Assembly: GCA_946699065.1 (NCBI GenBank)
Contig: CAMPDV010002112.1
Span: 1 to 64,000, forward strand
Origin: Loxodes magnus
Taxonomy: Eukaryota; Ciliophora; Karyorelictea; Loxodida; Loxodidae
Length of the DNA: 64,000 nt
Reading direction: 5' to 3'
Position 1 is the first letter of the stretch. Each line of letters starts with the position of its first letter. Below are positions 1 to 64,000 of the stretch, in pieces. The position numbers were made by a program, and so were the translations under genes. The notes under the pieces are model-generated. The model saw only the letters and a list, made by a program, of their open reading frames with translations. It ran no database searches and had not been told where the DNA came from.

Positions 1-1
1 T

Positions 2-238
2 TAATTTAGTTTTTTGGAAAGGCGAATAGATTATTCCATTTTTTTTTCTAATGGAGATATATATGAAGGTGAATGACTTAACGATCAAATTCACGGATAG
101 GGAGTTTATAAGTATAAAGACGAAAGAAGATATGAAGGACAATGGAAAAATGGTAAAAAAGATGGATAATTTTCTTTTACAAATACAAATGGATAAAAAA
201 TAGAAGAATATTGGAAAGAAGATATTAAATAGACATGA
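2..238 (+). CDS. MORN-repeat protein, C-terminal fragment (5' end outside window)
   Basis: Read with TAA/TAG = Gln and TGA = Trp, frame 2 is uninterrupted from the window edge to a TGA at 236-238. It shows about two MORN units: NGDIYEGEW..DQIHGQGVY, then RYEGQWKNGKKDGQF. In the first unit the Trp of EGEW is TGA, in the second the same position is TGG, which supports TGA = Trp. The terminal TGA is taken as the stop because AT-rich, repeat-free sequence follows at once. MORN repeats bind phospholipid membranes or act as scaffolds and are abundant in the ciliate cortex; the exact role here is unknown. The N-terminal part lies before the window. A second, decayed MORN gene lies about 4 kb downstream on the same strand. 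Confidence 0.72.
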
Positions 239-419
239 AAAAAATTAAAGAATTAAATTTCAAATATTATTATAAGATTTAACTTTAACTATAACTTAAA
301 ATTATCAAATATTGCTATAAGTTTTCAATTTGCGATAAATTTTTTTAATTATATAATAATTTTTAAATTAATCTTAATTAAAAAAATAATAATAATAATA
401 TTAAATTTTAAGTTTTCCG

Positions 420-1330
420 TTTTAGAGATTTCTAACACCATCAGGAATACAGCAGTTCATGCTCCCTGCTGTTAAATATAAAAGTTCGGGGTCACCCAAT
501 TTTAGCGAGATTGGGAACTCGGATTTTTCCAGGTTTTCCCTCCTTTAACTTGCATTGGTTCCATCTTAATCTTGTATATTAAAACCATCCGGGTTGCAAT
601 ACATTTTTTTATTCTTGCTTCTTCTTTTTTCTTCTTTTGTTGTTCTTTTGTCCAATATTTTCTTTATTTCTATTAGAATTTCTAATACTTCCGATAAAAA
701 TGTCATACATTTCCACAGTAAAAACATTTATTTTTTATTTTGAATTATTTCCTTGATTTGTTTGCTCTTTCTAGGCTTCGATTTCCATTTGTATAGATCC
801 AGTTTCGCTTTACTCTTTCTTAAAAGTTTTACAATTTCTCTTCTACTTTTCCGAGTCTGTTATCCAGTTCAATCTGTTTCTAAAGCTAATTTTAGGATTC
901 GTTAGTCTGACTTTGTGAGATATTCCAAAAGGCGTTAAGATCTCTTTCCTAGGACATAAGTCTTGACTCAATTCCTTCTGCTAGGTCTATCTTTGCCATC
1001 AGCATATCATTGTACTTCTTCAATCTCTTGACCCCTTCCTGGAGATTCAGTACCACTTTGATGAGCTACTCCATGCTCATTTGGCCAGAAGAGTTGAGCT
1101 CTGATGGAGAACAGACTTCATCTGCTTCCTCGGTTTCTCGCCTGAGGTTGGAGTTACCGTGTGTATATTCTTCAAGGTTGGCTTTCGTTCGTCTTGTTAG
1201 ATTTCAAGTTGTTAATTCAGTGTTGGTTAAGGTTGTGATAGAGAAGATTGTTAAGATTATTAAGACTTGGTTTCTTGCGTCCTCCCTTCCTTTTTGGCTT
1301 AAGAAGAGGTGGTATAGAAGCCTGACTTGA
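420..1330 (-). mobile_element. Fossil retroelement fragment, gag/ORF1-like
   Basis: This stretch is clearly richer in G and C than its flanks and on the minus strand reads as protein-like sequence: a basic Lys/Gln/Ser-rich part, a long coiled-coil-like stretch of Leu, Glu, Lys and Gln residues, then a short zinc-knuckle-like Cys/His segment. That order resembles the nucleic-acid-binding first ORF of a retroelement (LTR gag or LINE ORF1). No reverse transcriptase, integrase or terminal repeat is seen in the window, so the family is unresolved. It looks broken, with a few breaks, and is probably old since the sequence on both sides is ordinary AT-rich DNA. A host gene with a similar composition is the alternative. 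Confidence 0.33.
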
Positions 1331-2513
1331 AACCTTCAAGCATTTTTTTAATATCTTAATTAATATTTTAATATAATTATACCTATCTTCTTATTCAAGC
1401 AAATTTAAAATCAAAAAGCTATTATAATTTTTTTTAAACTTTTATAAAAAAGAGTTTATATGCATCTAGCTTTTACAAACTATATAAAAAATATCTCAAT
1501 GTCAGCTGAAATTGAAAAAATACATTAGAATACGAAAATAAATAAATTTTAAATAATAAAAGTTTATCCATTATATAAATATAAAGGTTAAGAATAGTAT
1601 AATGCAAGATAAAAATTATAATTCTGCTAAAATTTTATTCTCTTCTTTAAAGTTTTCAAAAAAACTATAAAATAGTAAATATAAATATATTTTAATTGCA
1701 CTTAGAGTCATATTGATAAAAAATATATAAAAGTAATAAATTATAATTATTTTTAAATTTTTAATGTTGAATAATAAAGTAAAATCATGGAATAAACTAG
1801 ATATATTTTAAAAAAGTATCAAATTTTAAAATTTTGGAGTATGAAAAATTAAAATAAAAGATTATTATAATATCTTAGTAATATTACACCCATTACCTCT
1901 TATTATATTTATTTATTAGTTACTTTAATATCTCAAAGTTTTCGTAGTTATAGAATTAAAATTTTGTTTTTTAACTCTCAATTCCTTTCTAAAAATGAGA
2001 AGAATTTGGGGTAGATTTAATCTCTTTCATCAAAGGAAAGTCTTTTAGTTTTTCTTTTAAAAAACTATTTTCTATCAGATTTTTGGAAGACAGTTAGATA
2101 ATGCAAGATAGTTAAATTTGTAATTAAAAAAGATACAAAAATTAAAATAAATAAAATCTTAGACAGGTTCATACACTTCTTAAAAGGCTAAATTAAATTA
2201 AACTAAAAATTAAAAAGAAAACTTTGCTTATAAAAGAGCTAAATTAAAAAAATCCTTAGATTAATATTTATTTTAAATTTAGTTTATATTCTTAATTAAA
2301 AAATTTATAATTAAATAATTATATTCTAACCTAAATAAAATTCATAAAATTAAGAAACAGGAAGTAAATATCCTAAAAATCTTGTTATAAATATTTAAAT
2401 ATTTTATTTTGATAAGATTATAGTTATTAATTTTACATAAATTGATTTGTACTTACTTAAAAATTAACATCTCTTAACGTTTTTTTCTATTAAAATTTGA
2501 ATCTAAAAGTATA
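1331..2513. other. AT-rich stretch with no recognised gene
   Basis: Long runs of A and T with no repeat family, no protein motif in any frame and no RNA fold that I could recognise. Open frames here mean little because all three stops can be sense codons. Confidence 0.6.
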
Positions 2514-2578
2514 TGAGGAGTAGATTCGATCTACCAATCTCATGGTTATGGATTAGCATGCTTCCTTTCACTACTCTG
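2514..2578 (-). pseudogene. Degenerate initiator tRNA-Met-like sequence
   Basis: On the minus strand the order of conserved blocks follows eukaryotic initiator tRNA-Met: GGAAGCATGCT in the D-arm region, CCATAACC around a CAT anticodon, and a T-arm GGTAG-ATCGAAT-CTACT whose loop begins with A instead of the usual T, a hallmark of eukaryotic initiators. The acceptor GAGTAGT/ACTCCTC pairs at 6 of 7 positions. The anticodon stem does not pair well, so this is more likely a decayed copy than a working gene. Confidence 0.42.
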
Positions 2579-4443
2579 TTTGTATATTTTTATATAATTT
2601 CAAATATTTTAAATTAGATTTTTCATATAATTTTATTTAAAATTTTTAGTAATTAAATACTCTAAAATATTTAATTATATATGACTAAGATGTCTATTTA
2701 AATAAATAATTTTTGCTATTTAGCTCTTTTTTTAGATATAATTTTATTCTATTTTTTTTTGCTCTTGGCAATTTTTGAATTTTGTTTTATTGTTACTCTA
2801 AAAATTAACTTTAATATTTTATCAAGAAAAAAAAAATTTCTGATTTATATTCTTTTACAGTTTTTCTTTTTTTTACTAATAAAGATTTGCAATGATAAAA
2901 TTTTTAAATAATTAATCATTTTTTGGATTTATAATTTGAATAAATGAACATTTTTTTAATTTTAGTTTATTTATTACTTACTTTTTTCTCGTTACAAGAT
3001 AGATAATCGATTAAATAAATTTTATTTGATTTATATTTTTTAAGCGGGACTTTATTTTTATATTGTATTAATAATTTTTTATTATTAGAATGTATTTTTT
3101 ATTTTATTATGAAAAATAATTAAAAAATTTGTATGTAAAGGTAAATTTTTAATTTACAATTCCTCTAATACTAAGATTTATAAATGAAGATATTTCTCTT
3201 TTATTTTTATCTTTACTAATATTTCATCAATTTTTTTCTCATTCCAAAATATTTCTTTATTTTTACTAATTTCTAATTTAAAATAATCTATAGCTAATAT
3301 TTTCAAAGCTAAAGTATTAAAGAATTAAAAAAATGCCAAAAAATATAGCTATGTAATATTATTTAATTCTTAATATCTATAAATTGAGGGATTTATTATA
3401 ATATTATAATTTAAAAATAATATAATAATTTAAAGCAATAATTTAGATAAAATATTATAGTTTACTAAAAATCCTGTTCATTTAAAACATTATTAAAAAA
3501 CGTGGTTTTTTTTGCTATAAACTAAATATAAAAGAAAAACTTAGTATATTCTAATTTTTTTATGAAATTTTTAATGAAAATGAATGATTAGATATTTTAT
3601 CATTTAGAAATTCCTTTATAATACTAAATTATTTTATGAATAATTTAGCAAATGTTTAGTGGAAATAATAATAATAAAAAGTTAACATCATTGTAGAGAT
3701 TTTTAACACGATAAAATGGATCCTAAGAAATAATAGATCTCTCTTAGCAAATATCTTCAAAAATAATAACAAAAAAACATTCAGACCTAACAAAACCATT
3801 GCCTTAAGAATAAATTTTATTAATTATTAAATAAAGAATCATTATTTCATTTGATTATAAATTGTGATTTTCATTTTTTAAATACATTTTTTACTTAAAC
3901 TTATTAGAATTATTATATTAAGTTCAATAAACAATTATATTAATTTTTTATCTTCAGATAAAATAGAAATGAAAGTTAATTAATAATTTTATTTTTATTT
4001 TTCTAAAATGTTTAAAGTTGCTCTAAACGTTCTGTTTTATAATTAATTCTTGAAAGAAATTTAAACAAATTTTCTTAATTTTAGGTTAAAAAAATCAAAT
4101 TTAATTTTATTTTATGAGTCAGTTTTGCCAATAATTTTACTAATATTTAAACTTATAATCAACTTAAATTCTTAAGATCTGATATTTAAGTAACAAGAAA
4201 CTCTAATTAAAACAAAAAGTTTCGATAAATAGTAAAATATCTTGAAATCATTTTAAAATATTTTCCTTAATCCTTATATTTTATACTTTATTAATTTCTC
4301 TAGCTTATTGTTTTATACAATCAGAACAAAATATTAAGAACAAAAGTTCTAAAAGTGATTGCTATTTAAAAATGATATATTCAGATTTTTTTTTTATTTT
4401 ATAAAGTTTAGATTAAATAAAGCATTGTAATTTGAAATTAATA
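2579..4443. other. AT-rich stretch with no recognised gene
   Basis: Homopolymer-rich AT sequence. No recognisable protein motif, RNA gene or tandem repeat was found on either strand up to the RING start codon. Confidence 0.55.
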
Positions 4444-6770
4444 ATGCAAGTATTAAATACTTGTACTATTTGTAGAAATCTTTTTGACTTGGAAAAGAGA
4501 GTTTCGCAGAAACTTGAGTGCGAACATTAGATATGTTAACTATGCTATGAAGAAAAGTTTGCAAATGAATTGACTATTAAATGCTCTATATAAGGATGTA
4601 ATAAAATAAGTTAAAATAAGGGAAAAAATTGTTAGGTAAGTATTCAGTCTGAAAAATAAGATATCGATTAAAATATAAAAAGTAATAAGATTTATTCTAA
4701 AATACAAAAACAGAGTTGGAGTAATATTAGACGAAAGTACTACAGGAAATTTAATTATTGATAAAAAAGCTAATGCAAAGCAAAAGAAATTAATTCATAT
4801 GAAAAATTGAATAAAAGATGCAAAAAATAAATGAGAAGTTGCAAGATTAAAATAATCTCTAATCAGAAGAATTAAAAAACCAACGAAAAAGTAAAAAATC
4901 TGGATTTTAAAAAAGCAAATAAATAGTCTAATAGAAAAAATACCTAAGAAACTAAAAGATGTGATAGAAATAACTAGATGAAGAAAAAAATGTTATTATA
5001 GAAGTGATATAATAAATAAATATAATTCTAACTAGAAACGAAAAATAACAAAAACTGGAAGGCAATGCAAATTATTATACTAGAGTTTAACAAATTAGAA
5101 TAAAAACGAAAAAGTAGAAATATAGTAAACTGCAACTAAAAAGCGATTGAGGATTAATATTTTATTGCAAAAGTGGATTTTATAAAGGAGAAATGATAAA
5201 TAGTTTAAAGCATGGATAAGGTGTTTTTAAATATATAAAAGGAGATATATATGAAGGTTAATATTATGAAGATATAAGATAAGGTAAAGGAGTTTTTTGC
5301 TGAGCGAATGGAGATTTATATTAAGGAGAGTGGAAAAATGATAAGCTAAGTGGAAATGGATTTTATAAGTAAAATGACGGTGAAAAATATGAAGGATAAT
5401 ATGTAATGGATTGAAATAAGGAAAAGGAACATTTTAATATATGAATGGTGATATTTATGAAGGAGATTGATTAAATGATAAACAACAATGGTCAAGGAAT
5501 TTTTAAATATAAAAAAGGCGATAAATATATAGGAAATTTTTGAAGAAGGAAAAAAATAAGGAAGAGGAAAAATTCTATTAGCTAACTGGGATGCTTATGA
5601 GGGGGGACTGATTTAAATGATAAAAAACATGGACAAGGAGTTTATAAATTTAATAATGGAGATATATATGAAGGTTAATATTACGAAGATAAAATCCAAG
5701 GAAATGGAATTTTTTATTATTCAAATTTAGAAACTTATGAAGGAGAATGAATAAATGAAAAAAAAATAAGGGAAAGGAACATATAAGTTCTAAAACGGAG
5801 ATAAATATGTAGGTAACTTCTATGAAGATTAAAAACAAGGAAATGGATAATATTATTATAAAAACGAAGATTATATAGAAGGAGAATGATTCAATGATAT
5901 ATTGCAAGGTAAAGGAATCTATAAATTTAAAAATGGAGGAAAATTTGAAGGAAACTGACTACAAGGTAAATTATAAGTTTATATAAACATTTTTTTATTA
6001 AAACAGCGATATTTACTAAGGAGATTGAGAGTGACAATAAAAAATAAGGATCTGGAGTTTATATTTATAATAATGGAGATAAATATGAAGGATTATTTGA
6101 ACAAGATAAAAGATAAAGGCAGAGGATTAATATAATATAAAAATGGAGATAGATATGAAGGAAATTGATACAATGATCAATATCATGGATAAGGTAAAAT
6201 ATAATATATAAATGGAGATAATTATGAAGGATAATTTTTAAAACGGCTTGAAAAGAAGGAAAAGGAATATTTTAGTACATAAAAGGACATATTTATGAAG
6301 GAGAATGGTTTAAAGATAAGAAAAAGGGGAAAAGGAACATTTATTTATTAGAATGGTGATAAATATATAGGGGAATTTAATGAAAATTAAAAATAGGGAA
6401 AAGGAGCATATTTTTGGAGCAATGGAGATACTTATGAAGGAGATTGAATTAAAAAGGATTTAATGCATGGAAATGGAGCATGAAGATATAAATAACAAAA
6501 ATTAATTTATATTGGGGAAATGTTCGAAGAGAAAATGTAAGGAAAAGGATTTATACAGTATGATAATGGTTAAAATATACGAAGGAGAAATATTTAACAA
6601 TAAAAAACATGGGCTAGGTGTTTTAGAAAAAAAAGGAAAAAAATATGAAGGATATTGAGATGAAGATAAAGAGTAAGGATAATTTAAGATAACTGATAAA
6701 AAAGGAAAAGTAATAGAGAAGCTATACTTCAAGGGGAAAAAAAGTATGAATCAAAGTAATTTAAATAAAC
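4444..6770 (+). pseudogene. RING-finger plus MORN-repeat protein gene, decayed
   Basis: An ATG at 4444 opens a frame with an N-terminal RING-type zinc finger: CTIC at residues 7-10, then C-x-H-x2-C-x2-C (CEHQICQLC), and a final C-x4-C pair, giving the C3HC4-like ligand order of a ubiquitin E3 ligase. A Lys/Gln-rich linker follows. From about 5160 to 6720 there are many MORN units of the NGDxYEGxW type (for example at 5241, 5650, 5880, 6070, 6150). The MORN units do not stay in one frame: RING is in frame 1, the 5241 unit in frame 0, and later units change frame repeatedly through one-base differences inside the core motif, at least eight times. Spacing between motif halves stays normal, so small introns are a poor explanation. 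I read this as a decayed member of the same family as 2-238. Assembly errors are less likely because the 5.1-kb gene at 30995 is error-free. Confidence 0.6.
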
Positions 6771-7389
6771 TAATTAAAGAAATAAAATATTTTAAATCTT
6801 TCATAAATTAAAATTATTACAAATAGCAGCATAAAAATTTCATTAAAAAGAAAAAATAACATCATAAATCAATTTTAGAAAAATATCTTAATAGCAAGAC
6901 ATTCTATAAAAGATTATAACTTATTTATTAAACAATTAGAATATTTAAGTCATATTAAATATCTTTATTATAGTTAAATATAGAACCTTTTATCTATTTT
7001 TTAATAAACAACATCTTTCAAAGAAATTTTTTATATAGAATCTTCTACTATTTGCAAGTTATTTAAATTTTTAACTACAGCAAAGTAAATCTGAAATAGC
7101 ATATTTATATCAATTAACATTTTATTAATTCTTTTAATACAACTGTAAAAAAATATAAATAGCTAAAAATAAAAAAATAAATGTTTTATATAGAATTTTA
7201 GAATAAAAAAATAAAAGATCAACTCTGTTAGAAAAATTTCTTTTAGGTATTCTTAGATAGCTTTATTTTAAAATTAATGAAAGATTTAAAAAAAGAATAA
7301 AAATATTATTTTTATATATGCTTTCATAAAATCAAACTCTAAATTAACAAAAAATTTTAAACTAAATCTTAAGAAAACATAGGTAAATA
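6771..7389. other. AT-rich stretch with no recognised gene
   Basis: Frames remain open after the last MORN unit only because stops are sense codons. No motif marks a continuing domain, and composition is that of intergenic DNA. Confidence 0.5.
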
Positions 7390-7459
7390 GGCTTGATGGA
7401 ATTCGATCCCACAAACATCGGATTAGAAGAGTGATACGCTAACTGTTGGCCGTAAGACA
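7390..7459 (-). pseudogene. Degenerate tRNA-Arg(UCU)-like sequence
   Basis: The minus strand carries tRNA-like landmarks in order: AGTTAGCG in the D-arm, CTTCTAA as an anticodon loop with TCT, and a good T-arm GTGGG-ATCGAAT-TCCAT. Acceptor, D and anticodon stems pair poorly, so it looks like a decayed tRNA-Arg gene. A structure search tuned for divergent tRNAs could overturn this. Confidence 0.38.
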
Positions 7460-9308
7460 TTCTTTATATTTTTTTATTTATTAAATTTTACATTCTCTCA
7501 ATCAAAAAGTTTTAAAATAGCCCGGCTATATCTTCTATCATGCGTAGACATATTCAAACACAAAAAGCATCTTCATATTTAACCTTAGGTTTATTGCTTA
7601 CTTATTACAAAAGCTTCATTAAAACAAATGATTAAATAATGAAATTTCTTTTATTCATTTCTATTCTCTGAATCTTAAAGCTAAAATTTTAGCCAATCAT
7701 AAACTTTATCTTGCCAGTTCCTTTAACTTCTATAGATAATAAGTTTTTTGAAAGATAAAATTTTAACAGAGTGATAATTAATTAATTTAAGCATATATTA
7801 CAAAAATGAATAAATTAGATTATAATAACTTCATTGAAATTAAATCTTAATTTAAGATATTATAGTTATACTTTCCAAATTTGTTCAATTTAATAAAATC
7901 CTAAATATATTTAAAATATATAAGATATAATTTATTTTAATCGTGGTATAAGCATTATAAGAAATTAGTTTATTATAAAAATAAATGCTTTACTAAAATT
8001 TAATAGCTTTTAAGTAGATGATGCTTATTTATTCTTTGATAAATTTTTAAAGTGATATATATTATAATGAATATGAAACCTTAATAAATAATAGTAAAGT
8101 TTACCTTGTAAGATGATATCGATTCTTTTATTTAGTTTACAACAGCAAAATTAAAAAAAATATGCGAAAAGCTTTATTTTCAAATAAGTTGATAGCTTTA
8201 TTAACAAAATTAGAATATTTAAAAAAGATAATTGTTTTGCATGAAATAAATATTTAAATTTTAAGCAGAAAAATTAAAATTTGGACAAACTAAAATAATA
8301 AATTTTTGCTGAAAAATTACTAAATTTTAAATTCCTTAGATAATTTGTCTCCTTACTGAGATTTAAAAATTTGGAAATTATCTTAATACTAAAATATTTA
8401 TAGGGATATTAAAAATTATTTTTAGCTTTTCTCTTATCTAATTAATTAAATAAAAATTAGCTTTGTATATTCTTATCTTGAATAAATGATATTCTCAATT
8501 TTTCACTATATACTGGGAATTTTTCAAATTAAGTTTGTTATTATTTTACTATGCAATTATTTTTTATAGCTGATCTTATTTCATATGCAATTGAATCAAA
8601 AATCTATTTTATCTTTCAAATATTTTTTAATTAAATTTTAAAGCAAAAAACCTTCCCAAACATGAATCATTCCTTTATTTAAATAAATTATTTTTTATAT
8701 TTTTTTAAATTTTATTTATTATATTTCAAAAATTTTTTTGCAAAAAACTTATGTGATTCAAATCTCTTAATTAAATTTGCATTAATTAAAACTATCTAAA
8801 AACAATCATAATAATTATTAAAAACTGAATTTATGTTTCACTTTTTATTATTTTATATAAATGTAGCTTTGTTTAATTTATTTATCCTAATCTTTTTACT
8901 CTTTTAAGCTAGAAATTATAATTAAATTGTAGTTTTTAGAATTATCTTCATTCTACTTTTTTTAAATATAAGTTTTTTTTATTTTTTTATAATCTAAGAG
9001 TTTCGAAAGAAGTATATTAAATTTATCTTAAGCAAAAACATTATATCATATTTTCATGCATCAAATAAAAATTATAAAAATAAGCTTATCTAGATCTTTA
9101 AGCTTGCTGTTAGCTTTTTAAGAATGAATATAAATATACTTATTTATATATTTTATCCTTTAATTATTTTAGACTAATTTGAAAAAAGCTTATATATTAT
9201 ACTTATAGATTTTATTATATTAAAATTAAAAATCTTAAGACATTCTTTTGTCTTTTTACTACTTAGATATAAAAGCACGATTAAATTTTATTACTTATTT
9301 ATTAAAAA
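7460..9308. other. AT-rich stretch with no recognised gene
   Basis: Nothing convincing on either strand. A short frame from 7638 begins with a hydrophobic run (MKFLLFISILW) that could pass for a signal peptide, but nothing after it looks conserved. Confidence 0.5.
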
Positions 9309-9380
9309 GGACAAGGAGGGAGTCCGAACCCTCGACCTCTGGATCTGCAGTCCAATGCTCTACTACTGAGCTACTTGTCC
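9309..9380 (-). tRNA. tRNA-Cys (anticodon GCA)
   Basis: The minus strand folds as a full cloverleaf of 72 nt: acceptor GGACAAG/CTTGTCC (7 of 7 pairs), D-stem GCTC/GAGC, anticodon stem TTGGA/TCCAG with loop CTGCAGA (anticodon GCA), and T-stem GAGGG/CCCTC. The T-loop reads TTCGGACT, one base longer than the usual seven, which is odd but does not disturb the stem. A T-run follows the 3' end, as expected for a polymerase III terminator. Confidence 0.88.
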
Positions 9381-9689
9381 CTTATATATAGCATATACAA
9401 AATAATTAAAATATTAGATTTTTTCCTTTTTAGAGTACAAAAGGAGAAATGCTTATGATAACCATTTCCTTTTCTTATGTGTTATAATCTTTAATTATAA
9501 CTTGTCTTATACAGTCTATTCTTTTTATTTTCTTATTAATTAAAAAAAGATTTTTTAATTAATAGACCAATTTAAGTTAACCGTTCTTTCTCTAACATTC
9601 CAACTAATAAAGAATTTATAAAATGTAAATAATGAGTTTAGATATTAAAAGTTAGAGGATTTTGCTCCTTAGAGTGATTATTAAATATT
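9381..9689. other. AT-rich spacer, nothing recognised
   Basis: Upstream of the tRNA-Cys gene. No gene or repeat that I can support. Confidence 0.5.
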
Positions 9690-10000
9690 TTTTAAAACCG
9701 CCATAGTTGTTCGAAGGTGAACAACAAGGTCATCTTCATCAGAGGTTGAGGAAGTTAAGTACCCATAATCGACTTTATGTCTTCCTCTGCTTTGGTTTGA
9801 CCTCGAGACATAAGATTCTTAGACCTTCGGCACTGGCTTATTATAATTTTTTAATTCTGGAACTAAAAAGAAATAATATTGCGAGCTTCATCAGAGGTGG
9901 GGAATTTAAGTACCCATAATTGACACATGTCGTCCTCTGCTTTGGTGATGCAATGAGACACAATCCTGCCATGTCCTTGGACCTCCAGCAAGTATTAAAG
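9690..10000. repeat. GC-rich island with a diverged duplicated block
   Basis: Two copies of a block of about 105 bp start at 9734 and 9886. Both begin CTTCATCAGAGGT and share AAGTACCCATAAT, then TCCTCTGCTTTGG and GAGACA. They are roughly 70 percent alike by eye. Composition is far richer in G and C than the surroundings, as is usual for structured RNA genes or old coding sequence in such genomes. On the minus strand both copies contain TKAE(E/D)D(I/M) in the same relative place, hinting at coding origin, but the frames differ further along. I tried 5S rRNA, U1, U2, U4, U5, U6 and SRP RNA landmarks without a match. Function unknown. Confidence 0.5.
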
Positions 10001-10019
10001 ATTACGAGTATTCTAAAAT

Positions 10020-10138
10020 TATATCAGTATTGAACATTTTTATCAGTACTGAATTAATTAATACCAGTATTGAGCAAAGTTTATCAGTATCTGATAATTT
10101 TATCAGTAGCAAACATTCTTGTCAGTATGAAACCATTT
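10020..10138 (+). repeat. Short degenerate minisatellite with ATCAGTA core
   Basis: Six units spaced about 18-22 bp apart carry the core (T)ATCAGTA or a one-base variant (ATCAGTATTG, ATCAGTACTG, ACCAGTATTG, ATCAGTATCTG, ATCAGTAGC, GTCAGTATG). It sits immediately after the GC-rich duplicated block. Confidence 0.6.
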
Positions 10139-10146
10139 TTTTTTAA

Positions 10147-10180
10147 AGAGCTGCGCACCAACGAGAGTGCTACGCGCTCT
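10147..10180. other. GC-rich imperfect hairpin
   Basis: AGAGC and GCAC on the left pair with GTGC and GCTCT on the right around the loop CAACGAGA, with a bulged middle. It stands out in AT-rich DNA and is followed by a TTTA-repeat run. It could be the foot of a small structured RNA or a terminator-like element. It is not assigned to a family. Confidence 0.35.
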
Positions 10181-10189
10181 ATAATCAAA

Positions 10190-10694
10190 TTTATTTATTT
10201 ATTTATTAACTTAATATAAATATTTAAATGCTTAAGAATATGAAATTTCTCATTAGCAGTATAAAGTTTTTAACTATACTATTATTAAACACCAAAGCTT
10301 ATCTAAATTATCCAGTTATGTTCCTTTATTTAGTTCAAGTTATTAGTATAATAAAAAGTTATAATGCTAAGCTTATTTTTTAAATGGGTCTGAATACTCA
10401 AACTGTATGATTAATTAGCAAGAGCATATCTTAATTAAGCTAGCACTTTTGCTTTATTTATATTATTAGTTTAGTTTTAACAAGCAAACTGAGATTAATA
10501 GCTCTTATTACATTTAAATAACTTCTAGTTCAATAAACCTGCTTTATTTTCAATAGATTATAGATTTATTTTCCTGCTGCTGAAAATATGATAATCCTTT
10601 ATTAGATTATTTATAATGAAGTTTACCATAAATGAAGATATTAAATAATTATAAAGTAAAGCTTTATAATCTAACAGGTTTATCGTAATAATAA
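10190..10694. other. AT-rich upstream region of the secreted-protein gene
   Basis: Starts with a short TTTA tandem run. No motif or gene is seen before the ATG at 10695. Confidence 0.5.
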
Positions 10695-11780
10695 ATGAAG
10701 TGCTATTTATAAGTACTGCTATTCTTAGTCATCAGTCAAATAGGCCAAGGTAATTTAATTAAAGAGATAGAAAGAAAAAGAGAACAGGAATAAAGAATGA
10801 TTAAGGAGAAACGGGATTCATAGTAAATAATTTAGCTAAGAGAGCAGCAAATCTAGTAAATTAGAGAAAAAATGAGCTAAGATAATGCTAATATCAATAA
10901 AGAGAGATAGCTCAAATATGTATTGCAAAAGTAAGACTCAAATGCCCCCTTAAAATAAAATAGACTAAATTATTAACAAAAATAACATCAAAGAGTTCTG
11001 AAAGAATGTACTATGAATGTAGCTTAAGAAAGATAAGTGTAAATTGAGGTTAATAGCAATTTGTAAAATAATTAAAATGCTTTAGGCTCTAGTTTCGAAT
11101 ACCAAGGTATAAATAGCGTAAATATAGAATATTAAAATTATCAAGCAATGGATTGCTAACTCTAAGGCTGCAATCCAAGCTCCAAAGCTATCTGATGTTT
11201 AAAGTGAAGTAAATGTAAACTATAATGCAACTAATAAGTAAGAAATGATGGAAGAAAATGTAGTTGCTTAAGAAGAATCTTAGGCAAATAATTAAAAAAT
11301 ATGATGTTTAATAATATAGTAATGATACAAATGAAGCTTAATAAGAGAAAAATAGTTCCAACGAAATATAAGAAGAGGTTAATAACTCAGAAGATATTCA
11401 ATAAATTTAAATAAGCACCAACAGTTCTTAAGAAGAGATTGTTGCTCAAAATGAATTAATTTAAAAACAAGAAATGGAAAATATTCAACAAGAACAAATT
11501 TTCTCGAATGATGATTAGTAAGTGGATCAAAAAGGTAATGAAGTTTATAAATTTTAGTGATAGTACAAGGGATGAATAAGCATAAAATGATTAGAATGAA
11601 TCTTATGAAGAGAAAAACAATGCAGAAGATTTTAAATATGAAAGCAATAGTACATATGATGACTAGTAATAAAATAGTCAAATTGAGGACACTTTTATGA
11701 AAAAAGAGACTGAGATCTAGTCTAAAAAGATTTTTGTAGAATTGATCAAACTAGATTTTAAACTTTCCAATATAATTTGA
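10695..11780 (+). CDS. Probable secreted Gln/Asn/Glu-rich protein with three tiny introns
   Basis: The ATG at 10695 begins a clear signal peptide, MKCYLQVLLFLVISQIGQG, followed by a charged, coiled-coil-like stretch rich in Lys, Glu, Arg and Gln and then a low-complexity Asn/Ser/Glu/Gln-rich tail. The frame steps forward by one three times. Each step is explained by a GT...AG segment whose length is one more than a multiple of three: 11118-11145 (28 nt), 11238-11283 (46 nt, donor GTAAGA, acceptor CTTAG) and 11518-11557 (40 nt, donor GTAAGT, acceptor TTTTAG). With these removed the frame runs to a TGA at 11778-11780. Introns of this size are common in ciliates. No known family is recognised. 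Frameshift decay is the alternative, and exact splice sites are inferred. Confidence 0.5.
11118..11145 (+). other. Candidate 28-nt intron
   Basis: GTAAAT...TCAAG. Removal joins an Asn-Ser-containing frame to the next protein-like frame between whole codons. Confidence 0.35.
11238..11283 (+). other. Candidate 46-nt intron
   Basis: GTAAGA donor and CTTAG acceptor. Removal rebuilds a Lys codon across the junction and restores the Gln/Asn-rich frame. Confidence 0.35.
11518..11557 (+). other. Candidate 40-nt intron
   Basis: Consensus GTAAGT donor and TTTTAG acceptor. Removal joins an Asn-Asp-Asp stretch to the final acidic tail in frame. Confidence 0.45.
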
Positions 11781-13619
11781 AGATTTAATATAATATAGTA
11801 ATTGCGATATCAAAGGTTTTATTTATTTAAAATATTTTAGTTTAAATAATTCTACATTTAGATAATGGTTGAGAGAATATCAATTAAATAGATAGTAATT
11901 TAAAATGATAAAGCTATTCCTTAACATAGAGTATCTATATGTATGTTAAAAAGCTTAACTAAAAGTATAAAAATATTAAGAAAATAATGGACATAAATTT
12001 TATTTAACTTTAGACTATTTAAAAAATAAATAAATCATTAATAACTCTTTTTAATACTAATATCATGCTATGATCTTATTAGCTTTTAATTTTCACTTAA
12101 GTTCACTAAAAATAAAATATTCATTCTAAACAAAAAACGAGAATTTCATAATAAATTAGATGATATAATCTTGTATATAACTAATAAAATTAAGTTACTA
12201 AAGCAAACCTTTTAGAGTATTTAGAAACCTAAGCAAAAAATATAAAAATTTATTTTTTTTTAAAGTTATTGTTTTATTTTAAAGTTTTCTATTTCACTTT
12301 GGCATTTTATATAATATGCTTTAGGTAAAAACTAATGAATTTATATTTAAATTAAATTTATTTAAAATTAGATAATAAAAAAGGAATAATTGGAACTTAA
12401 AATGTTTATAAATCCCTAGATAATAGACTTATATACAGCTATAAGTTATCAAATTAAATTGAATAGATGAACCGATAGATGGTTTACTTAATTTAACTTA
12501 AGAAATAAAAAGATTAAATTACTACATTTGTAATAAGTATTTTAACCTTTTGATTTAAACTTAATTTTTAATCCTTCTTAATTATTAATTATAAAATACC
12601 TTGGAGATATTTAAGAGAAATATAGGGAAATATTTAATAGTTTAATAGAATAATCAAATACTGAGTTCTTGGTTTGTAGTTCGAAAAATCTAAATTCTAA
12701 ATTATTTACTTTTCTTTTGATATCCGCAAAGTAGAATTTAATTAAATTAAAAGAAATAAATGCTATATAATAAAAGCTATATCTACATTATATTATTTCT
12801 ATAATTTTATGACTATATCAAATTCTTAAAAATTGGCTTAGAAATAATTATAAAGCTTTTTAAAACAAATAAGCAAATCTTAATAAAGTTTAATAACAAG
12901 TACTTTTAGAAAGCATCTAATAGAACTTTAAATATGGCTTAGGAACAAAAAATAATTATAAAAGGTAAATTTTTTATTATATTTAAAATTAAAGGAATAC
13001 TCATTTCTTAATTTTAATCATTTAAGTTAAAATTTATTTTTACAATTTAAGAATTACTTAAATGTTTATTCATCTTATCAATAAATATATATTTTTAGTA
13101 TTCATATCTTTTATGAAAGTCACCACTAATAAACAACTTTTTAATTACTTTTTTAAATTCTAAATCCAAGAAAATGCTAAGAAAATTGAGTTAAAATATC
13201 TCAAATTAAGTAGCTTTCAATTTTAACTTTTTTAAATTATTAGCAAAGAAGGTTTTATTAGATTTAAGATAAATAATTAATGATCAATGGGTTTTATACT
13301 TAGCTTATAACTCTTATTTTTAGATAGGATTTAAAAAATTCAAGCACAATAATTGTATTTAAACTCTTTCACTAATTCTTAGTTTAAATAAATAACTATT
13401 TTTAGTAAATTTTATTTCATAATTTTTCTTGAATCTAATAAATAAATAAATAAAATGCTTTTTTTATTTTTTAACTTTGTTCTTATAGATAATACTTAAA
13501 TATAGACTCTTATGATTTCTTAGTTGTAATTTTTATAAATAATAGATAAATTAATAATTATAATTTATTACAATTTTTTTATTAATTTGCTTATTTAGTA
13601 TAAAATTAAATAAAAGGAA
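11781..13619. other. AT-rich stretch with no recognised gene
   Basis: Very AT-rich with many short homopolymers. No protein motif, RNA gene or tandem repeat recognised. Confidence 0.5.
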
Positions 13620-14215
13620 AAATTTACTTAATTGATTTTCTATCTTTAGATTCCTAAATTTTAGTTATATTTTGCTACTATATCTCCTGATTTTAAGAAT
13701 GTTGTTAACATTTCTTTTTCTACAAGCACTCTTCTATAAACCTGTTTAATATTTGGTTAGATGTAATCTCCCTATCTTTAGTTTTTTACTTTTCTACTCT
13801 TTCTTTTATTAAATTATAAGCATTAGATTTAAGTTAATTCTACTATAAAACTTACTTATTTAGTGTTTCTTCTAATTTCTATACTTAAGAATCAAATTAT
13901 TTATATATTAATCTTTAATTTTCTTCCTTATGTCTTTCCTAGCTTTACAACTAAGATTTTTATTAGTTGACTTAATTTTTTACTGAGTTAAAAAACTTAA
14001 AAATTTAGCTTTGCTTAATGATTTTAGTCTTTTAGGTAATTTAAAGTAGAATCAATAAAATGCTTATAAGTTAATTCTTTTATTTAGTAACTTTATAGCA
14101 AAGACTTTATTTTTATTTCTAAATCTCTAACGAATTTCCACTCAATTACTAGAACTCTATTTTGGTATTTATTGATTATGATGGATTAATTTTAGAATTC
14201 ATTTTCAAAAAGAAA
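13620..14215 (+). pseudogene. Weak trace of a surface-protein-like reading frame
   Basis: In frame 0 under the ciliate code a stretch reads like the C-terminal extracellular part of large ciliate surface proteins: IPKFQLYFATISPDFKNVV, later an Asn-Tyr/Ile-Gln-Val stretch, and then a Thr-Asn-Phe-His-Ser-Ile segment before a hydrophobic run. Beta-sandwich-like alternation is visible but no defined domain. There is no clear start or end, and stop-free frames are expected by chance here, so this is a tentative call of a gene remnant. Confidence 0.25.
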
Positions 14216-14457
14216 TTTATAGTAAAAATATTTTTATAGATTGTAATTAAACGAATGAATGAAAATCCCTTCTTTATCTTTATAGAAACTGTCTTTTAGG
14301 TTTCTAATAATAACTAGCCATCATAAAAAGTATAAAATTAGATGATATTTTCTTAAGTAACCTATCTACCGTTTTAATAATATTAATTTTTCCTTCATAG
14401 TATTATTTTTTTAGAATTTAGCTAAATTGAATATGTTTTAAATCTTTGCATAAAAAA

Positions 14458-14529
14458 GCTCCTGGTGAGGGTCGAACTCACGATCTCTGGCTCATAAGAC
14501 CAGCGCTTTAACCACTAAGCTACAAGAGC
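14458..14529 (-). tRNA. tRNA-Ile (anticodon UAU)
   Basis: The minus strand folds as a 72-nt cloverleaf: acceptor GCTCTTG/CAGGAGC (one G-T pair), D-arm GCTT...AAGC with GTGGTTA in the loop, anticodon stem CTGGT/GCCAG with loop CTTATGA, and T-arm GTGAG-TTCGACC-CTCAC. The loop puts TAT at positions 34-36, the decoder of the rare Ile codon ATA, which is common in AT-rich genes. G rather than A at position 37 is unusual for this isoacceptor. The 3' side is followed (leftwards on the plus strand) by an A-run, that is a T-run terminator on the minus strand. Confidence 0.85.
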
Positions 14530-14869
14530 TGTTAATTTATCAAATTAAATAGAAACTTAAATTAACTTCATGATTTTACTCAAAAAACTACTTTAAATAT
14601 GCTTATAAAATTGAATTTAGATTAGATTATATAATTAAGGGACTTTAATTAAAAGTTACTTATAGCAATAGAATAATTTAACTAAATAGATAATAATTTT
14701 ATGAGTATGAGTATTAAAAATGTAAGCATTAGATTATTAAGTTGCATAATTATTTCTATAATTTGAAGGATTAAAATTAACTTTATAATATTTGGCTTTA
14801 TTAAGAGATAGAAATTTTTTACTTCTAGTAGTTATTAAGTATAATAAATAAGACTTTACGAGAAGCTTT
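14530..14869. other. AT-rich spacer, nothing recognised
   Basis: Between the tRNA-Ile gene and the first receptor-like sequence. No supported feature. Confidence 0.5.
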
Positions 14870-16905
14870 GTATGAGGATTTATTTCTCCACCTAATCTGT
14901 AGGCAATGATAAGCCGCCATTAGTTCTTCAATTCAACAAAGATATTGCGAAAGATTGACTCCATCATTCCTTATTGAAACTTCATCTTTCTGAAAAATTT
15001 AAATAGGTATTAATACTAATGAAAAAATCCAAAGGGAGCAATTAGTAAAATAATAACTTGGATTTATGCTCCTTGTACCATTCCTCTTCGGTGCCATATT
15101 TAATTATATAATCTGAATGATATATAGAAAAAAAGCAGATAATTTTTTGTATTCAACTCTAGTTTGCTTAAAGCAATTGAAATTAGTTATGAAACAGGAT
15201 TAGGAGGAGAAATAATTTAAGAAAGTGTTTCTACTTAACTAATAAACCATTTAAAATAAGTTCCTTGTGGAGTTCAATATGCGAATGAGCAAATAAATGT
15301 ACTGGAAAATTATTAAATAATAGCAAATCCTTTTAGTTATGGTAGTACGTTTCTTAACACAACTTTAATTTCATCGGTTCTCATGCAAAAGAAAGCTGAA
15401 ATATGAATCATTCACATCATTTCATAAGCCAAATATTTTATCTATGCTACTTATCTAGTTAATAACCAATATCTTGCTATAATCTTCCCTTTCTTCAGTT
15501 ACTATCAATTAATTAGAAAAAACTTTAAGATCTCCACTCTTTTTAGCCAATGCCTAGGATTAGTATTATAGAACTATTGTAGTAACCTAAATCATTTAGA
15601 GGAAAATGAAAACAAATAGAACTTTATTATGAAGATAGTGAGCAAAAGAATGAAAAATAATACAATATAACAAAAGCCTGATTTGACAAAAATGGAGTAA
15701 AATTAGTGAATCAAATTAATTTTTTCCAACTTGTCAACACAACTATTAAAAGTAGAAAAGAAATGGCAAAGAAACTCGCTAGATATTTTATGGAAAATGA
15801 GATTCGAGTTGTAATTTATAAATGAGGACATCTTTATCGATTGTGAGATAGTAATTGATCTATCTTAGTTTTAGGCCTGGTGATGTAATTTTTATTCATA
15901 TGATTCAAACTTCCCTCATTTTTGCTAAAATTTAAAATGTTGATAATTTAGAGGATATAATTATACTCTGCATGGCTCTTAATCTATAACTATTCCAAGA
16001 TGAATTGGAGAATTAGGGCGAGAAATGCTTGACTACGATAAAAAATGTACACCTCAGGTTGATTAAGAATACTATTTATTTGAGTAACCTCTTATAGTTG
16101 CCTATGGAATAAAAGAAATTCTTAGCTTAGGCGATGATTTCAATAATCCATTTACTTTGATGAAAGCTATAAGAAATGTATAGTTCATAAGTTGCACTGG
16201 CAAAGTAAAGTTTAAAAAAAAGCTAAATTATAGAGATTTAAATAACTTTTAAATTGACTCTACTTTAAGTAGAAATCTAACTTAACCTTAAATTATCTCT
16301 GGAGAAGAGTTTTGCCGTGATTGATCTATAATCTGAAAAAAAATGGTTATGGATTCAATTGAAATGAAAAACAACACATAAACATTTAGATAGTTTCTAG
16401 TAATATCAAATCTTTCCTTTTTTAAAGAGGATAGTGCTTTAACACTAGAAAGGAAAAAAAATTTTTATCTCGTATATATTTATTTTTGAAGCATAGTGTT
16501 CTTTTCTACCTTTAAAGAAATGAGAAGATGAAGTAAAAGAAATATGAATAATCAAAGTAGTATCAGAAGCCACTATTAGGGATGAGTAATTCACTTTCTT
16601 TTCGCCTTTGAATATTTAGCAATTTTATGCCTTAGGACATGACATAAATCTCTTTTAAGGAGAATAAGTCTAAATCGAAAAGGATTTTTGATTTATGATT
16701 TCGATCAAATTAAAAAAAATGAAATGGTTATCGAATTATTTTGATTATTTCATTTAGATTTTTATATATTGAAGATTTTTTTTGATTCCTTTCCTATGTG
16801 GCTTGAGGTCATATGAAAAATAAATATACTTTGTTAAGTGGGAAAATCTATATTAAAGAATTCCTTTAATAGGAACCATACTTTTCGTTTATATAAAAAA
16901 ATAAA
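14870..16905 (+). pseudogene. Decayed receptor with ANF-receptor (type-1 periplasmic-binding) domain and membrane segments
   Basis: Several family landmarks appear in the expected order but in different frames. Frame 0 near 15546 has DQYYRTIVV. Frame 1 at 15628-15800 has LYYEDSE, then FDKNGVKLVN and a Val-Val-Ile-Tyr strand. Frame 0 at 15870 has FRPGDVIFI. Frame 2 at 15990-16230 has IPRWIGELGREML, DQEYYLFEQPLIVAYGIKEI, a Asp-Phe-Asn-Asn-Pro and a SCTGKVKF. Frame 0 again has QFYALGHDI near 16620 and IPLIGTILFVYI near 16875. These match the C-terminal lobe of the ligand-binding domain and the following membrane region of large ciliate receptor families. Frame steps go in both directions, so indel decay is more likely than introns alone. 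The gene stops abruptly inside the last membrane segment, where the 105-bp satellite begins. A near-identical inverted copy lies at the window end. Confidence 0.68.
15927..16905 (+). repeat. Left flank of the giant inverted repeat
   Basis: This segment is the reverse complement of 63023-64000 with only scattered differences, for example one base in an A-run near 16450, one A in the TTAACACT/TTTAAACACT pair near 16440, one T/A near 16775 and one near 16160. The true left limit may extend further, since the right copy is cut by the window edge. Confidence 0.93.
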
Positions 16906-19900
16906 AGAATTTAAAGAGAAGCGATAAAAAGTAGGAAGTGAGTTTTAATATGATTTTTGGAAAAAAAGATTTAAAGACGAAAAATGTTAAGAAAGTGATG
17001 ATAGATAAAAAGGGAATTTAAAGAGAAGCGATAAAAATGTAGGAAGTGAGTTTTAATATGATTTTTGGAAAAAAAGATTTAAAGACGAAAAATGTTAAGA
17101 AAGTGATGATAGAGAAAAAGGGAATTTAAAGAGAAGCGATAAAAAGTAGGAAGTGAGTTTTAATATGATTTTTGGAAAAAAAGATTTAAAGACGAAAAAT
17201 GTTAAGAAAGTGATGATAGAAAAAGGGAATTTAAAGAGAAGCGATAAAAAGTAGGAAGTGAGTTTTAATATGATTTTTGGAAAAAAAGATTTAAAGACGA
17301 AAAATGTTAAGAAAGTGATGATAGAAAAAGGGAATTTAAAGAGAAGCGATAAAAAGTAGGAAGTGAGTTTTAATATGATTTTTGGAAAAAAAGATTTAAA
17401 GACGAAAAATGTTAAGAAAGTGATGATAGAAAAAGGGAATTTAAAGAGAAGCGAAAAAAAGTAGGAAGTGAGTTTTAATATGATTTTTGGAAAAAAAGAT
17501 TTAAAGACGAAAAATGTTAAGAAAGTGATGATAGATAAAAAGGGAATTTAAAGAGAAGCGATAAAAAGTAGGAAGTGAGTTTTAATATGATTTTTGGAAA
17601 AAAAGATTTAAAGACGAAAAATGTTAAGAAAGTGATGATAGAAAAAGGGAATTTAAAGAGAAGCGATAAAAAGTAGGAAGTGAGTTTTAATATGATTTTT
17701 GGAAAAAAAGATTTAAAGACGAAAAATGTTAAGAAAGTGATGATAGAAAAAGGGAATTTAAAGAGAAGCGATAAAAAGTAGGAAGTGAGTTTTAATATGA
17801 TTTTTGGAAAAAAAGATTTAAAGACGAAAAATGTTAAGAAAGTGATGATAGAAAAAGGGAATTTAAAGAGAAGCGATAAAAAGTAGGAAGTGAGTTTTAA
17901 TATGATTTTTGGAAAAAAAGATTTAAAGACGAAAAATGTTAAGAAAGTGATGATAGAAAAAGGGAATTTAAAGAGAAGCGATAAAAAGTAGGAAGTGAGT
18001 TTTAATATGATTTTTGGAAAAAAAGATTTAAAGACGAAAAATGTTAAGAAAGTGATGATAGATAAAAAGGGAATTTAAAGAGAAGCGATAAAAAGTAGGA
18101 AGTGAGTTTTAATATGATTTTTGGAAAAAAAGATTTAAAGACGAAAAATGTTAAGAAATGATTTTTGAGAAAAAGGGAATTTAAAGAGAAGCGATAAAAA
18201 GTAGGAAGTGAGTTTTAATATGATTTTTGGAAAAAAAGATTTAAAGACGAAAAATGTTAAGAAAGTGATGATAGATAAAAAGGGAATTTAAAGAGAAGCG
18301 ATAAAAAGTAGGAAGTGAGTTTTAATATGATTTTTGGAAAAAAAGATTTAAAGACGAAAAATGTTAAGAAAGTGATGATAGAAAAAGGGAATTTAAAGAG
18401 AAGCGATAAAAAGTAGGAAGTGAGTTTTAATATGATTTTTGGAAAAAAAGATTTAAAGACGAAAAATGTTAAGAAAGTGATGATAGATAAAAAGGGAATT
18501 TAAAGAGAAGCGATAAAAAGTAGGAAGTGAGTTTTAATATGATTTTTGGAAAAAAAGATTTAAAGACGAAAAATGTTAAGAAAGTGATGATAGAAAAAGG
18601 GAATTTAAAGAGAAGCGATAAAAAGTAGGAAGTGAGTTTTAATATGATTTTTGGAAAAAAAGATTTAAAGACGAAAAATGTTAAGAAAGTGATGATAGAA
18701 AAAGGGAATTTAAAGAGAAGCGATAAAAAGTAGGAAGTGAGTTTTAATATGATTTTTGGAAAAAAAGATTTAAAGACGAAAAATGTTAAGAAAGTGATGA
18801 TAGAAAAAGGGAATTTAAAGAGAAGCGATAAAAAGTAGGAAGTGAGTTTTAATATGATTTTTGGAAAAAAAGATTTAAAGACGAAAAATGTTAAGAAAGT
18901 GATGATAGAAAAAGGGAATTTAAAGAGAAGCGATAAAAAGTAGGAAGTGAGTTTTAATATGATTTTTGGAAAAAAAGATTTAAAGACGAAAAATGTTAAG
19001 AAAGTGATGATAGAAAAAGGGAATTTAAAGAGAAGCGATAAAAAGTAGGAAGTGAGTTTTAATATGATTTTTGGAAAAAAAGATTTAAAGACGAAAAATG
19101 TTAAGAAAGTGATGATAGAAAAAGGGAATTTAAAGAGAAGCGATAAAAAGTAGGAAGTGAGTTTTAATATGATTTTTGGAAAAAAAGATTTAAAGACGAA
19201 AAATGTTAAGAAAGTGATGATAGATAAAAAGGGAATTTAAAGAGAAGCGATAAAAAGTAGGAAGTGAGTTTTAATATGATTTTTGGAAAAAAAGATTTAA
19301 AGACGAAAAATGTTAAGAAATGATTTTTGAGAAAAAGGGAATTTAAAGAGAAGCGATAAAAAGTAGGAAGTGAGTTTTAATATGATTTTTGGAAAAAAAG
19401 ATTTAAAGACGAAAAATGTTAAGAAATGATTTTTGAGAAAAAGGGAATTTAAAGAGAAGCGATAAAAAGTAGGAAGTGAGTTTTAATATGATTTTTGGAA
19501 AAAAAGATTTAAAGACGAAAAATGTTAAGAAAGTGATGATAGATAAAAAGGGAATTTAAAGAGAAGCGATAAAAAGTAGGAAGTGAGTTTTAATATGATT
19601 TTTGGAAAAAAAGATTTAAAGACGAAAAATGTTAAGAAAGTGATGATAGAAAAAGGGAATTTAAAGAGAAGCGATAAAAAGTAGGAAGTGAGTTTTAATA
19701 TGATTTTTGGAAAAAAAGATTTAAAGACGAAAAATGTTAAGAAATGATTTTTGAGAAAAAGGGAATTTAAAGAGAAGCGATAAAAAGTAGGAAGTGAGTT
19801 TTAATATGATTTTTGGAAAAAAAGATTTAAAGACGAAAAATGTTAAGAAATGATTTTTGAGAAAAAGGGAATTTAAAGAGAAGCGATAAAAAGTAGGAAG

Positions 19901-22900
19901 TGAGTTTTAATATGATTTTTGGAAAAAAAGATTTAAAGACGAAAAATGTTAAGAAAGTGATGATAGATAAAAAGGGAATTTAAAGAGAAGCGATAAAAAG
20001 TAGGAAGTGAGTTTTAATATGATTTTTGGAAAAAAAGATTTAAAGACGAAAAATGTTAAGAAAGTGATGATAGAAAAAGGGAATTTAAAGAGAAGCGATA
20101 AAAAGTAGGAAGTGAGTTTTAATATGATTTTTGGAAAAAAAGATTTAAAGACGAAAAATGTTAAGAAAGTGATGATAGAAAAAGGGAATTTAAAGAGAAG
20201 CGATAAAAAGTAGGAAGTGAGTTTTAATATGATTTTTGGAAAAAAAGATTTAAAGACGAAAAATGTTAAGAAAGTGATGATAGAAAAAGGGAATTTAAAG
20301 AGAAGCGATAAAAATGTAGGAAGTGAGTTTTAATATGATTTTTGGAAAAAAAGATTTAAAGACGAAAAATGTTAAGAAAGTGATGATAGAAAAAGGGAAT
20401 TTAAAGAGAAGCGATAAAAAGTAGGAAGTGAGTTTTAATATGATTTTTGGAAAAAAAGATTTAAAGACGAAAAATGTTAAGAAAGTGATGATAGAAAAAG
20501 GGAATTTAAAGAGAAGCGATAAAAAGTAGGAAGTGAGTTTTAATATGATTTTTGGAAAAAAAGATTTAAAGACGAAAAATGTTAAGAAAGTGATGATAGA
20601 TAAAAAGGGAATTTAAAGAGAAGCGATAAAAAGTAGGAAGTGAGTTTTAATATGATTTTTGGAAAAAAAGATTTAAAGACGAAAAATGTTAAGAAAGTGA
20701 TGATAGAAAAAGGGAATTTAAAGAGAAGCGATAAAAAGTAGGAAGTGAGTTTTAATATGATTTTTGGAAAAAAAGATTTAAAGACGAAAAATGTTAAGAA
20801 AGTGATGATAGAAAAAGGGAATTTAAAGAGAAGCGATAAAAAGTAGGAAGTGAGTTTTAATATGATTTTTGGAAAAAAAGATTTAAAGACGAAAAATGTT
20901 AAGAAAGTGATGATAGAAAAAGGGAATTTAAAGAGAAGCGATAAAAAGTAGGAAGTGAGTTTTAATATGATTTTTGGAAAAAAAGATTTAAAGACGAAAA
21001 ATGTTAAGAAAGTGATGATGAGAGAAAAAGGGAATTTAAAGAGAAGCGATAAAAAGTAGGAAGTGAGTTTTAATATGATTTTTGGAAAAAAAGATTTAAA
21101 GACGAAAAATGTTAAGAAAGTGATGATAGAAAAAGGGAATTTAAAGAGAAGCGATAAAAAGTAGGAAGTGAGTTTTAATATGATTTTTGGAAAAAAAGAT
21201 TTAAAGACGAAAAATGTTAAGAAATGATTTTTAAAGAGAGAAAAAGTGAATTTAAAGAGAAGCGATAAAAAGTAGGAAGTGAGTTTTAATATGATTTTTG
21301 GAAAAAAAGATTTAAAGACGAAAAATGTTAAGAAAGTGATGATAGATAAAAAGGGAATTTAAAGAGAAGCGATAAAAAGTAGGAAGTGAGTTTTAATATG
21401 ATTTTTGGAAAAAAAGATTTAAAGACGAAAAATGTTAAGAAAGTGATGATAGAAAAAGGGAATTTAAAGAGAAGCGATAAAAAGTAGGAAGTGAGTTTTA
21501 ATATGATTTTTGGAAAAAAAGATTTAAAGACGAAAAATGTTAAGAAAGTGATGATAGAAAAAGGGAATTTAAAGAGAAGCGATAAAAAGTAGGAAGTGAG
21601 TTTTAATATGATTTTTGGAAAAAAAGATTTAAAGACGAAAAATGTTAAGAAAGTGATGATAGAAAAAGGGAATTTAAAGAGAAGCGATAAAAAGTAGGAA
21701 GTGAGTTTTAATATGATTTTTGGAAAAAAAGATTTAAAGACGAAAAATGTTAAGAAAGTGATGATAGAAAAAGGGAATTTAAAGAGAAGCGATAAAAAGT
21801 AGGAAGTGAGTTTTAATATGATTTTTGGAAAAAAAGATTTAAAGACGAAAAATGTTAAGAAAGTGATGATAGAAAAAGGGAATTTAAAGAGAAGCGATAA
21901 AAAGTAGGAAGTGAGTTTTAATATGATTTTTGGAAAAAAAGATTTAAAGACGAAAAATGTTAAGAAAGTGATGATAGAAAAAGGGAATTTAAAGAGAAGC
22001 GATAAAAAGTAGGAAGTGAGTTTTAATATGATTTTTGGAAAAAAAGATTTAAAGACGAAAAATGTTAAGAAAGTGATGATAGAAAAAGGGAATTTAAAGA
22101 GAAGCGATAAAAAGTAGGAAGTGAGTTTTAATATGATTTTTGGAAAAAAAGATTTAAAGACGAAAAATGTTAAGAAAGTGATGATAGAAAAAGGGAATTT
22201 AAAGAGAAGCGATAAAAAGTAGGAAGTGAGTTTTAATATGATTTTTGGAAAAAAAGATTTAAAGACGAAAAATGTTAAGAAAGTGATGATAGAAAAAGGG
22301 AATTTAAAGAGAAGCGATAAAAAGTAGGAAGTGAGTTTTAATATGATTTTTGGAAAAAAAGATTTAAAGACGAAAAATGTTAAGAAAGTGATGATAGAAA
22401 AAGGGAATTTAAAGAGAAGCGATAAAAAGTAGGAAGTGAGTTTTAATATGATTTTTGGAAAAAAAGATTTAAAGACGAAAAATGTTAAGAAAGTGATGAT
22501 AGAAAAAGGGAATTTAAAGAGAAGCGATAAAAAGTAGGAAGTGAGTTTTAATATGATTTTTGGAAAAAAAGATTTAAAGACGAAAAATGTTAAGAAAGTG
22601 ATGATAGAAAAAGGGAATTTAAAGAGAAGCGATAAAAAGTAGGAAGTGAGTTTTAATATGATTTTTGGAAAAAAAGATTTAAAGACGAAAAATGTTAAGA
22701 AAGTGATGATAGAAAAAGGGAATTTAAAGAGAAGCGATAAAAAGTAGGAAGTGAGTTTTAATATGATTTTTGGAAAAAAAGATTTAAAGACGAAAAATGT
22801 TAAGAAAGTGATGATAGAAAAAGGGAATTTAAAGAGAAGCGATAAAAAGTAGGAAGTGAGTTTTAATATGATTTTTGGAAAAAAAGATTTAAAGACGAAA

Positions 22901-25900
22901 AATGTTAAGAAAGTGATGATAGAAAAAGGGAATTTAAAGAGAAGCGATAAAAAGTAGGAAGTGAGTTTTAATATGATTTTTGGAAAAAAAGATTTAAAGA
23001 CGAAAAATGTTAAGAAAGTGATGATAGAAAAAGGGAATTTAAAGAGAAGCGATAAAAAGTAGGAAGTGAGTTTTAATATGATTTTTGGAAAAAAAGATTT
23101 AAAGACGAAAAATGTTAAGAAAGTGATGATAGAAAAAGGGAATTTAAAGAGAAGCGATAAAAAGTAGGAAGTGAGTTTTAATATGATTTTTGGAAAAAAA
23201 GATTTAAAGACGAAAAATGTTAAGAAAGTGATGATAGAAAAAGGGAATTTAAAGAGAAGCGATAAAAAGTAGGAAGTGAGTTTTAATATGATTTTTGGAA
23301 AAAAAGATTTAAAGACGAAAAATGTTAAGAAAGTGATGATAGAGAAAAAGGGAATTTAAAGAGAAGCGATAAAAAGTAGGAAGTGAGTTTTAATATGATT
23401 TTTGGAAAAAAAGATTTAAAGACGAAAAATGTTAAGAAAGTGATGATAGAAAAAGGGAATTTAAAGAGAAGCGATAAAAAGTAGGAAGTGAGTTTTAATA
23501 TGATTTTTGGAAAAAAAGATTTAAAGACGAAAAATGTTAAGAAAGTGATGATAGAAAAAGGGAATTTAAAGAGAAGCGATAAAAAGTAGGAAGTGAGTTT
23601 TAATATGATTTTTGGAAAAAAAGATTTAAAGACGAAAAATGTTAAGAAAGTGATGATAGAAAAAGGGAATTTAAAGAGAAGCGATAAAAAGTAGGAAGTG
23701 AGTTTTAATATGATTTTTGGAAAAAAAGATTTAAAGACGAAAAATGTTAAGAAAGTGATGATAGAAAAAGGGAATTTAAAGAGAAGCGATAAAAAGTAGG
23801 AAGTGAGTTTTAATATGATTTTTGGAAAAAAAGATTTAAAGACGAAAAATGTTAAGAAAGTGATGATAGAAAAAGGGAATTTAAAGAGAAGCGATAAAAA
23901 GTAGGAAGTGAGTTTTAATATGATTTTTGGAAAAAAAGATTTAAAGACGAAAAATGTTAAGAAAGTGATGATAGAGAAAAAGGGAATTTAAAGAGAAGCG
24001 ATAAAAAGTAGGAAGTGAGTTTTAATATGATTTTTGGAAAAAAAGATTTAAAGACGAAAAATGTTAAGAAAGTGATGATAGAGAAAAAGGGAATTTAAAG
24101 GGAAGCGATAAAAAGTAGGAAGTGAGTTTTAATAAGATTTAAAGACGAAAAATGTTAAGAAAGTGATGATAGAAAAAGGGAATTTAAAGAGAAGCGATAA
24201 AAAGTAGGAAGTGAGTTTTAATATGATTTTTGGAAAAAAAGATTTAAAGACGAAAAATGTTAAGAAAGTGATGATAGAAAAAGGGAATTTAAAGAGAAGC
24301 GATAAAAAGTAGGAAGTGAGTTTTAATATGATTTTTGGAAAAAAAGATTTAAAAGACGAAAAATGTTAAGAAAGTGATGATGAGAAAAAGGGAATTTAAA
24401 GAGAAGCGATAAAAAGTAGGAAGTGAGTTTTAATATGATTTTTGGAAAAAAAGATTTAAAGACGAAAAATGTTAAGAAAGTGATGATAGAAAAAGGGAAT
24501 TTAAAGAGAAGCGATAAAAAGTAGGAAGTGAGTTTTAATATGATTTTTGGAAAAAAAGATTTAAAGACGAAAAATGTTAAGAAAGTGATGATAGAAAAAG
24601 GGAATTTAAAGAGAAGCGATAAAAAGTAGGAAGTGAGTTTTAATATGATTTTTGGAAAAAAAGATTTAAAGACGAAAAATGTTAAGAAAGTGATGATAGA
24701 AAAAGGGAATTTAAAGAGAAGCGATAAAAAGTAGGAAGTGAGTTTTAATATGATTTTTGGAAAAAAAGATTTAAAGACGAAAAATGTTAAGAAAGTGATG
24801 ATAGAAAAAGGGAATTTAAAGAGAAGCGATAAAAAGTAGGAAGTGAGTTTTAATATGATTTTTGGAAAAAAAGATTTAAAGACGAAAAATGTTAAGAAAG
24901 TGATGATAGAAAAAGGGAATTTAAAGAGAAGCGATAAAAAGTAGGAAGTGAGTTTTAATATGATTTTTGTAAAAAAAGATTTAAAGACGAAAAATGTTAA
25001 GAAAGTGATGATAGAAAAAGGGAATTTAAAGAGAAGCGATAAAAAGTAGGAAGTGAGTTTTAATATGATTTTTGGAAAAAAAGATTTAAAGACGAAAAAT
25101 GTTAAGAAAGTGATGATAGAGAAAAAGGGAATTTAAAGAGAAGCGATAAAAAGTAGGAAGTGAGTTTTAATATGATTTTTGTATAAAAAGATTTAAAGAC
25201 GAAAAATGTTAAGAAAGTGATGATAGAAAAAGGGAATTTAAAGAGAAGCGATAAAAAGTAGGAAGTGAGTTTTAATATGATTTTTGGAAAAAAAGATTTA
25301 AAGACGAAAAATGTTAAGAAAGTGATGATAGAGAAAAAGGGAATTTAAAGAGAAGCGATAAAAAGTAGGAAGTGAGTTTTAATATGATTTTTGGAAAAAA
25401 AGATTTAAAGACGAAAAATGTTAAGAAAGTGATGATAGAAAAAGGGAATTTAAAGAGAAGCGATAAAAAGTAGGAAGTGAGTTTTAATATGATTTTTGGA
25501 AAAAAAGATTTAAAGACGAAAAATGTTAAGAAAGTGATGATAGAAAAAGGGAATTTAAAGAGAAGCGATAAAAAGTAGGAAGTGAGTTTTAATATGATTT
25601 TTGGAAAAAAAGATTTAAAGACGAAAAATGTTAAGAAAGTGATGATAGAAAAAGGGAATTTAAAGAGAAGCGATAAAAAGTAGGAAGTGAGTTTTAATAT
25701 GATTTTTGGAAAAAAAGATTTAAAGACGAAAAATGTTAAGAAAGTGATGATAGAAAAAGGGAATTTAAAGAGAAGCGATAAAAAGTAGGAAGTGAGTTTT
25801 AATATGATTTTTGGAAAAAAAGATTTAAAGACGAAAAATGTTAAGAAAGTGATGATAGAAAAAGGGAATTTAAAGAGAAGCGATAAAAAGTAGGAAGTGA

Positions 25901-28900
25901 GTTTTAATATGATTTTTGGAAAAAAAGATTTAAAGACGAAAAATGTTAAGAAAGTGATGATAGAGAAAAAGGGAATTTAAAGAGAAGCGATAAAAAGTAG
26001 GAAGTGAGTTTTAATATGATTTTTGGAAAAAAAGATTTAAAGACGAAAAATGTTAAGAAAGTGATGATAGAAAAAGGGAATTTAAAGAGAAGCGATAAAA
26101 AAGTAGTGGAAGTGAGTTTTAATATGAGTTTTTTTGGAAAAAAAGATTTAAAGACGAAAAATGTTAAGAAAGTGATGATAGAGAAAAAGGGAATTTAAAG
26201 AGAAGCGATAAAAAGTAGGAAGTGAGTTTTAATATGATTTTTGGAAAAAAAGATTTAAAGACGAAAAATGTTAAGAAAGTGATGATAGAGAAAAAGGGAA
26301 TTTAAAGAGAAGCGATAAAAAGTAGGAAGTGAGTTTTAATATGATTTTTGGAAAAAAAGATTTAAAGACGAAAAATGTTAAGAAAGTGATGATAGAGAAA
26401 AAGGGAATTTAAAGAGAAGCGATAAAAAAGTAGGAAGTGAGTTTTAATATGATTTTTGGAAAAAAAGATTTAAAGACGAAAAATGTTAAGAAAGTGATGA
26501 TAGAGAAAAAGGGAATTTAAAGAGAAGCGATAAAAAGTAGGAAGTGAGTTTTAATATGATTTTTGGAAAAATGTTAAAAAAAGATTTAAAGACGAAAAAT
26601 GTTAAGAAAGTGATGATAGAGAAAAAGGGAATTTAAAGAGAAGCGATAAAAAGTAGGAAGTGAGTTTTAATATGATTTTTGGAAAAAAAGATTTAAAGAC
26701 GAAAAATGTTAAGAAAGTGATGATAGAGAAAAAGGGAATTTAAAGAGAAGCGATAAAAAGTAGGAAGTGAGTTTTAATATGATTTTTGGAAAAAAAGATT
26801 TAAAGACGAAAAATGTTAAGAAAGTGATGATAGAAAAAGGGAATTTAAAGAGAAGCGATAAAAAGTAGGAAGTGAGTTTTAATATGATTTTTGGAAAAAA
26901 AGATTTAAAGACGAAAAATGTTAAGAAAGTGATGATAGAGAAAAAGGGAATTTAAAGAGAAGCGATAAAAAGTAGGAAGTGAGTTTTAATATGATTTTTT
27001 AAGAAAGTGATGAAAAAAGATTTAAAGAAAGCGATAAAAAAAAAGTGTTTTAATATGATTTTTGGAAAAAAAGATTTAAAGACGAAAAATGTTAAGAAAG
27101 TGATGATAGAGAAAAAGGGAATTTAAAGAGAAGCGATAAAAAAGTAGGAAGTGAGTTTTAATATGATTTTTGTAAAAAAAGATTTAAAGACGAAAAATGT
27201 TAAGAAAGTGATGATAGAGAAAAAAGGGAATTTAAAGAGAAGCGATAAAAAAGTAGGAAGTGAGTTTTAATATGATTTTTGTAAAAAAAGATTTAAAGAC
27301 AAAAATGTTAAGAAAGTGATGATAGAGAAAAAGGGAATTTAAAGAGAAGCGATAAAAAGTAGGAAGTGAGTTTTAATATGATTTTTGGAAAAAAAGATTT
27401 AAAGACGAAAAATGTTAAGAAAGTGATGATAGAAAAAAAGGGAATTTAAAGATAAGTGAAAAAGTAGGAAGTGAGTTTTAATATGATTTTTGGAAAAAAA
27501 GATTTAAAGACGAAAAATGTTAAGAAAGTGATGATAGATAAAGGGAATTTAAAGAGAAGCGAAAAAAAGTAGGAAGTGAGTTTTAATATGATTTTTGGAA
27601 AAAAAGATTTAAAGACGAAAAATGTTAAGAAAGTGATGATAGAAAAAGGGAATTTAAAGAGAAGCGATAAAAAGTAGGAAGTGAGTTTTAATATGATTTT
27701 TGTTTTAATATGATTTTTGTAAAAAAGATTTAAAGACGAAAAATGTTAAGAAAGTGATGATAGAGAAAAAGGGAATTTAAAGAGAAGCGATAAAAAGTAG
27801 GAAGTGAGTTTTAATATGATTTTTGGAAAAAAAGATTTAAAGACGAAAAATGTTAAGAAAGTGATGATAGAAAAAGGGAATTTAAAGAGAAGCGATAAAA
27901 AGTAGGAAGTGAGTTTTAATATGATTTTTGGAAAAAAAGATTTAAAGACGAAAAATGTTAAGAAAGTGATGATAAGAAAGTGAGAAAAAGGGAATTTAAA
28001 GAGAAGCGATAAAAAGTAGGAAGTGAGTTTTAATATGATTTTTGGAAAAAAAGATTTAAAGCGAAAAAGTGTTAAGAAAGTGATGATAGAGAAAAAGGGA
28101 ATTTAAAGATAAGCGATAAAAAGTAGGAAGTGAGTTTTAATATGATTTTTGGAAAAAAAGATTTAAAGCGAAAAATGTTAAGAAAGTGATGATAGAGAAA
28201 AAGGGAATTTAAAGAGAAGCGATAAAAAAGTAGGAAGTGAGTTTTAATATGATTTTTGGAAAAAAAGATTTAAAGACGAAAAATGTTAAGAAAGTGATGA
28301 TAGAAAAAGGGAATTTAAAGAGAAGCGATAAAAAGTAGGAAGTGAGTTTTAATATGATTTTTGGAAAAAAAGATTTAAAGACGAAAAATGTTAAGAAAGT
28401 GATGATAGATAAAAAGGGAATTTAAAGAGAAGCGATAAAAAGTAGGAAGTGAGTTTTAATATGATTTTTGGAAAAAAAGATTTAAAGACGAAAAATGTTA
28501 AGAAAGTGATGATAGAAAAAGGGAATTTAAAGAGAAGCGATAAAAAGTAGGAAGTGAGTTTTAATATGATTTTTGGAAAAAAAGATTTAAAGACGAAAAA
28601 TGTTAAGAAAGTGATGATAGAAAATTGGAATTTAAAGAGAAGCGATAAAAAAGAAGGAAGTGAGTTTTAATATGATTTTTGTAAAAAAAGATTTAAAGAC
28701 GAAAAATGTTAAGAAAGTGATGATAGAGAAAAAAGGGAATTTAAAGAGAAGCGATAAAAAAGTAGGAAGTGAGTTTTAATATGATTTTTGTAAAAAAAGA
28801 TTTAAAGACGAAAAATGTTAAGAAAGTGATGATAGAGAAAAAGGGAATTTAAAGAGAAGCGATAAAAAGTAGGAAGTGAGTTTTAATATGATTTTTGTAT

Positions 28901-29998
28901 AAAAAGATTTAAAGAGAAAAATGTTAAGAAAGTGATGATAGAAAAAGGGAATTTAAAGAGAAGCGATAAAAAGTAGGAAGTGAGTTTTAATATGATTTTT
29001 GGAAAAAAAAATTTAAAGACGAAAAATGTTAAGAAAGTGATGATAGAGAAAAAGGGAATTTAAAGATAAGCGAAAAAAAGTAGGAAGTGAGTTTTAATAT
29101 GATTTTTGGAAAAAAAGATTTAAAGACGAAAAATGTTAAGAAAGTGATGATAGAGAAAAAGGGAATTTAAAGATAAGCGAAAAAAAGTAGGAAGTGAGTT
29201 TTAATATGATTTTTGGAAAAAAAGATTTAAAGACGAAAAATGTTAAGAAAGTGATGATAGATAAAGGGAATTTAAAGAGAAGCGAAAAAAAGTAGGAAGT
29301 GAGTTTTAATATGATTTTTGGAAAAAAAGATTTAAAGACGAAAAATGTTAAGAAAGTGATGATAGAGAAAAAGGGAATTTAAAGATAAGCGAAAAAAAGT
29401 AGGAAGTGAGTTTTAATATGATTTTTGGAAAAAAAGATTTAAAGAGAAAAATGTTAAGAAAGTGATGATAGAGAAAAAGGGAATTTAAAGATAAGCGAAA
29501 AAAAGTAGGAAGTGAGTTTTAATATGATTTTTGGAAAAAAAGATTTAAAGACGAAAAATGTTAAGAAAGTGATGATAGAGAAAAAGGGAATTTAAAGAGA
29601 AGCGATAAAAAATAGGAAGTGAGTTTTAATATGATTTTTGTATAAAAAGATTTAAAGACGAAAAATGTTAAGAAAGTGATGATAGAGAAAAAGGGAATTT
29701 AAAGATAAGCGAAAAAAAGTAGGAAGTGAGTTTTAATATGATTTTTGTAAAAAAAGATTTAAAGACGAAAAATGTTAAGAAAGTGATGATGGATAAAGGG
29801 AATTTAAAGAGAAGCGAAAAAAAGTAGGAAGTGAGTTTTAATATGATTTTTGGAAAAAAAGATTTAAAGACGAAAAATGTTAAGTAAGTTATTATAGAAA
29901 GAGAAAAAAGGAATTTAAAAAGAAGTGAAAAAAAACAAAAATGTGAGTTTTAATATTTTGTAAAAAAAAGATGTGAATATGAAAAATGTTAAGAATGG
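16906..29998 (+). repeat. 105-bp satellite array, left arm (about 120 units)
   Basis: Head-to-tail copies of a 105-bp unit built from TTAAAGAGAAGCGATAAAAA, GTAGGAAGTGAGTTTTAATA, TGATTTTTGGAAAAAAAGAT, TTAAAGACGAAAAATGTTAA and GAAAGTGATGATAGAAAAAG. Main variants are 107-bp units (GATAGAGAAAAAG or GATAGATAAAAAG) and a form with AAGAAATGATTTTTGAG replacing AAGAAAGTGATGATAGA (near 18160, 19320, 19427, 19743, 19853, 21226). The plus strand is almost all purine plus T-runs. Copies are near perfect from about 17 to 24 kb and become irregular from about 26 to 30 kb, with a broken unit near 27000 and strongly diverged final copies. 105 is a multiple of three; one plus frame reads as a 35-residue basic repeat containing NMIFGKKDLKTKNVKK, but no frame is kept across the length variants, so I do not call it a gene. 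Confidence 0.98.
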
Positions 29999-30994
29999 TA
30001 TTTTTAAACTTTTTTTGATCATGAGTTAAAAATAATATTTAAAATTAAAAACAATTTATTTGATAGCAAAATATAATTAAGAGAATAATTCAAAATGGGC
30101 AATCAAAATTTTTAAATTTTTTTTTTTAAATAAAGATAATTTAAAAAAATTTTAAAAATACGCTAAAAATAAGTTTCATGGACTGCAAAAAAATTTGAAT
30201 GTTGCAAATTTGGCTTAAATACTTGAAAGAAAATTTTTTTGTTTTTTAAAAGTACCTTTAGAAGTAATTTAACTTGCGTAGGGAAAAACAATAAAATTAT
30301 TGTAAATAAACATTTTTTACTGAAAATGTATTTAAAGAATAAACTATATCTAAATTAGATTTATTCTTATATTTAAAAAAGTAAATTGGTAAAAATAATT
30401 ATAAATTAAAAAAAATAAATTTATAAAAAAAGAAATCTGATTTTCAAATAATAAAGAAAAAATTCACTAAAGGTAATAAAAATTTTTATAAAGAACAAAA
30501 CAATAATTTGCACTAAAAAAAAATTATTTTCGGGAAGTTAAAAAATTGAAAATAATAAAATTTTTTTTTAATGAATAAGTTCATATAAGTCTTACTATAT
30601 TTGAGTAAATCCTGAAAACAAAAAATTTTCTCAATAAACAGAAGCATTCATAAGATAAAATAAAATCAAAAAAATTTAAAATCTTTAAATATGTAGTTTA
30701 AAAAAACATTTAAAAAAGCTTAAAAAGTCATAAAAATAGTCTTGAATCTCACAAAAAAAATTTAAAGGAAAAAAATAAAAATATAATAAATAAAAAGTAA
30801 AAAAAATCATTCAAATACAATAGATACACAAAATATAGATCGGAATACATAAAAAGAAAAATAAATAAAAAATAATATATTAAAAAAGAAAGAATAAAAA
30901 TTTCATTAGTATAAAGATTTATAAATAAATTGTTTCTTTATTATAGTGTATTTTTCTCTTTTAATGTTTTTTTTCTATATTATCAAAGTATTTT
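29999..30994. other. AT-rich spacer between left array and channel gene
   Basis: Mostly A-rich sequence without repeats of the satellite or recognisable genes. It contains whatever promoter drives the channel gene, but no element can be named. Confidence 0.5.
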
Positions 30995-33900
30995 ATGAAC
31001 TATTAAAGTAAATCCACTGAATTTACAAAATAATAAAAAACATCATTACGAAAGTTAAAAATAGAATAGGCTTACGAGATTTTAAAAAATGAAAAAGATA
31101 AAAATAATGTGTTAGATCTTATAAAAATAATTACACTTAAAGGACATAATAATTATGTTATAAATGTAAGCTTCAGTCCAGATGGAAATACAATCGCTAG
31201 TTCTTCAGGTGATAAAACTATCAAACTATGAAACCTTAAAACACAATAAGAAATCATTACACTTAAAGGAAAAGAAGAATTTATCTCAAGTGTTACTTTT
31301 AGTCCAGATGGAAATATACTCGCTAGCTCTTCAGGTGATAAAACTATCAAACTATGAAACGTTCATACACAATAAGAAATTATAACTCTTTACGGACATT
31401 CAAGTAGTGTTTCAAGCGTTACTTTTAGTCCAGATGGAAATACACTCGCTAGTTCTTCAAATGATAAAACTATCAAACTATGAAACCTCAAAACACAATA
31501 AGAAATCATTACACTTAGAGGACATACAAGCTATGTTTCAAGCGTAACTTTCAGTCCAGATGGAAATACACTCGCTAGTTCTTCAGATGATAATACTATC
31601 AAACTATGAAACCTCAAAACACAATAAGAAATCATTACACTTAGAGGACATACAAGCTATGTTTCAAGCGTAACTTTCAGTCTAGATGGAAATACACTCG
31701 CTAGCTCTTCACATGATAAAACTATCAAAATATGAAACCTTAAAACACAATAAGAAATCATTACACTTAGAGGACATACAGACTATGTTTCAAACGTTAC
31801 TTTTAGTCCAGATGGAAATACACTCGCTAGTTCTTCAGGTGATAAAACTATCAAACTATGAAACCTTAAAACACAATAAGAAATCATTACACTTAGAGAT
31901 CATACAGAATCTGTTTTAAACGTAAGCTTCAGTCCAGATGGAAATACACTCGCTAGCTCTTCATATGATAATACTATCAAACTATGAAACCTTCAAACAC
32001 AATAAGAAATCATTACAATTAGAGGACATACAGAATCAGTTTCAAGCGTTACTTTTAGTCCAGATGGAAATACACTCGCTAGTTCTTCAAATGATAAAAC
32101 TATCAAACTATGAAACCTTCAAACACAATAAGAAATCATTACACTTAGAGGACATACAAGCTATGTTTCAAGCGTAACTTTCAGTCCAGATGGAAATACA
32201 CTCGCTAGTTCTTCTTATGATAAAACTATCAAACTATGAAACCTTAAAACACAATAAGAAATCATTACACTAAGAGATCATACAGACTATGTTTCAAACG
32301 TTACTTTTAGTCGAGATGGAAATACACTCGCTAGTTCTTCAGGTGATAATAGTATCAAACTATGAAACCTTCAAACACAATAAGAAATCATTACACTTAG
32401 AGGACATACAAGCTATGTTTCAAGCGTAACTTTTAGTCCAGATGGAAATACACTCGCTAGTTCTTCAAATGATAAAACTATCAAACTATGAAACCTTCAA
32501 ACACAACAAGAAATCATTACACTTAGAGGACACGAAAAATCTGTTTCAAGCGTAATTTTCAGTCCAGATGGAAATACACTCGCTAGTTCTTCAGATGATA
32601 AAACTATCAAACTATGAAACCTGCAAACACAATAAGAAATAATTACACTTAGAGATCATACAGAATCTGTTTTAAACGTAACTTTTAGTCCAGATGGAAA
32701 TATACTCGCTAGCTCGTCAAGTGATGATACTATCAAACTATGAAACCTTAAAACACAATAAGAAATCATTACACTTAGAGGACATACAAGCTATGTTTTA
32801 AACGTAACTTTTAGTCGAGATGGAAATACAATCGCTAGTTCTTCAGGTGATAAAACTATCAAAATATGAAACCTTAAAACACAATAAGAAATCATTACAC
32901 TTAAAGGACACGAAAAATCTGTTTCAAGCGTTACTTTTAGTCCAGATGGAAATACACTCGCTAGTTCTTCAAATGATAAAACTATCAAACTATGAAACCT
33001 TCAAACAAAATAAGAAATCATTACACTTAGAGGACATACAGACTATGTTTCAAACGTTACTTTTAGTCGAGATGGAAATACACTCGCTAGTTCTTCAGGT
33101 GATAATAGTATCAAACTATGAAACCTTCAAACACAATAAGAAATCATTACACTTAGAGGACACGAAAAATCAGTTTCAAGCGTTACTTTTAGTCCAGATG
33201 GAAATACACTCGCTAGTTCTTCAAATGATAAAACTATCAAACTATGAAACCTCAAAACACAATAAGAAATCATTACACTTAGAGGACATACAAGCTATGT
33301 TTTAAACGTTACTTTTAGTCCAGATGGAAATACACTCGCTAGTTCTTCTTATGATAATACTATCAAACTATGAAACCTTCAAACACAATAAGAAATCATT
33401 ACACTTAAAGGACATACAAACTATGTTTTAAACGTAAGCTTCAGTCCAGATGGAAATACACTCGCTAGTTCTTCAGGTGATAATAGTATCAAACTATGAA
33501 ACCTTCAAACACAATAAGAAATCATTACACTTAGAGGACACGAAAAATCTGTTTCAAGCGTTACTTTTAGTCCAGATGGAAATACACTCGCTAGCTCGTC
33601 CAGTGATGATACTATCAAACTATGAAACCTTAAAACACAATAAGAAATAATTACACTTAGAGAACATACAGAATCTGTTTTAAACGTAAGTTTCAGTCCA
33701 GATGGAAATACACTCGCTAGTTCTTCAAATGATAAAACTATCAAGCTATGAAACCTATAACCTTTATTTTCTTCTTTTTATCTTCAATTTGTTAGTGCTC
33801 CGATTTTTACTAAAAGGCTTTAATTTTTGTTTGGTCTTTTTTATTTACCTTTATAGAAAGATAAATTGATGAACTTATTAAATACTTGATATAATTTGTT

Positions 33901-36109
33901 TACTAATTCCTTTTAGATGATATCTTCATGAAATTGCTAATTTACTTAATTTTCATTTACTCCTCTTCATTTCTGTTCTTTTTTGGGAAAAACTGAGATT
34001 TTAAAGTCGGCTTTTAAGAACTACTAAATTTAGTTACGTACTGATTTATTTGGCCATTCACCCCTTTTTTACTCTATTTTTTACTAACATTAAAGCACAA
34101 CTGATTTACTCTTGGATTATATATCTTAACTTGAATATTGTGAGTTTTTAGTTTAAAGAGCTTCATTTTAATCTTTATAACTTGATTTTACTGGAATTAT
34201 TCGTAATTCTTCTTCTTTTTTGGATAATTTACTTAGCAATCTACTTTATTTCGACTAAAATCTTCGCGAACATCTTTATGTTGAGTAAGATTAACGTATT
34301 AAATTCGCTGACTTTTCTGTTTAAAGTTTTAAATTATTTTAGTAATAACTACCTTGTGAAAACTAACAATAAACTACTTAATAAAAAGATTTATCTCTCG
34401 ATAAAAATTCGTAATTAGACAACTAATCTAAGGAGCATCTTAAAATATCTACATCTTGATTCAAACTACCTTCTGTAGTTGGATCTGATTAAAGCATTGA
34501 ATTATTGAATTCATTCTTAGACTCAAAAGATAAAGATTTATACAAACATAAAATAATAAGAAGTTATATTAACTTAAAGTGAAATCACTTATGATATATA
34601 ATCTTGGCTATTTCTTGTTTGATATGACTTAATCTATTTCTTATTGTGGTTTTGATGATTAAACCTTTTTGCTTTTTTTATCTTGCCTTGATTTTATTGG
34701 TGCTAATAAATGGTTGCTTGCTTGCTTGGGAATTGCTTTAAATTAGAATAACAAGATTAGATTATTTTAAGGATGCTTGGAATATAGTTGATATTACTAG
34801 AATCATTTTTATAGTTCCTTGGATATTCTTTAGTGCTTTTGATATCTAAATAGAAACATTTAACTGAATTTTTCTACTATTGAACGTATTACGTGGAATT
34901 ACGGCCTTTAGATCATTTGACGAAACAAGATATTACATTAAGCTGATTTTAGATTCCTTTTACAATATAAGATACTTCCTTACTATAATGGTTTACACCA
35001 CACTGGCATTTGGCCTTCTATATATTACAGCAAAGGGTGAAGAAGTCTCATTTAAAAGCTTATGAATTTCATCTTTCGATTTGATAGCAGGGGATTCAGG
35101 AGTATTTGATAGGGAAGGATTGGATATAATATATACCACATTCCTCTTAGCTGTTATTTTAAATGTAGTGATAATGCTTAATATGATCATCTCTATTCTA
35201 GGAGATTCCTTTGATGAGTTTTAAATTTAGCAAGTCTATTATGACTATAGAGAAAAGACTTAAGTTCTTCTTGAGATAGAACAGATTCTTTCCTTATGAA
35301 ATCCAGAAAATAGGGAGTAATATCTTCATATTTGTGATAATTATTATCAAGAAGAAGGTTTTGGATGGGAAGGAAAAGTTGCAGACGTAAGAGAGTGCAT
35401 CAAAAAGACTGAAGACAAAATAAACGAAAAAATTGATTAAAACACTAAGAAATTAGATACTCTTGAAGGGAAAATTACTAAGATTGATTCTCTTGAAGCA
35501 AAAAATAATACACTCAATTCTCTTGAGAAAACAGCCAAAGAAATAGAGATTCTTAAGACTTAAACAAATTCTATGGAGAGAAAGATGAATTCTATGGATG
35601 GAAAGATGAATTCTATGGATGAAAAGATGAATTCTATGGATGGAAAGATGAATTCTATGGATGGAAAGATGAATTCTATCGAGGAGAAAATGAATGAAAT
35701 AGAGATTCTTAAGACTTAAACAAATTCTATGGATGGAAAGTTGAATTCTATGGATGGAAAGATGAATTCTATCGAGGAGAAAATGAATGAAATAGAGATT
35801 CTTAAGACTTAAACAAATTCTATGGAGAGAAAGATGAATTCTATGGATGGAAAGATGAATTCTATGGATGGAAAGATGAATTCTATCGAGGAGAAAATGA
35901 ATGAAATAGAGATTCTTAAGACTTAAACAAATTCTATGGATGGAAAGTTGAATTCTATGGATGGAATGATGAGGTCTATTGAGGAGAAAATGAAAGAAGT
36001 CGAACTTTTTAAATTTCAAACTGGCTCTATCGATAAAAAGATGGACTAGCTTGAAGAAAAACTGGACTCTCTTATTGGGCTGCTAAGTGCAAAGTCCTTA
36101 ATAAAATGA
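30995..36109 (+). CDS. WD40-repeat / TRP-like cation channel, 1704 residues
   Basis: One uninterrupted frame (TAA/TAG = Gln, TGA = Trp) from ATG at 30995 to TGA at 36107-36109. Residues 48-920 hold 21 WD40 repeats, each exactly 42 codons, with GHxxxVxxVxFSPDGN and DxTIKLWN motifs. A linker with an ankyrin-like piece ([11 protein letters not shown], then DLLLDYI) fills about 920-1190. Residues about 1200-1400 form an ion-transport domain: hydrophobic segments from [12 protein letters not shown], then [24 protein letters not shown], a pore-like [11 protein letters not shown], and the last segment [19 protein letters not shown], which closely resembles the end of S6 in TRP/polycystin-type channels. 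A coiled-coil tail with perfect NSMDGKM heptads runs to about 1690. WD40-channel fusions are known in ciliates. The likely role is a membrane cation channel tetramerised by the tail and regulated through the propeller domains. The start was chosen as the first ATG after A-rich noncoding DNA and could lie elsewhere. Ligand and ion selectivity cannot be read. Confidence 0.9.
31142..33760 (+). repeat. 21 WD40 units of exactly 126 bp
   Basis: The GAT of each SPDG motif falls at 31181 and every 126 bp thereafter up to 33701, without a single length change. Units are very similar at the DNA level, including synonymous sites. 21 blades would make about three seven-bladed propellers. Confidence 0.96.
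35570..36000 (+). repeat. 21-bp heptad repeat encoding a coiled coil
   Basis: Units such as AATTCTATGGATGGAAAGATG encode seven residues (NSMDGKM), nested in a larger unit that also holds EIEILKTQT. Two to five heptads occur per larger unit. Met and hydrophobic residues fall at the a/d positions. Confidence 0.9.
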
Positions 36110-38799
36110 CTCTAGAATTAAAATTAAAATTCTTACTTAATGTTTCGAAAATAATGTTTTGCATTAAATTCTCTTAATTTACAAACCTTTTTAAAGCATA
36201 TAAATAACTTAAAAGATTAATAAAATATAACTATATTAAACAATTGATGTTTTTCTAAAAAATACTTGATATAAATTACTTTAAGTCTGTATATATTTTT
36301 GCAAGTTGATTAATATATTTTATTTAAAAGATATTGCTATAGTTAATAATCTAAATCTTGTAAAAACAAAAAAATTAAAAAAGCTTAACAATTTTAGTAA
36401 GTATTACTATAAAGCATAACAGTGATTTAGTATTTTAAGAAGCTTAATATAAAGAATCTAAATTAATTGTTACTCACAACATTCTAGTAAAAACTTATAA
36501 GAATGTAATTGTTGATTTGAATGGATTAAAATTTTAAGACATGGAAGTTAAACGTTAAATATATCTTGAAGCTTAATTAATTAATTTAAAAAAATAATTA
36601 AAAATTTAGTTCATCTGATACAAAAATTAAGCTTTGTAATCTTACTAAGCCATATGAAACCTCATTCTAAAAGAAAGTAAAAGATTTACTTAATTTTAAA
36701 TTGAAATGAATAAAAAAGCATTTATCTGTTTTATCCGTTTTGCTTTTAGCTCTAATGATCTTTATTTGATATTTATTTCTCATGTGAAACTATTATAAAA
36801 TGTTTATAAAAATTCTAAAGCATAATTCCCTCAGTACACTTATTACTTTCTTGTTTACCTTCAACACAGAGAAAAGTAAACAAACAAACTTAATAATCTT
36901 AGAAGATTAAAAGATTAAAAGGAAAAATAACTTGATATATAATAAATTTGCACTTTGAAAACTTTAGTTTCAATATTTGATGCTAATTATAGTTATTTGA
37001 TATAATTGAAATCTTATTAAGTTTACTAAGTAGCTATCAATTATTTGCTTTTGTCAAAATAATTTAGTCCTTCAATTTAAAAAACTTACTTAATGGTAAG
37101 TTTTATTTTTAGCGAGAAATTAGCAAATATTTGATGGCTTGAAGATTCTAAGTGTACAATTAACTGTAATAGAGTTAATTTTTATTGATATTTAAATGTC
37201 ATTTATATTAAATTTAATAATTTGTATATCATTATTCCAAAAAGAGAACTTCAATAATATAAAAATTTTCCCTTAATAAAGAAAAAAATGAATATGTTAG
37301 CAATATCATAAAATAGTTTTCGAAAGAAACTTTAAGCATCAATACACTTTGATAAATTATCTAAGAAATGATAGTCGAATTAAAATTGATGAACAATCAA
37401 TTCATTTAATAGTTTAAGTAAATATAATAACATTTAATAATTACCAAATATTTCAAATACTTAAGGATATTAATATTATATATTATCAATATAAATAAAG
37501 CTTAAAGGATTTCAAAATATCAAATTACAATTATTTCCAAAATATTCCCAACATATTTAACATTATTCAAGATAATAATAAACTATCCTAATCAGTTTGA
37601 AGTAACTACTCCTTATCTATCATATTGCATCATTCATTACCAAGTCAAAATCCTTATTCAAATCTATCCAATTTTTAGATATTCCTTCTTCATATGTGTA
37701 ATAGCTTGTATTTCGAGCAATTTATGAATATAAATTCTTTTTAGTTTTGCCTAGAAATTTGAAGATGAATAAAACTTTTTCTTAAAATTAAATTAAAATA
37801 AAACTTTTAAAATAGAAATAATAATACTATTAAAATATTAGTTAATTTAACTAAATCAGCTAATTTATTTCAAGTAAACTAGAACTTAAAAGCTTTATCA
37901 ATTAGATAGAATCTCATATTTTGCTACTTTCTTGACTATTTTAGTGTCAATCATGTTAAAAATCACAAAGATTATTTAGAAATTATAGTTATTATTTAAA
38001 CCAATACAGAACTAAAGGTTATTACATAAAAAAATATTATTCAGCAATTGTAGAATTCAATCAGATCATTACAGTAAATATTTTATTTTACAAGACCTAA
38101 AGAAAATTAATTTCTGTGAAAATCTGCTTTGCTTAAACAAACTTTAAATTAAATACATTATTCTTGAAATTAACATTTTATATATTTTTTTTATGAACGT
38201 TGAGTCAAAAATAAAATAGCAGGTTGTGATAACACAGCTATTTAGATTTGAGAACTTGGGTAATAAATTCCATTGAAGTCTTTTCTCTCACGAATCAATA
38301 ACTTGTTAAAAGAAAAAACAAATAAAACAAAACTATCTTTTCATATGTCAATCTGTGTAAAAGAAAATCATTCAATTCAACTTCATTTTGGATTGACATT
38401 ACTAGGATTCACTTCAAATATAAAATAAATATTAGATTTTACTAAATAATTTTCTTTGTAAATTTAATTTTAATCATTCTTTCCAAGCTTAAATGACATT
38501 TCTTTAATTCTTCTTTCTAAAATTCTTGATAAAATTTTCTCAAATTTGTGAATTTAAAATCTTTCTCATTTTGATAATTTTACTATTGAAAATTAAATAT
38601 TTAGGCAAAAATACTAAGCAGTTTGAAATAAAAGTTTTAAATTGAAAAATTTATTAGATTGAGGTAATTATTTATCTTATCCATTATCTTCATATTTAAA
38701 AAAAATATATCTACAGAATATATTTAATTAATTTGAAAGGTTTAAGCATATCTTTATTGAAGTTAAGTTAAATAAAAAAAAAAAAAATCGAACTCAAAT
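36110..38799. other. AT-rich region with faint coding-like traces
   Basis: Mostly AT-rich DNA between the channel gene and the right satellite arm. Two spots read like decayed protein: plus strand frame 1 around 36478-36950 (for example AFICFIRFAFSSNDLYLIF, then FPQYTYYFLVYLQHREK), and minus strand around 37590-37780 and 38210-38400. None shows a named domain, and open frames are cheap under this code, so no gene is called. Confidence 0.4.
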
Positions 38800-41700
38800 C
38801 TTCTAAACACCTTTCGTCTTTAAATCTTTTTTTCCAAAATTATATTAAAACTCACTTCCTACTTTTTTTCGCTTCTCTTTAAATTCCATTTTCTCTATCA
38901 TCACTTTCTTAACATTTTTCGTCTTTAAATCTTTTTTTCCAAAATTATATTAAAACTCACTTCCTACTTTTTTTCGCTTCTCTTTAAATTCCATTTTCTC
39001 TATCATCACTTTCTTAACATTTTTCGTCTTTAAATCTTTTTTTCCAAAAATCATATTAAAACTCACTTCCTACTTTTTTTCGCTTCTCTTTAAATTCCCT
39101 TTTTTTATCATCACTTTCTTAACATTTTTCGTCTTTAAATCTTTTTTTCCAAAAATCATATTAAAACTCACTTCCTACTTTTTTTCGCTTATCTTTAAAT
39201 TCCCTTTTTCTCTATCATCACTTTTTTAACATTTTTCGTCTTTAAATCTTTTTTTCCAAAAATCATATTAAAACTCACTTCCTACTTTTTATCGCTTCTC
39301 TTTAAATTCCCTTTTTCTCTATCATCACTTTCTTAACATTTTTCGTCTTTAAATCTTTTTTTCCAAAAATCATATTAAAACTCACTTCCTACTTTTTTTC
39401 GCTTCTCTTTAAATTCCCTTTTTCTCTATCATCACTTTTTTAACATTTTTCGTCTTTAAATCTTTTTTTCCAAAAATCATATTAAAACTCACTTCCTACT
39501 TTTTATCGCTTCTCTTTAAATTCTCTTTATCAATCATCACTTTCTTAACATTTTTCGTCTTTAAATCTTTTTTTCCAAAAATCATATTAAAACTCACTTC
39601 CTACTTTTTATCGCTTCTCTTTAAATTCCCTTTTTCTCTATCATCACTTTCTTAACATTTTTCGTCTTTAAATCTTTTTTTCCAAAAATCATATTAAAAC
39701 TCACTTCCTACTTTTTATCGCTTCTCTTTAAATTCCCTTTTTCTATCATCACTTTCTTAACATTTTTCGTCTTTAAATCTTTTTTTCCAAAAATCATATT
39801 AAAACTCACTTCCTACTTTTTATCGCTTCTCTTTAAATTCCCTTTATCTATCATCACTTTCTTAACATTTTTCGTCTTTAAATCTTTTTTTCCAAAAATC
39901 ATATTAAAACTCACTTCCTACTTTTTATCGCTTCTCTTTAAATTCCCTTTTTCTATCATCACTTTCTTAACATTTTTCGTCTTTAAATCTTTTTTTCCAA
40001 AAATCATATTAAAACTCACTTCCTACTTTTTATCGCTTCTCTTTAAATTCCCTTTTTCTCTATCATCACTTTCTTAACATTTTTCGTCTTTAAATCTTTT
40101 TTTCCAAAAATCATATTAAAACTCACTTCCTACATTTTTTCGCTTCTCTTTAAATTCCCTTTATCTATCATCACTTTCTTAACATTTTTCGTCTTTAAAT
40201 CTTTTTTTCCAAAAATCATATTAAAACTCACTTCCTACTTTTTTTCGCTTCTCTTTAAATTCCCTTTTTTTATCATCACTTTCTTAACATTTTTCGTCTT
40301 TAAATCTTTTTTTCCAAAAATCATATTAAAACTCACTTCCTACTTTTTATCGCTTCTCTTTAAATTCCCTTTTTCTCTATCATCACTTTCTTAACATTTT
40401 TCGTCTTTAAATCTTTTTTTCCAAAAATCATATTAAAACTCACTTCCTACTTTTTATCGCTTCTCTTTAAATTCTCTTTATCAATCATCACTTTCTTAAC
40501 ATTTTTCGTCTTTAAATCTTTTTTTCCAAAAATCATATTAAAACTCACTTCCTACTTTTTATCGCTTCTCTTTAAATTCCCTTTTACTCTATCATCACTT
40601 TCTTAACATTTTTCGTCTTTAAATCTTTTTTTCCAAAAATCATATTAAAACTCACTTCCTACTTTTTATCGCTTCTCTTTAAATTCCCTTTTTCTCTATC
40701 ATCACTTTCTTAACATTTTTCGTCTTTAAATCTTTTTTTCCAAAAATCATATTAAAACTCACTTCCTACTTTTTATCGCTTCTCTTTAAATTCCCTTTTT
40801 CTATCATCACTTTCTTAACATTTTTCGTCTTTAAATCTTTTTTTCCAAAAATCATATTAAAACTCACTTCCTACTTTTTATCGCTTCTCTTTAAATTCCC
40901 TTTATCTATCATCACTTTCTTAACATTTTTCGTCTTTAAATCTTTTTTTCCAAAAATCATATTAAAACTCACTTCCTACATTTTATCGCTTCTCTTTAAA
41001 TTCCCTTTTTCTCTATCATCACTTTCTTAACATTTTTCGTCTTTAAATCTTTTTTTCCAAAAATCATATTAAAACTCACTTCCTACTTTTTATCGCTTCT
41101 CTTTAAATTCCCTTTTTCTCTATCATCACTTTCTTAACATTTTTCGTCTTTAAATCTTTTTATACAAAAATCATATTAAAACTCACTTCCTACTTTTTAT
41201 CGCTTCTCTTTAAATTCCCTTTTTCTCTATCATCACTTTCTTAACATTTTTCGTCTTTAAATCTTTTTTTCCAAAAATCATATTAAAACTCACTTCCTAC
41301 TTTTTATCGCTTCTCTTTAAATTCCCTTTTTCTCTATCATCACTTTCTTAACATTTTTCGTCTTTAAATCTTTTTTTCCAAAAATCATATTAAAACTCAC
41401 TTCCTACTTTTTATCGCTTCTCTTTAAATTCCCTTTTTCTCTATCATCACTTTCTTAACATTTTTCGTCTTTAAATCTTTTTTTCCAAAAATCATATTAA
41501 AACTCACTTCCTACTTTTTATCGCTTCTCTTTAAATTCCCTTTTTCTCTATCATCACTTTCTTAACATTTTTCGTCTTTAAATCTTTTTTTCCAAAAATC
41601 ATATTAAAACTCACTTCCTACTTTTTTTCGCTTCTCTTTAAATTCCCTTTTTCTCTATCATCACTTTCTTAACATTTTTCGTCTTTAAATCTTTTTATAC

Positions 41701-44700
41701 AAAAATCATATTAAAACTCACTTCCTCCTTTTTATCGCTTCTCTTTAAATTCCCTTTTTCTCTATCATCACTTTCTTAACATTTTTCGTCTTTAAATCTT
41801 TTTTTCCAAAAATCATATTAAAACTCACTTCCTACTTTTTATCGCTTCTCTTTAAATTCCCTTTTTCTATCATCACTTTCTTAACATTTTTCGTCTTTAA
41901 ATCTTTTTTTCCAAAAATCATATTAAAACTCACTTCCTACTTTTTATCGCTTCTCTTTAAATTCCCTTTTTCTCTATCATCACTTTCTTAACATTTTTCG
42001 TCTTTAAATCTTTTTTTCCAAAAATCATATTAAAACTCACTTCCTACTTTTTATCGCTTCTCTTTAAATTCCCTTTATCTATCATCACTTTCTTAACATT
42101 TTTCGTCTTTAAATCTTTTTTTCCAAAAATCATATTAAAACTCACTTCCTACTTTTTATCGCTTCTCTTTAAATTCCCTTTATCTATCATCACTTTCTTA
42201 ACATTTTTCGTCTTTAAATCTTTTTTTCCAAAAATCATATTAAAACTCACTTCCTACTTTTTATCGCTTCTCTTTAAATTCCCTTTTTCTATCATCACTT
42301 TCTTAACATTTTTCGTCTTTAAATCTTTTTTTCCAAAAATCATATTAAAACTCACTTCCTACTTTTTATCGCTTCTCTTTAAATTCCCTTTTTCTCTATC
42401 ATCACTTTCTTAACATTTTTCGTCTTTAAATCTTTTTTTCCAAAAATCATATTAAAACTCACTTCCTACTTTTTATCGCTTCTCTTTAAATTCCCTTTTA
42501 CTCTATCATCACTTTCTTAACATTTTTCGTCTTTAAATCTTTTTTTCCAAAAATCATATTAAAACTCACTTCCTACTTTTTATCGCTTCTCTTTAAATTC
42601 CCTTTATCTATCATCACTTTCTTAACATTTTTCGTCTTTAAATCTTTTTTTCCAAAAATCATATTAAAACTCACTTCCTACTTTTTATCGCTTCTCTTTA
42701 AATTCCCTTTTTCTCTATCATCACTTTCTTAACATTTTTCGTCTTTAAATCTTTTTTTCCAAAAATCATATTAAAACTCACTTCCTACTTTTTATCGCTT
42801 CTCTTTAAATTCCCTTTTTCTCTATCATCACTTTCTTAACATTTTTCGTCTTTAAATCTTTTTTTCCAAAAATCATATTAAAACTCACTTCCTACATTTT
42901 ATCGCTTCTCTTTAAATTCCCTTTTTCTCTATCATCACTTTCTTAACATTTTTCGTCTTTAAATCTTTTTTTCCAAAAATCATATTAAAACTCACTTCCT
43001 ACTTTTTATCGCTTCTCTTTAAATTCCCTTTTTCTCTATCATCACTTTCTTAACATTTTTCGTCTTTAAATCTTTTTATACAAAAATCATATTAAAACTC
43101 ACTTCCTACTTTTTATCGCTTCTCTTTAAATTCCCTTTTTCTCTATCATCACTTTCTTAACATTTTTCGTCTTTAAATCTTTTTTTCCAAAAATCATATT
43201 AAAACTCACTTCCTACTTTTTATCGCTTCTCTTTAAATTCCCTTTTTCTCTATCATCACTTTCTTAACATTTTTCGTCTTTAAATCTTTTTTTCCAAAAA
43301 TCATATTAAAACTCACTTCCTACTTTTTATCGCTTCTCTTTAAATTCCCTTTTTCTCTATCATCACTTTCTTAACATTTTTCGTCTTTAAATCTTTTTTT
43401 CCAAAAATCATATTAAAACTCACTTCCTACTTTTTTTCGCTTCTCTTTAAATTCCCTTTATCTATCATCACTTTCTTAACATTTTTCGTCTTTAAATCTT
43501 TTTTTCCAAAAATCATATTAAAACTCACTTCCTACTTTTTATCGCTTCTCTTTAAATTCCCTTTTTTTCTATCATCACTTTCTTAACATTTTTCGTCTTT
43601 AAATCTTTTTTTCCAAAAATCATATTAAAACTCACTTCCTACATTTTATCGCTTCTCTTTAAATTCCCTTTTTCTCTATCATCACTTTCTTAACATTTTT
43701 CGTCTTTAAATCTTTTTATACAAAAATCATATTAAAACTCACTTCCTACTTTTTATCGCTTCTCTTTAAATTCCCTTTTTCTCTATCATCACTTTCTTAA
43801 CATTTTTCGTCTTTAAATCTTTTTTCCAAAAATCATATTAAAACTCACTTCCTACTTTTTATCGCTTCTCTTTAAATTCCCTTTTTCTCTATCATCACTT
43901 TCTTAACATTTTTCGTCTTTAAATCTTTTTATACAAAAATCATATTAAAACTCACTTCCTCCTTTTTATCGCTTCTCTTTAAATTCCCTTTTTCTCTATC
44001 ATCACTTTCTTAACATTTTTCGTCTTTAAATCTTTTTATACAAAAATCATATTAAAACTCACTTCCTACTTTTTATCGCTTCTCTTTAAATTCCCTTTTT
44101 CTCTATCATCACTTTCTTAACATTTTTCGTCTTTAAATCTTTTTATACAAAAATCATATTAAAACTCACTTCCTACTTTTTATCGCTTCTCTTTAAATTC
44201 CCTTTTTCTCTATCATCACTTTCTTAACATTTTTCGTCTTTAAATCTTTTTTTCCAAAAATCATATTAAAACTCACTTCCTACATTTTCCAAAAATCATA
44301 TTAAAACTCACTTCCTACTTTTTATCGCTTCTCTTTAAATTCCCTTTTTCTCTATCATCACTTTCTTAACATTTTTCGTCTTTAAATCTTTTTTTCCAAA
44401 AATCATATTAAAACTCACTTCCTACTTTTTATCGCTTCTCTTTAAATTCCCTTTTTCTATCATCACTTTCTTAACATTTTTCGTCTTTAAATCTTTTTTT
44501 CCAAAAATCATATTAAAACTCACTTCCTACTTTTTATCGCTTCTCTTTAAATTCCCTTTTTCTCTATCATCACTTTCTTAACATTTTTCGTCTTTAAATC
44601 TTTTTTTCCAAAAATCATATTAAAACTCACTTCCTACTTTTTATCGCTTCTCTTTAAATTCCCTTTTTCTCTATCATCACTTTCTTAACATTTTTCGTCT

Positions 44701-47700
44701 TTAAATCTTTTTTTCCAAAAATCATATTAAAACTCACTTCCTACATTTTCCAAAAATCATATTAAAACTCACTTCCTACTTTTTATCGCTTCTCTTTAAA
44801 TTCCCTTTTTCTCTATCATCACTTTCTTAACATTTTTCGTCTTTAAATCTTTTTTTCCAAAAATCATATTAAAACTCACTTCCTACTTTTTATCGCTTCT
44901 CTTTAAATTCCCTTTTTATCTATCATCACTTTCTTAACATTTTTCGTCTTTAAATCTTTTTTTCCAAAAATCATATTAAAACTCACTTCCTACTTTTTAT
45001 CGCTTCTCTTTAAATTCCCTTTTTCTCTATCATCACTTTCTTAACATTTTTCGTCTTTAGATCTTTTTTTCCAAAAATCATATTAAAACTCACTTCCTAC
45101 TTTTTATCGCTTCTCTTTAAATTCCCTTTTTCTCTATCATCACTTTCTTAACATTTTTCGTCTTTAAATCTTTTTTTCCAAAAATCATATTAAAACTCAC
45201 TCCCTACTTTTTATCGCTTCTCTTTAAATTCCCTTTTTCTCTATCATCACTTTCTTAACATTTTTTGTCTTTAAATCTTTTTATACAAAAATCATATTAA
45301 AACTCACTTCCTACTTTTTATCGCTTCTCTTTAAATTCCCTTTTTCTCTATCATCACTTTCTTAACATTTTTCGTCTTTAGATCTTTTTTCCAAAAATCA
45401 TATTAAAACTCACTTCCTACTTTTTATCGCTTCTCTTTAAATTCCCTTTTTCTCTATCATCACTTTCTTAACATTTTTCGTCTTTAAATCTTTTTTTCCA
45501 AAAATCATATTAAAACTCACTTCCTACTTTTTATCGCTTCTCTTTAAATTCCCTTTTTCTCTATCATCACTTTCTTAACATTTTTCGTCTTTAAATCTTT
45601 TTTTCCAAAAATCATATTAAAACTCACTTCCTACTTTTTATCGCTTCTCTTTAAATTCCCTTTTTCTCTATCATCACTTTCTTAAAATTTTTCGTCTTTA
45701 AATCTTTTTTTCCAAAAATCATATTAAAACTCACTTCCTACATTTTATCGCTTCTCTTTAAATTCCCTTTTTTTCTATCATCACTTTCTTAACATTTTTC
45801 GTCTTTAAATCTTTTTTTCCAAAAATCATATTAAAACTCACTTCCTACTTTTTATCGCTTCTCTTTAAATTCCCTTTTTCTCTATCATCACTTTCTTAAC
45901 ATTTTTCGTCTTTAAATCTTTTTTTCCAAAAATCATATTAAAACTCACTTCCTACTTTTTATCGCTTCTCTTTAAATTCCCTTTTTCTCTATCATCACTT
46001 TCTTAACATTTTTCGTCTTTAAATCTTTTTTTCCAAAAATCATATTAAAACTCACTTCCTACTTTTTATCGCTTCTCTTTAAATTCCCTTTTTCTATCAT
46101 CACTTTCTTAACATTTTTCGTCTTTAAATCTTTTTTTCCAAAAATCATATTAAAACTCACTTCCTACTTTTTATCGCTTCTCTTTAAATTCCCTTTTTCT
46201 CTATCATCACTTTCTTAACATTTTTCGTCTTTAAATCTTTTTTTCCAAAAATCATATTAAAACTCACTTCCTACTTTTTATCGCTTCTCTTTAAATTCCC
46301 TTTTTCTCTATCATCACTTTCTTAACATTTTTCGTCTTTAAATCTTTTTTTCCAAAAATCATATTAAAACTCACTTCCTACATTTTCCAAAAATCATATT
46401 AAAACTCACTTCCTACTTTTTATCGCTTCTCTTTAAATTCCCTTTTTCTCTATCATCACTTTCTTAACATTTTTCGTCTTTAAATCTTTTTTTCCAAAAA
46501 TCATATTAAAACTCACTTCCTACTTTTTATCGCTTCTCTTTAAATTCCCTTTTTCTCTATCATCACTTTCTTAACATTTTTCGTCTTTAAATCTTTTTTT
46601 CCAAAAATCATATTAAAACTCACTCCCTACTTTTTATCGCTTCTCTTTAAATTCCCTTTTTCTATCATCACTTTCTTAACATTTTTCGTCTTTAAATCTT
46701 TTTTTCCAAAAATCATATTAAAACTCACTTCCTACTTTTTATCGCTTCTCTTTAAATTCCCTTTTTCTCTATCATCACTTTCTTAACATTTTTCGTCTTT
46801 AAATCTTTTTTTCCAAAAATCATATTAAAACTCACTTCCTACTTTTTATCGCTTCTCTTTAAATTCCCTTTTTCTATCATCACTTTCTTAACATTTTTCG
46901 TCTTTAGATCTTTTTTTCCAAAAATCATATTAAAACTCACTTCCTACTTTTTATCGCTTCTCTTTAAATTCCCTTTTTCTCTATCATCACTTTCTTAACA
47001 TTTTTCGTCTTTAAATCTTTTTTTCCAAAAATCATATTAAAACTCACTCCCTACTTTTTATCGCTTCTCTTTAAATTCCCTTTTTCTCTATCATCACTTT
47101 CTTAACATTTTTCGTCTTTAAATCTTTTTATACAAAAATCATATTAAAACTCACTTCCTACTTTTTATCGCTTCTCTTTAAATTCCCTTTTTCTCTATCA
47201 TCACTTTCTTAACATTTTTCGTCTTTAGATCTTTTTTCCAAAAATCATATTAAAACTCACTTCCTACTTTTTATCGCTTCTCTTTAAATTCCCTTTTTCT
47301 CTATCATCACTTTCTTAACATTTTTCGTCTTTAAATCTTTTTTTCCAAAAATCATATTAAAACTCACTTCCTACTTTTTATCGCTTCTCTTTAAATTCCC
47401 TTTTTCTCTATCATCACTTTCTTAACATTTTTCGTCTTTAAATCTTTTTTTCCAAAAATCATATTAAAACTCACTTCCTACTTTTTATCGCTTCTCTTTA
47501 AATTCCCTTTTTCTCTATCATCACTTTCTTAAAATTTTTCGTCTTTAAATCTTTTTTTCCAAAAATCATATTAAAACTCACTTCCTACATTTTATCGCTT
47601 CTCTTTAAATTCCCTTTTTCTCTATCATCACTTTCTTAACATTTTTCGTCTTTAAATCTTTTTTTCCAAAAATCATATTAAAACTCACTTCCTACTTTTT

Positions 47701-50700
47701 ATCGCTTCTCTTTAAATTCCCTTTTTCTCTATCATCACTTTCTTAACATTTTTCGTCTTTAAATCTTTTTTTCCAAAAATCATATTAAAACTCACTTCCT
47801 ACTTTTTATCGCTTCTCTTTAAATTCCCTTTTTCTCTATCATCACTTTCTTAACATTTTTCGTCTTTAAATCTTTTTTTCCAAAAATCATATTAAAACTC
47901 ACTTCCTACATTTTCCAAAAATCATATTGAAATTCACTTTCTACTTTTTATCGCTTCTCTTTAAATTCCCTTTTTCTATCATCACTTTCTTAACATTTTT
48001 CGTCTTTAAATCTTTTTTTCCAAAAATCATATTAAAACTCACTTCCTACTTTTTATCGCTTCTCTTTAAATTCCCTTTTTATCTATCATCACTTTCTTAA
48101 CATTTTTCGTCTTTAAATCTTTTTTTACAAAAATCATATTAAAACTCACTTCCTACATTTTCCAAAAATCATATTAAAATTCACTTCCTACTTTTTATCG
48201 CTTCTCTTTAAATTCCCTTTATCTATCATCACTTTCTTAACATTTTTCGTCTTTAAATCTTTTTTTCCAAAAATCATATTAAAACTCACTTCCTACTTTT
48301 TATCGCTTCTCTTTAAATTCCCTTTTTCTCTATCATCACTTTCTTAACATTTTTCGTCTTTAAATCTTTTTTTCCAAAAATCATATTAAAACTCACTTCC
48401 TACTTTTTATCGCTTCTCTTTAAATTCCCTTTTTCTCTATCATCACTTTCTTAACATTTTTCGTCTTTAAATCTTTTTTTCCAAAAATCATATTAAAACT
48501 CACTTCCTACTTTTTATCGCTTCTCTTTAAATTCCCTTTTTCTCTATCATCACTTTCTTAAAATTTTTCGTCTTTAAATCTTTTTTTCCAAAAATCATTC
48601 TAAAACTCACTTCCTACATTTTATCGCTTCTCTTTAAATTCCCTTTTTCTCTATCATCACTTTCTTAACATTTTTCGTCTTTAAATCTTTTTTTCCAAAA
48701 ATCATATTAAAACTCACTTCCTACTTTTTATCGCTTCTCTTTAAATTCCCTTTATCTATCATCACTTTCTTAACATTTTTCGTCTTTAAATCTTTTTTTC
48801 CAAAAATCATATTAAAACTCACTTCCTACTTTTTATCGCTTCTCTTTAAATTCCCTTTTTCTCTATCATCACTTTCTTAACATTTTTCGTCTTTAAATCT
48901 TTTTTTCCAAAAATCATATTAAAACTCACTTCCTACATTTTCCAAAAATCATATTGAAATTCACTTCCTACTTTTTATCGCTTCTCTTTAAATTCCCTTT
49001 TTCTATCATCACTTTCTTAACATTTTTCGTCTTTAAATCTTTTTTTCCAAAAATCATATTAAAACTCACTTCCTACTTTTTATCGCTTCTCTTTAAATTC
49101 CCTTTTTATCTATCATCACTTTCTTAACATTTTTCGTCTTTAAATCTTTTTTTCCAAAAATCATATTAAAACTCACTTCCTACATTTTCCAAAAATCATA
49201 TTGAAATTCACTTTCTACTTTTTATCGCTTCTCTTTAAATTCCCTTTATCTATCATCACTTTCTTAACATTTTTCGTCTTTAAATCTTTTTTTCCAAAAA
49301 TCATATTAAAACTCACTTCCTACTTTTTATCGCTTCTCTTTAAATTCCCTTTTTCTATCATCACTTTCTTAACATTTTTCGTCTTTAAATCTTTTTTTCC
49401 AAAAATCATATTAAAACTCACTTCCTACTTTTTATCGCTTCTCTTTAAATTCCCTTTTTCTATCATCACTTTCTTAACATTTTTCGTCTTTAAATCTTTT
49501 TTTCCAAAAATCATATTAAAACTCACTTCCTACTTTTTATCGCTTCTCTTTAAATTCCCTCTATCATCACTTTCTTAACATTTTTCGTCTTTAAATCTTT
49601 TTTTCCAAAAATCATATTAAAACTCACTTCCTACATTTTCCAAAAATCATATTAAAACTCACTTCCTACTTTTTATCGCTTCTCTTTAAATTCCCTTTTT
49701 CTCTATCATCACTTTCTTTACATTTTTCGTCTTTAAATCTTTTTTTCCAAAAATCATATTAAAACTCACTTCCTACTTTTTATCGCTTCTCTTTAAATTC
49801 CCTTTTTCTATCATCACTTTCTTAACATTTTTCGTCTTTAAATCTTTTTTTCCAAAAATCATATTAAAACTCACTTCCTACTTTTTATCGCTTCTCTTTA
49901 AATTCCCTTTTTCTCTATCATCACTTTCTTTACATTTTTCGTCTTTAAATCTTTTTTTCCAAAAATCATATTAAAACTCACTTCCTACATTTTCCAAAAA
50001 TCATATTAAAACTCACTTCCTACTTTTTATCGCTTCTCTTTAAATTCCCTTTTTCTCTATCATCACTTTCTTAACATTTTTCGTCTTTAAATCTTTTTTT
50101 CCAAAAATCATATTAAAACTCACTTCCTACTTTTTATCGCTTCTCTTTAAATTCCCTTTTTCTCTATCATCACTTTCTTAACATTTTTCGTCTTTAAATC
50201 TTTTTTTCCAAAAATCATATTAAAACTCACTTCCTACTTTTTATCGCTTCTCTTTAAATTCCCTTTTTCTCTATCATCACTTTCTTAACATTTTTCGTCT
50301 TTAAATCTTTTTTTCCAAAAATCATATTAAAACTCACTTCCTACTTTTTATCGCTTCTCTTTAAATTCCCTTTTTCTCTATCATCACTTTCTTTACATTT
50401 TTCGTCTTTAAATCTTTTTTTCCAAAAATCATATTAAAACTCACTTCCTACTTTTTATCGCTTCTCTTTAAATTCCCTTTTTCTATCATCACTTTCTTAA
50501 CATTTTTCGTCTTTAAATCTTTTTTTCCAAAAATCATATTAAAACTCACTTCCTACTTTTTATCGCTTCTCTTTAAATTCCCTTTTTCTCTATCATCACT
50601 TTCTTAACATTTTTCGTCTTTAAATCTTTTTTTCCAAAAATCATATTAAAACTCACTTCCTACATTTTCCAAAAATCATATTAAAACTCACTTCCTACTT

Positions 50701-53700
50701 TTTATCGCTTCTCTTTAAATTCCCTTTTTCTATCATCACTTTCTTAACATTTTTCGTCTTTAAATCTTTTTTTCCAAAAATCATATTAAAACTCACTTCC
50801 TACTTTTTATCGCTTCTCTTTAAATTCCCTTTTTCTCTATCATCACTTTCTTAACATTTTTCGTCTTTAAATCTTTTTTTCCAAAAATCATATTAAAACT
50901 CACTTCCTACTTTTTATCGCTTCTCTTTAAATTCCCTTTTTCTCTATCATCACTTTCTTAACATTTTTCGTCTTTAAATCTTTTTTTCCAAAAATCATAT
51001 TAAAACTCACTTCCTACTTTTTATCGCTTCTCTTTAAATTCCCTTTTTCTATCATCACTTTCTTAACATTTTTCGTCTTTAAATCTTTTTTTCCAAAAAT
51101 CATATTAAAACTCACTTCCTACTTTTTATCGCTTCTCTTTAAATTCCCTTTTTCTCTATCATCACTTTCTTAACATTTTTCGTCTTTAAATCTTTTTTTC
51201 CAAAAATCATATTAAAACTCACTTCCTACATTTTCCAAAAATCATATTAAAACTCACTTCCTACTTTTTATCGCTTCTCTTTAAATTCCCTTTTTCTCTA
51301 TCATCACTTTCTTAACATTTTTCGTCTTTAAATCTTTTTTTCCAAAAATCATATTAAAACTCACTTCCTACTTTTTATCGCTTCTCTTTAAATTCCCTTT
51401 TTCTATCATCACTTTCTTAACATTTTTCGTCTTTAAATCTTTTTTTCCAAAAATCATATTAAAACTCACTTCCTACTTTTTATCGCTTCTCTTTAAATTC
51501 CCTTTTTCTATCATCACTTTCTTAACATTTTTCGTCTTTAAATCTTTTTTTCCAAAAATCATATTAAAACTCACTTCCTACTTTTTATCGCTTCTCTTTA
51601 AATTCCCTTTTTCTATCATCACTTTCTTAACATTTTTCGTCTTTAAATCTTTTTTTCCAAAAATCATATTAAAACTCACTTCCTACTTTTTATCGCTTCT
51701 CTTTAAATTCCCTTTTTCTATCATCACTTTCTTAACATTTTTCGTCTTTAAATCTTTTTTTCCAAAAATCATATTAAAACTCACTTCCTACTTTTTATCG
51801 CTTCTCTTTAAATTCCCTTTTTCTATCATCACTTTCTTAACATTTTTCGTCTTTAAATCTTTTTTTCCAAAAATCATATTAAAACTCACTTCCTACTTTT
51901 TATCGCTTCTCTTTAAATTCCCTTTTTCTATCATCACTTTCTTAACATTTTTCGTCTTTAAATCTTTTTTTCCAAAAATCATATTAAAACTCACTTCCTA
52001 CTTTTTATCGCTTCTCTTTAAATTCCCTTTTTCTATCATCACTTTCTTAACATTTTTCGTCTTTAAATCTTTTTTTCCAAAAATCATATTAAAACTCACT
52101 TCCTACTTTTTATCGCTTCTCTTTAAATTCCCTTTTTCTATCATCACTTTCTTAACATTTTTCGTCTTTAAATCTTTTTTTCCAAAAATCATATTAAAAC
52201 TCACTTCCTACTTTTTATCGCTTCTCTTTAAATTCCCTTTTTCTATCATCACTTTCTTAACATTTTTCGTCTTTAAATCTTTTTTTCCAAAAATCATATT
52301 AAAACTCACTTCCTACTTTTTATCGCTTCTCTTTAAATTCCCTTTTTCTATCATCACTTTCTTAACATTTTTCGTCTTTAAATCTTTTTTTCCAAAAATC
52401 ATATTAAAACTCACTTCCTACTTTTTATCGCTTCTCTTTAAATTCCCTTTTTCTATCATCACTTTCTTAACATTTTTCGTCTTTAAATCTTTTTTTCCAA
52501 AAATCATATTAAAACTCACTTCCTACTTTTTATCGCTTCTCTTTAAATTCCCTTTTTCTATCATCACTTTCTTAACATTTTTCGTCTTTAAATCTTTTTT
52601 TCCAAAAATCATATTAAAACTCACTTCCTACTTTTTATCGCTTCTCTTTAAATTCCCTTTTTCTCAAAAATCACTTTCTTAACATTTTTCGTCTTTAAAT
52701 CTTTTTTTCCAAAAATCATATTAAAACTCACTTCCTACTTTTTATCGCTTCTCTTTAAATTCCCTTTTTCTATCATCACTTTCTTAACATTTTTCGTCTT
52801 TAAATCTTTTTTTCCAAAAATCATATTAAAACTCACTTCCTACTTTTTATCGCTTCTCTTTAAATTCCCTTTTTCTATCATCACTTTCTTAACATTTTTC
52901 GTCTTTAAATCTTTTTTTCCAAAAATCATATTAAAACTCACTTCCTACTTTTTATCGCTTCTCTTTAAATTCCCTTTTTCTATCATCACTTTCTTAACAT
53001 TTTTCGTCTTTAAATCTTTTTTTCCAAAAATCATATTAAAACTCACTTCCTACTTTTTATCGCTTCTCTTTAAATTCCCTTTTTCTCAAAAATCATTTCT
53101 TAACATTTTTCGTCTTTAAATCTTTTTTTCCAAAAATCATATTAAAACTCACTTCCTACTTTTTATCGCTTCTCTTTAAATTCCCTTTTTCTATCATCAC
53201 TTTCTTAACATTTTTCGTCTTTAAATCTTTTTTTCCAAAAATCATATTAAAACTCACTTCCTACTTTTTATCGCTTCTCTTTAAATTCCCTTTTTCTCAA
53301 AAATCATTTCTTAACATTTTTCGTCTTTAAATCTTTTTTTCCAAAAATCATATTAAAACTCACTTCCTACTTTTTATCGCTTCTCTTTAAATTCCCTTTT
53401 TCTATCATCACTTTCTTAACATTTTTCGTCTTTAAATCTTTTTTTCCAAAAATCATATTAAAACTCACTTCCTACTTTTTATCGCTTCTCTTTAAATTCC
53501 CTTTTTCTATCATCACTTTCTTAACATTTTTCGTCTTTAAATCTTTTTTTCCAAAAATCATATTAAAACTCACTTCCTACTTTTTATCGCTTCTCTTTAA
53601 ATTCCCTTTTTCTATCATCACTTTCTTAACATTTTTCGTCTTTAAATCTTTTTTTCCAAAAATCATATTAAAACTCACTTCCTACTTTTTATCGCTTCTC

Positions 53701-56700
53701 TTTAAATTCCCTTTTTCTATCATCACTTTCTTAACATTTTTCGTCTTTAAATCTTTTTTTCAAAAATCATATTAAAACTCACTTCCTACTTTTTATCGCT
53801 TCTCTTTAAATTCCCTTTTTCATCATCTTTCTTAACATTTTTCGTCTTTAAATCTTTTTTTCCAAAAATCATATTAAAACTCACTTCCTACTTTTTATCG
53901 CTTCTCTTTAAATTCCCTTTTTCTATCATCACTTTCTTAACATTTTTCGTCTTTAAATCTTTTTTTCCAAAAATCATATTAAAACTCACTTCCTACTTTT
54001 TATCGCTTCTCTTTAAATTCCCTTTTTCTATCATCACTTTCTTAACATTTTTCGTCTTTAAATCTTTTTTTCCAAAAATCATATTAAAACTCACTTCCTA
54101 CTTTTTATCGCTTCTCTTTAAATTCCCTTTTTCTATCATCACTTTCTTAACATTTTTCGTCTTTAAATCTTTTTTTCCAAAAATCATATTAAAACTCACT
54201 TCCTACTTTTTATCGCTTCTCTTTAAATTCCCTTTTTCTATCATCACTTTCTTAACATTTTTCGTCTTTAAATCTTTTTTTCCAAAAATCATATTAAAAC
54301 TCACTTCCTACTTTTTATCGCTTCTCTTTAAATTCCCTTTTTCTATCATCACTTTCTTAACATTTTTCGTCTTTAAATCTTTTTTTCCAAAAATCATATT
54401 AAAACTCACTTCCTACTTTTTATCGCTTCTCTTTAAATTCCCTTTTTCTATCATCACTTTCTTAACATTTTTCGTCTTTAAATCTTTTTTTCCAAAAATC
54501 ATATTAAAACTCACTTCCTACTTTTTATCGCTTCTCTTTAAATTCCCTTTTTCTATCATCACTTTCTTAACATTTTTCGTCTTTAAATCTTTTTAACATT
54601 TTTCGTCTTTAAATCTTTTTTTCCAAAAATCATATTAAAACTCACTTCCTACTTTTTATCGCTTCTCTTTAAATTCCCTTTTTCTCTATCATCACTTTCT
54701 TAATCATTTCTTAACATTTTTCGTCTTTAAATCTTTTTTTCCAAAAATCATATTAAAACTCACTTATCTACTTTTTTTCGCTTCTCATATTAAATTCGCT
54801 TCTCTTTAAATTCCCTTTTTCTATCATCACTTTCTTAACATTTTTCGTCTTTAAATCTTTTTTTCCAAAAATCATATTAAAACTCACTTCCTACTTTTTA
54901 TCGCTTCTCTTTAAATTCCCTTTTTCTATCATCACTTTCTTAACATTTTTCGTCTTTAAATCTTTTTTTCCAAAAATCATATTAAAACTCACTTCCTACT
55001 TTTTATCGCTTCTCTTTAAATTCCCTTTTTCTCAAAAATCATTTCTTAACATTTTTCGTCTTTAAATCTTTTTTTCCAAAAATCATATTAAAACTCACTT
55101 CCTACTTTTTATCGCTTCTCTTTAAATTCCCTTTTTATCTATCATCACTTTCTTAACATTTTTCGTCTTTAAATCTTTTTTTCCAAAAATCATATTAAAA
55201 CTCACTTCCTACTTTTTATCGCTTCTCTTTAAATTCCCTTTTTCTATCATCACTTTCTTAACATTTTTCGTCTTTAAATCTTTTTTTCCAAAAATCATAT
55301 TAAAACTCACTTCCTACTTTTTATCGCTTCTCTTTAAATTCCCTTTTTCTCAAAAATCATTTCTTAACATTTTTCGTCTTTAAATCTTTTTTTCCAAAAA
55401 TCATATTAAAACTCACTTCCTCATCGCTTCTCTTTAAATTCTTTTTCTACATTTTTAACATCGTCTTTAAATCTTTTTTTCCTCATATTAAAACTCACTT
55501 CCCTTTTTTCGCTTCTATCATCACTTTCTTAACATTTTTCGTCTTTAAATCTTTTTTTCCAAAAATCATATTAAAACTCACTTCCTACTTTTTATCGCTT
55601 CTCTTTAAATTCCCTTTTTCTCAAAAATCATTTCTTAACATTTTTCGTCTTTAAATCTTTTTTTCCAAAAATCATATTAAAACTCACTTCCTACTTTTTA
55701 TCGCTTCTCTTTAAATTCCCTTTTTCTATCATCACTTTCTTAACATTTTTCGTCTTTAAATCTTTTTTTCCAAAAATCATATTAAAACTCACTTCCTACT
55801 TTTTATCGCTTCTCTTTAAATTCCCTTTTTCTATCATCACTTTCTTAACATTTTTCGTCTTTAAATCTTTTTTTCCAAAAATCATATTAAAACTCACTTC
55901 CTACTTTTTATCGCTTCTCTTTAAATTCCCTTTTTCTATCATCACTTTCTTAACATTTTTCGTCTTTAAATCTTTTTTTCCAAAAATCATATTAAAACTC
56001 ACTTCCTACTTTTTATCGCTTCTCTTTAAATTCCCTTTTTCTATCATCACTTTCTTAACATTTTTCGTCTTTAAATCTTTTTTTCCAAAAATCATATTAA
56101 AACTCACTTCCTACTTTTTATCGCTTCTCTTTAAATTCCCTTTTTCTATCATCACTTTCTTAACATTTTTCGTCTTTAAATCTTTTTTTCCAAAAATCAT
56201 ATTAAAACTCACTTCCTACTTTTTATCGCTTCTCTTTAAATTCCCTTTTTCTATCATCACTTTCTTAACATTTTTCGTCTTTAAATCTTTTTTTCCAAAA
56301 ATCATATTAAAACTCACTTCCTACTTTTTATCGCTTCTCTTTAAATTCCCTTTTTCTATCATCACTTTCTTAACATTTTTCGTCTTTAAATCTTTTTTTC
56401 CAAAAATCATATTAAAACTCACTTCCTACTTTTTATCGCTTCTCTTTAAATTCCCTTTTTCTATCATCACTTTCTTAACATTTTTCGTCTTTAAATCTTT
56501 TTTTCCAAAAATCATATTAAAACTCACTTCCTACTTTTTATCGCTTCTCTTTAAATTCCCTTTTTCTATCATCACTTTCTTAACATTTTTCGTCTTTAAA
56601 TCTTTTTTTCCAAAAATCATATTAAAACTCACTTCCTACTTTTTATCGCTTCTCTTTAAATTCCCTTTTTCTATCATCACTTTCTTAACATTTTTCGTCT

Positions 56701-59700
56701 TTAAATCTTTTTTTCCAAAAATCATATTAAAACTCACTTCCTACTTTTTATCGCTTCTCTTTAAATTCCCTTTTTCTATCATCACTTTCTTAACATTTTT
56801 CGTCTTTAAATCTTTTTTTCCAAAAATCATATTAAAACTCACTTCCTACTTTTTATCGCTTCTCTTTAAATTCCCTTTTTCTATCATCACTTTCTTAACA
56901 TTTTTCGTCTTTAAATCTTTTTTTCCAAAAATCATATTAAAACTCACTTCCTACTTTTTATCGCTTCTCTTTAAATTCCCTTTTTATCTATCATCACTTT
57001 CTTAACATTTTTCGTCTTTAAATCTTTTTTTCCAAAAATCATATTAAAACTCACTTCCTACTTTTTATCGCTTCTCTTTAAATTCCCTTTTTCTATCATC
57101 ACTTTCTTAACATTTTTCGTCTTTAAATCTTTTTTTCCAAAAATCATATTAAAACTCACTTCCTACTTTTTATCGCTTCTCTTTAAATTCCCTTTTTCTC
57201 AAAAATCATTTCTTAACATTTTTCGTCTTTAAATCTTTTTTTCCAAAAATCATATTAAAACTCACTTCCTACTTTTTATCGCTATCATCACTTTAACATT
57301 TTTCGCTTCTCTTTAAATTCCCTTTTTCTATCATCACTTTCTTAACATTTTTCGTCTTTAAATCTTTTTTTCCAAAAATCATATTAAAACTCACTTCCTA
57401 CTTTTTATCGCTTCTCTTTAAATTCCCTTTTTCTATCATCACTTTCTTAACATTTTTCGTCTTTAAATCTTTTTTTCCAAAAATCATATTAAAACTCACT
57501 TCCTACTTTTTATCGCTTCTCTTTAAATTCCCTTTTTCTATCATCACTTTCTTAACATTTTTCGTCTTTAAATCTTTTTTTCCAAAAATCATATTAAAAC
57601 TCACTTCCTACTTTTTATCGCTTCTCTTTAAATTCCCTTTTTCTATCATCACTTTCTTAACATTTTTCGTCTTTAAATCTTTTTTTCCAAAAATCATATT
57701 AAAACTCACTTCCTACTTTTTATCGCTTCTCTTTAAATTCCCTTTTTCTATCATCACTTTCTTAACATTTTTCGTCTTTAAATCTTTTTTTCCAAAAATC
57801 ATATTAAAACTCACTTCCTACTTTTTATCGCTTCTCTTTAAATTCCCTTTTTCTATCATCACTTTCTTAACATTTTTCGTCTTTAAATCTTTTTTTCCAA
57901 AAATCATATTAAAACTCACTTCCTACTTTTTATCGCTTCTCTTTAAATTCCCTTTTTCTATCATCACTTTCTTAACATTTTTCGTCTTTAAATCTTTTTT
58001 TCCAAAAATCATATTAAAACTCACTTCCTACTTTTTATCGCTTCTCTTTAAATTCCCTTTTTCTATCATCACTTTCTTAACATTTTTCGTCTTTAAATCT
58101 TTTTTTCCAAAAATCATATTAAAACTCACTTCCTACTTTTTATCGCTTCTCTTTAAATTCCCTTTTTCTATCATCACTTTCTTAACATTTTTCGTCTTTA
58201 AATCTTTTTTTCCAAAAATCATATTAAAACTCACTTCCTACTTTTTATCGCTTCTCTTTAAATTCCCTTTTTCTATCATCACTTTCTTAACATTTTTCGT
58301 CTTTAAATCTTTTTTTCCAAAAATCATATTAAAACTCACTTCCTACTTTTTATCGCTTCTCTTTAAATTCCCTTTTTCTATCATCACTTTCTTAACATTT
58401 TTCGTCTTTAAATCTTTTTTTCCAAAAATCATATTAAAACTCACTTCCTACTTTTTATCGCTTCTCTTTAAATTCCCTTTTTCTATCATCACTTTCTTAA
58501 CATTTTTCGTCTTTAAATCTTTTTTTCCAAAAATCATATTAAAACTCACTTCCTACTTTTTATCGCTTCTCTTTAAATTCCCTTTTTCTCAAATCATCAC
58601 TTTCTTAACATTTTTCGTCTTTAAATCTTTTTTTCCAAAAATCATATTAAAACTCACTTCCTACTTTTTATCGCTTCTCTTTAAATTCCCTTTTTCTATC
58701 ATCACTTTCTTAACATTTTTCGTCTTTAAATCTTTTTTTCCAAAAATCATATTAAAACTCACTTCCTACTTTTTATCGCTTCTCTTTAAATTCCCTTTTT
58801 CTATCATCACTTTCTTAACATTTTTCGTCTTTAAATCTTTTTTTCCAAAAATCATATTAAAACTCACTTCCTACTTTTTATCGCTTCTCTTTAAATTCCC
58901 TTTTTCTATCATCACTTTCTTAACATTTTTCGTCTTTAAATCTTTTTTTCCAAAAATCATATTAAAACTCACTTCCTACTTTTTATCGCTTCTCTTTAAA
59001 TTCCCTTTTTATCTATCATCACTTTCTTAACATTTTTCGTCTTTAAATCTTTTTTTCCAAAAATCATATTAAAACTCACTTCCTACTTTTTATCGCTTCT
59101 CTTTAAATTCCCTTTTTCTATCATCACTTTCTTAACATTTTTCGTCTTTAAATCTTTTTTTCCAAAAATCATATTAAAACTCACTTCCTACTTTTTATCG
59201 CTTCTCTTTAAATTCCCTTTTTCTATCATCACTTTCTTAACATTTTTCGTCTTTAAATCTTTTTTTCCAAAAATCATATTAAAACTCACTTCCTACTTTT
59301 TATCGCTTCTCTTTAAATTCCCTTTTTCTATCATCACTTTCTTAACATTTTACGTCTTTAAATCTTTTTTTTCCAAAAATCATATTAAAACTCACTTCCT
59401 ACTTTTTATCGCTTCTCTTTAAATTCCCTTTTTCTATCATCACTTTCTTAACATTTTTCGTCTTTAAAATCTTTTTTTCCAAAAATCATATTAAAACTCA
59501 CTTCCTACTTTTTATCGCTTCTCTTTAAATTCCCTTTTTTCTCAAAAATCATTTCTTAACATTTTTCGTCTTTAAATCTTTTTTTCCAAAAATCATATTA
59601 AAACTCACTTCCTACTTTTTATCGCTTCTCTTTAAATTCCCTTTTTCTATCATCACTTTCTTAACATTTTTCGTCTTTAAATCTTTTTTTCCAAAAATCA

Positions 59701-62700
59701 TATTAAAACTCACTTCCTACTTTTTATCGCTTCTCTTTAAATTCCCTTTTTCTATCATCACTTTCTTAACATTTTTCGTCTTTAAATCTTTTTTTCCAAA
59801 AATCATATTAAAACTCACTTCCTACTTTTTATCGCTTCTCTTTAAATTCCCTTTTTCTATCATCACTTTCTTAACATTTTTCGTCTTTAAATCTTTTTTT
59901 CCAAAAATCATATTAAAACTCACTTCCTACTTTTTATCGCTTCTCTTTAAATTCCCTTTTTCTATCATCACTTTCTTAACATTTTTCGTCTTTAAATCTT
60001 TTTTTCCAAAAATCATATTAAAACTCACTTCCTACTTTTTATCGCTTCTCTTTAAATTCCCTTTTTCTATCATCACTTTCTTAACATTTTTCGTCTTTAA
60101 ATCTTTTTTTCCAAAAATCATATTAAAACTCACTTCCTACTTTTTATCGCTTCTCTTTAAATTCCCTTTTTCTATCATCACTTTCTTAACATTTTTCGTC
60201 TTTAAATCTTTTTTTCCAAAAATCATATTAAAACTCACTTCCTACTTTTTATCGCTTCTCTTTAAATTCCCTTTTTCTATCATCACTTTCTTAACATTTT
60301 TCGTCTTTAAATCTTTTTTTCCAAAAATCATATTAAAACTCACTTCCTACTTTTTATCGCTTCTCTTTAAATTCCCTTTTTCTATCATCACTTTCTTAAC
60401 ATTTTTCGTCTTTAAATCTTTTTTTCCAAAAATCATATTAAAACTCACTTCCTACTTTTTATCGCTTCTCTTTAAATTCCCTTTTTCTATCATCACTTTC
60501 TTAACATTTTTCGTCTTTAAATCTTTTTTTCCAAAAATCATATTAAAACTCACTTCCTACTTTTTATCGCTTCTCTTTAAATTCCCTTTTTCTATCATCA
60601 CTTTCTTAACATTTTTCGTCTTTAAATCTTTTTTTCCAAAAATCATATTAAAACTCACTTCCTACTTTTTATCGCTTCTCTTTAAATTCCCTTTTTCTAT
60701 CATCACTTTCTTAACATTTTTCGTCTTTAAATCTTTTTTTTCCAAAAATCATATTAAAACTCACTTCCTACTTTTTATCGCTTCTCTTTAAATTCCCTTT
60801 TTATCTATCATCACTTTCTTAACATTTTTCGTCTTTAAATCTTTTTTTCCAAAAATCATATTAAAACTCACTTCCTACTTTTTATCGCTTCTCTTTAAAT
60901 TCCCTTTTTCTATCATCACTTTCTTAACATTTTTCGTCTTTAAATCTTTTTTTCCAAAAATCATATTAAAACTCACTTCCTACTTTTTATCGCTTCTCTT
61001 TAAATTCCCTTTTTCTCAATCATCATTTCTTAACATTTTTCGTCTTTAAATCTTTTTTTCCAAAAATCATATTAAAACTCACTTCCTACTTTTTATCGCT
61101 TCTCTTTAAATTCCCTTTTTCTATCATCACTTTCTTAACATTTTTCGTCTTTAAATCTTTTTTTCCAAAAATCATATTAAAACTCACTTCCTACTTTTTA
61201 TCGCTTCTCTTTAAATTCCCTTTTTCTAACATCACTTTCTTAACATTTTTTCGTCTTTAAATCTTTTTTTCCAAAAATCATATTAAAACTCACTTCCTAC
61301 TTTTTATCGCTTCTCTTTAAATTCCCTTTTTCTCAACATCACTTTCTTAACATTTTTCGTCTTTAAATCTTTTTTTCCAAAAATCATATTTAAAACTCAC
61401 TTCCTACTTTTTATCGCTTCTCTTTAAATTCCCTTTTTCTATCATCACTTTCTTAACATTTTTCGTCTTTAAATCTTTTTTTCCAAAAATCATATTAAAA
61501 CTCACTTCCTACTTTTTATCGCTTCTCTTTAAATTCCCTTTTTCTATCATCACTTTCTTAACATTTTTCGTCTTTAAATCTTTTTTTCCAAAAATCATAT
61601 TAAAACTCACTTCCTACTTTTTATCGCTTCTCTTTAAATTCCCTTTTTCTATCATCACTTTCTTAACATTTTTCGTCTTTAAATCTTTTTTTTCCAAAAA
61701 TCATATTAAAACTCACTTCCTACTTTTTATCGCTTCTCTTTAAATTCCCTTTTTCTATCATCACTTTCTTAACATTTTTCGTCTTTAAATCTTTTTTTCC
61801 AAAAAATCATATTAAAACTCACTTCCTACTTTTTATCGCTTCTCTTTAAATTCCCTTTTTCTATCATCACTTTCTTAACATTTTTCGTCTTTAAATCTTT
61901 TTTTCCAAAAATCATATTAAAACTCACTTCCTACTTTTTATCGCTTCTCTTTAAATTCCCTTTTTCTATCATCACTTTCTTAACATTTTTCGTCTTTAAA
62001 TCTTTTTTTCCAAAAATCATATTAAAACTCACTTCCTACTTTTTATCGCTTCTCTTTAAATTCCCTTTTTCTATCATCACTTTCTTAACATTTTTCGTCT
62101 TTAAATCTTTTTTTCCAAAAATCATATTAAAACTCACTTCCTACTTTTTATCGCTTCTCTTTAAATTCCCTTTTTCTATCATCACTTTCTTAACATTTTT
62201 CGTCTTTAAATCTTTTTTTCCAAAAATCATATTAAAACTCACTTCCTACTTTTTATCGCTTCTCTTTAAATTCCCTTTTTCTATCATCACTTTCTTAACA
62301 TTTTTCGTCTTTAAATCTTTTTTTCCAAAAATCATATTAAAACTCACTTCCTACTTTTTATCGCTTCTCTTTAAATTCCCTTTTTCTATCATCACTTTCT
62401 TAACATTTTTCGTCTTTAAATCTTTTTTTCCAAAAATCATATTAAAACTCACTTCCTACTTTTTATCGCTTCTCTTTAAATTCCCTTTTTCTATCATCAC
62501 TTTCTTAACATTTTTCGTCTTTAAATCTTTTTTTTCCAAAAATCATATTAAAACTCACTTCCTACTTTTTATCGCTTCTCTTTAAATTCCCTTTTTCTAT
62601 CATCACTTTCTTAACATTTTTCGTCTTTAAATCTTTTTTTTCCAAAAATCATATTAAAACTCACTTCCTACTTTTTATCGCTTCTCTTTAAATTCCCTTT

Positions 62701-63022
62701 TTATCTATCATCACTTTCTTAACATTTTTCGTCTTTAAATCTTTTTTTCCAAAAATCATATTAAAACTCACTTCCTACTTTTTATCGCTTCTCTTTAAAT
62801 TCCCTTTTTCTATCATCACTTTCTTAACATTTTTCGTCTTTAAATCTTTTTTTCCAAAAATCATATTAAAACTCACTTCCTACTTTTTATCGCTTCTCTT
62901 TAAATTCCCTTTTTCTCAAAAATCATTTCTTAACATTTTTCGTCTTTAAATCTTTTTTTCCAAAAATCATATTAAAACTCACTTCCTACTTTTTATCGCT
63001 TCTCTTTAAATTCCCTTTTTAT
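38800..63022 (-). repeat. 105-bp satellite array, right arm, inverted (about 230 units)
   Basis: The same 105-bp unit as the left arm in reverse complement, for about 24 kb. The inner edge (38790-39300) is irregular, with CCAAAATTATATT in place of CCAAAAATCATATT and an aberrant first copy. The part at about 39-51 kb mixes 105- and 107-bp units, TATACAAAAATC variants and partial duplications. From about 51.3 kb outward units are almost uniform. The replacement variant CTCAAAAATCATTTCTTAAC recurs (near 53090, 53300, 55030, 55350, 55620, 57200, 59550, 62920), the same variant as in the left arm. A scrambled patch lies at 55420-55520, with smaller ones at 54590-54800 and 57280. Confidence 0.98.
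44270..51270 (-). repeat. Higher-order zone: units with a 38-bp partial duplication and a 1.85-kb duplicated block
   Basis: CCTACATTTTCCAAAAATCA marks units where about 38 bp of the unit is repeated. It occurs near 44280, 44740, 46380, 47905, 48160, 48935, 49180, 49630, 49985, 50660 and 51225. A set of private variants (CTTTAGATC, CACTCCCTAC, TTTTTATACAAAA, CTTTAGATCTTTTTTCC, CTTAAAATTT, CCTACATTTTATCG) appears in the same order at 45055-45750 and again at 46907-47595, offset about 1846-1852 bp, and partly near 48550. Confidence 0.85.
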
Positions 63023-64000
63023 CTTTTTATATAAACGAAAAGTATGGTTCCTATTAAAGGAATTCTTTAATATAGATTTTCCCACTTAACAAAGTATATT
63101 TATTTTTCATATGACCTCAAGCCACATAGGAAAGGAATCAAAATAAATCTTCAATATATAAAAATCTAAATGAAATAATCAAAATAATTCGATAACCATT
63201 TCATTTTTTTTAATTTGATCGAAATCATAAATCAAAAATCCTTTTCGATTTAGACTTATTCTCCTTAAAAGAGATTTATGTCATGTCCTAAGGCATAAAA
63301 TTGCTAAATATTCAAAGGCGAAAAGAAAGTGAATTACTCATCCCTAATAGTGGCTTCTGATACTACTTTGATTATTCATATTTCTTTTACTTCATCATCT
63401 TCATTTCTTTAAAGGTAGAAAAGAACACTATGCTTCAAAAATAAATATATACGAGATAAAAATTTTTTTTTCCTTTCTAGTGTTTAAAGCACTATCCTCT
63501 TTAAAAAAGGAAAGATTTGATATTACTAGAAACTATCTAAATGTTTATGTGTTGTTTTTTCATTTCAATTGAATCCATAACCATTTTTTTTCAGATTATA
63601 GATCAATCACGGCAAAACTCTTCTCCAGAGATAATTTAAGGTTAAGTTAGATTTCTACTTAAAGTAGAGTCAATTTAAAAGTTATTTAAATCTCTATAAT
63701 TTAGCTTTTTTTTAAACTTTACTTTGCCAGTGCAACTTATGAACTATACATTTCTTATAGCTTTCTTCAAAGTAAATGGATTATTGAAATCATCGCCTAA
63801 GCTAAGTATTTCTTTTATTCCATAGGCAACTATAAGAGGTTACTCAAATAAATAGTATTCTTAATCAACCTGAGGTGTACATTTTTTATCGTAGTCAAGC
63901 ATTTCTCGCCCTAATTCTCCAATTCATCTTGGAATAGTTATAGATTAAGAGCCATGCAGAGTATAATTATATCCTCTAAATTATCAACATTTTAAATTTT
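63023..64000 (-). pseudogene. Inverted second copy of the decayed receptor (cut by window end)
   Basis: Reverse complement of 15927-16905, differing at only a few bases. It carries the same ligand-binding and membrane-segment remnants (IPRWIGELGREML and SCTGKVKF on the minus strand) in the same shifted frames, and meets the satellite at the same point after the LFVYI segment. Base 64000 corresponds to 15927, so the duplication continues beyond the window. Sharing the same frame changes means the decay came before the duplication, or the two copies are kept alike by gene conversion. Confidence 0.85.

Follow-up and report, generated by a model that had tools for sequence, protein, structure and literature searches.

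A self-mirrored Loxodes magnus contig as the probable product of assembling one flank-and-satellite locus twice around a real gene

Contig C2112 (CAMPDV010002112.1) of the Loxodes magnus draft genome reads as its own mirror image around a single large gene. The question is whether this layout exists in the organism or was made by the assembler. The window analyzed comprises bases 1-64,000 of this contig, which has a total of 79,949 bases; the assembly searched consists of 705,730,643 bases in 7843 contigs. Flank, satellite array, loop, inverted array and inverted flank follow each other in this order and make up the whole contig. The giant inverted repeat noticed in the first-pass annotation is present in the letters: 15,927-29,995 aligns with 64,000-49,714 on the opposite strand at 95.6% identity, and the mirror extends beyond the window to base 79,949. 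The start attributed to it (15,927) is the mirror position of base 64,000, but it is not an element border and merely reflects the end of the window. As detailed below, the giant inverted repeat is most probably an assembly product: a locus consisting of a flank (X) and its array was entered twice, and reads were mis-threaded through the satellites.

The left flank X (1-16,906, forward strand) carries MORN-repeat coding stretches, two tRNA genes and parts of a multi-copy segment. Its mirrored copy occupies contig positions 63,025-79,949 on the reverse strand, just 63,025-64,000 being inside the window. Bases 1-16,898 align with 79,949-63,025 of the other strand at 99.74% identity. The flanks had been called nearly identical, which is correct, but the identity is uneven. 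The outer 12,331 bases (1-12,331) are letter-identical to the far contig end and may represent one read used twice, while 44 alignment columns differ in 12,332-16,890. A Pfam scan of the forward frames of 1-8402 returned MORN repeats only, and a scan of the reverse strand of 8001-16,850 returned zero matches. One tRNA gene of the left arm was located by ARAGORN at 14,456-14,530 (minus strand, anticodon tat). In the alignment, its mirrored copy lacks one G, likely a read error.

A third sequence, contig C97, is informative about the origin of the two arms. The first and the last base of C2112 both map to the same base, C97:806237. The left arm equals C97 exactly over 11,999-17,454 (5456 bases) and 17,456-20,606 (3151 bases). 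These two runs are one base apart, and the stretch (11,999-20,606) spans the border between flank and array at 16,907. The right arm departs there from the left arm and C97; in the outer part, C97 is the sequence that deviates. When the three versions of the 16.9-kb flank are aligned, the left arm is in no column the single deviating sequence. The deviating one is C97 in 147 columns of the outer 12 kb and the right arm in 53 inner columns, the last 8 of which are at the array border. The left arm thus swaps its identity partner from the right arm to C97, which is expected if the same reads were reused. Such a swap at one point would be unusual for independent copies but is what results when sequences are pieced together from a few shared reads, which argues for an assembly origin. 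The ends of the identical stretches have the appearance of read boundaries. These stretches, paired differently among both arms and C97, indicate the same locus assembled twice, which the first-pass annotation had named as the outcome that would speak against a real inversion.

The differences between the arms look like read errors. The 44 columns in 12,332-16,890 comprise 10 substitution and 34 indel columns (one extra gap column was put at 12,326 by the aligner). All six isolated substitutions are A<->T. In 30 of the 34 indel columns the base is absent from the left arm, and in 25 a like base adjoins. The comparison of C97 with the left arm over 1-11,998 gives a similar list: isolated substitutions are A<->T in 16 of 19 cases, and the base is absent from C97 in 108 of 118 indel columns.

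Other copies of X are less similar. The best long ones among the matches listed have an identity of about 94-95% as far as 14.2 kb (C201, C182, C306) and of 88-91% beyond (C201, C1097 and others); a single 0.5-kb piece in C97 reaches 97% among these matches. With other long copies at 88-95%, the two arms are not merely two ordinary members of that family. As a separate observation, flank bases 1-14,200 and the sequence outside them are part of a family of segmental duplications. Its copies, most of which are 93-98% identical, are found in C201, C182 and C306 near 150, 206 and 256 kb, respectively.

The contig ends offer a reason for the common end base. The approximately 790 bases just outside X (C97:805444-806236) occur in at least 32 places in at least 30 other contigs at 98-99% identity among the matches listed, and from its sequence this element looks like a young high-copy mobile element. 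Long X copies elsewhere begin to match at window base 50. Both ends of C2112 thus seem to coincide with the border of a high-copy element, a place at which assembly may break off. A full-length match to the 6.2 kb outside X was found in C97 only, among 40 scored of 11,719 candidates. No telomere-like repeat was seen by eye in the first 900 and the last 200 contig bases. A palindromic minichromosome, as known from the rDNA of Tetrahymena, was considered and dropped because no such repeat is seen at the ends and because C97 runs outward from the same base.

The two arrays are related but are not mirror copies. TRF reports the left array at 16,907-29,995 (forward strand, 13.1 kb) with a 105-bp unit in 123.8 copies; the monomers are purine-rich and 105-107 bp long. 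The right array, at 38,801-63,024 (24.2 kb), is inverted and has 227.9 copies; 35-bp sub-repeats are listed by TRF for this array only. GC skew flips from about +0.85 in the left to about -0.85 in the right array. What had been described as the same array on both sides does consist of a single satellite family, yet beside X the monomer variants follow a different order from the first monomer on, the left arm agreeing with C97 against the right arm. Likewise, the junctions said to coincide do so for the outer borders, which agree within a few bases, but the letters there differ. The distinct border letters and monomer order of the right arm imply that the assembled data contain the X/array border in two versions or more. 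The easy reading is that these are two haplotypes with different arrays, although a second real X may be the source instead. Five single-copy 41-mers, in three scattered places, are shared between the left and the right array. Arms that mirror each other up to the loop, as in a palindrome or a breakage-fusion-bridge product, are therefore not found, either in monomer order or in length. Fast array turnover after a duplication could also give unlike arrays.

Within the arrays, C97 follows the left arm for about 38 monomers, bar one or two, before the two diverge. In the right array, the variant composition jumps abruptly near 51,300, a possible mis-threading point. Given this split and this jump, the array lengths and the link between X and the gene are to be read as assembled only, on either side. 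Variant profiles and single-copy 41-mers favor neither side of the gene as the one to which X leads; the tail of C97 shares variants with both loop-side array ends. At the loop end of the left array the monomers are progressively decayed, so that the left border between gene and array looks like a natural array edge; the right border is less telling. Among the matches listed, no other contig spans the left array/loop border. The satellite occurs in at least 13 other contigs and has one orientation only in all 13 of these (among the matches listed). Satellite pieces of 2001 bases from C7201, C2420 and C2614 are mutually identical throughout, those of C4214 and C2362 are identical to each other, and C6475 is identical to the former three for 1793 bases. 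Such pieces could result from redundant assembly or from very recent real duplication.

The loop (29,996-38,800) contains an open frame at 30,995-36,109 on the forward strand (5.1 kb, 1704 codons plus stop). The frame is open if TAA and TAG are read as Gln and TGA as Trp, and the stop at 36,107 is our choice; the genetic code of the species is NCBI table 27 (PMC11441545). All 21 tryptophans of the WD40 blades (31,229-33,749) are encoded by TGA, and TGG is absent in frame from 30,998-33,800. The frame encodes 21 WD40 repeats (about 31,121-33,756), an ankyrin-like stretch (about 33,944-34,120), an Ion_trans-like region (about 34,619-35,230) and coiled-coil repeats (about 35,540-36,043). The attributed function as a channel agrees with the presence of Pfam matches to Ion_trans and ankyrin, but both are weak and below their curated cut-offs (for Ion_trans, PF00520, E=0.00076 and 19.2 bits versus a cut-off of 25). 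When the part after the WD40 repeats was compared to solved structures, the best 60 of 166 matches were ankyrin-repeat proteins by name, mostly designed ones, and none of these 60 was named as a channel. We take the membrane region to be TRP-like. A WD40-rich query gave 105 matches in the genome, several per copy and with the query itself included, so that the gene has many relatives. A single literature query for WD40, TRP channel and ankyrin in ciliates yielded nothing, which is no proof of absence.

The loop has a paralogue in C306 (84,872-93,442) and partial matches in C191, C2513, C1829, C359, C7796 and other contigs. At the right border, an array is present in three of seven other gene copies checked (C306, C191, C2513). 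No array was found within about 3 kb in the first C359 copy and C1829, or within about 2 kb in the second C359 copy and C7796; in these four, the loop match stops 0.4-0.6 kb before the loop end, and the border is less well placed. In C306, the right-hand array is of the same family as the C2112 arrays, with up to about 90% identity. It begins approximately 370 bases past the loop homology and has the same orientation; C306:1-3000 is also satellite. C191 and C2513 carry a different satellite of 119 and 128 bp, starting 1.3 and 1.7 kb past the match, respectively. At the left border, one of three other copies checked has an array: in C2513, an inverted 128-bp array extends from 27,009, separated from the loop match by about 1.7 kb. 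The left side is devoid of an array in C306 within 11.5 kb (to 105,000) and in C191 within 3 kb. With the C2112 copy included, the gene family has a long satellite on the right in four of eight copies and also on the left in two of the four examined on both sides. The possibility that the loop is a mobile unit inserted into one array was rejected, since the arrays are opposed and the left side of C306 continues as non-array sequence.

That a probable channel gene lies between two opposed arrays is borne out, and C2513 offers a parallel. In this contig the paralogue lies between opposed arrays as well, made of a different satellite (pieces 14,001-17,100 and 24,501-28,500 and both contig ends). 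The last 3 kb of C2513 are 128-bp satellite again, and the sampled contig ends are not mirror images of each other. Its first 3 kb are filled by a 387-bp satellite. None of 300 shuffles reached the score between the 119- and the 128-bp unit, which clearly belong to one family. For the 105-bp unit, the score was reached by 2 of 300 shuffles against the 119-bp unit and by 1 of 300 against the 128-bp unit, which is marginal. In favor of a relation, the 105-bp array has 50 weak matches (E up to 1e-3) in the left piece of C2513, and 60-64-base stretches match C2513 at 84%. We do not claim that they form one family with the 105-bp unit. The purine-rich strand points toward the gene at all six gene/array borders seen (two each in C2112 and C2513, one each in C306 and C191), these borders being non-independent. 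Judged from sequence, the opposed arrays next to the gene may exist in the organism, while the mirrored flanks probably do not. The central gene with satellites beside it is real sequence. Such a combination is unremarkable, given the 231 Mbp of tandem repeats in the draft; the opposed arrays are a mild open point.

How could one locus have been assembled twice? The Loxodes magnus MAC assembly (706 Mbp, of which 231 Mbp are low-complexity tandem repeats) was made with Falcon (min-idt 96) from CCS reads at about 20-30x and is unphased (PMC11441545). The genome is probably diploid, with an average heterozygosity of about 0.6%, and misassembled low-complexity repeats are given as the likely cause of the size difference between MIC and MAC (PMC11441545). 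In such a string-graph assembly, X with its long array would have been entered forwards at the left end of C2112 and reversed at its right end. The path between the entries would have been threaded via satellite reads that are alike at the 96% overlap setting. The real central gene probably has genuine opposed arrays on both sides, each of which would give the assembler a route back into X. The differing arrays beside X may stem from two haplotypes of a single locus. The first-pass annotation had proposed three origins; an assembly join of two haplotypes comes closest, while fold-back (breakage-fusion-bridge) amplification and a chromosome-structural or centromere-like element have no positive support here.

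Several observations speak against an assembly product. A very recent real palindrome would likewise have its arms collapsed onto shared reads and would stop at a single base. Flank identity alone also fits such a palindrome and does not strictly decide against identical arms. At the X/array border, the right arm has letters and a monomer order that the left arm does not share. Toward the gene, the left array ends in what looks like a natural edge, and opposed arrays around a paralogue can occur, as in C2513.

Among the alternatives, an inversion polymorphism is very unlikely. According to this explanation, X and its array adjoin the gene on its left in one haplotype and on its right in the other, and the contig joins both. 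Opposed repeats are a usual substrate for inversion and would allow the gene segment to flip, and the two versions of the X/array border fit as well. The probably diploid genome is also compatible (PMC11441545). However, an average heterozygosity of about 0.6% (PMC11441545) is hard to reconcile with zero transition-type isolated substitutions in the 4.6 kb where the arms differ. The flipped form alone was found in none of the contigs examined, and the array threading is unreliable.

A real, recent inverted duplication of the fold-back or breakage-fusion-bridge type is very unlikely. X and its array would then exist twice around the gene, the arms being alike through youth or gene conversion. 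The error-like nature of all arm differences is consistent with this, as are the opposed arrays in C2513 and the differing monomer order beside X, which fast-evolving arrays of two real copies would show. On the other hand, a 12,331-base identity followed by the swap to C97 resembles read boundaries rather than biology; the full-length match of the 6.2 kb outside X to C97 only, among the candidates scored, and the unlike arrays point the same way. That C2112 represents a real near-perfect mirror, with opposed arrays and identical outer flanks amounting to at least about 30 kb on either side of one WD40-channel gene, is, accordingly, a long shot. If it were true, satellites with their purine-rich strand pointing geneward from both sides, as in C2513, would constitute a recurrent, inversion-prone arrangement. 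The least credible explanation is that palindromic chimeras formed during whole-genome amplification or library preparation made the left or right join: palindromic long reads are described (PMC6218980) and nuclei were flow-sorted (PMC11441545), but the left border consists of decayed monomers with no abrupt join inside canonical units (the right one being less telling), and the passages on amplification listed from PMC11441545 do not mention DNA amplification before sequencing.

Assembly of one locus twice remains the preferred reading, and it can be compared with known systems. Artificial palindromes have been described in long reads after whole-genome amplification (PMC6218980). C2112 is similar in having inverted copies in one sequence; it differs in that its two arrays are not mirror copies and in that it is known here from an assembled contig only. 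As in the tandem repeats of the Loxodes magnus draft (PMC11441545), the arrays of C2112 are long and found in many contigs; the 105-bp unit and the layout of C2112 are not among what the passages of that source describe.

This case serves as a warning that a repeat-heavy, unphased draft can yield a self-mirrored contig, from which gene and repeat counts are doubled. It also provides a modest biological lead, a multi-copy family of WD40-ankyrin-channel-like genes that often adjoin long satellites. False duplications and fold-back contigs occur in long-read assemblies of satellite-rich genomes. C2112 resembles them in its letter-identical ends that stop on one base, in arms that meet through a repeat and in the unphased diploid data. 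Unlike such contigs, its arms enclose a unique loop of about 8.8 kb with at least one natural-looking array border, and part of the inverted layout may therefore be genuine.
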